Shown in pieces: positions 1 through 64,000 of a stretch of DNA of 64,000 nucleotides. Within the stretch, counting starts at the first letter, position 1; the number at the start of each line of letters is the position of its first letter. Origin of the DNA: Synechococcus sp. Cruz-7E5 (lineage in GTDB: Bacteria; Cyanobacteriota; Cyanobacteriia; PCC-6307; Cyanobiaceae); contig NZ_JAGQCE010000004.1 in the NCBI RefSeq assembly GCF_024345995.1, positions 1 through 64,000 of the forward strand, given 5' to 3'. Below the pieces are notes generated by a model. The model had not been told where the DNA came from. It ran no database searches and was given only the letters and a program-made list of their open reading frames with translations. Both the position numbers and the translations under genes were made by a program.

Positions 1-244
1 CCTGGAATTCCAGCTCCTCATCGCTGAGATTGAACAGCTGCTGCAGCACTAGCATCTTGAAGAGGATGAGTGGATCAATCCGCTTCCTGCCTGCATTGCT
101 CTTGCGTTCATGGCTGTAACCTTGCTCAAGCAATGGCCTGAAGGCCTCCCAGGGAATCGCCTCAGATAAGGTCGCTAACGTAGGCTTCTTCTTCTGAAGT
201 CTGTGGATGCGCTTCTCCTCATCCCAGAATCCACGCTGTCCCAT
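1..244 (-). CDS. IS5-family transposase, N-terminal part (runs off the window)
   Basis: The reverse strand reads an open frame from ATG at 244 to the window edge, beginning MGQRGFWDEEKR and continuing through NAGRKRIDPLILFKMLVLQQ and the motif LFNLSDEELEFQ. This is the start of an IS5-type (DUF4096/DDE) transposase, which binds and cuts its own IS ends. Only about 81 codons are present, so the DDE catalytic core lies outside the window. It is a different subtype from the IS5 remnants further right (those begin with a KQLG..DYEQ-type sequence). Its start lies about 28 bp from a broken amylosucrase, which suggests the element interrupted that gene. Integrity of the full element cannot be judged. 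Confidence 0.85.
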   Translation of the reverse strand, partial: MGQRGFWDEEKRIHRLQKKKPTLATLSEAIPWEAFRPLLEQGYSHERKSNAGRKRIDPLILFKMLVLQQLFNLSDEELEFQ

Positions 245-268
245 TCTGCTATACCAAGCTGAATCGAT

Positions 269-970
269 TCTATGCCATATCTAACAAGCTGTCAGGGCGT
301 GGCGAGGATTTTTCGAGGTGCCCTTGAGTTCATGCGCAATGACTCTACTGGTGATGCCAGAATCTGTGGTTCCCTGGCTTCGCTGGCCGGACTGGAATCG
401 GCTCTTGAGAAGGGAGATCAAGGACTGATTGATCTGGCTATCAACAAGATTCTGCTACTCAACGGGATCATTTTCTCGTTTGGTGGAATCCCCCTGATAT
501 ACAACGGGGACGCCCTCGGCTTGCTCAACGATTACAGTTACATCAACGATCCCAGCAAGGGCAATGACAGCCGTTGGGTGCATCGCGCCAAGATTGATTG
601 GGAGAAGGCCGCTCGCCGCAACCAGCGCGGCACGGTGGAGTGCACGATCTTCACGGCGATGAAGCGGATGATTGCCATTCGTAAGGAAATCTCTGCTTTT
701 GCCGACTTCAACAATCGGGAGCTGCTGCATTCTGATAATGAGCACCTTCTCTGCTTCCTCCGGTACAATCATCTCAGGAGTTCCGAAAAGGTGTTCGTCA
801 TCGCCAACTTCGACGATGGGCCCCAACGGCTTGAGCTCGATAGCTACAGCCGCTACGGCATCAATCCGCGAGCGAAGTACTGTGATCTCTACAGTGGTAC
901 AAGCCCGTCTCAGCATGATGGGAGTATCGCTCTTCGTGGCGGTCAGTTCTACTGGCTGAGTGAGATCTGA
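269..970 (+). pseudogene. Amylosucrase (GH13) C-terminal fragment
   Basis: About 232 codons match the C-terminal third of amylosucrase, the GH13 enzyme that builds alpha-glucan from sucrose. Visible family segments are STGDARICGSLASLAGLE, then GGIPLIYNGD (the family usually has LIYLGDE), DDSRW-like NDSRWVHR, and the C-terminal domain ending GGQFYWLSEI. Full enzymes are about 640 residues, so the N-terminal region and the catalytic Asp and Glu are missing. The break lies immediately beside an IS5 transposase. The usual acidic residue in the GDE motif reads GDA here. Homology starts at the first few codons, so the ATG at 272 is probably not a genuine start. I infer an IS-disrupted gene whose 5' part may lie to the left of the window. 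Confidence 0.8.
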
Positions 971-998
971 GGTGTCTTAGAAGCTTGCCTCGCTTACC

Positions 999-1922
999 TC
1001 AGTCCAGCAGGCGCACCTGATCTCCCACTCTCATTTCGCCGGGCTCGCTCACGCTTAAGCGAATGCCGGCCACCACATTGTTGTGGCGCGCTGTGGCCCG
1101 CAGGATCTCCAGATTGTCCGGTAGGTCTCCCTGGCTGAGGGTTGTCACGACGCAGCGCGGGCAGCCATCGCTCACCTGCAGGCGCAGGGTCTCCCCGACC
1201 ATCAGGCTGCGCCCGATCCACGACTCCTCCACGAAGCCGCTGGTACCCGGTTCCGGGCGGATCAGCAGATTGGGGCGGAAGCGCTCCACAGCGAAATCCA
1301 GCTGGGGCTCCAGCTGTCGCAGCCGCTCCAGGCTTGCGGTGCTGATGGCATGGACTGGGCAGGAATCGAAAAAGGTGCCGCTGGGAAGCACGAGTTCGTT
1401 GACCACATCCTGAAAAGCTCGCTCCTGCACAGCTGGCCAGTACTGATCAAGGCTGGCCCCCTCCGGCGCCTGATCCAGCAGGCTCACCTGCCGGCCCAGG
1501 CGCTGGGAGAGCCAGCTGTTGACGTCTGGATCGCTGCTGACCACGCTGGCGCGCCTTCCGCCCATCTCCCCCTCGGCGGGAGCCGTGATCGTCACGCCTG
1601 TTGGGCCCGAGGCTGGATCGGCCGATTCCAGGCAGCGGGCCATGAAGCCAAGCAGGTTCTGCCAGAGCCTTGGATTCTTGGCGCTGGCCACCCGGCCGGT
1701 GGCATGGTCCCAGAGGGCGTAGTCCCGGTCGCCGAGGAGGCCGCTCCGCCCCACTCTCGCCACCTGGAGAGGTTCGCCCAGCATCGATTTCACCGGGTAG
1801 CGCCAGAGCGCCTCAACCCGTCCCACCACTTCTCCCGCCGCTTGCTCTGCCATCGCCGCCGCTGTGTCCACGTGCACCAGCATTCCAGCTGTCGTCCCTG
1901 GCGGGCGGGGTTCAGGGCACAC
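999..1922 (-). CDS. MOSC domain protein
   Basis: A protein of up to 307 residues with an N-terminal MOSC beta-barrel (VEALWRYPVKSMLGEPL) followed by a MOSC domain. This fold is used in molybdenum-cofactor sulfurases and the mARC/YcbX type of Moco-dependent reductases. A Cys in CPRCVV near residue 256 sits where MOSC proteins keep a conserved cysteine, and the protein ends in the typical MRVGDQVRLLD. The start at 1922 gives a proline-rich leader; ATG at 1853 (MAEQAAGEVVGRVEAL) sits just before the barrel and is equally or more likely. It lies 27 bp downstream of the SNF2 helicase gene on the same strand, so the two may be co-transcribed. The substrate cannot be told from sequence. Confidence 0.85.
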   Translation of the reverse strand: MCPEPRPPGTTAGMLVHVDTAAAMAEQAAGEVVGRVEALWRYPVKSMLGEPLQVARVGRSGLLGDRDYALWDHATGRVASAKNPRLWQNLLGFMARCLESADPASGPTGVTITAPAEGEMGGRRASVVSSDPDVNSWLSQRLGRQVSLLDQAPEGASLDQYWPAVQERAFQDVVNELVLPSGTFFDSCPVHAISTASLERLRQLEPQLDFAVERFRPNLLIRPEPGTSGFVEESWIGRSLMVGETLRLQVSDGCPRCVVTTLSQGDLPDNLEILRATARHNNVVAGIRLSVSEPGEMRVGDQVRLLD

Positions 1923-1949
1923 CTTTCCCGCTGCGTCCGCTTCGGCGGA

Positions 1950-4900
1950 TCACTCCTCCAGGGCCACCAGGTCGCGCAGCTGTCCGGGATCCAGGCCTCC
2001 GAGCCACTCCTCGCCGCTGCCGACGATGTCTTCCGCCAGACGGGCCTTCTCGCGGATCATGCGGTCGATCTTCTCCTCCACCGAGCCGCTGGTGATGAAC
2101 TTGTGCACCATCACCCGGTTGGTCTGGCCGATGCGGTAGGCCCGGTCGGTGGCCTGGTTCTCCACCGCCGGATTCCACCAGCGGTCGATGTGGAACACGT
2201 GGCTGGCCCGGGTGAGGTTGAGGCCGACACCGCCGGCCTTGAGCGAGAGCAGGAACAGCTGCGGCCCACGGGGGTCGTCCTGGAAGCGATCCACCATCGC
2301 CTGGCGTTCGGCCTTGCTGGTGCTGCCATAAAGAAAGGGCACTTCCTGGTGGAAGCGCTGCTGCAGGTGCACCTGCAGCAGATGACCCCATTCGGCGAAC
2401 TGGGTGAACAGGAGGGCCCGGTCGCCGGCAGCGATCACCTCCTCCACGATTTCCTCTAGCCGCTGCACCTTGGCTGAGCGGGCGCTGAAGCCGGCACCCA
2501 CCTCTCCTTCCTTGAGCATCAGGGCCGGGTGGTTGCAAACCTGCTTGAGCTTGGTGAGCAGCCCCAGCACCTGGCCGTGTTTCTGGCCAAGCGGAGCCCG
2601 CGCGATGGCATCGAGCGTCTCCTCCACGGTGCGGCGGTAGAGCTTGACCTGCTCGGGAGAGAGTCCCACCCACTCCTTCAGCTCCACCTTCTCGGGCAGG
2701 TCGGAGATGATCGAGCGGTCGGTCTTGAGGCGCCTGAGGATGAACGGGCCCACCCGGGCCTTGAGGTCGCGCACCGAGGCCATGTCGCCGTAGCGCTCGA
2801 TCGGCAGGCGATAGCGCTGACGGAAGAACTCCTCCTCCCCCAGCACCTTGGGGTTGAGGAAGTCCATCAGCGCCCAGAGCTCACTCACCCGGTTCTCCAC
2901 CGGCGTGCCGGTGAGGGCGATGCGGAAGCGGCTCTGCTTGAGGGGGCGTGCGAGCTCCCGGGCCGCCTGTGACTGGCGCGCCGAGGAATTCTTGATCGCC
3001 TGGGCTTCATCAATCACCACCCCCTGCCAATCGAGGCTGCCCAGCAACTCGATGTCGCGCTGCAGCAGGCCGTAGCTGGTGAGCACCAGATCCACCCCTT
3101 CCAGCTTTTTGTTGAGGGCGGCGACAGTGGAGGGCCGGCGGGGGCCGTAGTGCTCCACCACGTTCAGCTCCGGGGTGAAGGCCTTTGCTTCACGCAGCCA
3201 GTTGGTGAGCACCGAGGTGGGGGCCACCAGCAGCACGGGCCGCCTCAGCTCCTGCTCCGCCTTGAGGTGCTGCAGGAAGGCCAGCAGCTGAATCGTCTTG
3301 CCCAGGCCCATGTCGTCGGCCAGGCAGGCCCCCTGATCGAAGCGGTGCAGGAAGGCCAGCCAGCCAAGGCCACGTTCCTGGTAAGGCCTCAGCTGGCCGG
3401 CGAAACCTTCGGGAGCCGGCAGGGGATCGGGGGCTTTCTGCTGGTGGTACTGCTCCAGCACTGCCTTCAGCCTTGGACCGGGCGTGAAGCTGTGCACCGG
3501 CAGCCGCTGCAGGGTCTCCCCCTCGTTGCCGGTCAGGCGCAGGGCGTCATCGAGGCTGAGGACCGGGGCAAGAGCGCAGAACTTCTCGGCGTTGCGCAGG
3601 TCTCCTGGCCGCAGCTCAATCCAGGCCCCCTTGTGCTGCACGAGCGGGCTGCGCTTGCCCGCCAGCCGCTCCAGGTCACGCAGGGTGAGCGTGACGCCGC
3701 CGATCATCAGATCCCAGTCCCATTGCAGGGTTTCTCCGAGGCTGAAGCCCCTGGAGCGTTCGGGGAGATCGGCCACAATCGAGAGGCCGAGCCGGCTCGC
3801 CAGGCCGCCGCTCAGGCTGGGGGGCAGCACCACGCCGACGCCCACGTCGCGCAGTTTCACAGCGGCGGTGCGCACCAGCACGAAGGCTTCGGCCGGGGTG
3901 AGCTCCATCCGCTCCGGTGTGGCCGTGTCGAGACCCCGCTCGATCGGCTCGAACACCTGGAGGGCACGCCCCAGTCCCTCCAGCAGCAGTTCACCGGGCT
4001 GCTGGAGTTCGGTCTCGCCCAGCTGCAGGCAGCCTGCCCCGGCGGCCCAGACCCCGGCGGCGGGCAGCAGCAGGCTGGGGTCGGCCTCGGCCTGCAGGCT
4101 GAAGCGCAGGGGCCAGAGCTCCTCTCCCTCGCCGGGGGTATCGAGCTCGAGGCAGGCCCGGGCCGGCTCCACCCGCCCGGCCACCGCTTCGCGCCAGTGG
4201 TGGGTGGCCACCTGCAGGCGTTCGCAGTCGTCGTCCCCCAGGTCGAGGCGGCCATCCCCGGGGCCGAGGGCCCGCTGCCAGGCCGCCAGCAGCGGATCCA
4301 GCCCTGCCTCGGTGGGGATGAAGCCCGCACGCATGCGCGCATCCACCAGGTGGGTGAGGATCGAAGCCAGCCGTCGCCGGCCGGACCCCGGCCGCCAGCA
4401 CGCCATCGCCACCCCGGCCTCCCCCTGGCCCGGCTCCAGAGCCGCAACCGCCACCTGGGGCAGACGCGAGGCCAGATCCTCCAGCCGGCGCCGGTCGTCT
4501 TCGCGGTTGATCAGGGGCAGCCAGCGGGCGCGGCCTTCCTCCACCTGGGGCAGTAGCCGGCCCCGGGCCAGCAGGCTCAGCGACCAGCGCTGCAGGTGGC
4601 TCCACCAGCGCAGGTCATCGGCCAGGTCGGGATGGTCTCCCGAGAGGGGCAGGCGCCCCAGCCAGAGGGTCGCGGCGCCGGGCTCCAGCCACCAGCCCTC
4701 CACCCGCCAGGGCCACCACTCCACCGATTTCGGCAGCGGCTCGCCTGCCTGAAGGGGAAGGCCGCTCCAGCTGCTGCTGTCGGTTTTCTTTTTGCCCCTG
4801 GCTGTCTGCCGGCGGCTGGGCAGGCAGAGGGTGGCTCCGGCCGGCCGGAAATCCTCTGTCCAGAGGTCCGCTTCTTCCAGCCAGGCGCCCAGGTCGTCCT

Positions 4901-5063
4901 GATCGAGGCTGAGGGGGTGCAGGGGCGGCTCGCTGCCTGGGGCCTGGGGTTCCGCCACCCGCCAGGTGTCGGCCCAGAGCAGCAGGCCCGGGCGGTAGCC
5001 GCCCCCAAGCGCGGGCACGGCGGCGGTGTCGGCCGACAGCCAAGTGGCGTGCAGCAGGCTCAT
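1950..5063 (-). CDS. SNF2/RapA-type DEAD-like helicase
   Basis: A 1037-residue Swi2/Snf2-family ATPase that would translocate on double-stranded DNA and remodel bound protein. The first half (about 1-500) is the long bacterial SNF2-associated region. The motor follows: Walker A region LADDMGLGKT near 578-587, motif II in DEAQAIKN near 687, LTGTPVENR, and motif VI in DRAYRIGQTNRV near 975. It ends EEWLGGLDPGQLRDLVALEE. The length fits the large cyanobacterial SNF2 proteins. All motor motifs look intact. It is followed 27 bp later by the MOSC gene and is divergent from alaS, with a small membrane-protein gene on the same strand upstream. Its target complex is unknown. Confidence 0.93.
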   Translation of the reverse strand: MSLLHATWLSADTAAVPALGGGYRPGLLLWADTWRVAEPQAPGSEPPLHPLSLDQDDLGAWLEEADLWTEDFRPAGATLCLPSRRQTARGKKKTDSSSWSGLPLQAGEPLPKSVEWWPWRVEGWWLEPGAATLWLGRLPLSGDHPDLADDLRWWSHLQRWSLSLLARGRLLPQVEEGRARWLPLINREDDRRRLEDLASRLPQVAVAALEPGQGEAGVAMACWRPGSGRRRLASILTHLVDARMRAGFIPTEAGLDPLLAAWQRALGPGDGRLDLGDDDCERLQVATHHWREAVAGRVEPARACLELDTPGEGEELWPLRFSLQAEADPSLLLPAAGVWAAGAGCLQLGETELQQPGELLLEGLGRALQVFEPIERGLDTATPERMELTPAEAFVLVRTAAVKLRDVGVGVVLPPSLSGGLASRLGLSIVADLPERSRGFSLGETLQWDWDLMIGGVTLTLRDLERLAGKRSPLVQHKGAWIELRPGDLRNAEKFCALAPVLSLDDALRLTGNEGETLQRLPVHSFTPGPRLKAVLEQYHQQKAPDPLPAPEGFAGQLRPYQERGLGWLAFLHRFDQGACLADDMGLGKTIQLLAFLQHLKAEQELRRPVLLVAPTSVLTNWLREAKAFTPELNVVEHYGPRRPSTVAALNKKLEGVDLVLTSYGLLQRDIELLGSLDWQGVVIDEAQAIKNSSARQSQAARELARPLKQSRFRIALTGTPVENRVSELWALMDFLNPKVLGEEEFFRQRYRLPIERYGDMASVRDLKARVGPFILRRLKTDRSIISDLPEKVELKEWVGLSPEQVKLYRRTVEETLDAIARAPLGQKHGQVLGLLTKLKQVCNHPALMLKEGEVGAGFSARSAKVQRLEEIVEEVIAAGDRALLFTQFAEWGHLLQVHLQQRFHQEVPFLYGSTSKAERQAMVDRFQDDPRGPQLFLLSLKAGGVGLNLTRASHVFHIDRWWNPAVENQATDRAYRIGQTNRVMVHKFITSGSVEEKIDRMIREKARLAEDIVGSGEEWLGGLDPGQLRDLVALEE

Positions 5064-5211
5064 GGCCGCTGGGCTCGCTCAGACCAGGTGTGGCGTCGCA
5101 TCGTGAACACCGGCAGCAACCACGGACATTGACCACGGACATCGCCTCGGCTCGCGTGAGCGTGGCGACTCCCAGGGCACTCTGCCGGATGGCGCGCCCC
5201 CAGGCCCCAAC

Positions 5212-5676
5212 TCACGGCCGCAGAGGGGGCAGCCAGCGCTGCAGGGCCTGGAGCACCAGGGCGCTGCCAGCCAGGGGCAGCCAGAGCGGCAGCCAGACCA
5301 GGAGCAGATCCAGCGCCAGCCCAGGCAGCAGGCGCGGTCCTCCCTGGCCCAGGAGCTCCGCCAAGCCCGGCAGCTCGGGGCTGGTGCCCAGGCTGCGGAT
5401 GCCGCAGACCGCCCCCACCAGGCCCGCCTGCAGGTGGCTGTCGTCGGGATCCACTCGCTGCAGGTGAAAGGCCAGCAGGCCGTAGAAGAAGCCACACCCC
5501 CCCGCCCGCAGGGCCGGCCCCAGTCCCAGGACCAGCGCCAGGGCCAGGGCGGTGGCGCCCGCCAGCAGGGCCCAGGCGATCGACTGCAGGCGCAGCTGGG
5601 CGCGGTGGTCGGTTGGGGCTGTCAGGGCGGGCACGGGGACAGCGCGAATCGGGAAGGGCCTGTGCTGGGCGATCAT
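5212..5676 (-). CDS. Small hypothetical membrane protein
   Basis: A 154-residue Leu/Ala/Gly-rich protein starting [13 protein letters not shown] see hydrophobic stretches at about residues 33-60 ([20 protein letters not shown]), 60-75 and 112-145 ([21 protein letters not shown]), giving two to three membrane segments, and a polar loop containing [18 protein letters not shown] recognise no family. It sits between the SNF2 helicase (same strand, 148 bp downstream) and alaS (opposite strand, 33 bp away), in a position that leaves no other gene to explain the DNA. High-GC DNA often yields long spurious frames, so the call is moderate. Confidence 0.55.
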
Positions 5677-5709
5677 GCCCTCTCCAGGGTTGATTTGCCG
5701 CGTCCGGCC

Positions 5710-8400
5710 ATGGCTGCCACCTCCTCCAGCCGCTCCGAGCGGCGCTCATCCCCCCACAGCGGTGCTGAGATCCGCGAGGCCTTCCTTGCCTTCTACGAAG
5801 CCCGGGGGCATCGGCGCATGGCCAGCGCCTCGCTGGTGCCAGACGACCCCACGGTGCTGCTCACCATCGCCGGCATGCTGCCCTTCAAGCCGGTGTTCCT
5901 GGGGCAGGCCGAGCGCCCGGCGCCGCGGGCCACCAGCAGCCAGAAGTGCATCCGCACCAACGACATCGAGAACGTGGGCCGCACGGCCCGGCATCACACG
6001 TTCTTCGAAATGCTGGGCAACTTCTCATTCGGCGACTATTTCAAGACCGAGGCGATGACCTGGGCCTGGGAGCTCACCACCACGGTTTTCGGCCTCGATC
6101 CGAAGCACCTGGTGGTGAGCGTCTTTCGTGACGACGAGGAGGCGGCGGCGATCTGGCGCGACACGGTGGGGGTCGATCCCCGGCGGATCGTGCGCCTGGG
6201 GGAGGCCGATAACTTCTGGGTGTCAGGCCCCACCGGCCCCTGCGGCCCCTGCTCCGAGATCTACTACGACTTCAATCCCGAGCTGGGTGATGAACACATC
6301 GATCTCGAGGACGACAGCCGTTTCATCGAGTTCTACAACCTGGTGTTCATGCAGTTCAATCGCGATGCTGAGGGCAACCTCACGCCGCTGGAGAACAAGA
6401 ACATCGACACCGGCATGGGCCTCGAGCGCATGGCCCAGATCCTGCAGGGGGTGCCGAACAACTACGAAACCGATCTCATCTATCCCCTGATCGAAACCGC
6501 CGCCACCCTGGCGGGGGTCAACTACCGCCAGCTCGATGCCCGCGGCCAGACCTCCCTGAAGGTGATCGGCGACCACAGCCGCGCCATCACCCAGCTGATC
6601 GCCGATGGGGTGACGGCCTCCAATCTGGGTCGCGGTTACATCCTGCGGCGCCTGCTGAGGCGGGTGGTGCGCCATGGCCGCCTGCTGGGTATCACCACCC
6701 CCTTCCTCACGGCGATGGGGGAGGCGGCGATCGCCTTGATGGTGGATGCCTATCCCCAGCTGGTGGAGCGGCGCGACGCGATCATGGCCGAGCTGGCCCG
6801 GGAGGAGGCGAGGTTCCTGGAAACCCTCGAGCGCGGCGAGAAGTTGCTCGCGGATGTGCTCTCCGCAGGGCCGAGCCAGATCAGCGGTGAGCAGGCCTTC
6901 GAGCTCTACGACACCTACGGCTTTCCCCTGGAGCTCACTGAGGAGATCGCCGAGGAGCACGGGCTGGCGGTCGACCTGGCGGGTTTCGAGGCCGCGATGG
7001 AGGCCCAGCGCCAACGGGCCAAGGCCGCGGCGGTCCGCCTTGATCTCACCCTGCAGGGGGCGATCGAGGCCATGGCCGAGCAGTTGCCCGCCACTGATTT
7101 CCGCGGTTACGAGGCCCTGGAGCATCCCAGCCAGGTGATGGCCCTGGTGGCGAACGGGGAGCCGGCCCAGGCCGCCCGGGCGGGGGATGAGGTGCAGATC
7201 GTGCTGGATTCCACCCCGTTTTACGGCGAATCCGGAGGCCAGATCGGCGATCGTGGCGTCCTGGCTGGTGGCGTCCCTGGGGCAGGACCCGAGGCCGGTG
7301 TGATCGTGCGGATCGAGGCGGTCAGCCACCAGCGCAAGCTGATCGTCCACCACGGCCGGATCGAGCGGGGCGAGCTGGCTCTCGGTGACACCGTGACCGC
7401 CCTGGTGGATCGCGCCTGCCGCCGCCGGGTCCAGGCCCACCACACCGCCACCCACCTGCTGCAGGCGGCTCTGAAGCAACTGGTGGATCCCTCGATCGCC
7501 CAGGCCGGCTCCCTGGTGGATTTCGAGCGGCTGCGCTTCGATTTCCACTGCCCCCACGCCATCAGTCCGGAGGATCTGGAACGGATCGAGGAGCGGATCA
7601 ACGGCTGGATCAGCGACGCCCACGCTCTGGAGGTGCGCGAAATGGAGCTGGAGCGGGCCCGCTCGGCTGGAGCTGTGGCCATGTTCGGCGAAAAGTATGG
7701 GGATACGGTCCGGGTGGTGGACGTCCCCGGGGTGTCGATGGAGCTTTGTGGTGGCACCCATGTGGCCAACACCGCGGAGATCGGTCTGTTCCGGATCGTG
7801 AGCGAGAGCGGGGTGGCCGCCGGCATCCGTCGCATCGAGGCCGTGGCTGGTCCGGCGGTCCTCGACTACCTCAAGGAGCGCGACACCGTGGTGCGAGCCC
7901 TTGGAGATCGCTTCAAGGTGCAGCCCGGGGAGATCCTCGAGCGGGTGAGCAGCCTCCAGGACGAGCTGAGGGCCTGTGCCAGGTCGCTGGCGACGGCCCG
8001 CTCCGAGCTGGCCCTGGCCCGGGCCTCAGCTCTGGCCGCCGCCGCCCAGGAAGTGGGGAGGTTCCGGGTGCTGGTGGCACGGCTGGATGGGGTGGAGGGT
8101 GCCGCTCTGCAGACGGCCGCCCAGCAACTCCAGGACAGACTGGGACCAGGCGGGGCGGTGGTGCTGGGGGGCCTGCCCGCCCCTGAGGAGCCAGGCAAGC
8201 TGGTGCTGGTGGCGGCCTTCGGCGCTGAGGTGATCGCTGCCGGGTCGAAGGCCGGCAGCTTCATCGCCGCCGTGGCGAAACGTTGCGGCGGCGGCGGCGG
8301 CGGTCGTCCCCAGCTGGCCCAGGCGGGCGGGCGCGATGCAGCCGCCCTCGACCCGGCTCTGGAGCAGGCCCGCGCTGACCTGATCAGCCAGCTCTCATGA
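5710..8400 (+). CDS. alaS: Alanyl-tRNA synthetase
   Basis: An 896-residue class II synthetase that charges tRNA-Ala with alanine in the cytoplasm. The catalytic N-terminus includes [22 protein letters not shown]-type motif 1, [13 protein letters not shown], and motif 2/3 regions ([17 protein letters not shown]-like [15 protein letters not shown]). The editing domain has HHTATHLL near residue 577 and CGGTHV near 681, which coordinate zinc and clear mischarged Ser/Gly. The C-terminal domain ends with the usual Gly-rich tract [16 protein letters not shown] chose ATG at 5710 because the upstream extension of the frame runs into a low-complexity region antisense to the neighbouring gene. Length and motifs fit the family. 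Confidence 0.98.
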
Positions 8401-8410
8401 TCGACCTCTC

Positions 8411-8424
8411 GTAGCGCTCGCTAC
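8411..8424. other. Short perfect inverted repeat after alaS
   Basis: GTAGCG-CT-CGCTAC lies 11 bp after the alaS stop. It could form a 5-bp stem with a 4-nt loop in RNA. There is no T-run after it, so it is not a convincing intrinsic terminator; it may stabilise the alaS mRNA 3' end or have no function. Confidence 0.3.
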
Positions 8425-8460
8425 AGACCGACTACCTGGCTGGGGATTGGTATCAGTGCC

Positions 8461-10359
8461 ATGCGGCCTCCCCCTGCCCCGCTGGATCCTGATCGCATGA
8501 TTGATACTCCCGGTGGTACCGCAGATGTCATTCAGGGGCTGCTAGCGGATCTCCATCGGCGCTATTCACTGCTGGAGGACGGAGCTCCTGCTGACTACAT
8601 CCCGGAGCTGGCCAAGGCTAATCCCTCTGATTTCGGTATCTCGATCACTACTGTGGATGGTCGCGTCTATGAGGTGGGCGATACCCGCAAACCATTCACG
8701 ATCCAGTCGATCTCCAAGCCATTCGCTTATGGTCTCGCGCTGAAGTTGTTCTCAGACGAGCATATGGCCACGAAGGTGGGGGTGGAGCCCTCCGGGGATG
8801 CCTTCAACGCCATCAGCCTTGATCAGAAGTCGGGCCGTCCCCGCAATCCGATGATCAATGCGGGTGCGATCGCCACCACGGCGCAGATCTGGAACCATGA
8901 TCCCTATCAGGCCGAAGCCCTGATGCTCGACTTCTTCAGCGAGCTGGCCGGGCGGCGCCTCAGCATCGACTGGGCCGTGTTCGAGTCGGAACGTGCCACC
9001 GGCCACCGCAACCGGGCGATCGGCCACCTGCTGCGCAATTTCGAAATCATCGAGGATGACCCTGAGGAGTCCCTAGACCTCTATTTCAAGCAGTGCTCGA
9101 TCACCGTCACCTGCCACGATCTGGCGGTGATGGCCGCCACCCTGGCGTGCCAGGGGCACAATCCCTTCACCGGTTCCCGGCCGCTCACCCCCGAGATCAC
9201 GGTGCGCATGCTGGCCCTGATGGCCACCTGCGGCACCTACGACTTTGCCGGTCAGTGGCTCTATGACGTCGGCATGCCGGCCAAGAGCGGCGTGGGTGGG
9301 GGCGTGCTGGCGGTGGTGCCCGGCAGGCTCGGCATCGCCACCTATTCACCTCCGCTCGATGAGCTGGGCAACAGCGTGCGCGGCATCGCGGTCTGCAACG
9401 AGCTCTCCGACAGCCTCGGTCTCAGCCTCTTCAATCAATATCCCCAGACCAGTTCCACGATCCGGCGCTCCTACAAAGGCTCCCAGCGCCAGTCGCGCCG
9501 TTGGCGTGCGACGAATCAGGCCAGGTTGCTTCAGGAGCGGCGTGACGCGATCCGGATCGTGCATACCCAGGGGGTGCTCGATTTCGCCGCAATCGAGAGG
9601 CTGCTCTCCGAGCTCAGCGAGATCATGTCTGATGCCTGGATTCTGGTGCTGGATTTGGCCCATGTCACGGAGCTTCCGGAGGAATCCGAGGGGCTGTTCC
9701 TGAATGAGCTCACGGCTCTTCGGCGCCGGGGAGTGATCGTGCTGTTGGCCCGGGCCCGCCATCTCAGTCTTCCTCGCACGCTCAGCGTGGCCGGGGGGAT
9801 GGAGGAGATGCCCCAGTTCGAACAGCTGGATCAGGCCCTCGAATGGGCCGAAGATCTGTTGTTGGACTCAACCAAAGGAGAGGATCGCGATCCTCCTTTC
9901 AGTTCTGAGATCGATCAGACACTCGGTTTTCTGGGCATGTTGCAACCTGCCCACCGCCAGACCCTGGCCGATCTGATGCAGTGCCGCAGCTTTGCCAAGG
10001 GGGATCATGTGATCAAGAAGGGTGATTCTGGGCATGAGCTTTTTCTGGTCCGGGAGGGGCGCTTCACCATCACCGTCGAACTGCGCGGCAGTGACGGGCA
10101 GATCTATGAATCGCGCCTGGCCACCTTTGAGCCGGGGATGTGCTTCGGGGAAATCGCCTTTCTCTCCGGCACACCTCGCACAGCGAACGTGACAGCCGAT
10201 CTCGACGGCAGCTGCTGGGTGCTGGAGCGCCACGATTTCGATAGCCTGCGCCAGTGGGAACCTGATGCTGTCACTGAATTATTGCTGGCCCTCACCCGTG
10301 ATCTGGGGACCAAGCTCGCTCTTACCAGCTATCAGCTCACCTTGATGGAACATCTGTGA
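8461..10359 (+). CDS. glsA: Glutaminase fused to STAS-like and cyclic-nucleotide-binding domains
   Basis: A 632-residue protein. Residues about 20-330 are a serine-dependent (beta-lactamase-fold) glutaminase converting glutamine to glutamate and ammonia, with the SxxK motif SISK near 84, NPMINAGAI and KSGVGGG near 275. Residues about 360-460 form a STAS-like domain (DAWILVLDLAHVTELPEES). Residues about 495-620 form a cNMP-binding domain whose phosphate-binding cassette FGEIAFLSGTPRTANV (near 563) keeps the key Glu and Arg. Plain glutaminases are about 310 residues, so two regulatory domains have been added. The next gene, 13 bp downstream, is a CHASE2 adenylate cyclase, so direct control by cAMP is a natural inference. 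An alternative start is ATG at 8497. Confidence 0.93.
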   Translation: MRPPPAPLDPDRMIDTPGGTADVIQGLLADLHRRYSLLEDGAPADYIPELAKANPSDFGISITTVDGRVYEVGDTRKPFTIQSISKPFAYGLALKLFSDEHMATKVGVEPSGDAFNAISLDQKSGRPRNPMINAGAIATTAQIWNHDPYQAEALMLDFFSELAGRRLSIDWAVFESERATGHRNRAIGHLLRNFEIIEDDPEESLDLYFKQCSITVTCHDLAVMAATLACQGHNPFTGSRPLTPEITVRMLALMATCGTYDFAGQWLYDVGMPAKSGVGGGVLAVVPGRLGIATYSPPLDELGNSVRGIAVCNELSDSLGLSLFNQYPQTSSTIRRSYKGSQRQSRRWRATNQARLLQERRDAIRIVHTQGVLDFAAIERLLSELSEIMSDAWILVLDLAHVTELPEESEGLFLNELTALRRRGVIVLLARARHLSLPRTLSVAGGMEEMPQFEQLDQALEWAEDLLLDSTKGEDRDPPFSSEIDQTLGFLGMLQPAHRQTLADLMQCRSFAKGDHVIKKGDSGHELFLVREGRFTITVELRGSDGQIYESRLATFEPGMCFGEIAFLSGTPRTANVTADLDGSCWVLERHDFDSLRQWEPDAVTELLLALTRDLGTKLALTSYQLTLMEHL

Positions 10360-10372
10360 AGCCCCTGCGCCC

Positions 10373-12277
10373 ATGACCCCTCGAGCGATCACCTGGCTGC
10401 GGCGCTACGGGGTGTTCGTGGCCTGGGCCAGCGCCTGTGCCCTCGGCTACGGACTCTTCCCGGACATTTATGAGCGCTGGCAGCTGGATCTCTCCTCCCG
10501 CACCCAGGAGCTGCGCGGACCACGCAAGCCTCCGTCCGGGGTGGTGATCGTCGGCATTGACGACTACAGCCTTGTGCAGGGGCAGAACGCCGACCTCAGC
10601 CAGGACAAGGAGTTGCGCCGCCTGGCGAACTGGCCGTGGCCGCGGGCGATCTACGACAGGGTGCTGGATCGCCTCTTCTCCGCCGGTGCCCGGGTGGTGG
10701 GCTTCGACCTTCTCTTCGATGCCCCCAGCAGCCACGGCACCGAGGATGATGCGGCCCTGGCCGCGGCCCTGCGCCGCCACAACGGCCGGGTGGTGCTGGG
10801 GGCCCAGGTGTTCGAGAGCCGTGGACGGGTGGGTGGGCTCACCCTCAGCGCCGCCATGCCCTTCCTCAGCGAGGCTGCGGGGCCCCGCAGCTCGGGGTTG
10901 CTCAATGGTCTGCAGGATCCCGATGGCTACATCCGCCTTCGCCCCAGCACCTACGCCGAGCAGCTGCGGACGTCGGGGATGCTGGATGTGCCGCCCGGAC
11001 TCTCCAGCCAGCTGATCGCCAAGGGCCGACTGGCGGAGATCCCACCGCTGCCGATCTTCTCCAACTGGCGGCCTCTGGTGGATCCCTACGGCCCGCCTCG
11101 CACGATCCCCACGATCCCGATCTGGGAGGTGCTGGAGTCTGGCAGCTTCGCCCGACTCAATGAACAGGGCACCTTCCGCGATCAGGTGGTTTTGATCGGC
11201 CCTACCGCCAGTGTGCTTCAGGACATCCACCGGACAGCCTTCGCTGGCGCCGAGGGCATGCCTGGCGTCGAGATTCACGCCGCCGAGATTGCCAACCGGC
11301 TGGAGGGCCGGGCCCTGTACATCCCTCCCACGGCCTGGTATGTGGCCCCCTTGCTGGGTCTGGGGGTCCTGGCTCTGGGACTGGCCAGCGCCCGGGCCGA
11401 AAAGCCACAGGTGCGCCTTGGAGCCCTGGCGCTGCTGGCTGGAGTCATGGTGCTTGTGGGACTGATCCTGCTGAGCAGCACTGGGGCCGGCATCGGCTTG
11501 CTCGGCATCTCCGCTGTCACCTTTGCCACCGGGTTGGTGAGTGCCGGCGACGCCACGGTGCGGCTGCAGTGGAACCGGCTGCGGCTGCGCCGGATGCTGG
11601 AGCGCTACCTCTCACCGGCGGTGGCGGCCCAGATCGCCAGCCAGCCGGAGGAAGCCGATGAAATGCTGGGGGGCAAGGTGTCGGAGGTGGTGGTGTTCAT
11701 CTGCGATGTACGTGGCTTCACCCAGCGCAGCACCCAGATGAGTCTGGAGGGCAAAGCCAGCGAGTTGGTTCTGCAACTCAATGAGTACTTTGCTGTTGTC
11801 GTTGATACTCTTCAGCGCAAGGGAGCGATCATCGACAAATACATGGGTGATGCAGTTCTGGCCGTCTTCGGAGTGCCCCTGAACCGAGGGATGGCGGTGG
11901 AGGTGCAGTCGGCGCTGGAGGCGATTCTGGAGCTTCAGGACCAGATGGTGGCCCTGAACCAACGCTGGGCCGACCAGGGCAAGGACCCCTGGGAGCAGGT
12001 GATGATCCTGAGCGCGGGGCCTGTGATCAGCGGCAACATCGGCTGCGCCTCGCGAATGGACTACACGGTGATCGGTGACACGGTGAACATGGCCAGCCGA
12101 CTGGAGGGCGTCGCCAAGCAGTCGGGACGCGACATCATTCTCAGTCGTGTGGTGGGGGAGAATGCAGCACCCGACTGGGCTCTGGAGCGGGTGGGTGAAT
12201 TCGAGATCCGCGGTCAGGGTGCCCAGGAAGTGTTCACCATGAAGCCCAGGGATTTCTATCAGCAGAAACAGGGCTAA
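10373..12277 (+). CDS. CHASE2-domain adenylate/guanylate cyclase (copy 1)
   Basis: A 634-residue membrane sensor cyclase. A hydrophobic segment at about 8-30 is followed by an extracytoplasmic CHASE2 domain (VVIVGIDDYSL, NWPWPRAIYDRVLDRL, GFDLLFD). Three closely spaced membrane helices follow at about 325-395 (VAPLLGLGVLALGLA, LLAGVMVLVGLILL, GISAVTFATGLV). The cytoplasmic class III cyclase runs from about 430 to 600: metal-binding Asp in FICDVRGFT (near 441), KGAIIDKYMGDAVLAVFG with the second metal Asp (near 484), and the transition-state pair in NMASRLEG (near 572). Catalytic residues look complete. It probably makes cAMP, though ATP versus GTP choice is not proved. It lies between the cNMP-regulated glutaminase and a FecR-type protein, all on one strand with short gaps. 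Confidence 0.93.
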   Translation: MTPRAITWLRRYGVFVAWASACALGYGLFPDIYERWQLDLSSRTQELRGPRKPPSGVVIVGIDDYSLVQGQNADLSQDKELRRLANWPWPRAIYDRVLDRLFSAGARVVGFDLLFDAPSSHGTEDDAALAAALRRHNGRVVLGAQVFESRGRVGGLTLSAAMPFLSEAAGPRSSGLLNGLQDPDGYIRLRPSTYAEQLRTSGMLDVPPGLSSQLIAKGRLAEIPPLPIFSNWRPLVDPYGPPRTIPTIPIWEVLESGSFARLNEQGTFRDQVVLIGPTASVLQDIHRTAFAGAEGMPGVEIHAAEIANRLEGRALYIPPTAWYVAPLLGLGVLALGLASARAEKPQVRLGALALLAGVMVLVGLILLSSTGAGIGLLGISAVTFATGLVSAGDATVRLQWNRLRLRRMLERYLSPAVAAQIASQPEEADEMLGGKVSEVVVFICDVRGFTQRSTQMSLEGKASELVLQLNEYFAVVVDTLQRKGAIIDKYMGDAVLAVFGVPLNRGMAVEVQSALEAILELQDQMVALNQRWADQGKDPWEQVMILSAGPVISGNIGCASRMDYTVIGDTVNMASRLEGVAKQSGRDIILSRVVGENAAPDWALERVGEFEIRGQGAQEVFTMKPRDFYQQKQG

Positions 12278-12307
12278 GCTGCCGTCCATCGACCACGTTT
12301 AGGCTTC

Positions 12308-13021
12308 ATGAACCATCGCCTTGTTGCAACCTTTGCAGGCGTCCTTCAAATTGGCCTGCTGCAAGCCGTGCTGATGGCGCCCGCCGGCCCGACTCAGGCT
12401 GCGGTCTTTGAGCAGGCCACCATCAAGCGGGTTGTGGATGGTCGTGAGGTCTACATCGACGGCAAGGCCGCCAGTGTGAATCAAGTCGCTCGCTCCGGGC
12501 AGCAGGTGCGCACAGGCAAGAGCCGGGCTGAGTTGCTCTTCGATCAACGCGCCACAGGGTTTCTGGGCCGCTCCAGTGTCATCACGCTCGGCAACGCCTG
12601 CTTCCGCCTCAACAAGGGAGCCGTGCTGGTGAGCGGTCCCCAGAAGGCTTGCCTCGGAACCAAGGTGCTGGGGGTTAAGGGAACCACCTTCGTGCTCACC
12701 CGCGCCGACGACGGCCTGTTTGATTTCGTGGTGCTGGAGGGCCAGGGGTACGTGGGCCCTGAGGATGGCTACGAGGAGAAGCAGGAGTCCTCTACTTCCG
12801 GCTCTGGGGGGGTAGTAGCCGGCGATCCCTCAGGCAACACCACCTATGTCTGTGCCTGTGAGGTGGCTCGGTTTACCCCAGATGGCGAGTTCGTGAGCCA
12901 GGGCAAGCTCAGCCGCAGCCAGTACGAGGCCCTGTTGAGCCGGCACACGACAGGTCAGAGTGACCTTCCCAAAAGCGCTGAGATCAAGGACGCCTTCTCC
13001 AAGTGCTACAGCGCCAGCTGA
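12308..13021 (+). CDS. FecR-domain secreted protein (partner of cyclase copy 1)
   Basis: A 237-residue protein with a signal-peptide-like N-terminus (LQIGLLQAVLMAPAGPTQAA) and then a FecR-type domain: GKSRAELLFDQRATGFLGRSSVITLG, KGAVLVSGPQ, VLGVKGTTFVLTRAD and VVLEGQGYV. A Ser/Gly linker follows, then a C-terminal region with Cys pairs (YVCACEV, FSKCYS). It would act in the periplasm. It starts 30 bp after the cyclase gene, so the pair is probably co-transcribed. Two other cyclases in this window also neighbour a FecR-type protein. In iron signalling FecR relays a signal to a sigma factor; here no sigma factor is present, so I infer a partner or ligand role for the CHASE2 sensor. Confidence 0.82.
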   Translation: MNHRLVATFAGVLQIGLLQAVLMAPAGPTQAAVFEQATIKRVVDGREVYIDGKAASVNQVARSGQQVRTGKSRAELLFDQRATGFLGRSSVITLGNACFRLNKGAVLVSGPQKACLGTKVLGVKGTTFVLTRADDGLFDFVVLEGQGYVGPEDGYEEKQESSTSGSGGVVAGDPSGNTTYVCACEVARFTPDGEFVSQGKLSRSQYEALLSRHTTGQSDLPKSAEIKDAFSKCYSAS

Positions 13022-13062
13022 TCACTTTCGATCGCGCCGCGACCCGGGCTTCCAGGTAACGC

Positions 13063-14541
13063 TCAGAGGGTTAGCGTCTCGAAGAGCTGTTTCATGCGCT
13101 TGAGCAGCTGATTCTCGTGCTGCCTCACCTTCTCTCGCTCCATCCCCTCCAGTTCGCCGCGGCGCTGGCTCACCAGGTGGGCCAGCCGGTTCATCAGCGG
13201 TGGATTCTGCTGCAGCAAGGGACCCAGGCTGGGACGTGACACCTCCAGCAGCACGCATTCCTCCAGGGCCCGCACGGTGGCGCTGCGGCTGGTGTCAGTG
13301 AGCATCGACATCTCTCCGAAGACATCGCCAGGTTTGAGGCAGGCGACCCGGAACGGTTCATCGTTGTCTTGGTTCTTGAGCACCTCCACCTGCCCCTGCA
13401 CCACCTGGAAGAGGGAATCGCCACGGTTGCCCTCACGAACTACCACTTCCCCTGGGGCGAAGCGCAGACAGCTGGTGGTCGTGGCCAGTTGCAGCATCTC
13501 CTCCTCGCTCAGGTCGCCGAAGAGTGGGTTGCGGCTGAGCAGGTTGCAACGCTCCTGCAAGCTGCGCTGCTCGGGATGTCCGGAGTCGAGGATGACGCGC
13601 TTCGGACGCAGCTCCCGCACCGGATAGGGCACGCTCTGGCCGGCCCGCTCCAGGCTGAACCAGATCTGCTCAAGCAGCTCACTGCGCAGGTCGAGCATGT
13701 CTCCCAGGTTCCCCGGCTGTTGGAAGGCCAGGAGGTCGTAGGTGATGGCACTATCGGCAAAAGCCTGTACCCGCACCGCTGGCGAGGGTTGCTTGAGCAC
13801 CCGGGGATGTTTCTCCAGAACATCCAGCAGCAACTGTCTGGCTCTTGAGGGCGGCAGCGAGTAATCGAGCCCGAGGTTGAAGCGGTTGCCCATGGCCCCA
13901 AAGGCCACGTAATTTCGCACCACCACTTCGGTGACTTTGGTGTTGGGCACCACCACCAATGCACCTGTGAGGTCGCGCAGGCATGTGTCGCGCCAGTTGA
14001 TCGAGACCACCACTCCCAGGGTTCCATCGCCCAAGTCGAGGAAATCCCCCACGGAGAAGACATCATCGAACTGCAGCTCAAGGCCGGCGAAGAGATCCTT
14101 GAGTGGCTCCTGGGCGGCCAGGCCCAGCATGGCGGTGAGCACAGCCGAGGTGGTGACCAGGCTGACGAGATTGAAGCGGGCCTGCTCCTGGACCACGATC
14201 ACCGTGGCCACGGTGCCTCCGCCCAGCATCAGTAACTGCAGCAGAATCTGGGCCGGTTCCTTCCTCAGACGCAGCGCAGCAGGCAGCTCCAGGAATCCCC
14301 AGAGAGCCATGCGGATGCCCAGATAGCTGAACATCAATTCGTCGATGGTGGAGATCCAGGCCTGATATTGGGCAGGCAGAACGATCAGCGGCAGGGTGCG
14401 CACCACCGACCAGCTCAGGATCGCCAGGGTCGCCAGCTGGATTGGCAGCTTCGGCAGGCGCAGCCGCCTGATCAGGAGCTGCAGAGGCAGCAGCAGGACC
14501 ATCAAGACGATGGCGGTGAGCCACACCTCCAGCACGGGCAT
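13063..14541 (-). CDS. MscS-type mechanosensitive channel with cNMP-binding domain
   Basis: A 492-residue membrane protein. Hydrophobic helices lie at about 5-25, 35-55, 68-95, 95-115 and 130-150. The MscS domain (FDDVFSVGDFLDLGDGTLGVVVSINWRDTCL, VPNTKVTEVVVRNY) covers about 150-330. A cytoplasmic cNMP-binding domain at about 350-480 has the cassette FGEMSMLTDTSRSATV (near 408) with Glu and Arg intact. A C-terminal coiled-coil-like tail follows (EKVRQHENQLLKRMKQLFETL). The architecture matches bacterial cyclic-nucleotide-gated channels derived from MscS. Its neighbours are a cyclase/FecR pair (convergent) and a SIMPL protein (divergent), so cAMP gating is plausible. The start at 14541 puts the first helix at the N-terminus, as expected. 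Confidence 0.92.
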   Translation of the reverse strand: MPVLEVWLTAIVLMVLLLPLQLLIRRLRLPKLPIQLATLAILSWSVVRTLPLIVLPAQYQAWISTIDELMFSYLGIRMALWGFLELPAALRLRKEPAQILLQLLMLGGGTVATVIVVQEQARFNLVSLVTTSAVLTAMLGLAAQEPLKDLFAGLELQFDDVFSVGDFLDLGDGTLGVVVSINWRDTCLRDLTGALVVVPNTKVTEVVVRNYVAFGAMGNRFNLGLDYSLPPSRARQLLLDVLEKHPRVLKQPSPAVRVQAFADSAITYDLLAFQQPGNLGDMLDLRSELLEQIWFSLERAGQSVPYPVRELRPKRVILDSGHPEQRSLQERCNLLSRNPLFGDLSEEEMLQLATTTSCLRFAPGEVVVREGNRGDSLFQVVQGQVEVLKNQDNDEPFRVACLKPGDVFGEMSMLTDTSRSATVRALEECVLLEVSRPSLGPLLQQNPPLMNRLAHLVSQRRGELEGMEREKVRQHENQLLKRMKQLFETLTL

Positions 14542-14690
14542 TCTTTGGTTCAGCAGTCAAACGACGCAGGCCGCCCAGTCCATAGCCCGGCAGACCCACG
14601 TCGCAGGATAGGGGTGACGGGCAGAGCTGCTCTGATCACGCCAGCCACTGCCAGGCTTGGATCGTCCCTGCCCTCTGCCATCGAGAGCCC

Positions 14691-15392
14691 ATGGTTCGTA
14701 CTGTTCGCCCCATGGGGGCGCTGCCACTGGCCCTGATGCTGCTCCACCTGACCCCGCCGGCTGCAGCCCAGCAGGTTCAGTTGCGCTGCGATGGCACCCT
14801 GCTCGAAGCCCGCGGCAATGCCGAGCAGAAGCGCACGATCGACGTGCTCAAGCTGTCCCTGGAGCTCTCAGCGGAGGCTGCCTCGGCGGACGGTGCCCTC
14901 GGTGAGCTGCAGCGGCGCCTGGCAGCCGTGCGGCAGGCCCTTCAGCGCCTTGAGGTGAAGGAGCTGGCGGTGAGTTCGCCCTCCAGCTGGCAGAGGCCAG
15001 TGAGCCGGAACCGTCCTGCGGCGGTGGAGGCCAGTCTTCAGGTGAGCGGTGAGCTAGCCCCGGCCCAGCTGCAGGCCTTGGTCCGAGAGGTGGGTGCGCT
15101 GCCGGGGGTGCGCCTCAACCCGGTGTCGGCCCAGGCGGATCAAACCAGCGACACCTCTGTGCGCCGCCGTTTGCTGCGGCTGGCCTACCAGGATGCGCTG
15201 CTCCAGGCCAGAGAGCTGGCCGAGACCATGGGGCTGGGGACACCGACGCCCCTGGAGGTGCAGATCGAGGGCGGGTTCCGGCCGGTCCAGGCCAGGGGGA
15301 TGGCGGCTGAAGCCGTCCCAGCATTCGATCCCGCTGAACTGCCGGCGCCCACGGATCGGCTCGGGATGGTGGTGCGGTTCTGCGCCCGCTGA
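14691..15392 (+). CDS. SIMPL-domain (DUF541) exported protein
   Basis: A 233-residue protein with a signal peptide (GALPLALMLLHLTPPAAAQQ) and a SIMPL domain: LRCDGTLLEARGNAEQKRTIDVLKLSLELSAEA, repeated alpha/beta units, and ALLQARELAETMGLGTPTPLEVQIEG near the C-terminus. DUF541 proteins are periplasmic or outer-membrane proteins of poorly known function, some linked to oxidative stress. The mRNA start could be ATG at 14691 or 14712; both leave the signal peptide. It is divergent from the MscS-cNMP gene across about 150 bp, which must hold both promoters, and lies 58 bp before the DUF3307 gene. Confidence 0.82.
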   Translation: MVRTVRPMGALPLALMLLHLTPPAAAQQVQLRCDGTLLEARGNAEQKRTIDVLKLSLELSAEAASADGALGELQRRLAAVRQALQRLEVKELAVSSPSSWQRPVSRNRPAAVEASLQVSGELAPAQLQALVREVGALPGVRLNPVSAQADQTSDTSVRRRLLRLAYQDALLQARELAETMGLGTPTPLEVQIEGGFRPVQARGMAAEAVPAFDPAELPAPTDRLGMVVRFCAR

Positions 15393-15450
15393 AGGCCTCT
15401 CCAGGGCCAAGGGTGACCATGCACCCCATCGCCATCGACCTTGAGGCGGC

Positions 15451-15867
15451 ATGCTTGATGTATCTCTGATCGCGGTGATGTCATCAGACGGCGCCCAGGC
15501 CATCTCAGGCTTCGGGCTGTTTGCCTTGCTGGCCATGGGCCACTTCGTCGCCGACTTCGGTCTTCAGAGTGATCGGATGGCCGTGGAGAAGTGCCCGGGG
15601 AAAGATCACACTCTCCCCTGGCCCTGGTGGCTGCTCGCCCATTCGGGTATCCATGCCTTCGTCGTGACCTGGCTCACTGGTGTGGTCTGGCTCGGCCTGG
15701 CCGAGTGGGTGATTCACGCCCTGATCGATTACGGCAAGTGCCGTCACCGCTATGGACTTGGGGTCGATCAAGTCCTGCACATGACCTGCAAAGTGGTCTG
15801 GGTACTGATTCTGGTCACCCGCGCTCCTCTGGGGTCCGGCGGGCTGCTGCAGGCTTTCCCCCGCTGA
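15451..15867 (+). CDS. DUF3307 family membrane protein
   Basis: A 138-residue protein with three to four membrane segments (GLFALLAMGHFVADF, WWLLAHSGIHAFVVTWLTGVVWLGLAEWVIHALID, VLHMTCKVVWVLILV). The HFVADFGLQSDRMAVEK signature is that of DUF3307 membrane proteins, whose function is unknown. Conserved His and Asp residues (GHFVAD, HALIDYGK) stand out. ATG at 15478 (MSSDGAQAIS) is an alternative start. The gene is convergent with the cNMP-domain gene, with only 6 bp between their stops. A decayed copy of the same signature occurs at about 53662-53760. Confidence 0.78.
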   Translation: MLDVSLIAVMSSDGAQAISGFGLFALLAMGHFVADFGLQSDRMAVEKCPGKDHTLPWPWWLLAHSGIHAFVVTWLTGVVWLGLAEWVIHALIDYGKCRHRYGLGVDQVLHMTCKVVWVLILVTRAPLGSGGLLQAFPR

Positions 15868-15873
15868 CCGGGA

Positions 15874-16464
15874 TCAGCCCGTTGAGTCCGGTGGCTGGCT
15901 TGAGCGTCCGCTGCCGATCACCAGCAACCGATCCATCGCTTTGCTCAGGCAGTAATTGAGGGGTTTGATCTCGGTTGCCAGCCGGTCCAGTTGGTCGGTG
16001 TCACCCCGCTCGCTGGCGGCGATGCCGTCAAGCAGCAGGCCGATCACCTGATTGCTGCGCATGCAGCGCTGGCTCACCAGCGCCAGCATCTCCATGGCCA
16101 GGTCGACATCGAAGAGCAGGGTCTTGAGGAAGTTGTCGCCGCTCACCTCCACCAGCTCGGCGGGGCCCTCCACAACCCGCACATCAGCGGAGTGCTGACC
16201 TGAGCCGAACAGCCCCATCTCCCCCAGCAATTCCTCGGCCTCAATCACGGCGAGGGTGTGGGGCTCGGCCTCGATCAGCCGGATCTGGATCGCCACCTTT
16301 CCTTTGGTGAGCAGCATCAGGCTGTCAGCCGTCTGACCCTGCCGCATCACCAGCTCCCCCACGTCTGCATGGCGACTCACTGGGGCCAGCTCCTCGTGAT
16401 GAATGTCGAGCAGCAGTTTCATCCGCTCCCTGACCACCTTCAGCTGCGGCTCATCTCCCCACAT
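15874..16464 (-). CDS. cNMP-binding-like domain protein with altered ligand cassette
   Basis: A 196-residue soluble protein made mainly of one cNMP-binding fold (about 20-135; MRQGQTADSLMLLTKGKVAIQ, LLGEMGLFGSGQHSADVRVVEG) plus an alpha-helical tail. The cassette keeps Glu, but the Arg that normally grips the cyclic phosphate is replaced (QHSADV instead of an RxA-type sequence), so binding of cAMP may be weak, altered or lost. No DNA-binding helix-turn-helix is visible, so it is not a complete Crp-type regulator. Its start lies about 10 bp from the decayed speA copy on the same strand, so it was probably downstream of speA before that copy decayed. Confidence 0.78.
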   Translation of the reverse strand: MWGDEPQLKVVRERMKLLLDIHHEELAPVSRHADVGELVMRQGQTADSLMLLTKGKVAIQIRLIEAEPHTLAVIEAEELLGEMGLFGSGQHSADVRVVEGPAELVEVSGDNFLKTLLFDVDLAMEMLALVSQRCMRSNQVIGLLLDGIAASERGDTDQLDRLATEIKPLNYCLSKAMDRLLVIGSGRSSQPPDSTG

Positions 16465-16474
16465 GGTGCTCTCC

Positions 16475-16912
16475 GCTCAAGTTTGCAGGTAGGTGCTCTG
16501 GCGCAGGCTGTTCTGCAGATGGGCCATGAGTCGGCCGGCGCTCAAGCAGGGCCTCAGGATCGTGTTCCATCGCTTTGAGCACCTCCGCGTTGCTGTTGCC
16601 TCGCACCACATGGTCGACCCGATAGCGGCCGTTGGCACCCAGACGGATATGGACCGCATTGGTGCGGCCGAACAAGTTATGCATCACCGGAAAGAGCTGC
16701 TCGGCCGCCCCCCGCTCGGTGAGGCTGAGGTAGCCAAGCCTGAAGGCTGATAGGGCGTCCTGCTTGAACTTGATGGCGTCGTTCCAGCCCTCCTGCAGGT
16801 GTTCGGCGTGGCCAGGGGCATCGAGGACGGTGGCCTGGATCGAGGCCAGGGTGTCGCGCAGGTTGCGCACGATCAGCGGTTCCATCTCCTGCGGCGCCGG
16901 CGCCTCCCCCTG
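16475..16912 (-). pseudogene. Decayed 3' copy of speA (arginine decarboxylase)
   Basis: This stretch is about 96% identical in the aligned parts to the 3' half of the intact speA at 54971-56947 (homologous block 54968-55828). It has three internal deletions relative to that copy: 56 bp (intact 55035-55090), 201 bp (55233-55433) and 165 bp (55451-55615). The deletions are flanked by short direct repeats of 2, 3 and 7 bp. The 56-bp loss shifts the frame near the C-terminus. The 5' half of the gene, including the lysine site, is absent. It cannot make a working decarboxylase. It is in the same orientation as the intact gene, 38 kb away. Confidence 0.93.
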
Positions 16913-17128
16913 TGGGGTTCATCGACGCTGCGGCAGGCCCTGCGGTGCTGGTGTACCTGAAACAACGCGATGCCTTGAAGGCTGATGGTTTGCCTGTGAT
17001 GAAGCGGGAAAGTTCTCCTTGGTGCCGTTATGCCTTGCTCCTCGCCCGAGCCACTGGCGGCATCCAGACCAAAGGCCGGGAGACCTGAGGTTTCCGAGAT
17101 AAGGCAGGCTTGTCAACCAGTGTCTTGA

Positions 17129-17930
17129 TTAGGTAGCTAGCTCCGCACTCCTCAAGATGCTTTCCGCCCGAGCGTCGCATCTGCAGATGGCATGAGCCAC
17201 CCGCTCGGTCATCGTTGCCAAGTTGAAGCGCCGGTTGAAGCGGCAATTGAAGCCACCCAGGTAGCGATGAGCGTACTCATCGAATTTCAGGGCAGGGAAG
17301 GTGCCGCTAAAGCTGGTTTTCAAGTTGCTCAGCACCGTGTCGATCCAAAGGAATTCTGGCAGTTCATTGTGTTGGCGTCCTTCTACGACCACAGCTTGAT
17401 GCAGGCAACCGACTTCTGTCACGGCGCAGAAGCAGGCAAGCCCATCTGAGTTCACTTCACATCCTAACGCCAGTGAATCCTGCGCCCAGTCAGCGATAGC
17501 GGCAAAGGAGAACGTGGCCACGGTGGCAAGCTTCACGTGCCGGGGATGGCCCGCATCATCGAGAGAGACGGCTGCCGCGATCGGCACCTTGTTCTCTGAT
17601 CCCCGTCCGGCCTTGCCACCACATCGTTCTCCGTCAAGGTAGGGATCATCCACATGCACCCGTCCTCACAGGACATCGGCGCCGTCACGCTCTTTCATTG
17701 CCTGCATGATCTTCTTGTGAATCAGCCATGCCGTGCGGTAGTTCACGCTGAGATGGCGCCTAAGAGCGAGTGAGGAGATGCCGGTCTTGGCCTGTCCGGC
17801 CAGGTACAGGGCGAGGAACCAGGTGGTAAGCGGTTACTTGGTGGCCTCCAGGATGGTGCCGGCAGCTGCTGTTCATCGAGGTCGCCGCGCATCCCGACCA
17901 CCTCGACCTGTTCCACACCTGAGAGGCCAC
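17129..17930 (-). pseudogene. IS1595-family (ISXO2-like) transposase, inactivated
   Basis: The 3' portion (17129-17659) reads VHVDDPYLDGERCGGKAGRGSENKV-type sequence, then WIDTVLSNLKTSFSGTF and YAHRYLGGFNCRFNRRFNL, which is the ISXO2-like DDE domain of IS1595 transposases. The same frame continues upstream (QAKTGISSLALRRHLSVNYRTAWLIHKKIMQAM) but is interrupted by TGA at 17668-17666 (probably CGA to TGA), TAA at 17836-17834 and a further TGA about 36 bases beyond. The N-terminal zinc-ribbon part is unreadable. It marks the left edge of the glycan island. Exact IS ends were not identified; a possible end lies near 17110 (GGCTTGTCAACC). Confidence 0.85.
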
Positions 17931-18076
17931 AGTGGGATCCGGCCCATTCATGGATCGGGGGCTACAGCAGGAGCAAAGATGAGTTGTGCATCTTGGCTGC
18001 TCCCCTGAATTTGGTCGCGCATGGTCATGAGCAATGTGCAACAGGCCGATGTAGTCCTTCTCTTTGGCGAGCGTGA

Positions 18077-19159
18077 ATGACGCAGTTGCGGATCGGTTTG
18101 ATGGGGTGCGGACTGGTCGCCCTGGGGGTGCACTTACGAAATCTGCGCCGTCATTCTCGTTTGCGCCTTGTTGCACTGGCGGATCGGGATCATCTCAGAC
18201 GTGAGCGGGCCCACGGCATGGCTCCTTCGGCGCGCGTCTTCGATGATCCGTATGGATTGCTTCAGCTGCCCGATGTGGATGCCGTGATCGTCGGTGTGCC
18301 ATATGAGGAGCATGCAACAGCAGCCATTGCGGCGCTCTCCTCCGGCAAGCACGTGTATCTGGAGAAGCCCTTCGCCACAGATCCCGACGAAGCCGGGCGC
18401 ATCCTGGCGGAGTCGCTGCGCAGCGACCGGGTCCTGATGGTGGGCTTCAACTACCGCTTTCATCCTTTTCACCGGCAGATGCGCGACGCGATCCGGTCAG
18501 GTGCGATCGGGGAGGTGCTGGACCTGCGATCAGCCTTCCACTTCTCGCGCCAGGTCGGGGTGGATTGGCAGCTCACTCGCCATGGAAGCTTCGGTGCCTT
18601 GTTCGACATCGCCCCCCACCACATCGACCTGACCCGCTTCCTGCTCGATGCGGAAGTCTCCGAGGTGGCGGCCAAAGCCCGTTCACTGAACTCCCATCAG
18701 GACAACATCCACCTCCAGCTCGTCATGAGCACGGGCGTGCTCGTGCACTGCTCATTCGCCCTGCAGACAGCGGCCACAGCCACGGTGGTGGTGAGCGGCA
18801 GCAATGGGCGACTGGCCGTGGACCTCTACCGGTCCCATGGTGTGGAGTTCAGTCCTGGGTTCCCCAGTGGGCAAGGTGGCTGGCTGGGACGGCACGCTGC
18901 CCGTCGGTCTCTTCCGGTACGAGGGCTCCATCTGATCGAGAAGCTTCGCTCCCCCTGGCAGGAACCCTCGTTTCTGGGCTGTCTCAACCATTTCGCGGCA
19001 GCGGTGGAGGCAGGAGAAGTCTCCAGTCCGGACGCCTGGGATGGCTATTGCAACCAGCAGGTGATTGCCGCAGCCTTGGAGTCCCTCCGCAGCGGTGCCT
19101 CGGTGGCGGTGCCCCCAGCCATTCGACCGGCGGCCTCCACGACGGACGGTCCACGATGA
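18077..19159 (+). CDS. Gfo/Idh/MocA-family oxidoreductase
   Basis: A 360-residue NAD(P)-dependent sugar dehydrogenase-type protein. The Rossmann fold starts at once (LRIGLMGCGLVALGVHL), and the EKP motif (YLEKPFATDP) near residue 96 and the FNYRFHP and HIDL segments of the C-terminal domain are present. Members oxidise or reduce sugars, often nucleotide sugars or inositols. It is the first gene of a plus-strand operon. Its TGA overlaps the ATG of the next gene (ATGA at 19156-19159). In this context a role in making a modified sugar for the surface glycan is likely, but the substrate is unknown. Confidence 0.9.
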   Translation: MTQLRIGLMGCGLVALGVHLRNLRRHSRLRLVALADRDHLRRERAHGMAPSARVFDDPYGLLQLPDVDAVIVGVPYEEHATAAIAALSSGKHVYLEKPFATDPDEAGRILAESLRSDRVLMVGFNYRFHPFHRQMRDAIRSGAIGEVLDLRSAFHFSRQVGVDWQLTRHGSFGALFDIAPHHIDLTRFLLDAEVSEVAAKARSLNSHQDNIHLQLVMSTGVLVHCSFALQTAATATVVVSGSNGRLAVDLYRSHGVEFSPGFPSGQGGWLGRHAARRSLPVRGLHLIEKLRSPWQEPSFLGCLNHFAAAVEAGEVSSPDAWDGYCNQQVIAAALESLRSGASVAVPPAIRPAASTTDGPR

Positions 19160-20148
19160 CCATCCTCGTGACGGGGGCGACTGGCTATATTGGGCGCAAC
19201 CTGGTCAGGAACCTGTGCGCCGGTCCTGAACCCGTGCGGACCCTGGTGCGTCCTGGTAGCGATGCCGCGGCAATGGAGGCCATGGGTGCGGAGGTTTCCA
19301 TCGGAGACCTCGTCGATCCCGCCAGCGTGGATCGGGCGATTCGCGGTTGCCGGCAGGTGTTTCATCTCGGGGCTGTGATCCATGGCGCCAACGCCACTCC
19401 ATCAAACCTGCGCCGCGTCAACGTGGAGGGATCGGAGCAGGTGGGCCGTTCCAGTCTCAAGGCCGGTGTCGAGCGCTTGATCTATGCCAGTTCCGTATCG
19501 GTCTATGGACGACGACTGAGCAATCAGGCGATTACTGAACGTACGCCGCCACGACCGGATTCCCCCTATAGCGCCTCCAAACTCAAGGCCGAGAGAAGGC
19601 TTCTCGCGCTCTCTGCCAGTGACGGGCTGCCGCTGGTGATCGCCCGGCTCAGCACGGTCTTCGGCTCTGGCGCCCGTGACTGGGCCGGCCTGTTCCGGGC
19701 GATCGCCAGCGGACGGTTCCGGATGTTGGGAACCGGTTCAGGTCACTATCATCCAGCCGACGTGCTGGATGTGGTGGACGGACTTCTGCACTGCGCGTCC
19801 ATCACTGGAATCGAGGGCAACACCTACCTGTTGGCTGGACAGGCTTCGCTGCCCTTCAGGCAGCTGGTGGCCCTGATCGCCGAGTCCGTGGGTGCTCCGC
19901 CACCGGGCCCGTGCACGTCCGGCGTTCTGCTACGGCTCTATAAGCATGCCGACTGGCTCAGTTACCGCTGCAGCGGCCATCGGTTGCCGAAGGCGGACAG
20001 GATCGATCTCTTCCTGAACGATCGTGGCTATGACATCGGCAAGGCCAGGGCCCAGCTCGGATTCGAGCCAAGGCGTTCGGCGCGACAGATGCTGCAGGCC
20101 ACGGCAGCCTGGTTGCGAGCTGAGGGGCTGCTGGATGCCGAATCCTGA
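19156..20148 (+). CDS. NAD-dependent epimerase/dehydratase (extended SDR)
   Basis: A 330-residue extended short-chain dehydrogenase. It opens with VTGATGYIGRNL (TGxxGxxG, residues 6-13), has SSVSVYG and the catalytic YSASK (Tyr138, Lys142), so the active site is intact. The family includes nucleotide-sugar epimerases, dehydratases and reductases. I chose ATG at 19156 because it directly precedes the nucleotide-binding motif and overlaps the upstream stop as ATGA. Its own 3' end overlaps the next gene by 14 bp. It probably works with the preceding oxidoreductase on a sugar nucleotide. Confidence 0.92.
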   Translation: MTILVTGATGYIGRNLVRNLCAGPEPVRTLVRPGSDAAAMEAMGAEVSIGDLVDPASVDRAIRGCRQVFHLGAVIHGANATPSNLRRVNVEGSEQVGRSSLKAGVERLIYASSVSVYGRRLSNQAITERTPPRPDSPYSASKLKAERRLLALSASDGLPLVIARLSTVFGSGARDWAGLFRAIASGRFRMLGTGSGHYHPADVLDVVDGLLHCASITGIEGNTYLLAGQASLPFRQLVALIAESVGAPPPGPCTSGVLLRLYKHADWLSYRCSGHRLPKADRIDLFLNDRGYDIGKARAQLGFEPRRSARQMLQATAAWLRAEGLLDAES

Positions 20149-20893
20149 ACCTGCCCACACCCATATCCAGCTGCTCGCCCAGCTGACCGGCTCGGGGCAC
20201 GGCGGAGAGGCCCGTCGGCTGGTCTTCGAGGCCTATCATTGCGCCGCCAGTCTTTGCTCCGGATTCCAACCCTGCGGCACACCGTTTCTTTTGCATCTGC
20301 TCAGAACGGCCAGCCTCCTGGACATCCTGGGGCAACCAATCGAGGTGACTGCTGCCGGCTTGCTGCATTCCGCCTACCGCCATGGGGATTTCGGCGAAGG
20401 GAGCCGGGGCTTTTCCCCCTGGAAGCGGCCTTGGCTCCGCCGCCGGATCGGATCAGCGGTGGAAGGACTCGTCTACCGCTATGAAGTGATGCCCTGGAGT
20501 GAGGAGGCCATCGCCGCTCTTGCTGCTCGACCACCTGGAGCGCCAGCACTCGATCGACCGATGGTTCTGATGCGATTGGTGAACGCCTGGGATCAGTGTC
20601 GTGACGGCCAGCCCTTGTTCCGCGACGATTGGTCGCAGCAGGTTGACCGGCTGCGCCGTTGCCGAGAACCGATGGTGAGGCTGGCCCGATTCCTCGATCA
20701 GCCGGTGCTGGCCGAACAGCTGGATAGTTGCATCGAAGCTGTGATCGCAGCAGCCTCGACGACGGGTTGGAAGAAGGCCTTGTCAGACACGGATTACTTC
20801 CGCACCTTGAGCAGCCGCGATTCCCTGTTGTCCTTGATCTCGCGTCGTCTGGACGGGCTGCGGCAAAGGTGGGGACCTGGAGCCAGTCCTTGA
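20135..20893 (+). CDS. Conserved protein with HD-like helical segment (possible DUF6817)
   Basis: A 252-residue soluble protein starting MPNPEPAHTHIQLLAQL. The stretch FLLHLLRTASLLDILG followed by AAGLLHSAYRHGDFG resembles the DUF6817/HD-like proteins, in which His residues (HLL, LLHSAY) could bind metal. The remainder is helical with no motif I recognise. It overlaps the preceding epimerase gene by 14 bp, so it belongs to the same operon, 85 bp before a GT4 glycosyltransferase. The family match is from memory of the pattern and should be treated as tentative. Function unknown; a role in glycan synthesis is inferred only from position. Confidence 0.7.
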   Translation: MPNPEPAHTHIQLLAQLTGSGHGGEARRLVFEAYHCAASLCSGFQPCGTPFLLHLLRTASLLDILGQPIEVTAAGLLHSAYRHGDFGEGSRGFSPWKRPWLRRRIGSAVEGLVYRYEVMPWSEEAIAALAARPPGAPALDRPMVLMRLVNAWDQCRDGQPLFRDDWSQQVDRLRRCREPMVRLARFLDQPVLAEQLDSCIEAVIAAASTTGWKKALSDTDYFRTLSSRDSLLSLISRRLDGLRQRWGPGASP

Positions 20894-20978
20894 TCACGTC
20901 CCCCCCGGCAGAATCCTTTCCGCAGCGTGGCCGGGGCCTGCGGTTTCGACCGCAGCATGCGCCTGGGCGCCGGGAAGG

Positions 20979-22190
20979 ATGAAAATCCTGCTTCTGAACG
21001 ACTATGGAGCCCCGATTGGTGGTGCCGAACGCCAGCTGGTGGGACTTAGGGAGGCGTTCCGCGCCCGTGGACACCAGGTAAGACTGCTGACCAGTACGGC
21101 ACGGCCACAAGGGTTGCCGCAGCTCGCTGACACCACCTGTCTGGGCACCCTCACGGCGGCACGCACCGCCCTGCAGGTGGCTAATCCATGGGCCCTCTCC
21201 GCGCTGCAGGCGGAACTCAGGCGATTTCGGCCAGAGATCGTGCACGTGAAGATGTTTCTTACCCAGCTCTCGCCTCTGATCCTGAAGAGCCTGGCCGCAG
21301 TGCCAGCGATCTACCATGCAAGCTGGTACAGGGCTGTCTGTCCGATAGGCAGCAAACGGTTTCCGGATGGCACCCCCTGTCGTGTGTCCTGGGGGTCAGC
21401 CTGCTTGAGAAGGGGTTGCCTCTCAGCCCAATGCTGGCCCCTCATGATCGGCCAGATGGCTCTTCTGCGGCGTTGGCGCCAGCGTTTCCGCGGGGTGGTG
21501 GCGAACAGTCAGGCCGTGCGGGAACGGCTGCTGGAGGACGGCTTCCCGGCTGTGGAGGTGATACCCAATGGCGTGCCGATCTGCAGCCAGCGGCCGCCAC
21601 TGAACACTCCTCCGACCCTGGCCTTTGCGGGTCGGCTTGAGCCGGAAAAGGGAGTGGAACAGCTGCTGGATTCCATGGTTCGGGTGTGCCAAGTGATTCC
21701 ACAGGCCAGGCTGCTGATCGCTGGGAGTGGCGGCCAAAGCGTTGCACTGCGGGAACAGGCTGTCCGGCTCGGGCTTGGCAAGGCCGTGCAGTTCCTCGGC
21801 TTCCTGGGCAGTGTCGACATGGAGAACGCCTTGCGCCGTGCCTGGGTCCAGGTCGTGCCCTCGCTCTGGGAAGAGCCCTTCGGCCTGGTGGCAGCCGAGG
21901 GGCTGATGAGGGGCACCGCGGTGGTGGCCAGTGCTTCTGGAGGGCTGGTTGATATAATTCGCCATGGAGAAACTGGACTGCTGGTGCGCCCCGGGGATAC
22001 TGGCGCCCTCTCCGAAGCCATCATCAACCTGCTGAATGATCGGAACAGGTGTGAACGTATGGGTCAAGTCGCCCGAGAGGATGCCTTGGAACGCTTCAGT
22101 GAAAACCTCTCCGCAGAGCGCTTTTTGCGGTTCTACGCAACCGTTCTGGCAAGAGAGGCCGAGCTCACGGCGTCACGAGCGGCGCCATGA
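20979..22190 (+). CDS. Glycosyltransferase family 4 (GT4)
   Basis: A 403-residue GT-B glycosyltransferase. The N-domain opens with KILLLNDYGAPIGGAERQLVGL, typical of GT4 acceptor domains. The donor domain has GRLEPEKGVEQLL near residue 218, AGSGGQSVALREQA, and EPFGLVAAEG near 298, the E-x7-E nucleotide-sugar site. It should transfer a sugar from a nucleotide donor at the cytoplasmic membrane face. The stop overlaps the next glycosyltransferase as ATGA (22187-22190). A Cys-containing loop between the domains (CPIGSKRF, CLRRGC, AQCW) resembles that in the GT4 at 51392, which suggests the two are related. Confidence 0.92.
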   Translation: MKILLLNDYGAPIGGAERQLVGLREAFRARGHQVRLLTSTARPQGLPQLADTTCLGTLTAARTALQVANPWALSALQAELRRFRPEIVHVKMFLTQLSPLILKSLAAVPAIYHASWYRAVCPIGSKRFPDGTPCRVSWGSACLRRGCLSAQCWPLMIGQMALLRRWRQRFRGVVANSQAVRERLLEDGFPAVEVIPNGVPICSQRPPLNTPPTLAFAGRLEPEKGVEQLLDSMVRVCQVIPQARLLIAGSGGQSVALREQAVRLGLGKAVQFLGFLGSVDMENALRRAWVQVVPSLWEEPFGLVAAEGLMRGTAVVASASGGLVDIIRHGETGLLVRPGDTGALSEAIINLLNDRNRCERMGQVAREDALERFSENLSAERFLRFYATVLAREAELTASRAAP

Positions 22191-23137
22191 GCGAAGGATC
22201 TGGACCATGCCCGTCGGGCACGGCCCCCCGCCACTCCGTGGTGATTCCGACGCGTAATCGCCCAAGCCAGCTCAGACATTGCCTGGATGCCCTTTCGAAG
22301 CTGGACTACACGAGAGAAGACTTTGAAGTGCTGATCGTCGACGATGGTGGACGCAGTCCACTTGAGCCGCTCGTTGCCGGCTTTTCATCCCGTCTGCAGC
22401 TGCAGCTTTGTCGTCAACCACATGCCGGTCCGGGGGCGGCCCGCAATACCGGTGCAGCAGCAGCCCGTGGGCAGTGGCTGGTGTTCATCGACGACGACTG
22501 TGCACCAAGAGTGGACTACCTACGGCAGATTGACCTGCACTTGGAACACTATCCTCATGCGATGGTGGGTGGTCGCACGGTGAACGGTGTTGCAACCAAC
22601 CCCTTCTCCACTGCCAGTCAGATGTTGGTAGACGTTCTCTATGAGTATTTTCGACGCGAAAGTCGCCTACGCTTCTTCACCTCGAATAACCTCGTGGTGC
22701 CAATCAAGGAATATCGCAGGCTCGGTGGTTTCGCTGCAAACTGGGCCTACGCAGCCGCTGAAGATCGTGATTTTTGCGATCGCTGGCAGCACGATGGCGG
22801 TCAATTGAGCGAGGCTGGCCATGCCATCATCGAGCACCACCACGTTCTCGGCGCTGCCAGCTTTCTTCGGCAGCACTTTAACTATGGACGCGGCGCTTTT
22901 CACTTCCACGAAGCCCGAAAGCGCGATGGTCGCGGCCGACACCAACTCGAGTCATTTCGGCTCTACGGTCTGTTGCTGAGGACGCCCTATCAGAAGATGC
23001 CCCTGTTCCGGGCGACCATGGTCAGTATTCTTTTGTTGCTTTCCCAGTTGGCGAATGTCGTTGGCTTCTTCTATGAGAAAGCGCGTGAGGGAATGGCTAG
23101 TTTAGGTTGGGCCCGTCCATGGCAGGTCTGTCAGTGA
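22187..23137 (+). CDS. Glycosyltransferase family 2 (GT2)
   Basis: A 316-residue GT-A fold enzyme: SVVIPTRNRPSQLRHCLDAL, VLIVDDGG, GPGAARNTGAAAARGQWLVFIDDDCAPRVD with the metal-binding acidic cluster near residue 102, and the later ED-R-F-C-DRW motif (AAAEDRDFCDRW). It would add one sugar to a growing glycan on a lipid carrier. It is the last gene of the plus-strand operon begun at 18077, coupled to the preceding GT4 by a 4-bp overlap. The next gene is convergent, 15 bp away. Confidence 0.92.
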   Translation: MSEGSGPCPSGTAPRHSVVIPTRNRPSQLRHCLDALSKLDYTREDFEVLIVDDGGRSPLEPLVAGFSSRLQLQLCRQPHAGPGAARNTGAAAARGQWLVFIDDDCAPRVDYLRQIDLHLEHYPHAMVGGRTVNGVATNPFSTASQMLVDVLYEYFRRESRLRFFTSNNLVVPIKEYRRLGGFAANWAYAAAEDRDFCDRWQHDGGQLSEAGHAIIEHHHVLGAASFLRQHFNYGRGAFHFHEARKRDGRGRHQLESFRLYGLLLRTPYQKMPLFRATMVSILLLLSQLANVVGFFYEKAREGMASLGWARPWQVCQ

Positions 23138-23151
23138 GTGAGAAATTACCT

Positions 23152-24144
23152 TCACACTGCCTCCGCCCAGCGCCTCATGGCAGCCGGTGAGATCAGGGTG
23201 GCGTAACCACCAACCATTTCGCTGGCCCGGGCTAGCAGCGAGAGTGAGAGGAGCAGCGGGAACAGGCGCAGTCGGCGTTTCATGGGCACCCCAACCAGTC
23301 TCGAGAAGCGAAACCATCGGGGCAGGTCCAGCGCGACATGCCAGCCCATGCTGACGATCGGCTCCAGCGGACCGGTGTGCCGGATCCACTGGTTGGGGTA
23401 ATGCGGGTCGATGCGCCTCAGTGTCATCACTTCATACCCATAGCGAAAATGCAGGCTCACGAGCCAGTAGTGCCAGGAGAAGTGATGGGCGGCCTGTTGG
23501 TCGGGATGGAACTTGATCCGGGCACCGGAAGCGCTCAGAGCACGGAACAGCAGGGGAGCACCAAGAATGCGGCCGTATTCGGTGCAATAGCGGTGGTCAG
23601 CGAAGACCTCGGCCCGCAGGCCTACGTTGTGATCCATGAAGCCGCGGGGCGTCGGCCTGCCGTCCGCCCCCAGCGGACCCACAATCCAGCCCCAGGTAAT
23701 CGATGCTGCTGCCAGGCGCATCGCTCCCAATGGCCCCCGGAAGGAGTGGCCCTGAAACAGGCTCGGTCCGACAGAAACGTCCGCGCCGGCTTCAATCGTC
23801 TCCACGATCGAGCGCAACCAGGTGGTGGCTGGCAGCACGTCGGAATCGGTACAGACCACGATCGGCCCGGAGGCGTGTCGAGCTCCTTCGTTCTTGATCT
23901 CCAGATAGGCGAGCGTATCGCCGTCATCGATCAGCTGGATTCGCTGGAAGGGGCGAGGGTCGGCCGCGCGCTGTTGCCATGGCTGCGTGCATGCTGAACG
24001 GCCGACGAGAATCACCTCCACCGCGCCCAACGGCATGTCTTGCCGGGTCAGGGCTTCAAGGGTGGCCTCTGCAGTGCCAAGCCCACGGGATTCATTGTAC
24101 CCCTCGATGATCACCGAGACTCGCGGCAATGAGTGGGAGGTCAT
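23152..24144 (-). CDS. Glycosyltransferase family 2 with C-terminal hydrophobic segments
   Basis: A 330-residue GT2 protein starting MTSHSLPRVSVIIEGYNE. It has PIVVCTDSDVLPATTW with the DxD-type acidic motif near residue 99, then HNVGLRAEVFADH and a C-terminal part with hydrophobic stretches around RLRLFPLLLSLSLLARA. I chose ATG at 24144 because it precedes the GT2 fold directly; an upstream in-frame ATG at 24279 would add 45 residues unlike the family. It is convergent with the GT2 ending at 23137. It stands alone on its strand, with a decayed efflux-pump fragment upstream. Confidence 0.9.
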   Translation of the reverse strand: MTSHSLPRVSVIIEGYNESRGLGTAEATLEALTRQDMPLGAVEVILVGRSACTQPWQQRAADPRPFQRIQLIDDGDTLAYLEIKNEGARHASGPIVVCTDSDVLPATTWLRSIVETIEAGADVSVGPSLFQGHSFRGPLGAMRLAAASITWGWIVGPLGADGRPTPRGFMDHNVGLRAEVFADHRYCTEYGRILGAPLLFRALSASGARIKFHPDQQAAHHFSWHYWLVSLHFRYGYEVMTLRRIDPHYPNQWIRHTGPLEPIVSMGWHVALDLPRWFRFSRLVGVPMKRRLRLFPLLLSLSLLARASEMVGGYATLISPAAMRRWAEAV

Positions 24145-24393
24145 GGGATGGGGAGGGTTGGTGTCGAACCGCTGGCACCCTGAGAGTGGGAACTTTAATG
24201 GGACGAGGTGAGTTCCATCGACTGGATGATTGGCTGAGGGGCTCGGCTGTTCAGGCTGCTCAATCGCAAGTGTCGGCATGGCCTGGAATGCATGGAAACA
24301 GGCCGCTCTGTATCCCCGGCATCGCCGAAGATGGCCCCATTCCTGTCCTCCCTGGGGCTTCTGAGCTTCAACGATCGACGGTGGCTGGGCCCG

Positions 24394-24905
24394 TCAGACC
24401 CAAGCCATCACCTCCCGCGCTGAGCCTGCCGCACCAGATCGATGAGCAGCCGCAGGCGCCCCGAGCACCGCCCAGATTGGCGGCAACAGTCGGCGCAGGG
24501 CGCGGTAGATCTGGGAGTCGAACACGGCGAACCGCTCGGAGGCGAGTACCAGGCCGATCACGTAGCCGCAGCCGCCGAAGAGCAGGCTGGCGAGCAGCAG
24601 CGAGCCCCAGCGTTCCAGCCTCTCCAGCAAGGCGGCATAATCTGCGCTCAAGCGCTCCAAGGTGCGGTTGAACCAGCCGTAGAATCGCCCCAAAAGCCCG
24701 CCCGGCAGGCCTCTGCCTTCGGCGGCAGTAGCAGGGCGCCCATGGAGGGGGAGAAGGACAGCACGTTGAAGGTGGAAAGGATCACCGCAAAGTTCAGCGT
24801 CACCGCAAACTGCTGATAGATGCGCCCGGTGGCGCCGGGGAAGTAGGCCACCGGCACGAACACGGCCAGCAGCGACAGGGAGGTGGCGATCAAGTACCGC
24901 AGCAG
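24394..24905 (-). pseudogene. RND (AcrB-type) efflux pump fragment, frameshifted
   Basis: The reverse strand at about 24715-24905 reads LIATSLSLLAVFVPVAYFPGATGRIYQQFAV and FNVLSFSPSMGALLLPPKAEA, the signature of RND multidrug-pump inner-membrane proteins (usual length over 1000 residues). A frameshift near 24695-24715 moves the match into another frame (GRFYGWFNRTLERLSADYAALLERLERW), which ends at a stop at 24394. Both ends of the gene are gone. The last 50 or so residues do not look like an RND protein, so a junction with unrelated DNA may lie near 24560. It is non-functional debris between glycosyltransferase genes. Confidence 0.8.
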
Positions 24906-25269
24906 ATGGTGTGTTTCCTCATGACAGAGTAATCGCACACCAAAGGCAACAGCGTGCTTGCTTAGAGTACGCAGACTGTAGGCAGCAAGGCGAGCTGAGA
25001 TCCTATCCGGCTCCGTCCCCTTCGCCGCAGGGGCGTCACGTCCACTCTGCCGAGGAATTGCGGGGACGGGATCCATCCCGGCCTGCTGCTGCCTAATCCG
25101 GCTAAGCACCTGGAGCTGCTTATGGCGATGATTTGGTGACGCGATTCTCCGGGATATCTGGGCTGGTAGCTGCAACTTGATGCCCTCATGCGACAGGAGG
25201 ACGATTCCCTGGCCCGGGTAATGACCGTGGCGTCCCGGTCTGTGCAGCGGGGTCCTTCGGCCGCGTTAA
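24906..25269. other. Gene-free stretch before an IS5 remnant
   Basis: No open frame here resembles a protein I know, and no tRNA or clear terminator is visible. It separates the broken RND fragment from the IS5-type remnant at 25270 and is probably decayed DNA. Confidence 0.5.
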
Positions 25270-25590
25270 GGAACATCTGAAAAACCCGCTAATATCAGGC
25301 CAGATCCAAGATTGAGACTGGAACGGGTGGCCGAAACCCTCCAGCTGGGCTTCAAGGACTATGAGCAGATCTACGCCAAAAGAGGACGCGTCGCCAGTAC
25401 TGCTTGGATGAGATGGAGGCTACGGTTCACTGGGAATTGTTTCTGGCCTTGATTGAGCCCGTGTATCACAAGCCCTTCAGCAAAGGAGGCCCCCCGCCGT
25501 TTCCTTTGGAGGTGATGCTGCGGATCCATCTGCTGCAAATGCATGGTGGAAACTGCCTGGACGTCTCTGTAAGGACTGCCGTGAGTGAAT
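25270..25590 (+). mobile_element. IS5-family element, left end and transposase N-terminus only
   Basis: TTAA (25266-25269), a YTAR-type target, is followed by GGAACATCTGAAAAACC, which resembles the terminal repeats of the better preserved IS5 copies. The transposase reads LGFKDYEQIYAK, shifts frame near 25380, then continues MDEMEATVHWELFLALIEPVYHKPFSKGGPPPFPLEVMLRIHLLQ before losing homology at about 25565. The catalytic core and right end are missing. Confidence 0.75.
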
Positions 25591-25903
25591 GGGAGGGCAA
25601 TATCTACTCAGTATCGTCTCATTGGCGAGTATGAGACGGCGAGTATGAGACTAGGTTGTTTGGATTAAGCTGTCTTGATCAGAGTTTCCTTAAGTGAGGT
25701 GATACTCGTCTCCTCGGAGCTGCCAGTCGCTGAAGATTTGATGACTTTGCGTCTTGCCCTTGCAGGCTTTCCCTTGTCAGCTATCTTGCGGCTTCGGTTG
25801 ACTACTGCCAGCAGGCCTAATTCTTTGCCGCGCCCGCAGTTGTTCAGTTATCTCTGTGGAGGCTGATCCGGTCAGTTTTGTGGACAATTGGCGAGGGGAA
25901 ATA
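25591..25903. other. Gene-free stretch with a tandem 14-mer
   Basis: No credible gene. A perfect 14-bp unit, GGCGAGTATGAGAC, occurs twice in tandem at 25624-25651. The rest has lower GC than its neighbours and no recognisable signals beyond the end of the ABC-transporter gene. Confidence 0.5.
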
Positions 25904-27802
25904 TCAAGGTATTGGCCCTGCCTTTCTCACCGCCATGCCCCGCTTCTGCAGGCGCCAGAGGCTGGCATACTTGCCATTTAGTGCCAGCAGCTCCAGGTGA
26001 CTCCCCCGTTCCACGATTGTTCCGTGTTCCATCACCGCAATCAGATCGGCATGCATGATCGAGGCCAACCGGTGGGCGATGGTGACCACAGTTCGATTGT
26101 TCCGGAATGCTTGGAGTGACCGGTGAATCAGGGCTTCGGAATTGCTGTCGAGCGCACTGGTGGCTTCATCGAGGATGAGGATCTGTGGGTCGCGCAGGAT
26201 CGCCCGAGCGAGGGAGAGGCGCTGCCGCTGGCCGCCGCTCAGGCGGTAGCCCCTTTCGCCGATGGGGGTGTCGTAACCCTGGGGAAGCGCTGCGATGAAG
26301 TCATGGGCACCAGCGGTGCGGGCGGCAGCTTCAATCGCGGCATCGCTGGGCTCTTCGAGCCCGAAGGCGATGTTGGCGCGGATCGAGGCGTTCAGCAGCA
26401 GAACGTCCTGGGTGACGACGCCCAGGCGCCGCTGCCAGCTGTCAAGATTGATCTTGCGTAAGTCGACGCCATCGACCAGCACCATGCCGCTGGTGGGATC
26501 CTGCAGGCCCGCAACCAGATCAACCAGCGAAGACTTGCCCGCCCCGGAGGTCCCCACCAGGGCGACGGTGGTTCCAGCCGCAATCGACAGATCGATGTCA
26601 TCAAGTGTGTTTTCCAGTCGGGCCTCGAAGCGGAGCCCGACGGCCTCAAGCCGCACGCCCTGCTTCAGGCCCTTGAAGGGGAGCCCCCCCTGCCGGCGGA
26701 AGGTCTTGTCCCGGGTCTGGAGTAGGTCGTCGAGCTGCTCGATCCGGCCGCTGTTCTCCGCCAGCTGGTTGTAGTTGTTTGCGGTCTTGATCAGGCGCAG
26801 ATTGAGCCGCTGCAGGGCGAGTACGAAGGTGACCAGCTTTGGGATCAGCGCTTCGGTGCTGCCTCCGAACAGCTGCCAGCTCAGCGCCACGATCAGTAGC
26901 GCGGCCATCAGTGGCAGCAGATCGCTGACCGGCTCTTGGATGCTCAGCAGCCGGCTCAGCCGCCGCATCGGTGGCTCGAGACCGGCCATCCGTTGGGCCA
27001 TCCGGCGTTCGGCGTGCCCGGTGGCGGCACTGCTGTGCAGCAGCCGCAGCACCTGGATGTCTTCTGTAATGCCGGCAGCCACCTCGCGACGTTCCGTTTC
27101 CAGGGCGCAGCTGGCGTGGCGCAGCCGGGGGCGGAGGGCCCGCTGCAGCCCGGCCACCGCCAGCCCAAGACCGATGGCCACCACCAGCAGAGCGGGGGAG
27201 AGGATCGCCAGGGTTGCCACGTAGACCAGCGCCAGCATCAGGTTGGAGCAGATCTGCCCGAATTGCTCGATCTCCAGCTGCACCGCCAGGGGGGACACGG
27301 TGGCCCGATGCACCAGGTCGCCCACATTGAACCGGCTGGCGCAGGCGTAGCTCATCCGCAGGATGTGGCGATGCACCTCAGGTGTGATGCAGGCCTGGCA
27401 GCGGGCAGCGAAGTATCCGGCTGTGACACCGTTCACGTAGCGGTTGCCGCTGGCCAGCAGCTGCAGGCCCAGAGCCGCCGTCAGGTAGAGCTGGAAAAGG
27501 GTTCCCCTGGGGAGGTCGGCCAACCAGGGAGGACCGGCCGGTTCCGCTCCGGCCAGCAATCCAGCAGCCTGAAAGATCACTGCGAAGCTGCCGGCCTCGG
27601 TGACGGCCAGCAACAGGGTCGTGATCATGTTCACCAGCAGCAGACGCCATTCCTGGCGGGCGGTGTGGCGAATCAGGCTTGCCACGGGCGTGGTCGCCAC
27701 GAAGGGGCTGCCCACTGCATGAAACACGGCGCTGAGATTTGCCCTCCAGCCCCGTTCGGACCGAGCAGGCTGACCCGTCGCTGGCGGTGAGGTGGGGATC
27801 AC
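25904..27802 (-). CDS. ABC transporter, fused permease and ATPase (MsbA/PglK-like)
   Basis: A 632-residue half-transporter. The N-terminal six-helix membrane domain covers about 40-350. The ATPase follows with Walker A GTSGAGKS near 418, LSGGQRQRLS near 523, Walker B ILILDEATSALD near 545 and the H-loop in TIAHRL near 574, all intact. This exporter type flips lipid-linked sugars, lipids or peptides across the inner membrane as a dimer. Its ATG overlaps the stop of the preceding membrane-protein gene (ATGA at 27799-27802), forming a three-gene operon with a GT87-like protein and a GT2. Export of a glycan intermediate is the simplest role; export of a modified peptide cannot be excluded given the PqqD/AsnB genes nearby. 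Confidence 0.93.
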   Translation of the reverse strand: MIPTSPPATGQPARSERGWRANLSAVFHAVGSPFVATTPVASLIRHTARQEWRLLLVNMITTLLLAVTEAGSFAVIFQAAGLLAGAEPAGPPWLADLPRGTLFQLYLTAALGLQLLASGNRYVNGVTAGYFAARCQACITPEVHRHILRMSYACASRFNVGDLVHRATVSPLAVQLEIEQFGQICSNLMLALVYVATLAILSPALLVVAIGLGLAVAGLQRALRPRLRHASCALETERREVAAGITEDIQVLRLLHSSAATGHAERRMAQRMAGLEPPMRRLSRLLSIQEPVSDLLPLMAALLIVALSWQLFGGSTEALIPKLVTFVLALQRLNLRLIKTANNYNQLAENSGRIEQLDDLLQTRDKTFRRQGGLPFKGLKQGVRLEAVGLRFEARLENTLDDIDLSIAAGTTVALVGTSGAGKSSLVDLVAGLQDPTSGMVLVDGVDLRKINLDSWQRRLGVVTQDVLLLNASIRANIAFGLEEPSDAAIEAAARTAGAHDFIAALPQGYDTPIGERGYRLSGGQRQRLSLARAILRDPQILILDEATSALDSNSEALIHRSLQAFRNNRTVVTIAHRLASIMHADLIAVMEHGTIVERGSHLELLALNGKYASLWRLQKRGMAVRKAGPIP

Positions 27803-28977
27803 GACAGGCCTGCGTGCCTCGGCTCCGACAGAGATTCACCGTCGGCGTTCAGCACCGGCGCCTGCAGCGCCAGCAACACACCCACCACCAGCCAGAGCAG
27901 CAGTTGGGCCTGTCCGCCGAGCGGCACCAGCTCGATGATCCTTTGCGGGGTCCAGAGCGACAGCGCCATGGCCACCGCCAGCGGACGCCAGTGTGGGCGG
28001 TCTCCCGTGATCCCCAGTCGCAGCGTGGCGAGCAGGGCCGGAACCATCAGGATGTTGTCGTAGTTCAGGTGGTAGAACCCCACGGCGCTTGCCACGGCAC
28101 ACACGGCGGCCGTCTGCAGAGGGTCTTCCGGTTGCCCCCGGCGGCACCACCACCACATGCCCATGCTCATGGCCGTGAGCCCGGCCACCAATAGCTGGCT
28201 GGCTGCGGCACTGATACCGAAGCTGTCGGCCAGATCCCCGGCCGAAGACTGACTGCCGCCGCGGATGAAATCCATGGACTGGGGGCGCATCCATATCTGG
28301 AGGTAGTCGAGCGGCGTGATGCCTGTGTGCCAGAGGGCCACGGCGCTGAGGGCGAGCAGCAGGGCGACGCCCACCACCAGAGCGCGCAGCCGGCGAGCCT
28401 GCAGGAAGGGCAGCGCGAAGGGCATAGCGATCTGGGGTTTGATCATCGCCATGGCCCAGCACAGACCTGCCGGAATCCGCTGCTGCCGGGCCAGCAGCAG
28501 CCATTGGGTAGTGATCAGCCCCATGCAGATCAGCGAGAATTGTCCCTGAGCGAGCGCATTGCTGTTGCCTGAGATGGCGGCGCCGGCCAGGGCTCCGAGC
28601 ATGCCCGCAGCGGGGCCGGCTCCCTTCAGCAGCCGGTGGCCGCACCAGCCGATGACTCCCAGGCTGAGCAGGCTCATCACCTGGATCACCACTTGACCCT
28701 GCAAAGCTCCGCCCCAGTGGAAGAACAGGGCGAACATCGGCATGGCGTAGGGGGGGTAGACGCTGACGGCGGTGATCTCCAGCCCCTTCCGCAGGGCGAG
28801 CAGGGGATGGGGGAACACGCCGGTGCGGAAGTAGCCGTATTCGTTCAGCCGTAAGTACATGTCGCCGCCGGGGGCCAGCCAGGCGTGCAGGAGGCCGTTC
28901 AGGAGCGTGGCCAGAGCAAGTAGCGCGAGCAGCGAAAGTCCCAGCCCACGTACCCAGGGGCGGTTGAGCCTGCTCAT
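27799..28977 (-). CDS. GT87-like (DUF2029) polytopic membrane glycosyltransferase
   Basis: A 392-residue protein with about ten hydrophobic helices, e.g. GLGLSLLALLALATLLNGLL at the start. The first loop (APGGDMYLRLNEYGYFRTGVFP) and the segment WAMAMIKPQIAMPFAL with its KPQ motif match the GT87/DUF2029 polyprenol-phosphate-dependent mannosyl- or arabinosyl-type enzymes. These use a lipid-linked sugar donor on the outer face of the membrane. It overlaps its upstream GT2 neighbour (28974-28977) and its downstream ABC exporter (27799-27802) by 4 bp each, so all three should be made together. Confidence 0.82.
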   Translation of the reverse strand: MSRLNRPWVRGLGLSLLALLALATLLNGLLHAWLAPGGDMYLRLNEYGYFRTGVFPHPLLALRKGLEITAVSVYPPYAMPMFALFFHWGGALQGQVVIQVMSLLSLGVIGWCGHRLLKGAGPAAGMLGALAGAAISGNSNALAQGQFSLICMGLITTQWLLLARQQRIPAGLCWAMAMIKPQIAMPFALPFLQARRLRALVVGVALLLALSAVALWHTGITPLDYLQIWMRPQSMDFIRGGSQSSAGDLADSFGISAAASQLLVAGLTAMSMGMWWWCRRGQPEDPLQTAAVCAVASAVGFYHLNYDNILMVPALLATLRLGITGDRPHWRPLAVAMALSLWTPQRIIELVPLGGQAQLLLWLVVGVLLALQAPVLNADGESLSEPRHAGLS

Positions 28978-30002
28978 GGGGTGGGAGCGGCAGGGTCCGG
29001 GGCCCGCTCTGGCTGCACCCAGCTCTCCACAGCCACCACCCCGTAGGTGAGGGAGGAATAAAGGAAGTAGAGCAGGTGCAGCGGGATCGCCCCCAGCATG
29101 AAACCAGGTCCACGGGCCCGCAGGCAGAAGCGGTAGAAGCTCCGGTTGAGCCAGAGCAGCGCCAGCAGGCAGGCCAGAGCCCCCCAGCCCGCCAGCCCCA
29201 GCCAGGGCTGGGTGATCAGGCAGGCCACCAGAACCAGCGTCAGCACACCGCTCAACCGGGCGGTGGGCGTCAGATTGAGCCCCACCGGCTGATTGGGGCG
29301 GCGGCGCAGCAGGCGACTCCAGGGCAGCGCCCGCTGCCGGATGTCGGTGACCACTACCGAACTCAGGCTCCAGTGCTTGTGGTGGGTGCAGAGGATGGTG
29401 GGATCCAGCAGTAGCTGGCCGCCCGCCGCAGCCAGCCTCATGCCCAGCTCGATGTCCTCGATGCTGGGTCGCTTATAACGGCTGTCGAAACCACCGAGGG
29501 CCCGGAACCGGCTCCGACGCATGGCGCCGCAGCCGGCCCAGAAGCTGCGTATCGGGCCGGCGTGGCTTGAGTGGGTGTGGTGGTGAAGCAGGTTGCGGAA
29601 CTGGCTCACCAACCCGGGGGCCGTGGGGCTGTCGTCGTAGCTGCCGAAGACCGCATCGAGCTGGGAGTCGTTCTCGAAGTGCCGACGGATGCGCCCGATT
29701 GCGTCTCGGTGAAGTTCCACATCGGCATCCACGAACACGAGGATCTCTCCGTCGGCACTTTCGGCGGCCAGGTTGCGAGCCACCGCTGGCCCGGAACATC
29801 TGCCGGTGGCCAGCAACCGGGCCTTGGAGCTAACCAGCCAGTCGGGTGGTGGCGGTGGATCACCGTCGAACACAATCAGGAAACTGTCGCTTTCGCCATC
29901 GGTGGTAGCGAGCAACTCCATGACCCGCCGGGCGCAGTGGGCGAAGCACCCATCCCAGGTGATGGTGGGCATCACAACCGAGCAGGACAGCGGTCTGCTC
30001 AA
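28974..30002 (-). CDS. Glycosyltransferase family 2 with C-terminal membrane helices
   Basis: A 342-residue GT2: CSVVMPTITWDG, FLIVFDGDPPPPPDW, GPAVARNLAAESADGEILVFVDADVELHRD (DxD near residue 90), FWAGCGAMRRSRFRALGGFD and the ED motif in IEDIELGMRL. Two or three hydrophobic helices follow (SGVLTLVLVACLITQPWLGLAGWGALACLLALLW). It heads a three-gene minus-strand operon with the GT87-like protein and ABC exporter. There are 79 bp between it and the upstream FAD oxidoreductase on the same strand, which may share its promoter. Confidence 0.9.
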   Translation of the reverse strand: MSRPLSCSVVMPTITWDGCFAHCARRVMELLATTDGESDSFLIVFDGDPPPPPDWLVSSKARLLATGRCSGPAVARNLAAESADGEILVFVDADVELHRDAIGRIRRHFENDSQLDAVFGSYDDSPTAPGLVSQFRNLLHHHTHSSHAGPIRSFWAGCGAMRRSRFRALGGFDSRYKRPSIEDIELGMRLAAAGGQLLLDPTILCTHHKHWSLSSVVVTDIRQRALPWSRLLRRRPNQPVGLNLTPTARLSGVLTLVLVACLITQPWLGLAGWGALACLLALLWLNRSFYRFCLRARGPGFMLGAIPLHLLYFLYSSLTYGVVAVESWVQPERAPDPAAPTP

Positions 30003-30081
30003 CGGTTCGGTCTCCGGCGGTTATGGGCTTGTGGCACGGGCGGGAGCATGTCCCTGGCGGCGTTGAGGAGTACGGGGAACG

Positions 30082-31548
30082 TCATTCTGTTTCCTCGATG
30101 TATTCGGCATCCTGGTTGACATTCCAGGGGTCATAAACCTGCTTGCCGCTAAGGATATTCTTGGCAGCCAGCATCCCTGTCATCATTGAATGGTCTTGGT
30201 TGTTATATTTATGCGTGCCATTTCTTCCTACTGCCTGCAATCCTTCGCCAACCGTGGCCAGGGCCTCGCGAATGCGCTTGATGTGGTTTTTGTAGTTCTC
30301 ATCGTAAACGGGATAAGCCTTGGGTTGGCGAACTACCGCTCCATCTAAGGTCATTTCGCAATCAACCAGGCCCAGGGACACGAGTTCCCTGGACGCCAGT
30401 GCGATCAGTGCGTCGTCTGTCATGTTCCAAAGGGTATCTCCTTGGAAGCAAAAGTATTCAAGGCCCAGGCAGGTTACGGATGGATCGGGGACCATCTCAG
30501 GTGACCAGTTGGCGAAGTTCTGAATTCTCCCTGCCTGGATCCCCGGGTCATGGATGTATATCCATTGATCCGGAAAAGTGGTGCTTGTCTTGATCATCAC
30601 CGCCACGGTGATGAAATCCCTGTATTTCAGTGCCATAGCTGCTTCTAAAGCCTCGGCCTGCAGGCCTGGGCGGATCGCGCTCACCAACCAGCTGAGTGGA
30701 GCTGAACAGATAACCTGATCATAGTTCTGAAGGCCGGATTCCAGGCCGGCAGCCCTCAGGCCGGAGCCCTCAATTTCGAGTGTCCAGCCTTGGGATGGGC
30801 CCGGATGGGTGAGGCTGGTGACACGGACGCCAAGGATGACTCGGCCACCCAACTCCCGAATGCCCGCGGCTGTGGCCTCCCACATCATGCCGGGTCCGAG
30901 TCTTGGGTAGCGAAACGATCCGATCAGCGACTTGATCACCCTGGAGCGATCGTCAGAAGGCTTGGTGGGTTGGGGAGACCAGAGCGCGGCCAGGGCGGCT
31001 CGTGTGAGCGACAGACCCTTGATTCGCTGGGCAGCCCAGTCGGCGGCGATGTCTCGGCAGGGAACGCCCCATACCTTTTCCGTGTAAGACTTGAAAAACT
31101 TGGCATAGAGCCGGTGACCAAACTTATTGGTGACCCAGTCTTCCAGATTGGATGGCCGAGGTATTGGGAATAGCTTTTTATTCAGGTAAGAGCCAATGCT
31201 GAGCAGCGATTCCCGCTTGCCAAGGTTCCTGACGACTTCGCTGGCTTCCAGTGGGTAGCTGTAGAACTTGCCGTCGTAGAAGATCCGAGATAGACGATCC
31301 CGGGTGATCATATCCTTCCCAAGTATTTCGCTCCAGAAGGCTTCTACCTCGTTGGACTTCGAAAAAAAACGATGGCCGCCGATATCGAATCGGAACCCAT
31401 TATGCACAACCGTGCGTGAAATGCCACCCACATAAATGGGGTCGGCCTCGAAAACATCAACATTTACCCCAGCCTTGCGAAGGATGTAGGCTGCTGTAAG
31501 GCCCGCAGGCCCAGCGCCAATGACTGCAACTCTTGTCCCCGGTTGCAT
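30082..31548 (-). CDS. FAD-dependent oxidoreductase, UDP-galactopyranose-mutase/protoporphyrinogen-oxidase-like
   Basis: A 488-residue flavoprotein. The dinucleotide fold begins VAVIGAGPAGLTAAYILRKAGV (GxGxxG at residues 11-16), followed by DVFEADPIYVGGISRT and the DIGGHRFFSKS segment typical of UDP-galactopyranose-mutase-like and amine-oxidase-like proteins. Later segments YTEKVWGVPCRDIAADWAAQR and GRNGTHKYNNQDHSMMTG are characteristic of the long version found in polysaccharide clusters. The reaction is not known; by context it may alter a sugar nucleotide or lipid-linked sugar. The upstream (31.5 kb) side borders an IS5 remnant, so its promoter region is close to foreign DNA. Confidence 0.85.
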   Translation of the reverse strand: MQPGTRVAVIGAGPAGLTAAYILRKAGVNVDVFEADPIYVGGISRTVVHNGFRFDIGGHRFFSKSNEVEAFWSEILGKDMITRDRLSRIFYDGKFYSYPLEASEVVRNLGKRESLLSIGSYLNKKLFPIPRPSNLEDWVTNKFGHRLYAKFFKSYTEKVWGVPCRDIAADWAAQRIKGLSLTRAALAALWSPQPTKPSDDRSRVIKSLIGSFRYPRLGPGMMWEATAAGIRELGGRVILGVRVTSLTHPGPSQGWTLEIEGSGLRAAGLESGLQNYDQVICSAPLSWLVSAIRPGLQAEALEAAMALKYRDFITVAVMIKTSTTFPDQWIYIHDPGIQAGRIQNFANWSPEMVPDPSVTCLGLEYFCFQGDTLWNMTDDALIALASRELVSLGLVDCEMTLDGAVVRQPKAYPVYDENYKNHIKRIREALATVGEGLQAVGRNGTHKYNNQDHSMMTGMLAAKNILSGKQVYDPWNVNQDAEYIEETE

Positions 31549-32064
31549 CTAGCAACGGCAGTCAAAATCACTACCATCTTAACACGATATCTCAAGCCCC
31601 CTTGGTTGAGAGGACCCTGCTACCCCGGGTGCATCTCAAGGGATCATCGCGTGTTTCTCTGGGGGCGCCCCTGGAGTCATCTTCAAGGCTAGCGCACCAG
31701 CATCGAACCCGCCGACCTGGGGATCCCCCGGGTGGGCTCCTGTGAGGTGGGCGCTCTCCCTAACCGCTTCTCATCATGCTGCGAATCCACCTGCTTCAAG
31801 ATAGGTATTCAATCAGCGATCCAGCCATGGAAGAGGCCCTGATTGAGGAGCCAACCATGCGCCGGTTCGAGGGCTTTGATTTGATCAGCGGCCGGATTGG
31901 AGATTAGACCACAATCCTCACCCTCCACGACCTGCTGGAGGAGTACGGCCTGGGCAAGCAAATTTTTGAGACCGACAAGGCCCACCTGAGCAAGCGGGGC
32001 ATGACGATGCGACAGAGCACGTTCGTGCGTGCCACCTTGATCGTAGGGCCCAGTTCCAAGCTTT

Positions 32065-32099
32065 CCGAGGCCGCAGGCCGAGGGTGGCGGAGCCACTAG
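32065..32099 (+). repeat. Double-hairpin small repeat, copy 1
   Basis: A 35-nt unit with a CCGCAGG-type first hairpin and a second hairpin GTGGC-gga-GCCAC, ending CTAG. Near-identical units occur at 49029-49062 and 54030-54064. Here it interrupts the transposase after the codons for PSSK, a different site from the other two. Confidence 0.75.
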
Positions 32100-32176
32100 A
32101 ACTTTGTTGGCTAAGGGATCCAGAGATGCACCAGACCAAGGAAAAGAACCAGTAGTACTACGGATTGAAGGCGTAC

Positions 32177-32202
32177 AACTGCTTCGCGGAAGCCAAGTGC
32201 TA
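32177..32202 (+). repeat. 26-nt small mobile repeat, copy 1
   Basis: A 26-nt unit with core GCTTCGCGGAAGCC, inserted in the transposase between the codons for KAY and DKDSGL. The same unit, 24 of 26 bases identical, occurs in reverse orientation at 54200-54225 in another transposase copy at a different site. Confidence 0.75.
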
Positions 32203-32893
32203 CTCCTTGGACAAGGATTCTGGCCTTATCCATTCGGTGGTGACCACTGTTGCCAGCGTTCATCGCCTCACCCCATCTGCCGACCTGCTGCATGGAAATG
32301 AGCAGGTGGTTTTCGGCGACGCCGGCCACCAGGGAATCGCTATGAGATCAGCGATGGTTGGGAAATCAATGGAGTTTCGGGTGGCGATACGACCAGGAAT
32401 ACGCCGTTCCCTGCCCAATAACCCAGACGGGAAGCTGCAGGATCTGATCGAGGCGGCGAAGGCGCATATCCGTGCCAAGGTCGAGCACCCCATCCGTGTA
32501 ATCAAGCAGCAGTACTGCTTCCAAGTGACCCGGCTGTGGGGGATGGCCAAGAACCGCTGCATGGTCAACGTTCTGGCTGCGCTAACAAACCTGTTCCTGG
32601 CCTGGCGTCACCTGCTGGCGACATCTTGACCAGGAGAGACGTGTGCCCAACTGGGTCCAGCTACAGGTCCAATACATCCAGAACTGGCCAGAGAATCACC
32701 TTGAATCGATGCAAAGCAGGCTCTGAGGCTAGCAGGATACTAAGTCTCCCAATTTCAGGTCTCGTCAGCTGCTAAAACCGCTGTCGCCCATAGCTTCCCT
32801 AGCGACTTTGCTCGTAAATCCAGCCTTGCCAGAAAATGGCCATTCCAGTGACATCGGCGCTACCCACCGGGGGCAGGATCCGGAGCGAGGGCA

Positions 32894-33889
32894 TCAGCCC
32901 TGGAGGATGGAACGGGCCCGCTCTACGAGCCGCAGCCCTCTGGACCAGATGGATTCCGGTGGACTCATTTCCCCTCGCAGTGCCCAGTGCTGCCGGCGTG
33001 GCACCCGCAGCATGGCTGCGGCACGACCGATCTGCTCGAGAGGGTCCCCCAGCCCTAAGGCAACGAAGCAGGCACCGGCCTGCTGGATCGCCGCCAGGGA
33101 GCCCCAGCGACGGGCGATCTCGATGAGCTGATCGGGGTCGCACTGGCCGCGATCGCCTTGTTCCAGGCTGGCCGCCAGCTCCAGTACCCAGCGAAGTTGT
33201 CCGGGGGGGTGCCAGCGCCAGTTGGAGCCAATCAGCTCGGCCAGCAGGGAGGCCGGTTCCGGCACCAGCAGCCCGTCGAAGGGGGCGGAGGCCGCCAGGG
33301 TCAGAGGGTGCAAGTTCCGCCGGCCATGGGGATGATCCAAGACGAGCCGCAACTGACCACTGCGCAGCGCCTCCCTGGCTGGCCTTGCCGTGACGGCGGA
33401 AAGGAGCTCTTCACTGCTGAACGACGTTGCGGCGGCGGGCGACCTGAGCTGCAGGGATCGCACGGGGAACGGATGTCCATGGAAGGTCGTACCCCGGAGG
33501 GCCACCGCCGCGTCACCGCAGACGATCAGAGGCTTGCCGCGCCGCCTCGCCAGGGAGGCGATTCCCTCGAGCGCCTGCAGCGCCAACTGGGACAGAAACC
33601 AGCTCCGCCGGAACCAACCGCGGCTGCGACTGGCAAGCGTTCCAGCTGGCACCTCATCGCCGAACCGCAGGACGGCGAAGGCCGCCAGTTCATGGCTGGC
33701 CGCATCTTCGTGGTCGAAGTCACACTGCCGCACCCACTTTTGCCAGGCAGGCCGAGCGATCTCCGGACTGGCCAGGCAGGCCTTCAGCAACAGAGCGTGG
33801 CGGGGTTCCGGCGCCGGTCCATGCCAGAGATGGAGTCTGTCTGGATCGAACACTGACCTTCGGCAGCTGTCGCAGTCGTTCGGCAACAT
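32894..33889 (-). CDS. Nucleotidyltransferase-like protein (NTP_transf_5), catalytic motif degenerate
   Basis: A 331-residue protein paralogous to its divergent neighbour at 33912: both carry LLLKACLASP/LLLKACLAPP followed by a W, an ED-AAS segment, and a similar overall order. The family (NTP_transf_5) normally has a KG..L motif and a DxD on the next strand. Here the corresponding region reads KPLIVCGDAAVALRGTTFHGHPFPVRSLQL, with no DxD, so nucleotidyl transfer is doubtful. The two starts face each other across only 22 bp. I infer a catalytically dead partner or a diverging copy. NTP_transf_5 genes are known beside PqqD, HPr-kinase-like and asparagine-synthase genes, which also occur in this island. 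Confidence 0.7.
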   Translation of the reverse strand: MLPNDCDSCRRSVFDPDRLHLWHGPAPEPRHALLLKACLASPEIARPAWQKWVRQCDFDHEDAASHELAAFAVLRFGDEVPAGTLASRSRGWFRRSWFLSQLALQALEGIASLARRRGKPLIVCGDAAVALRGTTFHGHPFPVRSLQLRSPAAATSFSSEELLSAVTARPAREALRSGQLRLVLDHPHGRRNLHPLTLAASAPFDGLLVPEPASLLAELIGSNWRWHPPGQLRWVLELAASLEQGDRGQCDPDQLIEIARRWGSLAAIQQAGACFVALGLGDPLEQIGRAAAMLRVPRRQHWALRGEMSPPESIWSRGLRLVERARSILQG

Positions 33890-33911
33890 AGGGACCCTGG
33901 CCCAGGCCGCG

Positions 33912-35123
33912 ATGGGATCGGGTTGGTTACCGACGGATCGTCAGTTCCTGCTGCTGAAGGCCTGCCTGGCTCCACCACACGAAGCCCATGACGCCCTCGT
34001 CGCCTGGCGCGGCGGCGGTGATGAGGCGGAGGATGCAGCATCACGTCGACTCCTTCCCCTGCTGTGGAAGCGCTGGGCGGGGATGGGGATGCAGCGACTC
34101 CCATCCGCGTGGAAAGACGACTACCTGCGCAGCTGGAGAAAGGGTCAGCTCGCAGCGGCCCGGGCCAACCGGCTGGGGCAGCTGTTCGCCGGCGACGCCA
34201 TCCCCACGCTGCTCATCAAGGGGCTTCCTCTGGCCCTGGAGGCCTATGCCGATCTGGGCAACCGTCCGATGGCCGACATCGACCTGGTTGTTCCCTTTGA
34301 GCAGGCGCGCACCGCCGTGGAGCGATTGCTGCAAGCGGGCTGGCAGCCCGCCCCTACGCCCCTGAAGGGTGGAGGGAAGGACTCAGCCACACTGTCTTCC
34401 GCCTGGCTCAGCCAGCCCCGTCGGCTGGAGCGGTTCGACCCCTGCTACCTGCGGGTACGCCACAGCCACGGCTTCCATCATCCCGATGGCACGGAGATGG
34501 ACCTGCACTGGTTCCTGTTCGAGGGGCAGTGCGACCCTGGCACCGACGACGGCCCCTGGCAGCGGGCCTCTGGCCTCGCTTCACGCTGCCGCGTCCGGCA
34601 GGTTCAGCCCCTTGCCACGTTGCAGAGCCTGGGGAGCGCCGACCATCTGCTGCTGCTCCTGGCCCATGGTGCGCGCTGGAACCCGGTCCCCCCGATCCGC
34701 TGGATCCCCGATGCCGTCCTCCTGCTGCGGGCCACCACGGCTGTCGACTGGAGCTGCTTCGTGGCCGAAGCGGTGCGTCGTGACCTGGCCCCCACAGCGC
34801 TCGTGATGCTTCGCTGGCTGGAGCAAAGGTTCCAGGTGGGATTGCCAGCCGAGGTGTTGCGCGAACTGACAGGGGCGGCAAACTCACGGCAGGTGCGCCG
34901 GCTGGTCGCTGCAGCCGGAGAGCGACCGGGCTGGGGCAGTGGGCTGGAGGAGCTGCGCTACCTGCGCCGTCGCCACCGGCGATTGCGCCGCGAAGCTGCA
35001 GGAGGGCAGGTCGTGCCTCCCTTCCCCCGTTTCGTCTGCGACATCCTCGGGGCACCGGACACCGGCAGCGTCATCAGCTACGCCAGATCTGAGCTGACCC
35101 GTCGCTGGGACCTGCAGGGATGA
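33912..35123 (+). CDS. Nucleotidyltransferase family protein (NTP_transf_5)
   Basis: A 403-residue protein. The nucleotidyltransferase core shows TLLIKGLPLALEAYADLGNRPMADIDLVV with KG near residue 103 and the metal-binding Asp122/Asp124 (DID). A segment typical of the family, DLHWFLFEG, and the C-terminal LLLLAHGARWNPVPPIRWIPDAVLLL follow. The substrate is unknown; relatives occur in ribosomal-peptide (lasso-type) and polysaccharide clusters. I chose ATG at 33912 because it aligns with the start of the paralogue at 33889; the open frame extends much further upstream but antisense to that gene. The gene ends 25 bp from a convergent GT gene. Confidence 0.82.
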   Translation: MGSGWLPTDRQFLLLKACLAPPHEAHDALVAWRGGGDEAEDAASRRLLPLLWKRWAGMGMQRLPSAWKDDYLRSWRKGQLAAARANRLGQLFAGDAIPTLLIKGLPLALEAYADLGNRPMADIDLVVPFEQARTAVERLLQAGWQPAPTPLKGGGKDSATLSSAWLSQPRRLERFDPCYLRVRHSHGFHHPDGTEMDLHWFLFEGQCDPGTDDGPWQRASGLASRCRVRQVQPLATLQSLGSADHLLLLLAHGARWNPVPPIRWIPDAVLLLRATTAVDWSCFVAEAVRRDLAPTALVMLRWLEQRFQVGLPAEVLRELTGAANSRQVRRLVAAAGERPGWGSGLEELRYLRRRHRRLRREAAGGQVVPPFPRFVCDILGAPDTGSVISYARSELTRRWDLQG

Positions 35124-35147
35124 GGGTGCCAAAGTGGCGCCGCCCGC

Positions 35148-35966
35148 TCAGCGCCGCCCGCGTTGCAGCCGACGGGCGATCGCTTCGGCGGCGACCCGCG
35201 TCAGCCCGGCGTTGATCAGTCGCGGGTTGATGAAGATCCGCCCACCGTCGTCACGGATGCGCCGATGCAGCGACACGTGCTCACAGACGGGCCGGCCATC
35301 GCCGTCGATCCCTTCGTAGCGACCGGCCACCAGAGCCGAGCGCCTGTAGATCGCCAGCCCCCCGAAGGCGGAGTCAACCGCGATCCATTCCGAATCCACA
35401 GGGATCTGGATCATCCGCGCATGGACGGCCTGCTCGAGGGCCTCCGAGCGGGGCAGGCCCGCGGCGCAAAGTGAGTGGAAGCGCTGCCAGCAATCATCCG
35501 GGCACCATTCGGGATGACGCAGAGCCCAGATGTCGTAGTACAGGCTTTTCTGATTCGCCGTACAGACGGTCCAGTCGTCCCGGATCCAGGCACTTCGCCA
35601 CGACTCCTGGCTGAAGCCTTGCCCCATGCCATCGAAGTCGACGACGACGACGCTGTCCACATCGTCATGGCGTGGCGAACGGAGTTCGTCCAGGTACTGG
35701 TTGCGGCAATGGGCCAGCCGTTCCGTGCGTTCAGGCCAACGCCGTCGCAGTTGACCCAGCGCCTTGAACCGGAAGGATTCCATCTCCTCCGCCAGAGTCG
35801 CCAGCATGGCGAGGGTGTCGTCCTCGCTGTCGGACTCCACGAGGAACCAGCGCAGCTCCGGCACATCGATCAGTGCCTCCTTCAGTCGGTCGATATCGGA
35901 GCGGAGCGTGCCGGCGCCATCGCGAACGCAGCCGGTGACCAGGACAACCCGAGCAGGAGGAACCAT
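35148..35966 (-). CDS. GT-A-like glycosyltransferase (capsule-type)
   Basis: A 272-residue protein starting MVPPARVVLVTGCVRDG. RWFLVESDSEDDTLAML, VVVVDFDGMGQGF (acidic motif near 128) and YYDIWALRHPEWCPDDCW resemble capsule-associated mannosyltransferase-like GT-A proteins. The C-terminal part has GGLAIYRRSALVAGRYEG and CEHVSLHRRIRDDGGRIFINPRLINAG. I chose ATG at 35966 since the 39 residues that could precede it overlap the upstream gene and do not resemble the family. It lies 11 bp after the GT-D-like gene on the same strand, so the two form a pair. The sugar is unknown. Confidence 0.75.
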   Translation of the reverse strand: MVPPARVVLVTGCVRDGAGTLRSDIDRLKEALIDVPELRWFLVESDSEDDTLAMLATLAEEMESFRFKALGQLRRRWPERTERLAHCRNQYLDELRSPRHDDVDSVVVVDFDGMGQGFSQESWRSAWIRDDWTVCTANQKSLYYDIWALRHPEWCPDDCWQRFHSLCAAGLPRSEALEQAVHARMIQIPVDSEWIAVDSAFGGLAIYRRSALVAGRYEGIDGDGRPVCEHVSLHRRIRDDGGRIFINPRLINAGLTRVAAEAIARRLQRGRR

Positions 35967-35977
35967 GGCTGCTTCGT

Positions 35978-36898
35978 TCACCAATACGCCCCCCCATCGG
36001 CCACCCTGGCCAGGTCGGTGCCGGGAGGGCGATAGGCGACAGGCATTCGGATCCAGGCGTCGTTGAAATGGCGGTGGCGCCACTCGGATTCCGCCAGCCA
36101 GCGCTTGCCATGGACGCCGAAGAGAACCTGGAGATGGCCGCCCAGTGAAAGGCCAATGCAGCCCAGCTTCCCGGCAGCGGCAGCGAGAGGGATGCCAAGG
36201 CCACCGGCTGCGATCAGGGCGATGTCGAAGGAGGTGGCGGCCATCCGCTCTTCCAGGTGGCGGAACAGGGCCATCGAATCAGGAAAGAGCCGGTGCGTGT
36301 CCGGGCTGTACCCATACGGAAACTCAATCGCCAAAACAGCGGCGGGGTTGAACCAGCGCTTGCCCGTGCGGGCCCATACCGCTTCGAACACCTCGCGCCG
36401 AGCCCGCTCACGCAGTAGCTCGGCGCAGGAAGAGATCAGCAGGAGGCGGCGTCCCTCCAGCAACGGCAAGTAACAGAGATCCTCTCGGGCCGGGGACGAA
36501 CGATCGGGCTCCTGGTGGCGGTAGTCGACCCACGGCATCGTGAGGCCGAGGGCCCCACGCAGCACGGCCATACGTGCGAGCAGATCTGGGAACACGCCCA
36601 GGCAGTTGAGCTGGGAGAGGCTATCAACGAAGAAATCGTTGAAGCGGAGGTAGAACTCTGTGCTCGCCGGGAATAACGCCGACTGCTGCAAGGAGTGGTA
36701 ATGGAGGTTCGGCTCCATCAGCTTGAGCAGGCGCGGATCGACACCTGGGCGTGACGCTGCGATCGAGAAGTTCAGCCGCTGGATCTCCGAAATCCCGAGC
36801 TTGCCGCTGGCGAAGCCCACACCGTCGGTAAGCGCCCGCTCAATGGCGCGCCGGAAAAATCCAGGGGACTCCAACCTGGAACCTGGTCCGGTCTTCAT
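35978..36898 (-). CDS. GT-D-fold-like glycosyltransferase candidate
   Basis: A 306-residue soluble protein without membrane segments. The C-terminal segment FDIALIAAGGLGIPLAAAAGKLGCIGLSLGGHLQVLFGVHGKRW resembles the nucleotide-binding end of GT-D-fold transferases (DUF1792-like), and RRLLLISSCAELLRERARREVFEAV fits the middle of that fold. The N-terminus has GVGFASGKLGISEIQRLNF. The pairing with the downstream GT-A-like gene supports a glycan role. The family call is by pattern and moderate. Confidence 0.6.
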   Translation of the reverse strand: MKTGPGSRLESPGFFRRAIERALTDGVGFASGKLGISEIQRLNFSIAASRPGVDPRLLKLMEPNLHYHSLQQSALFPASTEFYLRFNDFFVDSLSQLNCLGVFPDLLARMAVLRGALGLTMPWVDYRHQEPDRSSPAREDLCYLPLLEGRRLLLISSCAELLRERARREVFEAVWARTGKRWFNPAAVLAIEFPYGYSPDTHRLFPDSMALFRHLEERMAATSFDIALIAAGGLGIPLAAAAGKLGCIGLSLGGHLQVLFGVHGKRWLAESEWRHRHFNDAWIRMPVAYRPPGTDLARVADGGAYW

Positions 36899-37009
36899 CC
36901 CTGGTCATGCGGTGACATGGGCTCAGCAAAGAAGGGGAGTCAGCAGCATGATCTGGTCACGGCAAACTTGGCGAGTCCCAGGCAGAACCACCGTGCTGAG
37001 GACATTCCC

Positions 37010-38593
37010 ATGAGGAGCAGGCCCCTTCCAGCTCGGCGGCACCAGAGCGGGGTCTTCACAATCCTGCTCCTGCTGATCGTGTTGACAGGGAGCTGCCTGC
37101 GGTTTGCCTACCTGCCGGACAAACCTCTGTGGTTTGACGAAGGTTTCACCCGCCTGCGGATTTCCGGCCGAGACGAACATGACGAGGCCATTTCCAGCCT
37201 GTTCACAGGTCGGCCGATCCCACCTACGGCCTTCGAACCGTTTCAGGAAGCTCAGCCGGGGTCACCGTTGATTGGAACGGTGCGGGGCCTTGCCAGAAAG
37301 GAACCCCAGCATCCCCCGCTCTATTTCCTGCTGGCAAGGTCGGCGTCGTTGCTGATGGGGAACAGCCTGCTCGGCATGCGGTCGGTGTCCGCTCTCTGCG
37401 GAGCGCTGACGGTTCCAGCCATGGTGCTGCTGGCACTGGAAGCCTATGGCGATCGGGCGATCGCGCTCCTGGCGGGAGCGCTTGCGGCGGTTTCGCCCCT
37501 CTGGATCCGGTTCGCCCAGGACGGCCGCCCCTACAGCCTCTGGCTGCTGCTGGTGATCCTTGCCCATGTGGCCTATCTGCGCCTGGTCCGGCAGCCCGGC
37601 CGAACCGCCGCTCTCTCATACGGGCTGGTGCTGGGCCTTGCCCTGCTCACCCAGCTCCTTACCGTCCTCACGCTTTTCTCCCATGCACTGCACCTGGTCC
37701 TGAGCGGAGCCGCCTGGCGGGCGTTGATCCTGCGTTCCTACCTGGTGGCGACGACCTTGGCGCTTCTGGTCGCCTCGCCCTGGGCGGTGGTGCTGGCGGT
37801 GAAACATTCCACCGCCGTGGCCACCACACGCCACCTGCTTCGCCCCATGCCCACGGTGGCGCTGCTGGGCCACGGGCTCGACAACCTGAACACCCTGTTC
37901 ACGGCCTGGCCCCGGTTCCCAGGCCCGCTCGGACCTGTCGTTTCCGTCCTGCTTCTGTTGGGCGTCGCGGCTGTTCTGTGGGCCGCGCTGCGGCGGCGGC
38001 ACAACGGCCAGGGCCTCTTCCTGGTGCTGATCTCCCTGGTACCCGTGCTGCCTTTCGTTATCGCCGACCTGCTGCTCGGGGGTCAGCGATCAGTGCAGGT
38101 GAAGTATCTGCTGCCTGGATCGATCGGAGTTTTTCTGGCTCTGGCCGGCTGGCTGGTCCTTGCGGCACGGGGGCGGATCGTGCGGCTGCTGGCCGCCGGT
38201 CTGCTGAGTCTCGGGTTCGTATCCAGTCTGTTTCTGCTTCGGGCGCCCACCTGGTGGGGCCTGTCTCAAGTGGACAACGACCTGGGCCGCCTGCTGCGAG
38301 AGGCCCATCAGCCACGCATCGTGGCGGACGGGTCCTTCGCTGTGCTGGCCTTGCTCAGCCACCAGCTACGCGGCCATGGCTCGTTTCTTTTAACCCGTTC
38401 CCCGCAGACGCTCCGCCTGCCGCCTCACGAGGGCGAGACCTTCCTTTATCAGCCATCGGCTGAGCTGAAAGAGACGATCACCAAGAGGATGGGTTGCACG
38501 CTGCAGCGCAGGTACGCCGAGCGGCGGGAAGGAGGATCCCTCTACGAGCTCTTTGAGATCCTCGACTGTCCCAGACGTTCGGCCCCTCTGTGA
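37010..38593 (+). CDS. GT39/ArnT-like polytopic glycosyltransferase
   Basis: A 527-residue membrane protein with about eleven helices, starting with VFTILLLLIVLTGSCLRFAY. The first outer loop has LWFDEGFTRL near residue 41, with the catalytic-type acidic residues of PMT/ArnT-like (GT-C) enzymes, and KEPQHPPLYFLLAR near 101 is the second family signature. Such enzymes transfer sugar from a polyprenyl-phosphate donor on the outer side of the membrane. I chose ATG at 37010 because the 31 upstream codons are not hydrophobic or conserved-looking. Its TGA overlaps the GTG of the next gene (GTGA at 38590-38593). Confidence 0.86.
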   Translation: MRSRPLPARRHQSGVFTILLLLIVLTGSCLRFAYLPDKPLWFDEGFTRLRISGRDEHDEAISSLFTGRPIPPTAFEPFQEAQPGSPLIGTVRGLARKEPQHPPLYFLLARSASLLMGNSLLGMRSVSALCGALTVPAMVLLALEAYGDRAIALLAGALAAVSPLWIRFAQDGRPYSLWLLLVILAHVAYLRLVRQPGRTAALSYGLVLGLALLTQLLTVLTLFSHALHLVLSGAAWRALILRSYLVATTLALLVASPWAVVLAVKHSTAVATTRHLLRPMPTVALLGHGLDNLNTLFTAWPRFPGPLGPVVSVLLLLGVAAVLWAALRRRHNGQGLFLVLISLVPVLPFVIADLLLGGQRSVQVKYLLPGSIGVFLALAGWLVLAARGRIVRLLAAGLLSLGFVSSLFLLRAPTWWGLSQVDNDLGRLLREAHQPRIVADGSFAVLALLSHQLRGHGSFLLTRSPQTLRLPPHEGETFLYQPSAELKETITKRMGCTLQRRYAERREGGSLYELFEILDCPRRSAPL

Positions 38594-39888
38594 CCCTGCC
38601 CGCCTCCCGAGACGAGCATGTGCTCCTCTTCGATCTCACCCAGCAGGCCCATGTCTTCAGCTTCCTGAGGCACTGGCTGCTCTGGTGGGAGAGGCACAGA
38701 CCACCGGGACGGCTTTCGGTGGTGCTGGATCCCTTTTTTCTCCAGCGGCATCCTGGCCTGGCGGCGTTGGCACAGCTCTGCGGCGCAGGCGTTCGGCTGC
38801 TGACCATCACGCCCGAAGAAAAGAGCGAGCGGAAACGCCGATATGCGTGCCATGACCATCAGGAGTGGCCGCTCCACCGGCTGCTCCGTTCCACAGGTGC
38901 AGAGGATTTCCCCCTGCTGTTCGACTGGAATTTGTTCTGCGCCTATGCCCGGCGGGAGGGGGTCACCCATGCGGTGATGGCGCGCCTGGACCAGTTCCTT
39001 CCCCTCCTGGCGGCTGGCCACAGCACACCGGAGCGGTTCTCCGGGATCTGCTTCTGTGCCACCTTCCCCGGCGGGCGCCTGCAGAACCGATCAGACGGCT
39101 CGGCTCCCAGACCCCTGCCTGCCGATGCGTTCTTGCTGGCCCGCGCCCTCCGTCACCCCCAGCTCCATACCCTGTTCGTGAACGATCCGATCTGGCTGGA
39201 CACGCTGCGGAGCTTCTCCTGCGGCGAGCGGGCGGTCCACCTGCCGGAAGTGGCGGAGCTGAGCGGCGGCGATGGAGCCGCGGCCGACGCGTTGAGGCTC
39301 CGTCTCGCTTCCCTCGAGGGCCGGGTGGTGTTCCTCGTCTTCGGCGACCTCACCCCTCGCAAGGGGGTGATGACGGCTATGGAGGCGATGGCGCGCCTGC
39401 CGGTTGAACACCAGCGGCGGGCCGCCCTGGTGATCGCCGGCCAGAGCCACCCTGCGTTCAAGGCTCGGATCAGCGCCGCCGCCAGCGCTTTGCAGGAACA
39501 CACCTGCCTCAAGGTGCTGGAGCTGCGCCACTTCCTCACTGAGGAGGAAGTGGCGGCTCTCTTCAGCCGGGCGGATGTGGTGCTCACGCTCTACGAGGGC
39601 CATGCCGGCCTGAGCAATGTGATCCTGTTGGCTGCGGCGGCGCAACGGCCGGTGCTCAGCTCCCGGGAGGGGCGCATGGGCGAGATCGTGGCACAGGAGC
39701 GCCTTGGTCTGAGCGTGGAGATCGGCGACCCCCTGGCCGTGACGGCGTCCATGATCCATTGCATCGAGGCCGTCCCCGGAAGCCTTGGCGATGGGGCGTC
39801 GATGCGGAACCTCGCTGCCCGGCACACCGGCGAACGCTTCGCGGGCACCTTCTTTCGTCGACTGGGGCTGGGCGACCTGAGCCGGTGA
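38590..39888 (+). CDS. Glycosyltransferase family 4-like (GT4)
   Basis: A 432-residue protein starting with GTG, translationally coupled to the GT39-like gene. The C-terminal half is a GT-B donor domain: VVFLVFGDLTPRKGVMTAMEAMARL, ALVIAGQSHPAFKARI, RADVVLTLYEGHAGLSNVILLAAAAQRPVL (in place of the usual E-x7-E it has YEGHAGLSNVI). The N-terminal half (HVLLFDLTQQAHVFSFLRHW) differs from common GT4 proteins. It ends 26 bp from a convergent gene. Activity is likely but the donor and acceptor are unknown. Confidence 0.8.
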   Translation: MTLPASRDEHVLLFDLTQQAHVFSFLRHWLLWWERHRPPGRLSVVLDPFFLQRHPGLAALAQLCGAGVRLLTITPEEKSERKRRYACHDHQEWPLHRLLRSTGAEDFPLLFDWNLFCAYARREGVTHAVMARLDQFLPLLAAGHSTPERFSGICFCATFPGGRLQNRSDGSAPRPLPADAFLLARALRHPQLHTLFVNDPIWLDTLRSFSCGERAVHLPEVAELSGGDGAAADALRLRLASLEGRVVFLVFGDLTPRKGVMTAMEAMARLPVEHQRRAALVIAGQSHPAFKARISAAASALQEHTCLKVLELRHFLTEEEVAALFSRADVVLTLYEGHAGLSNVILLAAAAQRPVLSSREGRMGEIVAQERLGLSVEIGDPLAVTASMIHCIEAVPGSLGDGASMRNLAARHTGERFAGTFFRRLGLGDLSR

Positions 39889-39913
39889 ACCTGGAGCCTG
39901 AGGGAGCCGCCCT

Positions 39914-40858
39914 TCAGGCGCGCGGACCGGATGGGTGGAGGTGGTGGCGGATCGAGCGGAACAGGGGGGCGAGGAACTCCGGGCCGCTGTAGGCCTGGGC
40001 TTCAACGCAGCGATCCCGTTCTGCATCGCGCCGCACGGCCGGCGGATGCACCAACGGAAACGGCAGGGCGTGCGCCTCCAGCTGCGCCCCGGGGCTCGAT
40101 GCCAGGGCGGTGTGGGTGGCATCCTCCCGGAAGCCCAGGTTGCGCACCAGGTTCACCGCCGGGTGGATGCAGAGCCCATCGCGGCGCCAGCAGTTGAAGG
40201 TCCAGGCGTAGTCCCAGTTCTCCGCCGTGCGGTGGTTGGTACGGAAGTGGTAGCACCAGTAGCGCCGCGCCTGGGGCGTTTCCAGCACGGTGTCCAGCCA
40301 GCCGGCTGCGGCGCGCGCGGGCCATTGGCCCATGGCCATGTCCTGGTGCCGCCAGGCACGCTTCCAGGTGGCCCAGCCCCAGAGCAGCTGGTACCGGGAA
40401 AAGGCATAGCTGCCTCCCTCCGGCTGGATCCCGACGCCGAGGTTGCTGCCGGCGATCGCCATCACCCGCTCCGTGTCGGCGTAGCGCTCCAGCAGCTCCG
40501 CGCAGAAACTGAAGAAGCTCGGATCGGGAAGGCAGTCGTCCTCCAGCACGATCACGCGTTCATGGCTGCGGAAGACGTGCCGCATGCCCAGATCCAGGCT
40601 GGCGGCGATGCCGAGGTTCGTGGCTGAAAAAAGCCTCTCGACCCTGCAGGGCCAGTCGATGCGCCCCAACTCCCGGCGGGCCGCCTGGCAGAGTCTCCCC
40701 TCGCCGGGGACATCGCCGCGAGGGCCGTCAGCGACGACCACCAGGTGGGTCGGCCTCAGCAGGCGGAGCCTGTCCAGAATCCTTCGGCTGGTGTCAGGCC
40801 GCCGGAACAGCAGCAACAGCACAGGGATCGCAAAGGCTGGCGGGTTGGCCAGGGTCAT
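39914..40858 (-). CDS. EDDCLP-type glycosyltransferase (nucleotide-diphospho-sugar transferase fold)
   Basis: A 314-residue GT-A-like protein: IPVLLLLFRRPDTSRRILDRL, LVVVADGPRG, SERVIVLEDDCLPDPSFFSFCAELLERYAD with the acidic EDD near residue 107, then WGWATWKRAWRHQD and a C-terminal ATHTA motif. It is clearly paralogous to the protein at 42635-43693 (same motif order and spacing). It is the last gene of a seven-gene overlapping operon; its ATG overlaps the upstream stop as ATGA (40855-40858). Confidence 0.85.
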   Translation of the reverse strand: MTLANPPAFAIPVLLLLFRRPDTSRRILDRLRLLRPTHLVVVADGPRGDVPGEGRLCQAARRELGRIDWPCRVERLFSATNLGIAASLDLGMRHVFRSHERVIVLEDDCLPDPSFFSFCAELLERYADTERVMAIAGSNLGVGIQPEGGSYAFSRYQLLWGWATWKRAWRHQDMAMGQWPARAAAGWLDTVLETPQARRYWCYHFRTNHRTAENWDYAWTFNCWRRDGLCIHPAVNLVRNLGFREDATHTALASSPGAQLEAHALPFPLVHPPAVRRDAERDRCVEAQAYSGPEFLAPLFRSIRHHLHPSGPRA

Positions 40859-41559
40859 GGGCGGTGCCGGGCCCGTTCCCGATCAAGCAGGCGCTTCAGG
40901 CTGCGGAGGCGTGCGGCATGCAGGTGCGAAGGCGAGAACCCCTGCTCCAGGGGCTTGCGGACATAGGTCAGGACGACGGCTTCGACCCTGCGCACCACGG
41001 CCCCTTCCGCGCGCAGACGGATCCAGAGATCGACGTCTTCGCCGCTACGCAGGGCCGGATCAAAGCCCCCGATCCGCAGCAGGGCACTGCGGCGGAACAG
41101 GGCCGCGCCCACATTGAAGGAATGACGCGGGGCGGACTGTGCGGCGAGCCCCGCTTCCCGTGGCCAGGCGTCGACCAATCGCCCCTGCACCACATCAGGT
41201 GGATCGGGGGCAAGGAAAGGAGCCTGAAGCAGCTCCAGGGCCCGCGTGCTCCAGACGTCATCGGCGTCGAGAAACCCCACCAGATCCCCGCGCACCCGCG
41301 CCAGGCCGTCATTGCGGGCCGCGGCGGGGCCACCGTTCTCACGACGAAGCAGCTCGATGGCGCCGAGCTCCAGGCCAGGGGCAGCGACGAGGTCATCGCC
41401 TGAGCCGTCATCAACCACCAGGATCTCGTGCGGCCTCACCGTCTGGTTTCGGACCGAGGCCAGTGCCCTGCCGAGAGTGGCGGCCGCTTGATAAGCCGGA
41501 ATGACCACGCTGATCGTGGGGCCTTCGGCGCGACTGGCCTTCCCGCCCGGACGCTTCAC
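40855..41559 (-). CDS. Glycosyltransferase family 2 (GT2), GTG start
   Basis: A 234-residue GT2: ISVVIPAYQAAATLGRALASVRNQ, ILVVDDGSGDD, GGPAAARNDGLARVRGDLVGFLDADDVWSTR with the DxD near residue 97, and FRRSALLRIGGFDPALRSGEDVDLWIRL with the ED motif. I chose GTG at 41559 because it overlaps the stop of the upstream HPrK-like gene (GTGA) and places the fold about 14 codons in. The open frame extends upstream antisense to other genes but does not resemble a protein. It overlaps the next gene by ATGA. Confidence 0.9.
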   Translation of the reverse strand: MKRPGGKASRAEGPTISVVIPAYQAAATLGRALASVRNQTVRPHEILVVDDGSGDDLVAAPGLELGAIELLRRENGGPAAARNDGLARVRGDLVGFLDADDVWSTRALELLQAPFLAPDPPDVVQGRLVDAWPREAGLAAQSAPRHSFNVGAALFRRSALLRIGGFDPALRSGEDVDLWIRLRAEGAVVRRVEAVVLTYVRKPLEQGFSPSHLHAARLRSLKRLLDRERARHRP

Positions 41560-42638
41560 CGGTTCTCCTCCAGCCAGGCGGCGAGGAGGGGGGGGATGGC
41601 GGCGGGTTCCGCGCCCGTGTGCAGCAGGAAGCAGGGAAGCTGCCGCACCAGCTGGCCCAGGAGCCGGAAGGCCTCGCGCGCCGTGCCGGGCAGCTGGGCG
41701 ACGGCGCTGGGTGCGGCGGCAGCCAGGGCGGCCGAGGCGCTCAGAGGTTCCAGGCGAGCCGGTCCCTCCGCGCCGACCTGGGGGATCAGCACGGCCTTGA
41801 GCGGAAACCCATCGCCAAGCTGTTGCGGAAACGCTGCGGCCAGCTGCAGGAGCAGCTTGTCGCCCGGCTGCGGCGAGGGATTCACCACGCAGCCCGCCAG
41901 CGCTGGGAACCGGTGCAGATCCGCCAAGGTCTTGAGCTTGGCGGACCCATAGAGGCCATGGGCTCGCGGCGGCTCGCCCGCTGTCACCAGGCTGTAATCG
42001 TCGCCGGCGTAGCGCAGCCCCGCACAGAGGGCGAGCAGGGCTGTGGTGGATTTGCCGCGCCCGCCGGCACCGGCCACGAGCAGGCCTCCCGCCGCAGTGC
42101 CCACCGCGGCGGCATGGAGCAGCGCTCCGCCGCGCCCGGCGATCCACCAGGAGAGCAGCCGCAACAGGGGCGCCGCCTGTTCGTGGATGCGCAGACGCTC
42201 CGCATCCTCGATCCAGAAAAAGCCCTGGCCAGCGGCCCCATCCAGCAGCTGAAGGGTGTGGGGCCAGAGGTTGAACGAACAGCGGATCCCTTCCCTGTTG
42301 CCCTCGGGGAGTTCGCCATGGCAAGGAAAGCGGTCGGTGACGGCACCGCGCAGCCAGGCGGGGGGAGAGGGCGGGGCGGGCCAACCGGATCGGCCCGAAT
42401 CCCAGAGATACAGGTGGAGATCTGCAGCGGGAGAGGCCTCGTTCGCGGCGAAGGCGGGCAGGGATCGATGCTGCAGGGAGGCGGTCAGCAGCGGCTCCAG
42501 GGCCGGGCTGCCGATGTGCAGCTGGATTCGCTGGTCGGCGATCCGGAAGGAGCGCTGGGGCCAGGGGCCGGCCTCGACCTCCATGGCGGCCTGGAGAGCG
42601 CGCACATGCTCGACGTAGGCCCGGGCGCCACTGCTCAA
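41556..42638 (-). CDS. HPr serine kinase-like (HprK-related) protein
   Basis: A protein of about 360 residues whose C-terminal half has the HPr-kinase core: LLVAGAGGRGKSTTALLALCAGLRYAGDDYSLV, i.e. a P-loop near residue 197 followed by the DD motif near 213. The N-terminal part (FRIADQRIQLHIGSPALEPLLTASL) lacks the HPr-kinase N-domain of Gram-positive regulators, and no PTS genes are here. HprK-related kinases occur in lasso-peptide clusters (where they phosphorylate the peptide) and in exopolysaccharide clusters with PqqD proteins. A PqqD gene heads this same operon. I chose TTG at 42638, which overlaps the upstream stop as TTGA; GTG at 42605 and ATG at 42584 are alternatives. Confidence 0.82.
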   Translation of the reverse strand: MSSGARAYVEHVRALQAAMEVEAGPWPQRSFRIADQRIQLHIGSPALEPLLTASLQHRSLPAFAANEASPAADLHLYLWDSGRSGWPAPPSPPAWLRGAVTDRFPCHGELPEGNREGIRCSFNLWPHTLQLLDGAAGQGFFWIEDAERLRIHEQAAPLLRLLSWWIAGRGGALLHAAAVGTAAGGLLVAGAGGRGKSTTALLALCAGLRYAGDDYSLVTAGEPPRAHGLYGSAKLKTLADLHRFPALAGCVVNPSPQPGDKLLLQLAAAFPQQLGDGFPLKAVLIPQVGAEGPARLEPLSASAALAAAAPSAVAQLPGTAREAFRLLGQLVRQLPCFLLHTGAEPAAIPPLLAAWLEENR

Positions 42639-43693
42639 GGGGTCCTGCCCGGGCGTTGTGCCCTCGACCGCAGGCTGGAGAGCGCCTCTGTGGCACGAGC
42701 CTCGATCCCGAGGCGCTGATCGGCGCTGGCGGGCAGGGCCGCGGCCTTGAACGCCCGCGCCAGGAGCAGGGCCGCCATCGCGCGTCCCTCCGTCTGAAGG
42801 CTGTCGATGCGACGCAGCACATCCTCGGCTGCTGGCCGCCCCACCCGCCAGTCGGCGACCCGACGGTCGTACGCCCGGTCCGGGGCAACAGCGGCGGGTC
42901 CCTGGAACGGGGCTGGCAGGGAGAAGAGAGCCACGGCGGGCTGGCTCGCGGCCAGCCCCACCGTGTGGGTGGCCTGGGGATCGATGCCGATGTTGCTGAT
43001 CAGATTGCGGGCCGGCACCACGGCCAGGCCGCCCTCGCACAGCTGGCTCAGCGTCCAGGCGCCATCCCAGGTGTCAACCCTGCCGCCGGCCGTGGCCCGC
43101 CAGAGCGCCAACCAGAGATCCACGAGCTCAGGCAGGCCGGTGCCGGCGATCAGCTCCTCCCTGAGCCCGGGGCGGGCCAGGTTGTGCATGGTGAAATCCA
43201 CGCGCTGCCAGGCTCGCCGCCAGGTGGCCCAGCCCCAGTGACAGCCGAAGGCCGAGAAGTGATAACTCTGCTGCGGATAGCGCCAGCTCTCCAGCGGATT
43301 GCTGCCGTTGACCATCACCACCCGTGGATCGCTGCGGAAGCGCTCCAGCAGTTCCCGGCAGAACGGAAAGAAGGAGGCAGCCGGAAGGCAGTCATCCTCC
43401 AGGATGATCGCCTCCTCCACCTGCTCGAACACCGCGTTCAGGCCACTGATCACACGGGCGGCCAGGCCCAGGTGGGTGGCGGCGAAGTGGCGGTGCACAA
43501 GGCAGGGCCAATCGATCGTGTCGATCAGAGCCCTGGTGCGGGCGCAGAGGGCGTCGTCCTCCGGATGCGTGGGGCGGGGTGCATCGGCAAGGACGAACAG
43601 CTGGGCCGGCCGGACCTGGCGCACCACCTCCAGCACCCGGGCCGTCTTGGCGGGGCGGCGGAACAGGATCAGCACCACGGCGGGTTCAGCCAT
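42635..43693 (-). CDS. EDDCLP-type glycosyltransferase, paralogue of 39914-40858
   Basis: A 352-residue protein: AVVLILFRRPAKTARVLEVV, LFVLADAPRPTHPEDDALC, EEAIILEDDCLPAASFFPFCRELLERF with the EDD near residue 97, WGWATWRRAWQRVD and the ATHTVG motif. Order and wording match the neighbour at 39914 closely, so one arose from the other by duplication. It overlaps the upstream GT4 by 8 bp and the downstream HPrK-like gene by 4 bp (TTGA). The C-terminal extension of about 50 residues (ADWRVGRPAAEDVLRRIDSL) is not in the paralogue. Confidence 0.85.
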   Translation of the reverse strand: MAEPAVVLILFRRPAKTARVLEVVRQVRPAQLFVLADAPRPTHPEDDALCARTRALIDTIDWPCLVHRHFAATHLGLAARVISGLNAVFEQVEEAIILEDDCLPAASFFPFCRELLERFRSDPRVVMVNGSNPLESWRYPQQSYHFSAFGCHWGWATWRRAWQRVDFTMHNLARPGLREELIAGTGLPELVDLWLALWRATAGGRVDTWDGAWTLSQLCEGGLAVVPARNLISNIGIDPQATHTVGLAASQPAVALFSLPAPFQGPAAVAPDRAYDRRVADWRVGRPAAEDVLRRIDSLQTEGRAMAALLLARAFKAAALPASADQRLGIEARATEALSSLRSRAQRPGRTP

Positions 43694-45044
43694 CGCCTTT
43701 TCCGAGCCGGAGCGCTTCGGTCCGTTCACGGGCGGCGGCCTCGAAGCGGCCCGCCGCCTCCAGCACAAGACTGCTCCAGTGCCGCAGCCAGGGATCTTGA
43801 GGGTAGGCATTGCGGAACTGGATGATGCCCCCCTCCCCCTGGGAGAGCAGGAAGGAGGCGGCGGCGATCTGGCGGTCCGCCTCCGGGTCGTTGCCGCCCA
43901 TCGATCGGAGGAACGGCGCCTCACCCGCCTCCAGCATCCGGGCGAACCGCTCGCCGGCGGTGAGCCCGGGTGCGAAGCGGTGCTGCTCCCGTTTCGGCAG
44001 GTCCATCAAGCGGCCGTAGAGGGCCGCGAAGGCCGCGGCCGCCCGGCGGGGATCGAAGGCCTGGCGGACATAGCGGCGGGCGGCCTCGCCGAGCCGGCGG
44101 CGCTCAGCCGGATCCCGGGCCAGCTGGTCCAGCGCCGTTGTGTACTCCTCCGGGCTGCAGACCACCCTGCCGGTGACCCCGTCTTCCACGAGGTCCGGAA
44201 CGCCTCCATAGGGAAAGACCACAGGCGGAAGGCCAACCGCCATCGCTTCCTGCAGGCTCTTCTCGCTGGTGGCGTAGGTGTCGCGGCAGAGGGGATAGCC
44301 GAAGATGTCGAGGCTTTCGAGAACCGTGCGGATGTTCTCCTGGAAGCCGAGGAACGAAAACCGGCCGGAGGCCCCGAGCGCCTCCGCCTGCCGGCGCAGT
44401 TCCGCTTCTCCCCCACCGGCCCCAACCACGGAAAAGCTGAGCTCGGCGCTGGTGGTGGCCGCGCTCATCGCCACGAAGCCAGGATGCATCTTGCTGAAGT
44501 TGGTGGTGCCGAGATAGCCCGCCCGGATCCCGGCATGGCTGGCGGACCGGAAGCCCTGCACCCGATCGAAGTCGGCGAGACCGGGGATCAGCTCAACCCG
44601 GCCCTGTTTGCACAGGCGCTGAAGGGCGGGCAGGCGCAAGGTGCTGGAGGCCGTCGCCACGCAGAGATCGGCGCAGGCCGCCAGATCTTCCGTGATGGTC
44701 TGCGGGGGGGACCCACCGGCGACCATGAACCACAGGATGCGGCGGTGGGGAGGCAGGCGGCGTCCGAGCAGATCCAGGAAGGCTGGATTGTTCCAGTAAT
44801 GCAGCTGAACGATGTCGGCCTGGGCGATCTCCTCGGCCAGCTCCGCTGCGTCCACGGCCCTGCGCACCTGCAGACCGGCCCTGCGTGCCATCAGCAGGGC
44901 GTGGGGATAGAGCTCCGCCTGAAGAGTCACGACGCGGTGCTGCCAGGGGGCGCCGGCCTCCCGCTGCAGGGCCGCCAGGCTGATCAGGGAGCGGGTGGGG
45001 CCAGCGGCACTGAGCCGATCGAGGATGTGAAGCACCACGGCCAT
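43686..45044 (-). CDS. Glycosyltransferase family 4 (GT4)
   Basis: A 452-residue GT-B enzyme. The N-domain has VLHILDRLSAAGPTRSLISLAAL and DIVQLHYWNNPAFLDLL. The donor domain has AGYLGTTNFSKMHPGFV, LSFSVVGAGGGEAELRRQA, FLGFQENIRTVLESLDIFGYPL and SEKSLQEAMAVGLPPVVFPYGGVPDLV, the GT4 E-x7-E region. The last about 90 residues form a helical extension with a TPR-like stretch (PWLRHWSSLVLEAAGRFEAAARERTEAL). It shares one base with its upstream neighbour (TGATG at 45044) and overlaps its downstream neighbour by 8 bp. Confidence 0.9.
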   Translation of the reverse strand: MAVVLHILDRLSAAGPTRSLISLAALQREAGAPWQHRVVTLQAELYPHALLMARRAGLQVRRAVDAAELAEEIAQADIVQLHYWNNPAFLDLLGRRLPPHRRILWFMVAGGSPPQTITEDLAACADLCVATASSTLRLPALQRLCKQGRVELIPGLADFDRVQGFRSASHAGIRAGYLGTTNFSKMHPGFVAMSAATTSAELSFSVVGAGGGEAELRRQAEALGASGRFSFLGFQENIRTVLESLDIFGYPLCRDTYATSEKSLQEAMAVGLPPVVFPYGGVPDLVEDGVTGRVVCSPEEYTTALDQLARDPAERRRLGEAARRYVRQAFDPRRAAAAFAALYGRLMDLPKREQHRFAPGLTAGERFARMLEAGEAPFLRSMGGNDPEADRQIAAASFLLSQGEGGIIQFRNAYPQDPWLRHWSSLVLEAAGRFEAAARERTEALRLGKGDG

Positions 45045-45793
45045 CAGCTTCCACCGTTGCCTGACTGCGGCAACCGGCGCCGAGCCAAGGAGGCGGCGGC
45101 GATGCGGAACATCTCACTGCGATTGATGGCGCTGCGGTTCGAAAGGTTTGTGTCGTGCAGACGCTTCTCGAGCAGGACATCCTCCAGGAGCGCCGATGGG
45201 ATGCCGGCATCGCGGGCACGGGTGAACCAGGCGGCATCGCAGCCGATCGCATAGGCCGGATCAAAGCCCCCCAGCGCGTCGAACAGCGAGCGCCTGGCCA
45301 CAAGGCCGCTTGGCGTGACCGCAGGAAAGCGACGGGAGGCGCCGGCGCGGTTGGCGGGAGGGACGATCGGCTCCCCATGGGCGGAGATGAAGCGCAGATG
45401 GCAGAGGCCATACCCGAGCCGGGGCTGCTGCTCCAACGTGGCCAGCTGCAGGGAGAGCATGCCGGGCAGCCAGCGATCGTCGTGGTCGAGGAAGGCCACA
45501 TAGGGATGACGGGCCAGCGCCAGTCCCTGGTTGCGGGCGTTGGCCAGGCCCATCCCCTCCTGCTGCACCACCGTCACCCCAGGAAAGGATTCGGCTACCG
45601 AAACGGTGGAATCGCTGGAGTGGCCATCCACCACCAGCACCTGGGCCGGGGTGTGGGACTGACGGCAGAGGCTCTCCAGCGCTTCCGCCAGGTAGGCAGC
45701 ACCGTTGCGCACCACCAGGATCACACTCACCGCGGGAGCGGAGGCCAGCGGAGGTGTCACAGAGCTCGGTCCTGGGGTGAGGCACTCGGCCAT
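45044..45793 (-). CDS. Glycosyltransferase family 2 (GT2)
   Basis: A 249-residue GT2: VSVILVVRNGAAYLAEALESLCRQ, VLVVDGHSSDSTV, GLANARNQGLALARHPYVAFLDHDDRWLPG (acidic DHDD motif near residue 104), ARRSLFDALGGFDPAYAIGCDAAWFTR. The residue after GGFDP... is a CD rather than the common ED. It overlaps the pqqD-like gene upstream by 37 bp, an unusually long same-strand overlap, and the GT4 downstream by 1 bp. Confidence 0.9.
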   Translation of the reverse strand: MAECLTPGPSSVTPPLASAPAVSVILVVRNGAAYLAEALESLCRQSHTPAQVLVVDGHSSDSTVSVAESFPGVTVVQQEGMGLANARNQGLALARHPYVAFLDHDDRWLPGMLSLQLATLEQQPRLGYGLCHLRFISAHGEPIVPPANRAGASRRFPAVTPSGLVARRSLFDALGGFDPAYAIGCDAAWFTRARDAGIPSALLEDVLLEKRLHDTNLSNRSAINRSEMFRIAAASLARRRLPQSGNGGS

Positions 45794-46215
45794 CCCTGTT
45801 CATCCACGTCATGGATCGGGTCGAGCATCAGCAGGTCGGCCATGTTGGTGTGAATGGTCAGCTCCGGCGTCGTGAAGGGGCACCCAGTGCGATCCGATAG
45901 TTTGAACGGCTCGATGGATGCCGGGGAGGAATCCGCCGCAACCAGAATCTCCTCGGCCAGCAGGGAAGCAAGCAAAGCTTCCACCGCTTCTCCTGCCAGC
46001 TCAGGTGCCACGCCGTAGGCGCTGCTAAGCGCCTTGACGATCTCCTGGGACGGAACGCCTACTTCCAAGCCGAGCCATACATCTCTGCCCACATCCACGA
46101 GGTTGTAGTAGGTGCCTGTTTCAAGATGAATGATGATCACCTCATCCTCGATGGTTTCATGGGCCACCTTGTCGGCATTGATTGTTAGAGCCGCGTGTGA
46201 TTGGGTCGTTGTCAT
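45757..46215 (-). CDS. PqqD-like peptide-binding chaperone (RRE-type)
   Basis: A 152-residue protein whose first about 95 residues match the PqqD family: VAHETIEDEVIIIHLETGTYYNLVDVGRDVWLGLEVG, then SQEIVKALSSAYGV and VEALLASLLAEEILVA. PqqD domains bind leader peptides of ribosomally made modified peptides, or occur beside HprK-related kinases in glycan clusters. The C-terminal 55 residues (DRTGCPFTTPELTIHTNMADLLMLDPIHDVDEQGWP) are an extension I do not recognise. It is the first gene of a seven-gene minus-strand operon and is divergent from asnB across 240 bp. Confidence 0.85.
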   Translation of the reverse strand: MTTTQSHAALTINADKVAHETIEDEVIIIHLETGTYYNLVDVGRDVWLGLEVGVPSQEIVKALSSAYGVAPELAGEAVEALLASLLAEEILVAADSSPASIEPFKLSDRTGCPFTTPELTIHTNMADLLMLDPIHDVDEQGWPSASPQDRAL

Positions 46216-46348
46216 AAAGCTGCGTTCACTGGCTAGGAATTTGCAAGGCCGAAACTACCTTGTCATGATTGCGCCCGAGTGTAACCACTTCTCGCCGATT
46301 CGTCTGCACAGTTGCGTCGGTAAGACATGGACAGCCCTTTTGCCGCGT

Positions 46349-46365
46349 CGCTCACGCAGTGAGCG
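46349..46365. promoter_or_regulatory. Hairpin in the pqqD-asnB intergenic region
   Basis: CGCTCAC-GCA-GTGAGCG forms a perfect 7-bp stem with a 3-nt loop, 90 bp before the asnB start and 134 bp before pqqD. It lies in the only region that can hold the promoters of both divergent transcripts. No T-run follows, so it is not an intrinsic terminator; it could be an operator or leader-RNA structure, or a small dispersed repeat. Confidence 0.35.
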
Positions 46366-46455
46366 GGGCAATGCCGCCCGCGCTTTCCGTAGAGATCATG
46401 ATGCTGTTCCTGATGCCTCAACCACCTCTACCATGCATCCAGTTGACACGTCCTG

Positions 46456-48294
46456 ATGTGCGGGATCGCCGGAGTTATCAGGCCTGATGCCGCTGCGTAT
46501 GATCATCACCAGCTGGTGAATGAATTCCAGCGAAGCCTTAGTCACCGCGGGCCGGACGGAAGGGGAGACTGGCAGGAGACGAAAACCTGCAGCGTCAGTT
46601 TTGTTCATACCCTGCTGGCGATTCGAGATCCCTCTCCACTCGCTGGTCAGCCAATGACATCCAGCTGTGGGCGTTATGTGCTGGTCTTCAATGGCGAGCT
46701 GTACAACCTAGAGGAGGTCGTCAGGTTATTGCCTCCACGGCGCCGGCGTCTTCGCACCCGAAGTGATAGTGAGGTGTTGCTGGAATTCCTTGCAGAACGG
46801 TGGGTTGATGCCCTTCCAAGTCTGCGGGGAATGTACGCCTTCGCGCTCTGGGACCGTGAGCGCGAACGTTGCTTGCTCGCACGTGATCCCTTTGGAATCA
46901 AGCCGTTGTATGTGCGACACGGTGAGCAGGGTGAGATCTGGTTCGCTTCAGAAGTGCGTGCCCTGCTGCGGGTGTCCACCAGGCGTGGGGAACTGGATGT
47001 GGCGGCGCTTGCCTCCTTCCTCAGCTGGGGGTTCGTTCCCGAGCCATTCAGCCTGGTGCAGGGGATTGAAAGCCTGCCGGCCGGATGTTTCGGGATCTGG
47101 GAAGAGGGGCGATGGAGCCAGGGACTGTTCCAGCCGCCACCCTTCCCTGCCGAAGCGGTGGTCGCGGATGGGGATGCGGTAGAGCTGGTTCGGGATGCGT
47201 TGCGATGCTCCACCCGGGCTCACCTGACCGATGACCCCTCCGTAGGACTTTGCCTCTCTGGCGGGCGCGACTCCGCGACCCTGATGGCTCTCTCGCCCTT
47301 CCCCCTCCCCTGCTTCACACTGGGCTTCGCGGAGCCCGGCTTTGATGAATCCCGCCTGGCTTCCAGACTCGCCGGCGCCTGGCAGAGGCCCCATCACCTT
47401 CGGCACATCGGGGCACACCGGGCCGCCCTGGAGCTCCATTCCTATCTGGCGGCGATGGATCAGCCGAGCACCGATGGCTTCAACACGTACTGCCTGGCTC
47501 GGTTGATCCGGGAGAGCGGGGTCAGGGTGGTTCTCAGTGGCATCGGCGGCGATGAACTCTTCGGGGGCTACCCCACCTTCGAGCGCATCCCGCACCTGCT
47601 GCGCCTCCATGCTGAACTAGGGCACCGCAGCACCACCCTCGCCCTCTTGCATGGGCGATGCCCTGGAGCCGAATCGCAGAGGTTGGCGGGCTTTCTTGGG
47701 GGCGCTGCCTCGATCGATTCAGCCTATCGATGCCTGCGGGGCTTGTTCGCGCCCCCAGAAGTGCAGGCTCTGCTGGAGAGCTGGGGCTTGGGGGAAGCGG
47801 CCGCTACGGCGTCGCTGTCTGTGGAGCCACACACGCAGTGCAACATTCTTGAACATAAACCAGCTCCCCATGTCTGCGAGCGGATCGCCTGCTTGGAGAG
47901 CAGCCACTACATGGCCGGTCAGCTGCTCCGCGACGCTGACGTGTTCGCGATGGCGCACGGCGTGGAGCTCCGCCTACCGATGGTCGATCCGGCGCTGGTT
48001 GCGGTGGTCGCACGCCTGCCCTGGGAGCAGCGATTCGGTCCGGGAAAGGAGCTTCTCCGCAGAGCTGTTCCTGAGCTGGATCCGCTGCTGGGCAACTGCG
48101 CCAAGCGGACTTTCTCCTTTCCTTTCCAGCGTTGGCTCGATTCCCCGGATGGAGGCTTCGCCGAGACCTTCAGCAGATTGCCCTCCCTTCCCGTTCCCGA
48201 AACGGTTGACACCCATCCCTGGCAGCGACGCTGGGCCCTGATGACGCTGGGCTGGTGGATGTCCACCCACCTGGACTTTGAGCTTTCGATCTAA
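46456..48294 (+). CDS. asnB: Asparagine synthase (glutamine-hydrolysing) family protein
   Basis: A 612-residue AsnB-type protein. It begins MCGIAGVI with the catalytic Cys2 of the glutaminase domain, followed by SHRGPDG, FNGELYN and RDPFGIKPLY. The synthase domain has the ATP-pyrophosphate loop CLSGGRDSATLM (SGGxDS near residue 267) and SGIGGDELFGGYPTF. Both active sites look intact. Such proteins make asparagine, but copies in glycan clusters amidate uronic acids, and relatives act as lasso-peptide cyclases. It is divergent from pqqD. Its stop TAA lies in a CTAA that borders an IS5 element, so its original 3' end may have been altered. The start shares a base with the stop of a 63-codon frame (TGATG). 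Confidence 0.9.
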   Translation: MCGIAGVIRPDAAAYDHHQLVNEFQRSLSHRGPDGRGDWQETKTCSVSFVHTLLAIRDPSPLAGQPMTSSCGRYVLVFNGELYNLEEVVRLLPPRRRRLRTRSDSEVLLEFLAERWVDALPSLRGMYAFALWDRERERCLLARDPFGIKPLYVRHGEQGEIWFASEVRALLRVSTRRGELDVAALASFLSWGFVPEPFSLVQGIESLPAGCFGIWEEGRWSQGLFQPPPFPAEAVVADGDAVELVRDALRCSTRAHLTDDPSVGLCLSGGRDSATLMALSPFPLPCFTLGFAEPGFDESRLASRLAGAWQRPHHLRHIGAHRAALELHSYLAAMDQPSTDGFNTYCLARLIRESGVRVVLSGIGGDELFGGYPTFERIPHLLRLHAELGHRSTTLALLHGRCPGAESQRLAGFLGGAASIDSAYRCLRGLFAPPEVQALLESWGLGEAAATASLSVEPHTQCNILEHKPAPHVCERIACLESSHYMAGQLLRDADVFAMAHGVELRLPMVDPALVAVVARLPWEQRFGPGKELLRRAVPELDPLLGNCAKRTFSFPFQRWLDSPDGGFAETFSRLPSLPVPETVDTHPWQRRWALMTLGWWMSTHLDFELSI

Positions 48295-49028
48295 GGAATC
48301 TCTGGGAAATGCCACTTGATGAGCGGCTCTTCGCACCAAAGCTTGTGTTTAATCCGGATTGTTGCTGATCAGGCCGACATCGCTCCTGATCTATGCGATT
48401 TAGAAATCTTCTCGGCCCATTATTCGGATGGTTAATTAGAGTCAGAAGGCGCACCATTCCACTGATTATTACGTAGCCATCAGTTGGTGGCGCGCCAGGT
48501 ACAGGTTGGTCAGCGCTGCCATCACCTTCACCTTGCAGTGATTCTTGGCCATCCCTCGCAGTCGGGCCTTCTGATAGCCCCACTGTTGTTTCATCGCCCG
48601 AAATGGATGTTCCACTTTGGCCCTGATATGTGCCTTGGCAGTCTCAGCCCAGTTGTCCAATCGCCCTTCCGGCGTATCGGGTAGTGCTCGCCGCTTGCCC
48701 GGACGTATCGCCACACGGAATTGCGCGGATGAGCCTTCCATTTCCGGTCGCTTCTCAATGCCCTGTTATCTGGCATCGGTGTAGACCACCTCCTCCTCGC
48801 CATACAACAGCTCGGCAACGTAGTCGATGGGAGGCGCTTGGGGGTTGAAGATCTACAGGAGCATCACTGCTGCATGAGGTGGATGCGCAGCATGCTCATC
48901 AGAGGATACGGAGGCCGCCCACCTTTCTTGCTGGTCTTGGAGTAGTGCGGATCGATCAGATCAACCAGGGCCTGCCAGGGCACCACTTGGTCCATATCAG
49001 CGAGGAACTTCTCGCGTTTGGTGCGCTT

Positions 49029-49062
49029 CTAGTGGCTCCGCCAGCTCGCCCTGCGGGCTCGG
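49029..49062 (-). repeat. Double-hairpin small repeat, copy 2
   Basis: A 34-nt unit, on the minus strand beginning CCGAGCCCGCAGGGC and ending GGAGCCACTAG. It interrupts the transposase just after the DYEQSTA codons, at the same site as copy 3 at 54030-54064. Confidence 0.75.
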
Positions 49063-49087
49063 TAAGGGCCGTGGACTGCTCGTAATC

Positions 49088-49130
49088 GCCGTGGGCGACG
49101 CCGTGGGCGAAGCCCTCCGCGAAGCGGTAG
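49088..49130 (-). repeat. GCTTCGCGGAGGGC-type small repeat with 12-bp duplication
   Basis: On the minus strand, ACCGCTTCGCGGAGGGCTT is followed by CGCCCACGGC and a second GTCGCCCACGGC. It adds about 14 codons (YRFAEGFAHGVAHG) near the transposase start. A single-unit version is at 53975-54004 in element C. Confidence 0.65.
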
Positions 49131-49218
49131 CCGAGCTGCTTGCTGCCCAACACCCCAGTGCTGGCCTACGATCACAAAGCCATTTTTGAGTAGATTGGTA
49201 TGGTTTTCCAGAGTTTCC

Positions 49219-49430
49219 CTGGCTCAGCTGGATGGCCCGGTCAAATGCTGTTTTGAAGGCGACCTGACCGGTATCCGGTGCAGTATTGCGATGGCGAGCA
49301 GTCAGAGACCCCCCAAGGTGCTGACTTCCATTATCACTTCTAAAAGAAGTTGCATTCTTGTCTCTCGATGTTGATGTAAAGCGACTGTCTTTGCTCCTCC
49401 GCCAACAGGAATCTGTGACAGAGTCTTTGA
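49219..49430. other. Short gene-free region upstream of the GT8 gene
   Basis: No gene is recognisable. It must contain the promoter for the three-gene operon starting at 49431. I see no confident -35/-10 pair. Confidence 0.4.
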
Positions 49431-50420
49431 ATGCTTGATGGCGCGATCTGCAAAGACCCCTCCCCCGGTGGCCTCCCGGGCGAGGCGTGCGTCACGGTGG
49501 CCTGTGCGGCCGACGGTCGCTACGCGCTTCCTCTGGCCGTGATGCTTCGTTCGGCCGGGGAGCAGCTGGCGGCCAGCACCTGGCTGAGGGCCTGCGTGCT
49601 TGACGACGGCCTCACCCCAGAGGACCGCGGCCGTATTGAGCTTTCGTTGCCACCCCGGGTGTGCATCGAGTGGTGCGTTCCGCAACGGATCTTGCCGTCG
49701 CTACCTCTATGGGGACGGATGACGGCGACCACCTATCAGAAGCTGATGCTCGGCGACTGGCTGCCCCGGGATGTGGACCGGGTGCTCTGGCTCGATGCAG
49801 ATCTGCTGGTGCTCGACGATCCGGGTCGCCTCGCCCACGTCCCCGATCCCGGAATAGTTGCAGCCGCTGTTATCGACCCTCGAGTACCTCGGCTGGCTTC
49901 GCGCTTCGGAGTCGCCGGCTGGGAAGTCCTCGGGATGAATCCGGACGCGCCCTATTTCAATGCTGGCGTGATGGCTATCAACTTGGCCCATTGGCGCAGG
50001 GAGAACGTGGGAGGACGCTGCCTCGCCTACCTCGAGCGCTTCGCCGATGGCGTTTCCTTCTGGGATCAGGAAGCTCTCAATGCAGTTCTCTGCCAGGGTC
50101 TCTGGCAGCCACTGCCGGTGCGCTGGAATGTACACCCTTCCCTGGCGCCGATTCCCGGATCACCCGCTCCCCCACATCCGGCAGTGATTCATTTCAGCGG
50201 CAGGCTCAAGCCCTGGACCCATCGCGGCAGCGACGCCTGGAGCCGCCAGTTCTATGCTGTGGTCGACCGCACAGACTGGGCGGGTACCCGTCCCGTTCAT
50301 CGCCTGAGCACCGACCTGGCCAGGTGTTGGGAACGCTCGCGACTGCGCCCCTGGTTCTATCCGCTGGAAAGCTGGGGCACCCTGCTCCACCGACACCTGA
50401 CCGTCCGTAGATCCCGCTGA
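49431..50420 (+). CDS. Glycosyltransferase family 8 (GT8)
   Basis: A 329-residue retaining GT-A enzyme: VTVACAADGRYALPLAVMLRSA, TYQKLMLGDWLP, DRVLWLDADLLVLDD with the DxD at about 122-124, APYFNAGVMAINLAHWR, FWDQEALNAVL and HFSGRLKPW. These are the successive GT8 motifs found in galactosyl- and glucosyltransferases of LPS and capsule. Its TGA shares a base with the next ATG (TGATG at 50418-50422), so translation of the two is coupled. Confidence 0.93.
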   Translation: MLDGAICKDPSPGGLPGEACVTVACAADGRYALPLAVMLRSAGEQLAASTWLRACVLDDGLTPEDRGRIELSLPPRVCIEWCVPQRILPSLPLWGRMTATTYQKLMLGDWLPRDVDRVLWLDADLLVLDDPGRLAHVPDPGIVAAAVIDPRVPRLASRFGVAGWEVLGMNPDAPYFNAGVMAINLAHWRRENVGGRCLAYLERFADGVSFWDQEALNAVLCQGLWQPLPVRWNVHPSLAPIPGSPAPPHPAVIHFSGRLKPWTHRGSDAWSRQFYAVVDRTDWAGTRPVHRLSTDLARCWERSRLRPWFYPLESWGTLLHRHLTVRRSR

Positions 50421-51379
50421 TGGTCTCTCTCGCCCTGAGCTATGTGGTGGTCACGGATACCTGCGCCACGATTGCCCCTCTGCTGAGTCATCTCCGTCGG
50501 CAGAGCGCCGTAGAGCGGATCGAGCTCGTGCTTGTCACCCCATCACGCCATGCCATTGATGAGCTGCCTGCTGCGGCCGCCGGGATCGGACGGGTGGTCG
50601 TCGTCGAGGCCGACATCAACAACTACGCCCACGCTCTGGCTCAGGGCATCCATAAGGCCATGGGTCCTTACGTCTTCCTCGGTGAGACCCATTCCTTTCC
50701 CGATCCCCGCTTCGTCGAAACGCTCATGCGCACCTTCGCGAAAGGTGATTGGTCGGTGGTGGCGCCAGGCATCGGCAATGGGAATCCCAGCACTCACTGG
50801 AGCTGGGCGGCCTATCTGTGCGACTACGCTTGCTGGTCTTCGGCCCTGCCGGCCGGAGAATGTGCCGCCGCGCCGATCTACAACGCCGCTTACCGCCTTT
50901 CTTTGCTGCAGGAATTCGGGGCAGATCTTGAGCGATTGCTGGCCCGCAGCGACTCTCTGCCGCGCGCCCTTCAGGCCCGGGGAGCGCGGACGCTCTTCGA
51001 ACCGACGGCACGGCTGGCCCATGTGAACATCGCTCAACCCCGCACCTGGATCGATGAACGGATGCTCACCGGCCATCTGGTGGCGGCCCATCGCACCAGG
51101 ATCTGGGGGGCCGGGTGGCGTCTGGTCTACCTGCTGGCTTCGCCGCTGATTGCCCTCGTACTGTTCCGGCGGGTGCTGCCTGGTGCCTGGCTAACGATCC
51201 GGCGGCAGCGGCTCTCTCCGCTCCTGCTGCTCTGGATCCTGGCAGGGATGGTTCTGCGGGCCTGGGGAGAGTTTCTGGGCTACCTCGGTCTATCGGCTAC
51301 TGACGGAGAACGGCGGATGCAGGACTACGAGTTGCACAAGCTCGACTACGCCGCCCTCCCGCCGGGACAACGGTTCTGA
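50420..51379 (+). CDS. GT2-like glycosyltransferase with C-terminal membrane helices
   Basis: A 319-residue protein with a GT-A-like N-terminus (LALSYVVVTDTCATIAPLLSHLRRQ, IELVLVTPS, ALAQGIHKAMGPYVFLGETHSFPDPRFVETLM). In place of the usual DxD there is GETHSFPD, so the classical metal-binding motif is missing. Two or three hydrophobic helices follow (LVYLLASPLIALVLFRRVLPGAW, LLLLWILAGMVLRAW). It may be a modified GT2 or a non-catalytic partner of the GT8. It shares a base with the upstream gene and lies 12 bp before the next GT4. Confidence 0.75.
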   Translation: MVSLALSYVVVTDTCATIAPLLSHLRRQSAVERIELVLVTPSRHAIDELPAAAAGIGRVVVVEADINNYAHALAQGIHKAMGPYVFLGETHSFPDPRFVETLMRTFAKGDWSVVAPGIGNGNPSTHWSWAAYLCDYACWSSALPAGECAAAPIYNAAYRLSLLQEFGADLERLLARSDSLPRALQARGARTLFEPTARLAHVNIAQPRTWIDERMLTGHLVAAHRTRIWGAGWRLVYLLASPLIALVLFRRVLPGAWLTIRRQRLSPLLLLWILAGMVLRAWGEFLGYLGLSATDGERRMQDYELHKLDYAALPPGQRF

Positions 51380-51391
51380 GAAGGCTGCGGC

Positions 51392-52675
51392 GTGCGGATC
51401 CTGATGTTGATCGAATGGAACCCCGGCCGTGGCGGCGCCGAGGCCTTTGCCCTGCGGCTCCGGAATGGCTTGCGGCAGGCTGGCGATGAGGTACGCCTTC
51501 TCACCAGCGCAGCAGGTAGCGCCGCCGATGGCACTGCGGACTATGTGGTGCCGACCAGCCAAAGGCGGGCCGTCCGGGCCCTGCTCCAGATCCACGATCC
51601 CCGGGCCGCAGCCACGGTGCGTCGTGCTGTTCGGGAGTTTCGTCCCGATGTTGCCTGGATCAATATGTTTGCCCTCCAGCTTTCTCCCTCGGTGTTCGGG
51701 GCACTCGGATCCACTCCCTCGGTGTTGTTCGTCTCCGATTACAAGCTCCTTTGTCCGCTGAGCTCCCGGTTGCTGCCTGACGGCAGCCTCTGCAAACAGA
51801 ACGCCGGCATCGCCTGCCTGGCGGCCGGCTGCCTGAGCCCGCCCCACTGGCTGCGCGACCAGCTCCGCTACGCGGCCGTCCGCCGTGCCCTTTGCCGGGT
51901 GCACACGATGGTGGCGTGCAGCGCCTGGGTGCAGAAGGAACTGCAGAGGGCCGGCTGGCCTTCGCAGGTGCTCCCCACTCCCGTCGTCCCCCGGCCTGCC
52001 CGCCCCCGTCGGCCATCCTCGGAGCCCAGCTTCCTGTTCATTGGTCGGCTTGATCGGGAGAAGGGAGTTGACCTGTTGCTTGGGGCGTTCGCGAGGATGC
52101 CCTCGCCGGGCCGTCTCCACCTGGCCGGTGTGGGGCCGTGCCGGCGCGATCTCGAAGCCCTGGCACGTTCACTCGGCTTGGGCGATCGAGTGCGCTTCCT
52201 TGGTTGGTTGGAGCGAGAGGCGATCGATCGTGAGCTGACCACTGCCTGGGCAGTAGTTGTGCCCTCCCTGTGGGCCGAGCCTTTGGGGATGGTGGCCCAG
52301 GAAGCCATCGCTGCCGGAGTGCCGGTGATCGCCAGCGCTGCGGGTGGGCTGTCCGAGATCGTGCAGGACGGGCGCCATGGGTTGCTGTTTCCCAACGGCG
52401 ATGGCGTGGCCCTGACCGCCTGCCTGACGCGGATCGCCACTCAGGCGGACTTCCCGGAGCACCACGTGGCAGGGGCGGTGGTGCAGGAGGTGGCGCAGCG
52501 CTTCGATCCCGAAGCCACCCTTGAGCACTGGCGAGAGATCCTCGCCGCCGCCTCCGAGGGCCGCGTCGGAACGAACGCTTCCACGGCCTTCAGCGATACG
52601 CCGAAGGCCCCACATCAAGCCCCCGCAGCGCACGCACCATGCCAGGGATCTCAAGGGCATGCACCACCAGGGTGA
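51392..52675 (+). CDS. Glycosyltransferase family 4 (GT4), GTG start
   Basis: A 427-residue GT-B enzyme: RILMLIEWNPGRGGAEAFALRLRNGL, then a Cys-rich linker loop (LLCPLSSRLLPDGSLCKQNAGIACLAAGC), SFLFIGRLDREKGVDLLLGAF, LHLAGVGPCRRDLEAL and EPLGMVAQEAIAAGVPVIAS with the E-x7-E site. The linker resembles the GT4 at 20979, so these two may be related. The start codon is GTG at 51392. The final 86 bp overlap the convergent GT2 ending at 52590, so the last about 28 residues are low-complexity and may be a late extension. Confidence 0.9.
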   Translation: MRILMLIEWNPGRGGAEAFALRLRNGLRQAGDEVRLLTSAAGSAADGTADYVVPTSQRRAVRALLQIHDPRAAATVRRAVREFRPDVAWINMFALQLSPSVFGALGSTPSVLFVSDYKLLCPLSSRLLPDGSLCKQNAGIACLAAGCLSPPHWLRDQLRYAAVRRALCRVHTMVACSAWVQKELQRAGWPSQVLPTPVVPRPARPRRPSSEPSFLFIGRLDREKGVDLLLGAFARMPSPGRLHLAGVGPCRRDLEALARSLGLGDRVRFLGWLEREAIDRELTTAWAVVVPSLWAEPLGMVAQEAIAAGVPVIASAAGGLSEIVQDGRHGLLFPNGDGVALTACLTRIATQADFPEHHVAGAVVQEVAQRFDPEATLEHWREILAAASEGRVGTNASTAFSDTPKAPHQAPAAHAPCQGSQGHAPPG

Positions 52676-53564
52676 GGATGATCACCAGGGGCAGGTCACC
52701 CCGGCGCAGACCGAACGGGCGGAGCAGCGGCAGCGCCCGGACGAGGCGATCCACAACCCGATAGAGCACCAGGGGCGGAATTGCCAAAGTACCCAGCCTG
52801 CGGACGACAAGCGCCCCGCGGATCCTGGTGTCGAGCTGGCGGATGCGGATTTCGGTCCAGCCCACGCCACGTCGCACGTCCCGCTCCATCGGCCAGCCCT
52901 CGAAGTCGTGCACCACCCGCATCTCGGGACAGAAGAACAGAGGCAGACCCTCGCGCCGCCAGGTTTCGGTGAGCAATCGATAGGCAAATGGACCCATACC
53001 CTCGGGCAGCGGGGTCGCCAGCAAAGCGTCGCGGCGAGCGATCATGTTGTTGGTGGCGAGCAGCTCGATCCTGCCTTCACGGCCGATGTCGGTGTAAGAA
53101 CGGGACAGCAGTCCCAGTACGCACTCAACCCTCGTGCGGCCTGCATAGGTGGTGCGTCCGCTGATGGCCACTGCCTCCGGATGCCTTCCCATCGCCGCAA
53201 CGCCGGCTGAGATCCACGATCGATCGGGAACGTTGTCGGCATCAAGCACCATCAGCAGTTCCGAGCGGGCCTGGCTGATTGCGGTGTTCTTCAGCTCGTA
53301 GCTTCCATCCGCCTTGCCTCTGACAAGCCTTAACCCCGGCAGCAGGCCCGGCAGATCAGCCGGCATGGCCGCCAGACAGCTTTCGTTCTCCACCAGGAGC
53401 ACCTCCACGCAGCCATCGAAATCCTGATCGGCAAGGCCGGCTAAACAACAGCGCATGTCCTCCCACCCCTTGCCCTCTCCGCCGCGGTAATCGGAGACGA
53501 CCAGCACTGTCAACACAGGATCGCAGGTCAAGGGGATCGTGAGCAGTGGGACGGGTCTCAGCAT
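52590..53564 (-). CDS. Glycosyltransferase family 2 (GT2) with C-terminal membrane helices
   Basis: A 324-residue GT2: VLTVLVVSDYRGGEGKGWEDMRCCL, VEVLLVENESCLA, YELKNTAISQARSELLMVLDADNVPDRSW with the DxD near residue 107, ELLATNNMIARRDALL and a C-terminal hydrophobic region (LAIPPLVLYRVVDRLVRALPLL, LPLVIILTLVVHALEIPGMV). It resembles the GT2 at 23152 in overall shape. It is the last island gene on the right and converges with the GT4, overlapping it by 86 bp. Confidence 0.9.
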   Translation of the reverse strand: MLRPVPLLTIPLTCDPVLTVLVVSDYRGGEGKGWEDMRCCLAGLADQDFDGCVEVLLVENESCLAAMPADLPGLLPGLRLVRGKADGSYELKNTAISQARSELLMVLDADNVPDRSWISAGVAAMGRHPEAVAISGRTTYAGRTRVECVLGLLSRSYTDIGREGRIELLATNNMIARRDALLATPLPEGMGPFAYRLLTETWRREGLPLFFCPEMRVVHDFEGWPMERDVRRGVGWTEIRIRQLDTRIRGALVVRRLGTLAIPPLVLYRVVDRLVRALPLLRPFGLRRGDLPLVIILTLVVHALEIPGMVRALRGLDVGPSAYR

Positions 53565-53661
53565 GCTGGTTCTGCCAGCACAGGTGCATTCACTGGTCCT
53601 CGGTCCGGGCGTTCGGGTTCAAGCCGGTGGTGCTGTTGTGTCGTCAGCCCATGCCTATAGT

Positions 53662-53760
53662 CTCTCTGGCCCGGCGATGGTTTGCCTGCTGGAAAAGTGA
53701 CATATCGAGGCCGACTTTGCGCTCCAGAGTGATCAAGTGGCCGTCGAGAAATGCCCTGCT
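53662..53760 (+). pseudogene. DUF3307 gene fragment
   Basis: The plus strand can be aligned to the intact DUF3307 gene (15500-15600). The best part encodes ADFALQSDQVAVEKCP, matching ADFGLQSDRMAVEKCP of the intact protein, with about 75-80% base identity. A TGA (53698) precedes it and TAA follows within three codons. It is only about 100 bp long and cannot be functional. It is more diverged than the speA duplicate, so it may be a relic of another DUF3307 paralogue rather than a recent copy. Confidence 0.7.
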
Positions 53761-53974
53761 TAATATCTCAAGCTCTTCTGGCCGCGTTGACGGCATGGTG
53801 TGATTGGCAGCGGCCGAATGGCTGCTCCATGACCTCATCGGGATAGGTCAATGCCGGCATTGCTATGGCCCCGGCATCGACTAGGGGGGGCTCTGGAAAA
53901 CTGAGCCTCATCGCGGGATAATGGCCCCATGACCTTTGGCCAGGACTGGGTTGATGGGTGGCAAGCAGCTTGGC

Positions 53975-54004
53975 TGTCGCTTCGCGGAGGGCTTGGCCCA
54001 CGGT
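53975..54004 (+). repeat. GCTTCGCGGAGGGC-type small repeat
   Basis: GCTTCGCGGAGGGCTTGGCC followed by CACGGT is inserted between the codons for KQLG and DYEQ near the start of transposase C. Element B carries a related unit at the same site (49088-49130). Confidence 0.65.
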
Positions 54005-54029
54005 GATTACGAGCAGACCACGGCCCTTA

Positions 54030-54064
54030 CCGAGCCCGCAGGGCGAGCGTGGCGGAGCCACTAG
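54030..54064 (+). repeat. Double-hairpin small repeat, copy 3
   Basis: A 35-nt unit with hairpins GCCC-gca-GGGC and GTGGC-gga-GCCAC, ending CTAG. It follows the DYEQTTA codons and puts a TAG stop into the transposase frame. It is nearly identical to copies at 32065-32099 and 49029-49062. Confidence 0.78.
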
Positions 54065-54199
54065 AAACGCACCAAACGCGAGAAGTTCCTCGCTGATATG
54101 GACCAAGTGGTGCCCTGGCAGGCGCTGATTGAACTGATCGACGCCTACTACCCCAGTACCAGCAAGAAATGCGGCCGTCCGCCTTACCCGCTGGCCACG

Positions 54200-54225
54200 T
54201 AGCCCTTGGCTTCCGCGAAGCGGTT
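54200..54225 (-). repeat. 26-nt small mobile repeat, copy 2
   Basis: On the minus strand this is the same unit as 32177-32202 (24 of 26 bases), with core GCTTCGCGGAAGCC. It is inserted between codons for PLAT and LRIHL of transposase C, adds 24 bases net and brings in a TAG. Confidence 0.78.
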
Positions 54226-54901
54226 GCTGCGGATCCACCTTATGCAGCAGTGGTACAGCCTCAGCGATCCAGGCATGGAAGAAGCGCTGATTGAGGTGCC
54301 CACCATGCGCCGTTTCGCTGGGATCGAAATGATCAACGATCGAATCCCGGATGAGACCACGATCTTGGCTTCCGGCATCTGCTGGAGAGGCACAACCTGG
54401 GAGAGCAGATCTTTGAGACGGTGAAAGGCCATCTCAAGCAGCGGGGAATGGCGATGAAGCAGGGCACGATCATCGATGCCACCTTGATCGCCGCACCGAG
54501 TTCCACCAAGAACAAAGCTGGGGAGCGTGATCCTGAGATGCACCAGACCTGCAAGGGCAAGCAGTGGCACTTTGGAAGGTTGAGCATCCCTTTCGCGTGA
54601 TAAAACAACAGTTCGGCTTCCAGAAGACGCGGCTGCGGGGCATGACCAAGAACGGCTGCAAATTCAAGGTGCTGGCCACACTGATAAACCTGTTCTTGGC
54701 CCGCCGCCAACTGCTGTTGACAAGCTGAATGAGGGATCAGTGTGCCTATTAGGCACTGATCAGCAGAAGAAACTGGGCAGATCTACTTCGGAATCGGCAG
54801 TAATTGCCTGATTGAAGCCTTGATGCCCATAGATGCGCACATTTAGGACATGGTGCCGCTGTTTGTTACCGCACGGAGGGCGTTGCCCAGAGTTTCCCTA
54901 G

Positions 54902-54967
54902 GTGCTGCATCTGGGCAGCAAGGGGGCTTGGGCAGCAGTGCTGAACAAAGGCGGCCCGCTCGGCTGA
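54902..54967. other. Short spacer between IS5 element C and speA
   Basis: No gene or clear terminator is visible. The sequence downstream of speA here differs from that downstream of the decayed copy at 16475, where the cNMP-domain gene follows directly. Confidence 0.4.
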
Positions 54968-54970
54968 GGC

Positions 54971-56947
54971 TCAGGTCTGCAGGTAGGTGCTCTGGCGCAG
55001 GCTGTTCTGCAGATGGGCCATCAGCCGGCCGGCGCCAGTCACCGTGAGGGTGCCGCGGTGAATGGCGGCCTCGCTGGCCACCCGCAGACGCTCAAGCAGG
55101 GCCTCAGGATCGTGTTCCATCGCTTTGAGCACCTCCGCGTTGCTGTTCCCCCGCACCACATGGTCGACCCGATAGCGGCCGTTGGCGCCCAGACGGATAT
55201 GGACTGCATTGGTGCTGCCGAACAGGTTATGCAGGTTGCCCATCACTTCCTGGTAGGCACCGCCGAGAAACAGGCCGATCCAGTAGGGCTCACCCTCGCG
55301 AAGTTCATGCAGTTCCAACAGCGGTTTGGCCTGTCCGGGGCCGATGAAGCGAGCCAGCTTGCCGTCCGAATCGCAGGTGAGGTCAGCAAAGCTGCCCAGG
55401 CGGCTGGGGCGCTCATCGAGCCGGTGGATCGGCATCACCGGAAAGAGCTGATCGATCGCCCAGGTGTCTGGAGCGGAGCGGAAGATCGAGAGGTTGGCGT
55501 AGTACGTGCCCGCCAGGGCTGCCTGCAATGCCTTGAGATCGTCGGGAATGGGAGTGTTCGAGCTCCAGTTCTCCAGCTGAGCGGCGATCGCCTGGCAGCA
55601 GGCCCAGTAGAGCTGCTCGGCCGCCCCCCGCTCGGTGAGGCTGAGGTAGCCAAGCCGGAAGGCGGAGAGGGCGTCCTGCTTGAACTTGATGGCGTCGTTC
55701 CAGCCCTCCTGCAGGTGTTCGGCGTGGCCTGGGGCATCGAGGACGGTGGCCTGGATCGAGGCCAGGGTGTCGCGCAGGTTGCGCACGATCAGCGGTTCCA
55801 CCTCCTGCGGCGCCGGCTCCTCCCCCTGCACCCCCCCGCTGCCGAGCACATCGAAGATGAGCACGCTGAAGTGACTGGCGATGGCACGGCCGCTCTCGCT
55901 CACCAGGGTGGGCAGCGGCACCGAGCGGTGTTCGCAGCACTCCCGCACCGTGGCCACCACGTCGTTGGCGTAGTTCTGCAGGGAGTAGTTGGTGGAGGCG
56001 GCGGTGGCGGTGCGGCTGCCGTCGTAGTCGATGCCGAGGCCGCCGCCCACATCGAGATAGCCCATCGGCGCTCCGAGCTCGGCCAGCTGCACATAGATCT
56101 GGCCCGCCTCCTGCAGGGCGTCCTTGAGCACGGCGATGTCGTTGATCTGGCTGCCCACGTGGAAGTGGAGCAGGCGCAGCTCGCTGAGCAGATCGACCTG
56201 GCGCAGGGCCTCGACCGTGGCGAGCAGATCCGGCACAGAAAGGCCGAACTTGGCGCGCTCGCCCACCGAGCTGCCCCAGCGGCCGGTGCTGCGGCTGGCC
56301 AGCTTGGCGCGCACACCGATCAGGGGAGCTGCTCCCAGATCCCGGCTGGCACGGATGATCCTCTCCACCTCATCGGGCTGCTCGATCACCACCACCGGCT
56401 GCCGGCCCAGCTGTCGGGCCAGGATCGCCGTTTCGATGTAGCGCTGGTCCTTGTAGCCGTTGCAGATCAGCAGGGCCTCGGGGTCCTCCACCAGCGAGAG
56501 CGCGATCAGCAGCTCCGCCTTGCTGCCGGCCTCCAGACCGAAATGCCACTGGCGGCCGCTTTCCACCAGCTGCTCCACCACGTGGCGCTGCTGGTTGCAC
56601 TTCACCGGGAACACCCCCTGATAGCGGCCGGCGTAGCCGTACTGGGCGATCGCCCGCTCGAAGGCTGCATGGAGCCGCTCCAGCCGGTCTTCGAGGATGT
56701 CGTCGAAGCGGATCAGCAGCGGCAGGGAGAGGTCGCGGCTCTGCAGGCCCTCCACCAGGTCGACCAGATCGAGGGAACCACCGCGATCACCACGGGGCTG
56801 CACCATCACATGACCGCGACTGTTGGCGCTGAAATAGGGCTCGCCCCACCCCTCCAACCCGTACAGCCGCGTGCTGTCTGCCACGGTCCAGGGGGCGGAA
56901 GCACCGGGGAGAGCTTCCGGCGGGCGGGTCGGGTCGGCGAGCACCAT
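54971..56947 (-). CDS. speA: Biosynthetic arginine decarboxylase
   Basis: A 658-residue PLP enzyme that turns arginine into agmatine, the first step of polyamine synthesis. It starts with LYGLEGWGEPYFSANSRGHVMVQP, has the lysine motif FPVKCNQQRHVV near residue 115 (PLP Schiff base), HFHVGSQINDIAVLKDAL, GGGLGIDYDG and the C-terminal barrel ending AHLQNSLRQSTYLQT. The length and all segments fit the bacterial SpeA family, so this copy is intact. Its 3' part is repeated, decayed, at 16475-16912. It is divergent from ndk across 209 bp. Confidence 0.97.
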   Translation of the reverse strand: MVLADPTRPPEALPGASAPWTVADSTRLYGLEGWGEPYFSANSRGHVMVQPRGDRGGSLDLVDLVEGLQSRDLSLPLLIRFDDILEDRLERLHAAFERAIAQYGYAGRYQGVFPVKCNQQRHVVEQLVESGRQWHFGLEAGSKAELLIALSLVEDPEALLICNGYKDQRYIETAILARQLGRQPVVVIEQPDEVERIIRASRDLGAAPLIGVRAKLASRSTGRWGSSVGERAKFGLSVPDLLATVEALRQVDLLSELRLLHFHVGSQINDIAVLKDALQEAGQIYVQLAELGAPMGYLDVGGGLGIDYDGSRTATAASTNYSLQNYANDVVATVRECCEHRSVPLPTLVSESGRAIASHFSVLIFDVLGSGGVQGEEPAPQEVEPLIVRNLRDTLASIQATVLDAPGHAEHLQEGWNDAIKFKQDALSAFRLGYLSLTERGAAEQLYWACCQAIAAQLENWSSNTPIPDDLKALQAALAGTYYANLSIFRSAPDTWAIDQLFPVMPIHRLDERPSRLGSFADLTCDSDGKLARFIGPGQAKPLLELHELREGEPYWIGLFLGGAYQEVMGNLHNLFGSTNAVHIRLGANGRYRVDHVVRGNSNAEVLKAMEHDPEALLERLRVASEAAIHRGTLTVTGAGRLMAHLQNSLRQSTYLQT

Positions 56948-57156
56948 CGGAGGCTGGGTTGCGGCGAAGCCTGTCGGTGGGAATCTAGGCGGGATGCCGC
57001 TGCCAGACTGGGGCCAGAGAGAGCACTGCCGGCGCTGCTGGCATCAACGCAGTTCCGGCCGCAGACCCGATCGTATGGCGGTTGTCATGCCAGGGCTTGC
57101 TTGCCAAGCGGCAGGCCCAGCGCGGACGATGGCTCGATCAGCCGTCTTCTCTTGCC

Positions 57157-57615
57157 ATGGCCACCGAACGCACCTTCCTCGCAATCAAGCCCGATGGGGT
57201 GCAGCGGGGACTGGTGGGCGAGATCCTGGGCCGCTTCGAGCGCAAGGGTTTCAAGCTGGTGGGCCTCAAGCAGCTCGTGCCCAGTCGGGAGCTGGCCGAA
57301 AGCCACTACGGCGTGCACCGCGAGCGCCCCTTTTTCGCCGGCCTGGTGGAGTTCATCACCAGTGGTCCGGTGGTGGCGATGGTGTGGGAGGGCGACGGCG
57401 TGATCGCCAGCGCCCGCAAGCTGATCGGCGCCACCAAGCCCCTCGAGGCTGAGCCCGGCACCATCCGCGGCGATCTGGCGGTGAACATCGGCCGAAATGT
57501 GATCCACGGCTCCGACGCTCCGGAAACCGCCGTCTTTGAGATCGGCCTCTGGTTCCAGCCCTCAGAGCTGAGCGACTGGTCGCCGGCCGATCAGGTGTGG
57601 CGCTGCGAAGACTGA
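57157..57615 (+). CDS. ndk: Nucleoside diphosphate kinase
   Basis: A 152-residue NDK that balances nucleoside triphosphate pools by a phospho-histidine ping-pong reaction. It starts [22 protein letters not shown] and contains the active-site histidine motif [12 protein letters not shown] near residue 117, then EIGLWF. The length is standard. ATG at 57157 gives the canonical N-terminus; earlier in-frame ATGs add unrelated residues. The next gene on the strand is a FecR-type protein 67 bp downstream. Confidence 0.97.
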
Positions 57616-57682
57616 GAGGCCAGGCTGGATCCAGCCGCAGCCTGCAGTCATCGCCAGCCTCAACCCTCTCGTCCCATGGGCC

Positions 57683-58324
57683 TTGACCGGCCTGGTCGTT
57701 GTAGCTGGCTTCCTGCCGCCGGCCCAGGCCCGTGGGGCTGTGTCTTCTCTGCCGAAGGTGGTGGAGGTGCCCTCCAGGCCGGCCTATGTCATCCCGCCCC
57801 GGGAGAAGGAATCCGACGCTCGCCCCGGCCAGAGCCTGGTTCCCTCCACGGTGTTGCGTACACGCAAACCAGGGCGGGTTCAGGTGGCATTCCCCGATGG
57901 CCGTCGATTCCGTCTGGGGGGCGATTCTCTCGCCTTGATCGGCCACCGCGACGTGGAACTCAGCCGCGGCCAGATCATCGGTTGGTTGCTGCCCGGCCGC
58001 ACCGGTGGGGCGCCCCTGCGGATCAGGACAAGGGTTGGTACCGCCTCGATCTCAGGCACCACCGTGTTTCTTGAAGCCGGCCCAGAGCGGCTGCGGATTT
58101 TCAGCTGGGAAGGGTCAGTTCAGGTGGAAGCCGTTGACGGTCAGCGCTTCATCCTCAGCAGTGGTGAGGAGGTGATTCATGAGAACGGCGCCTGGAGTGG
58201 GCCGCGGCAGTTAAGCCGAGCCGAGGCAAGCCAGCGACGCCGTGCCAGCACCTTGCTCCAAGGTTTCAGCTCGCCGATGGAAACCCTGCCGGCCCTGGAG
58301 CGGGAGCTGGATCGCATGCCGTGA
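57683..58324 (+). CDS. FecR-domain exported protein (partner of cyclase copy 2)
   Basis: About 213 residues with a hydrophobic leader (LVVVAGFLPPAQA) and then a FecR-type domain: LRTRKPGRVQVAFPDGRRFRLGGDSLALIG, LSRGQIIGWLLPG, LRIRTRVGTASISGTTVFLEAG, LRIFSWEGSVQVEAVDG. I use TTG at 57683; no ATG or GTG is in frame just upstream, and the ATG at 57676 is in a different frame, so the start is uncertain. The stop TGA overlaps the GTG start of the cyclase (GTGA at 58321-58324), so the two proteins are translationally coupled. This close coupling supports a physical or functional pair. Confidence 0.8.
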   Translation: MTGLVVVAGFLPPAQARGAVSSLPKVVEVPSRPAYVIPPREKESDARPGQSLVPSTVLRTRKPGRVQVAFPDGRRFRLGGDSLALIGHRDVELSRGQIIGWLLPGRTGGAPLRIRTRVGTASISGTTVFLEAGPERLRIFSWEGSVQVEAVDGQRFILSSGEEVIHENGAWSGPRQLSRAEASQRRRASTLLQGFSSPMETLPALERELDRMP

Positions 58325-60159
58325 AGCGTGCCCGTGTCTGGTGGCTGGCGCTGGCCCTTCCCCTGGTCGTGGCGCTCCCTTCCTGCCGCGACACCTCCCC
58401 GGCGGCGGCTCTCGCCCGATTCGATCGCCTGGCTCGTGGAACGTTCTTTCGCTGGCGGGGTCCCAGGCCCGCGCCGCGGGATCCCCTGATCCTGGCGATC
58501 GACTCCGAGTCCCTGCGCCTGGCGGATCTGCTGGGGTCCGACGAACGCCAGGCATCGCCGCTTTGGCGGCGGATGGGCCCCTGGCCCTGGCCCCGCGCCC
58601 TGCAGGCGGAGCTGGCCGCCACTGCCCTGCGGGGTGGCGCCAGGGGGGTGCTGGTCAACATCGAGTACAGCCAGCCCAGTCGTTACGGCCCGGCCGATGA
58701 CGCGACTGCTCTGGCGCTGCTTACCCCCTGGCGGGATCGGGTGCATCTCGCCACCGGCTACACCCTGGAGCAGGGGCAGGGGTTGGAGCAGACCAAACTG
58801 CGCCGTCCGGTGCTGGCCCTGGGGCCATCCGGCCTCACTGCCCTGTTGCACGCGGACGATGGGGTGGCGGAGGCAGTGCCGGGTCGGCTCTGGTGGCGTG
58901 AGCAGCTTGCGGGATTTGCGCCCCCCAATCCGCTGCCCATGGCCTTTCTGGTGCGGCCGGATGCTCTGGCTGAGGAACCGCTTGGCCTCAACTACCGCGG
59001 CCCGGCGGGCACCCTGCCAGTGCTGCCGGCCTGGCGGATCCAGCAGGCCCAGGCGGGGATCTGGACGGGACGCACGGTGGTGATCGGCGCCACGGCGGCG
59101 GAGCTGGGGGATCAGCAGGAGACACCCTATGGGCCCATGAGCGGCAGCGAAGTGCTGGCCACGGCCGTGGGCAATGTGCTGGAGGGCGATGGGCTGCGTT
59201 CAGTTCCAGGGGCGGCAGAGGGGCTGCTGCTGCTGGTCTGGGGTGCTGGTGTTCTGGTGCTCCTGGGACGGCCGGCTGCGGCCCTGGGCACGGCAGCCAC
59301 AGCCGTCGCGCTGATGGCCACGGGCCTTGGCCTGGCCTATGGGCTCTGGCTGTGGGCCCAGCTCAACCTGCCACTGGCGGCCCTGCTTCTGGCCCCCCTG
59401 CTTGGTGGCGGCCTGCGTGTGGCTGGCCAGGCCCGTCAGGAGCTGCAGGAGCGGGCCTACCTCCACCAGGTGCTGGCTCGCCGGATTTCCCCGACCCTGC
59501 TCAACGACATCCTGCGCAACCCCGCAGCGATCTGGAACCAGGCGGGGGGCCAGCGTTGCCGCTGCGTGCTCCTGTTCAGTGATCTGGTCGACTTCACTCC
59601 CCTGAGTGCGGCTCTGGAGCCGCCGGAGTTGTTCGCTCTGCTCAACCGTTACTTCGAGGTCATGGCCGAGGCGGTGCTGGCGGAGCAGGGCCTGCTCGAC
59701 AAGTTCATCGGCGATGCGGTGATGGCGGAGTTCGGTGTGCCACGCAGCCGTGGCGATCAGATCGAGGCCAGGGCAGCAGTACGCGCCGCCTTGGCGATGC
59801 AGCGTGGTCTGCGGGACCTCAATCAGCAGCTGGCCGCGGCCAATCGCCCCCCCCTGCGCCACGGCATCGGCCTGCATGTGGGTGAGGTGATCGCCGGCAA
59901 TCTCGGCTCCAGCCAGCGGCTGGAGTACACCGTGGTTGGCGCCAGCGTGAACGTGGCCAGCCGCCTGGAGGGCCTCACGCGCCACTATCCACAGCATCCG
60001 ATCCTGATCAGCGCCGAGCTGCTGGCCCTGCTGCCCGGGGAGCTGGAGGTGGAGCCCCTGGGAGCCCACCAGCTCAAGGGCTGGCCCGAGCCTCTGGAGG
60101 TGCTGGCCCTGCTGGGACTGCGTGCTCCAGCGCAATTGGAGCCAGCAGAATGCCCATGA
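58321..60159 (+). CDS. CHASE2-domain adenylate/guanylate cyclase (copy 2)
   Basis: A 612-residue sensor cyclase with GTG start. The N-terminus (VWWLALALPLVVALPSC) is a signal or anchor with an unusual LPSC near its end, possibly a lipobox-like site. CHASE2 features are PLILAIDSESLRL, GPWPWPRALQAEL and NIEYSQPSRYGPADD. Membrane helices lie at about 298-365 (LLLLVWGAGVLVLLG, TAVALMATGLGLAYGLWLW, LPLAALLLAPLL). The class III domain has LLFSDLVDFTPLSA (metal Asp near 420), LLDKFIGDAVMAEFG and VVGASVNVASRLEG, so the active site looks complete. It is coupled to the preceding FecR gene and followed 42 bp later by another FecR gene. Confidence 0.93.
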   Translation: MKRARVWWLALALPLVVALPSCRDTSPAAALARFDRLARGTFFRWRGPRPAPRDPLILAIDSESLRLADLLGSDERQASPLWRRMGPWPWPRALQAELAATALRGGARGVLVNIEYSQPSRYGPADDATALALLTPWRDRVHLATGYTLEQGQGLEQTKLRRPVLALGPSGLTALLHADDGVAEAVPGRLWWREQLAGFAPPNPLPMAFLVRPDALAEEPLGLNYRGPAGTLPVLPAWRIQQAQAGIWTGRTVVIGATAAELGDQQETPYGPMSGSEVLATAVGNVLEGDGLRSVPGAAEGLLLLVWGAGVLVLLGRPAAALGTAATAVALMATGLGLAYGLWLWAQLNLPLAALLLAPLLGGGLRVAGQARQELQERAYLHQVLARRISPTLLNDILRNPAAIWNQAGGQRCRCVLLFSDLVDFTPLSAALEPPELFALLNRYFEVMAEAVLAEQGLLDKFIGDAVMAEFGVPRSRGDQIEARAAVRAALAMQRGLRDLNQQLAAANRPPLRHGIGLHVGEVIAGNLGSSQRLEYTVVGASVNVASRLEGLTRHYPQHPILISAELLALLPGELEVEPLGAHQLKGWPEPLEVLALLGLRAPAQLEPAECP

Positions 60160-60201
60160 CTGAGACCCGGTCTGCCTGATAGTCCCTCTGCGGAATCGCC
60201 C

Positions 60202-60948
60202 ATGTCACCTTCGTCTGCTGCAGTTGGTGTCGGCATGCTATGGAGGCAATCGCGGCTGGGGCTGCTGGCCCTCGTCAGCCTGATGGTGCCGTTACAGCCG
60301 ACGGCGTTGCTGGCCGCCGAAGCGGCCACGGTGCGGGAGATCCTTGATGGCAAGGAACTGTTCATCGACACCCGTCAGGCCAGGGTGAACGACAAGGCGG
60401 TCACTCCCCAGCAGGTGAGCACCCAGAACAGTCGCGGCCAGCTGGCCTTCCCCTCCGGCGCCGCTGGCCGCCTCAATCGTTTTTCCCTGCTGCGCCTTGG
60501 CCAGGACTGCTTCCTGCTCAGCAAGGGTCAGGTGCTGGTCTCCGGCAAACAGGCCGGCTGCACCCGCTCGTCGCGCCTGAGCGTGCGGGGCACCAACTAC
60601 CTGCTCTCGGTCGATGAGAGCGGCGGCACCGAGCTCTCGGTGCTGGAAGGCTCGGTCGAGGTGGAGCCCCTCAGCGACGGCCAGCCGGCCCCTGGCGGCT
60701 CAACCACCGTGAATGCCGGCGAGAAAGTGCAGCTTTCCCCGGCCGGTGTGGTGCTGACGCTGCTCAAGCTCAGCAGCGGCGACTACAGCACCATCCTGGG
60801 CGGGCCCCTGTTCCAGGGCTTCACCACCCCATTGCCGGCCTTCGGATCCCTGGAGAGCTACCTGCGCTCCAACCTGCCCTCGGTAACGATTCCATCGGTA
60901 CGGTCGGCGCCTTCGATTCCTTCGTTCGGTCTGCCGCGTTTCTTCTGA
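60202..60948 (+). CDS. FecR-domain exported protein (partner of cyclase copy 3)
   Basis: A 248-residue protein with a signal peptide (LGLLALVSLMVPLQPTALLAAEA) and a FecR domain closely like that at 12308: VREILDGKELFIDTRQARVN against IKRVVDGREVYIDGKAASVN, then GAAGRLNRFSLLRLGQDCFLLSKGQVLVSG, RLSVRGTNYLLSVDESGG and LSVLEGSVEVEPL. A Pro/Ser-rich tail follows. It lies 15 bp before the third cyclase gene, so the order here is FecR then cyclase, the reverse of the 10-13 kb pair. Confidence 0.85.
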   Translation: MSPSSAAVGVGMLWRQSRLGLLALVSLMVPLQPTALLAAEAATVREILDGKELFIDTRQARVNDKAVTPQQVSTQNSRGQLAFPSGAAGRLNRFSLLRLGQDCFLLSKGQVLVSGKQAGCTRSSRLSVRGTNYLLSVDESGGTELSVLEGSVEVEPLSDGQPAPGGSTTVNAGEKVQLSPAGVVLTLLKLSSGDYSTILGGPLFQGFTTPLPAFGSLESYLRSNLPSVTIPSVRSAPSIPSFGLPRFF

Positions 60949-60963
60949 TAGGGGATCCCCACC

Positions 60964-62847
60964 ATGACCCGTACCCGCAGCCTGGCTGCCGCTTCCCTTG
61001 GGGTAGCCGTGCTGGCGGGAGTGATCAGCGGCTGGCCCATCGGCCGCTGGCGTGACTGGGAGCGGGGTCTGGAAGACCAGATGCTGGCGCTGCGTGGCCA
61101 GCGCCGGCCGCCGGCTCAGGTGGTGGTGGTGCCGATCGACGATGCCACCCTTCAGCAGGGCGACTGGTACCAGAGTCAGCCGCAGGGACGCCCGCCCGCC
61201 TGGGCGGTGGGCACTGGCACCCTGCCCTGGCCCCGGGCGGCCTACGGCCTGCTGGCCTCCCGCCTGATCGAGGCCGGAGCCAGCGCCGTGGCCGTCAATG
61301 TGGTCTTCGCTGGCCCCAGCGGCCGGGGTCCAGCCGACGACCGGGACCTGGCGGCGCAACTTCGGCGTTACCCAGGCCGCGTGGCCCTGGCGGCCGAAAT
61401 GCTGGAGCCCGAGGATGCGCTTACGGGGTCCTCCGGTCTGACCCTGATCCGGCCGGAGGCGGTTCTGGAGGCCCTGGGCGGGCCGGAGCGCCTCGGGCTC
61501 GGCAACACCCTGCCGGCCGAACCAGGGGAGCCGCCGCGGCACCCCGAGGCTTATGGCCGCCGTCTGCTGCCGGCCAATGGGGTGGAGCCGTTCCCCTCGC
61601 TCTCTGCCACGACCCTGCGCCTGGCGGGGCGCAGCAGCCGCCAGCACGACGCCGCCATGGCTCTCAACGTCTATGGGCCGGAGGGCACCTTCCCACGCAT
61701 CCCGGCCTGGGAGGTGCTGGATCCTGGTCGTTGGCGGGGGCATCCCCTGCGCCCCGCCGTCCGGGGCTCCGTGGTGCTGATCGGGCCTGTGGTGTCCCAG
61801 GGCGAGGCCGGAAACCCCACGCCGTTCGGTCGCCTCTCAGGCCTGGAAATCCTGGCCACCGCCACCGCCAACTCCCTGGGCGGTGACGGGTTGGCCCCCT
61901 GGCCCACCGCTGCGCCTTGGCGGGCTCTGCTGGCCATGCTCCCTCTCCTGGTGGTCTCGGCCGTGGCCCTGCGGGGGAAACACCTGAGCTGGCGACTCGG
62001 CTGGGTGGGCGTGGGCCTGCTGGCCCTGGTCCTGGCTGGCTGGTTCACCTTCTTGCACGGCCATCGCTGGCTGCCCCTCCTGGGGCCCGCCGGGGGTCTG
62101 GTGCTGCTGGGCCTGCTCTATGGCGGTGAGGCCTACCAGCGGGAGGAGTCGGAGCGGCGCCGGTTGCGGCGCACCTTCGAGCGCTACGTGGCCCCCAGCG
62201 TGGTGGCCGAGATCCTGTCCGACCCCGCCGCCGCCGAGGGCATGCTGCGCGGGCGCGTCCGTCCGGTGACGGTGCTGTTCTCCGACCTGATCGGTTTCAC
62301 CCAGCTCACCCAGAAGCGCGGCAAGGAGGGGCACACCGAACTGCATGTGCGCCAGCTCAACCGCTATCTCGGCGCCATGGTGGCGGTGATCACCGACCAC
62401 GGCGGCACGATCGACAAGTTCATCGGCGATGCGGTGATGGCGGTGTTCGGCTCGCCCCTGGGCCGGGGTGAGCGCCAGGAGGCCCTGGCGGCCCTGTCCT
62501 GCGCTCGGGCCATGCGCCGTGCCCTCGAGCAGCTCAACATCGCCTGGCGGGCCGAAGGGGTCGAGCCCCTCAACAGCGGTATCGGCCTGGCCAGCGGCCC
62601 GGCGATGGTGGGCCAGATCGGCAGTCCCCAGCGCCTGGAGTTCACCGTGATCGGCGACACGGTGAACCTTGCCAGCCGGCTGGAGGGCCAGACTCGTCCG
62701 CTGCAGGTGCCGGTGGTCTTCGATGCGGCCACAGCCGAACTGGTCAGGGGGGAGTTCCCCGTGCGCCCGCTTGGGCCGGTGCTGGTGAAGGGGATGGGAG
62801 AGATTCCTGTTTACACCCTGGAAAGCGATCCCAGCGAAAGGGCCTGA
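60964..62847 (+). CDS. CHASE2-domain adenylate/guanylate cyclase (copy 3)
   Basis: A 627-residue sensor cyclase: N-terminal helix (AAASLGVAVLAGVISGWPI), CHASE2 domain (VVVVPIDDATLQQGDW, TLPWPRAAYGLLASRL, AVNVVFAGPSGRG), three membrane helices at about 318-390 and a class III cyclase with VLFSDLIGFTQLTQ, GTIDKFIGDAVMAVFG and VIGDTVNLASRLEG. The K and D of KFIGD and the N/R pair are intact. An AGGGGA Shine-Dalgarno-like sequence sits about 9 bp before ATG at 60964. The last 104 bp overlap the convergent thiO gene. Confidence 0.93.
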   Translation: MTRTRSLAAASLGVAVLAGVISGWPIGRWRDWERGLEDQMLALRGQRRPPAQVVVVPIDDATLQQGDWYQSQPQGRPPAWAVGTGTLPWPRAAYGLLASRLIEAGASAVAVNVVFAGPSGRGPADDRDLAAQLRRYPGRVALAAEMLEPEDALTGSSGLTLIRPEAVLEALGGPERLGLGNTLPAEPGEPPRHPEAYGRRLLPANGVEPFPSLSATTLRLAGRSSRQHDAAMALNVYGPEGTFPRIPAWEVLDPGRWRGHPLRPAVRGSVVLIGPVVSQGEAGNPTPFGRLSGLEILATATANSLGGDGLAPWPTAAPWRALLAMLPLLVVSAVALRGKHLSWRLGWVGVGLLALVLAGWFTFLHGHRWLPLLGPAGGLVLLGLLYGGEAYQREESERRRLRRTFERYVAPSVVAEILSDPAAAEGMLRGRVRPVTVLFSDLIGFTQLTQKRGKEGHTELHVRQLNRYLGAMVAVITDHGGTIDKFIGDAVMAVFGSPLGRGERQEALAALSCARAMRRALEQLNIAWRAEGVEPLNSGIGLASGPAMVGQIGSPQRLEFTVIGDTVNLASRLEGQTRPLQVPVVFDAATAELVRGEFPVRPLGPVLVKGMGEIPVYTLESDPSERA

Positions 62848-63991
62848 GCAGGGCTGCCGCCTCAGGCTCGATGGGCGCTGGCGCGAGATCTGGATCGCCG
62901 GCCTGGGGGATGGCCGCAGCGATCAGCTCCGCTGTGATCGCCGCCAGCAGCACGCCGTTGCGGTAATGGCCCGTGGCCAGCCACAGACCCGGGACCGGGC
63001 TGGGCCCGAGCAGGGGCGCTTCATCCGGCGTGCCTGGCCGGAAGCCCCACCAGCGCTCCATCGGCGGCCAGCTGGCCGCTTCCGGAAGCAGCGCCTCGAT
63101 GCCCGCCTGCAGTTGCCGCTGCCCGAAAGGGGTGAGCCCCTCGCTGAAGGCGGCGTCCGGTTCGCTGGTGGCCCCCACCACCAGCAGACCGTCTTCGCGG
63201 GGCACCAGATACGTGCCCGGGCCGAACAGCACCCGCTTGAGGGCGTTTCGGGGCCCCTGCAGCGAGAGCATCTGGCCCTTGACGGGGACCACCGGCAGCT
63301 CGGGCAGCAGCCGGGCGCTCCAGGCGCCGCAGGCCAGCACCGCCCGCCGGCAGCTGAATGTGGCCTCGTCACCCTGGGCGCGACGGATGCGCACCGCGTC
63401 GAGCGCTCCGCCCTGATGGCGGATCAGCCCCAGCACTTCGGCCCCTTCCTCGAAAGCCACGCCCCGCTCCACGCAGGCCCGCTCCAGGGCCCGCATCAGC
63501 TGGCGGCGGTTGTCGATCTGCCCGTCCTGGGGGAAGAGCAGCCCGGCCTGCCAGCGCGGGCCGATGCCTGGGATCTCGAGCTCCAGTCCAGCGCGCGTCA
63601 GTGTCGTGCCGAAGGCGGCGGTGGGGTACGCGTCGCGTTGCTGCGCCGTGGCAAAGGGCACCACGATTCCGCAGGCGCGCAGGCCGCAACTCAGGCCGCT
63701 GTCGGTCTCGATCTGCTCCACCCAGGCCGGAATGCGCGCCAGGCTGATCTGCCCCAGCTTCAGCATCGGGCCCGAGAGCCCCTCGGCGTGGGGAGCGAGC
63801 ATGCCGGCCGCCACGAACCCGGCTGCCTCGCTGCGGCGTCGGCTGAGTACTCGCACCTTTTCGCCCCGGCGGGCCAACTGGTGGGCCACCGCCAGACCGA
63901 TCAGGCCGCCGCCAAGGATCAGCACTGGTTCCGGACCTGACTCGGATGGGGCTCTGCCTGTCGAGACTCCATCCACGCGACGGGGTGTCAT
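62744..63991 (-). CDS. thiO: Glycine oxidase (thiamine biosynthesis)
   Basis: A 415-residue FAD enzyme of the D-amino-acid-oxidase type. It oxidises glycine to the iminoglycine used in making the thiazole of thiamine. FAD-binding segment PVLILGGGLIGLAVAHQLARRGEKV lies at about 22-46, followed by AAGMLAPHAEG, VVPVKGQMLSLQGP, TYLVPREDGLLVVGATSEPDAAF and GFRPGTPDEAPLLG...GLWLATGHYRNGVLLA. The family is usually about 370 residues; the extra about 40 C-terminal residues (QESLPSPSPAPAQAG) are low complexity and overlap the cyclase on the other strand by 104 bp. The start may be later than 63991, as the first 20 residues precede the FAD motif. Confidence 0.92.
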   Translation of the reverse strand: MTPRRVDGVSTGRAPSESGPEPVLILGGGLIGLAVAHQLARRGEKVRVLSRRRSEAAGFVAAGMLAPHAEGLSGPMLKLGQISLARIPAWVEQIETDSGLSCGLRACGIVVPFATAQQRDAYPTAAFGTTLTRAGLELEIPGIGPRWQAGLLFPQDGQIDNRRQLMRALERACVERGVAFEEGAEVLGLIRHQGGALDAVRIRRAQGDEATFSCRRAVLACGAWSARLLPELPVVPVKGQMLSLQGPRNALKRVLFGPGTYLVPREDGLLVVGATSEPDAAFSEGLTPFGQRQLQAGIEALLPEAASWPPMERWWGFRPGTPDEAPLLGPSPVPGLWLATGHYRNGVLLAAITAELIAAAIPQAGDPDLAPAPIEPEAAALLRPFRWDRFPGCKQESLPSPSPAPAQAGARGTPP

Positions 63992-64000
63992 CCCTTCAAG

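Follow-up and report, generated by a model that had tools for sequence, protein, structure and literature searches.

A leader-like C-terminal tail on a PqqD-family protein and a candidate peptide-guided phospho-glycosylation module in bacterial glycan loci

The window, a 64,000-nucleotide stretch of Synechococcus sp. Cruz-7E5 DNA, carries genes for a PqqD-like adaptor, an HprK-like kinase, an asparagine synthase-type protein (AsnB), NTP_transf_5 (NTP5) nucleotidyltransferases, and an ABC exporter around an island of glycosyltransferase (GT) genes. A first-pass annotation likened these parts to Gram-positive lasso peptide clusters and noted that a leader peptidase and a clear precursor were missing. 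The question raised by the locus is where the leader for such an adaptor would be found. Judging from the sequence, the missing leader most likely lies inside the PqqD protein itself, as its C-terminal tail (Table 1).

Table 1. Features of the locus and their positions in the window
Feature	Position	Strand	Basis or remark
Whole PqqD-plus-tail gene	45757..46215	-	152 aa
RRE (PqqD-fold) domain, residues 16-92	45940..46170	-	PF05402 over cut-off; Foldseek
Leader-like motif FTTPEL, PqqD tail residues 114-119	45859..45876	-	FxxPxL conserved in alignment
Near-invariant tail segment TNMADLLMLDPIHDVDEQGWP, residues 123-143	45787..45849	-	Pairwise identity, 87 sequences
GT2 glycosyltransferase, overlaps PqqD end	45044..45793	-	PF00535
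GT4-type glycosyltransferase (presumed family)	43686..45044	-	Relatives 39-41% identical in L021, L027
Glycosyltransferase-like gene GTcapA (label of this analysis)	42635..43924	-	Start uncertain
HprK-like kinase	41556..42638	-	P-loop, upstream His, Asp-Asp; start uncertain
GT2 glycosyltransferase	40855..41559	-	PF00535
Second GTcap-type glycosyltransferase-like gene	39914..40858	-	Similarity cluster shared with 42635-43924
NTP_transf_5, KG...DxD motif intact (NTP5a)	33912..35123	+	PF14907, 112.3 bits
Degenerate NTP_transf_5, DxD lost (NTP5b)	32894..33889	-	Relatives 38-40% identical in L021, L024
MsbA/HepA-like ABC exporter, possible member	25904..27802	-	Pfam, NCBIfam
AsnB-type amidotransferase, neighbour	46456..48294	+	TIGR01536, 317.7 bits (cut-off 267.1)

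Gene content of the locus

The PqqD gene called in the first-pass annotation was confirmed by Pfam (PF05402, 44.3 bits against a cut-off of 23.4), and no other gene of the genome matches PF05402 at E<=0.001. The top Foldseek matches of its RRE domain were the TbiB1-leader complexes 5v1v and 5v1u (5v1v, E 2.5e-6), followed by TfuB1 (6jx3), and a profile search of solved chains (hmmsearch, E<=0.01) returned only TbiB1, PbaB1, TfuB1, and LppB, all of them RREs of the lasso or linear polyphosphorylated peptide (LPP) type with leader-bound structures. By both searches, the protein has the winged-helix RRE fold with leader pockets.

The HprK-like protein has no Pfam match at E<=0.01, and its NCBIfam matches to HprK_rel_B (30.7 bits) and HprK_rel_A (28.3 bits) are weak against cut-offs of 200. 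The call was upheld by six invariant residues (H, G, G, K, D, and K) common to the window protein and a 65-member family alignment, drawn from 79 cluster members by leaving out PqqD fusions and truncated, over-long, or doubtful ORFs. A profile of this alignment matches the solved HPr kinases 1jb1 (E 1e-5), 2qmh, and 1ko7, and the window protein has the P-loop, upstream His, and Asp-Asp of the superfamily. The ORF at 41556-43040 on the minus strand is over-long, overlapping the upstream glycosyltransferase ORF; nearer in-frame starts lie at 42638, 42605, and 42584. HPr was ruled out as the kinase partner, as the genome has no PF00381 match, and with it the HPr-like partner suggested earlier.

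The AsnB and ABC exporter genes were likewise borne out (Table 1), and the exporter has a 73.5% identical relative in locus L026. Two NTP_transf_5 genes had been claimed: NTP5a stands, while NTP5b was corrected to a degenerate copy: it has no Pfam or NCBIfam match at E<=0.01, and its NTP5 identity shows only by way of relatives (8e-19 to an HMM built from the loci). Relatives of the GT2 protein overlapping the PqqD end occur near tail-RRE genes in L021, L022, L025, and L027 (36-38% identical), and GTcapA, which has no Pfam match, has relatives in L021, L023, and L027 (36-43% identical). The genes were first read as one coupled operon. This holds for the run PqqD-GT-GT-GT-HprK-GT-GT, from 46215 to 39914 on the minus strand, but not for the divergent AsnB gene, the two NTP5 genes (on opposite strands about 5-7 kb past the run), or the ABC gene (about 12 kb past it). 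A defense system was also considered and rejected, as five window proteins gave no PADLOC match.

The C-terminal tail of the PqqD protein

After its RRE domain, the PqqD protein carries a tail of the form FxxPxLxKYTDMxDLLxLDPIHEVDxxGWP, which occurs in PqqD proteins of many phyla. Its FxxPxL element resembles the YxxPxL of lasso and LPP leaders, the part gripped by RREs (PMC13381572). In an alignment of 87 PqqD sequences (80 loci plus seven, with three fusion proteins left out), mean pairwise identity was 0.765 for residues 126-143, 0.381 for the RRE, and 0.095 for the linker; because 80 of the 87 tails were found by a ten-position tail pattern, conservation at those positions partly reflects how the sequences were selected, and FxxP, D124, M125, and GWP lie outside that pattern. 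The DPIHEVDxxGWP stretch surpasses the RRE in conservation but is predicted to be disordered. A near-invariant segment better conserved than its adaptor is what would be expected of a fixed substrate or binding site, not of a variable natural product. The window tail differs from the consensus at positions 121, 122, and 124.

In the AlphaFold model of the window protein, block 111-120 has a mean pLDDT of 93 and a strand is formed at 120-122, while blocks 131-150 have pLDDT values of 52-56. In the model of the natural fusion L025, a strand at 134-137 begins at the L of the motif; the two strands come from two runs on different alignments. The window strand at 120-122 falls in the register that leader residues -9 to -7 take in the crystal structure of PbaB1 with leader (PMC13381572). 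From model confidence and strand register, FxxPxL is predicted to dock in cis in the leader cleft of its own RRE. Among the working alignments, A6 and A8 were chosen sets of 24 and 34 rows, A7, which was used for folding, misaligns the C-terminal ends of some PqqD rows, and A3, with misplaced HprK N-termini, was excluded from folding.

At tail position 123, 75 of the 87 sequences have T or S and the rest have E, D, A, V, R, N, or Q. Six tails have no Ser or Thr from position 120 to GWP, and two have none to the end. No Ser/Thr is invariant across the alignment, and a Ser/Thr phospho-acceptor in every tail is not supported. The tail of L023 is degenerate, although a kinase gene lies 5 kb off on the opposite strand. 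Three loci encode the RRE, the tail, a weak second RRE, and HprK as one protein; being internal in these fusions, the tail is not released as a free peptide. A tree of RRE domains (81 columns, 101 rows) scattered six tail-less rows over more than one place, its bootstrap not having settled.

Distribution of the gene set and the lasso peptide question

The tail pattern was found at 348 places in the genome collection, 252 of which encode a PqqD relative, and 80 of these tail loci were kept and examined. HprK, counted with a kinase-only profile, is present in 68, NTP5 in 60 (absent from 20), and GT2 in 69; an ABC protein of 450 aa or more is present in 28 and absent from 52, with a looser count of 39/80 that includes short ATP-binding proteins. 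The first iterated HprK profile drifted from 81 to 277 matches and was dropped for this reason, and another contains GT2 columns, so its glycosyltransferase matches were excluded from the kinase count. Nine of the 80 loci, all Chloroflexota by record title, have the tail but no HprK, with 7-10 kb covered downstream and, in three of them, less than 4 kb upstream. Of a further 18 PqqD places, two weak ones were left out. These counts support PqqD, HprK, and NTP5 as a conserved set inside glycan loci, in agreement with the first-pass annotation.

The tail and the kinase were also sought in 386 cyanobacterial genomes with two separate profiles built from tail-pattern loci. The tail was found in 29 genomes and the kinase in 31, all 29 being shared (Fisher p 1.2e-41), and the kinase lay within 6 kb at 31 of 32 tail places. 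Hosts of the set include cyanobacteria, Chloroflexota, Nitrospirota, Bacteroidetes, and other phyla. Exopolysaccharide islands are gene-rich and mosaic, and eight other genomes of the genus have neither the PqqD nor the AsnB gene, as might be expected of chance neighbours in an ordinary island of this kind; that explanation is hardly credible, being refuted by the tail-kinase co-occurrence and opposed by the natural fusions.

AsnB is probably outside the module. The window is the only locus examined in which it directly adjoins a tail-PqqD gene, L111 having one about 8 kb away, and its absence from the eight other genomes of the genus marks it as accessory. The window AsnB is the only full-length PF00733 match in its genome, but a role as the core asparagine supply was rejected because the eight congeners lack it. 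The first-pass annotation had staked its reading on co-occurrence with AsnB or NTP_transf_5 in relatives, which is absent for the former (1/80 loci) and strong for the latter.

The lasso reading fared poorly. The PqqD proteins are close to lasso models (85/87 match NF033536 at E<=0.001) and AsnB adjoins PqqD in the window, as a degraded or atypical lasso cluster would have it. However, the genome has no match to PF13471 (E<=0.001), so the leader peptidase B2 is missing as first noted. AsnB-like and B2-like proteins, sought with small locus-built HMMs, each occur in one of the 80 tail loci, each match being itself a seed. The window AsnB passes the general asparagine synthase cut-off and falls under those for lasso cyclases (133 bits against 525 for the cyanobacterial model), and PqqD scores 41.7 bits against 80. 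In L028-L031, which are probable lasso loci of the same family, AsnB and B2 accompany a PqqD lacking the tail. No small ORF with the motif is shared among loci (24-130 aa, ORFs under longer ORFs excluded), the scan of the window covering shared small ORFs at 25-55 kb. Small-ORF families in at least three loci proved to be glycosyltransferase fragments or the reverse strands of these, along with local repeats and a single conserved, unrelated protein, and no protease family was over cut-off among ten shared-neighbour representatives (Pfam). A lasso cluster is very improbable, and was ruled out by the missing PF13471 and unconserved AsnB, with no precursor seen at 24-130 aa. Many motif matches occur in one locus alone and appear chance-like.

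A candidate module and its relatives

The LPP systems of Bacillota (PMC13381572) share with the tail loci a discrete RRE, an HprK-like kinase, an NTP transferase, and an MsbA-like exporter, all four of which are in the window with the ABC gene at a distance. Both lie within capsule or glycosyltransferase loci and have a YxxP-type leader motif and no macrolactam cyclase. LPP systems differ in having an SpI peptidase and a separate precursor whose C-terminus varies, whereas here no peptidase was recognised and no separate precursor was seen at 24-130 aa; in place of the LPP precursor motif YxxPxVLxHQxIxFETxxS, a leader-like motif lies within PqqD with a different sequence after it. In the tail system, this motif is fused to the RRE and followed by a near-invariant segment, and it is cyanobacteria and other phyla that host the set. 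Paeninodin/pseudomycoidin-type lasso peptides (PMC8498205) likewise have a B1-type RRE, an HPr-kinase homolog K, a nucleotidyltransferase N, an exporter D, and sometimes a sulfotransferase, and the pseudomycoidin nucleotidyltransferase puts hexoses on the phosphate; the tail system differs in having no recognised precursor A, cyclase C, or peptidase B2. Lasso precursors are phosphorylated by HprK homologs, and the kinase BsfK of Bradymonas is strongly boosted by the RRE BsfB1 (PMC10368454). An RRE-stimulated kinase and a YxxPxL leader motif are traits shared with this Bsf system, which, unlike the tail system, is described there with a separate precursor, B2, and a cyclase.

We give an even chance to a peptide-guided phospho-glycosylation module whose RRE adaptor bears its leader in cis. 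Such a module would be kin to the tailoring branch of LPPs and of lasso peptides of the paeninodin type. We infer its chemistry and order of steps as follows. The tail FxxPxL would dock in the leader cleft of its own RRE and so would present TDMxDLLxLDPIHEVDxxGWP to the HprK-like kinase; next, NTP_transf_5 and GT2 would make a phosphate-sugar product, either on the tail or on a glycan that is kept next to it, and the ABC exporter may move this product. The product would remain attached, no leader peptidase having been recognised. In favor of the module are the gene set, the conserved tail, the tail-kinase co-occurrence, the fusions, the lack of a shared precursor-like small ORF at 24-130 aa, and the comparable chemistry of characterised relatives. 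Against it count the want of an invariant Ser/Thr, the nine Chloroflexota loci with a tail but no HprK, the loci without NTP5 or a full-length ABC protein, the internal tail of the fusions, the want of a recognised peptidase, the departures of the window tail from consensus, and the degenerate tail of L023. The bound carrier peptide of the first-pass annotation fits this module in spirit, as the peptide would be the C-terminal tail of PqqD. Within the module, the tail itself is slightly favored as the kinase substrate, and a role as handle only falls just short of an even chance.

In a somewhat unlikely alternative, the tail would serve only to bring the kinase and glycosyltransferases onto the adaptor, and the kinase and NTP5 would work on a glycan linked to a lipid or protein, yielding a phosphorylated exopolysaccharide or surface glycan. 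The lack of an invariant Ser/Thr and the GT2 genes in 69/80 tail loci are consistent with this, as are the sulfotransferase, SDR, SMP-30, and methyltransferase neighbours of some loci, the GT2 region on 12 of 65 HprK proteins, and the best Foldseek matches of the fusion model, which are to the small-molecule enzyme PEPCK and rank above those to HPr kinases. Such docking leaves unexplained the retention of a leader-type FxxPxL and the near-invariance distant from it, and peptides are the targets of the characterised relatives. A built-in competitor, sitting in the RRE cleft and giving way to a true precursor encoded at another site, would account for a tail that mimics a leader, given that lasso and LPP RREs bind a separate precursor (PMC13381572), and the precursor scan covered 24-130 aa with overlapped ORFs excluded. 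We consider this quite unlikely: no small ORF of that size with the motif is shared among loci, a competitor has no need of invariance over DPIHEVDxxGWP, and in the 386 genomes the tail profile matches RRE proteins only, which is uninformative on a precursor with a different core.

Returning to the cis-leader module, an unlikely form of it would have the tail as a reusable, covalently loaded carrier arm: on it, the kinase, the nucleotidyltransferase, and the glycosyltransferases would put together a phosphate-linked oligosaccharide for passing on, the peptide never being released; if true, this would be a peptide-tethered glycan route across many bacterial phyla. RREs are known as adaptors for a separate precursor, while here the adaptor bears its own grip sequence; together with the kinase and sugar-transfer genes, this suggests that a widespread chemistry of sugars or phosphate, guided by peptides, may have escaped notice. 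The HprK and NTP_transf_5 tailoring enzymes of lasso peptides and LPPs are tied by these loci to a wider system in glycan loci. The tail is a directly testable candidate substrate for an uncharacterised kinase and nucleotidyltransferase family, and the natural fusions ease in vitro tests.

Two NCBIfam systems pair similar proteins, and a literature search under SynChlorMet and HprK-related names found no papers. The HPr-rel-A system (TIGR04352 HprK_rel_A, TIGR04353 PqqD_rel_X) combines a PqqD-like and an HprK-like protein, as here, but the window falls outside it, with HprK at 28.3 against 200 bits and no TIGR04353 match; PqqD_rel_X matches 4/87 tail PqqDs at E<=0.001, the window protein not among them. 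The HprK-like ScmC and PqqD-like ScmD of the SynChlorMet cassette are weakly similar to the window set. The window HprK scores 20.7 bits against the ScmC cut-off of 125, and ScmD matches 45 of the 87 PqqDs at E<=0.001, a group that excludes the window protein.

Module genes of the window and a conserved PqqD tail

The genes named in the first-pass annotation are present in the window, as judged by open reading frames and Pfam/NCBIfam evidence, and are laid out as listed below. PqqD, an RRE adaptor of the PqqD fold, is the single PqqD match in the whole genome (31 contigs, 3.16 Mb). AsnB is the genome's only full-length asparagine-synthase-type gene, and the 8 other congeneric genomes compared lack it. 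An ORF of 154 aa near the NTP_transf_5 (PF14907; NTP5) genes, at 32165-32629, resembles a transposase remnant.

Layout of the module genes in the window
Feature	Position	Strand	Remarks
PqqD	45757-46215	-	152 residues; start of the minus-strand run
Minus-strand run	46215 to 39914	-	PqqD, 3 glycosyltransferase-like genes, HprK, 2 further glycosyltransferase-like genes; without large gaps
HprK-like kinase (HprK)	ends 41556	-	inside the minus-strand run
AsnB	46456-48294	+	divergent from the PqqD run
Intact NTP5	33912-35123	+	about 5-7 kb past the minus-strand run
Degenerate NTP5	32894-33889	-	about 5-7 kb past the minus-strand run
ABC exporter	25904-27802	-	about 12 kb past the minus-strand run

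The Pfam match on PqqD spans residues 25-91 only, and a second conserved block, common to homologs from relatives, lies at the C-terminus (the tail: FxxPxL, then DPIHEVDxxGWP). A scan of the genome collection for this block returned 348 pattern matches, 252 of them encoding relatives. The best 80 of the 252 were kept as tail loci; their record titles name Cyanobacteria, Nitrospirota, Chloroflexi, Deltaproteobacteria, Acidobacteria, Bacteroidetes, Gemmatimonadetes, Gammaproteobacteria, Lentisphaerae and others. Both RRE and tail were detected by HMM in 80/80 of these loci, which had helped to build the HMMs. Across 87 aligned sequences, mean pairwise identity was 0.381 for the RRE, 0.095 for the linker, 0.574 for residues 114-125 and 0.765 for residues 126-143. 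D132, P133 and W142 are invariant in the tail, and at least 90% of sequences retain P117, D124, M125, L128, L129, L131, I134, H135, V137, D138, G141 and P143; this conservation is partly ascertainment, because ten positions belonged to the search pattern. The PqqD C-termini of three loci (L056, L058, L087) bear a second W-P motif after GWP (GWPN...WPTRNPD or WPTRDPD).

Partner genes of the tail

Neighbours of the best 80 of 252 tail loci were scored with HMMs built from those loci. HprK was found in 68/80, NTP5 in 60 and the PF00535 glycosyltransferase (GT2) in 69 (67 with a match of at least 150 aa), while AsnB-like and lasso leader peptidase (B2)-like genes occurred in one locus each; the latter profiles had 5 and 4 seeds, respectively, and each lone positive was itself a seed. 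An ABC protein of at least 450 aa was present in 28 loci, and 11 more had shorter ABC ATP-binding matches only. Downstream of PqqD, the first gene to be recognised was HprK in 44 of the 80, NTP5 in 19, GT2 in 8, a full-length ABC in 2, a short ABC in 2 and none in 5. Among the 12 tail loci from which HprK was absent, three (L056, L088, L113) had less than 3 kb of downstream sequence; the other nine, all Chloroflexota by title, had 7-10 kb.

In four Chloroflexota loci (L066, L068, L085, L096) a tail-RRE without HprK adjoins ABC transporter genes, and L085 also encodes, near the tail-RRE, a protein of 913 aa that combines AMP-binding, carrier and acyltransferase domains. Sulfotransferase-like genes lie near the tail-RRE in L050, L064, L068, L080, L089, L092 and L094 (Pfam check on L094 as representative); a putative sulfotransferase is also reported for some lasso clusters (PMC8498205). 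A plasmid of Crinalium epipsammum (L020; NC_019735.1, 5896-17248) carries the module as PqqD with tail, two NTP5, HPr kinase, glycosyltransferases, FkbM, SMP-30 and ABC; PLSDB types it as mobilizable, and the module may therefore move between hosts.

Co-occurrence was also measured without taking loci as the starting point, by running a tail profile and a kinase-only profile, both built from such loci, against 386 genomes from the phylum. The tail matched 29 genomes at 32 places and the kinase 31 genomes at 35 places. All 29 tail genomes also carried the kinase (Fisher p 1.2e-41, which overstates the association because related genomes are not independent), and it lay within 6 kb of the tail at 31/32 tail places, on the same strand at 30. 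Of the four unpaired kinase places, two are the weakest matches of all, one lies on a different contig of a genome that has the tail, and one is a weaker second copy. In 30/30 loci examined, window included, the tail is inside an ORF with an RRE; the other two tail places correspond to PqqD of L023 and PqqD of L024, and no stand-alone tail was seen among the 32 places.

Fusions of RRE, tail and HprK in a single protein occur in three of the family's genomes. These proteins also contain a second, weakly scoring RRE-like segment (i-Evalues of 2.9e-5, 0.0019 and 0.013 when the three sequences were searched), and the model of one fusion predicts a second strand-and-helix domain at 167-235. A GT2 region occurs on 12/65 HprK proteins. 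In 20 small genomes (1.6-2.5 Mb; L124-L143) from one family of the phylum, the RRE tail resembles EYNDAQELLLADPIHEVKEETGWTPEK. Here a kinase ORF lies upstream of the tail-RRE gene in 19/20, 13 of these ORFs also scoring for an RRE, and GT2 lies downstream in 17/20, within the 1.5 kb examined.

Leader likeness, lasso loci and a proposed mechanism

The leader motif gripped by RREs of lasso clusters and of linear polyphosphorylated peptides (LPP) of Bacillota is [Y/W]xxPx[L/V/I/F/A] (PMC13381572). The tail alignment has a counterpart, with an aromatic residue (F/Y/W) at position 114, P at position 117 and, in most sequences, L at position 119. AlphaFold modelling of PqqD with 86 sequences gave block 111-120 a mean pLDDT of 93. 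Residues 120-122 are predicted as a strand and residues 125-129 as a short helix (block 73), while confidence is low from residue 131 onward (56, 52, 45). For a natural fusion, modelled with a different alignment, a strand is predicted at 134-137, its first residue being the L in YGPPVL (blocks 85, 87), with DPVHEVD..GWP disordered (blocks 39, 33). In the lasso-type RRE PbaB1, solved with its leader, leader residues -9 to -7, which directly follow the L in position -10, extend the beta sheet (PMC13381572), and the predicted tail strands share this register. Numbering by profile alignments and the pocket residues listed in that paper (window residue equals PbaB1 number minus 2) maps the second leader pocket to Y37, L39, L81, L85 and I90, all conserved columns; first-pocket residues fall on conserved columns only in part. 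The tail is thus predicted to dock in cis on its own RRE.

The first-pass annotation had likened these genes to lasso-peptide clusters. Among RRE loci of the same bacterial family and one plasmid, the 9 with a tail all have HprK and NTP5, with AsnB in one (the window) and B2 in none. AsnB and B2 are both present in four tail-less loci (L028-L031), which also have a tail-less PqqD, ABC and NTP5 and are probably lasso peptide loci; L032-L034 are of neither kind. Weak HprK scores (about 1e-8) occur in tail-less L028, L032 and L033, and NTP5 is also in 6/7 tail-less loci. The window module is judged to be a variant among RRE/HprK/NTP-transferase systems rather than a lasso cluster.

Alongside the observed gene set, tail, conservation, co-occurrence and fusions, we propose that PqqD carries its leader in cis as a platform for peptide-guided phospho-glycosylation, a reading that rests neither on the ABC count nor on the separate-precursor search. 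The tail would present its near-invariant segment both to the kinase and to the sugar enzymes. Precursor peptides of paeninodin-type clusters are phosphorylated by HprK homologs, and in pseudomycoidin a nucleotidyltransferase puts one or two hexoses on the phosphate (PMC8498205); the kinase BsfK is strongly boosted by BsfB1 (PMC10368454). The absence of an invariant Ser/Thr from the tail speaks against a simple phospho-tail. Residue 123 may serve as a helix cap. The acceptor is possibly His135 or acidic residues, or the tail may be a handle only; the substrate question is directly testable. In the open-licence literature searched, the closest description is that of LPP (PMC13381572). We recognised no description of the tail or module in this literature, and one may exist; PqqD together with HprK gave no match in a search of that literature.

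Two NTP5 genes

In an alignment of 99 NTP5 proteins from all loci, tail-less loci included, the DxD motif is kept in 70 and lost in 29. At least two NTP5 occur in 23 loci, and in 22 of these a minimum of one copy is intact and one is degenerate, which suggests from sequence that an active enzyme is paired with a pseudo-enzyme. Record title or origin places 20 of these 22 loci in cyanobacteria, and the window fits this pairing.
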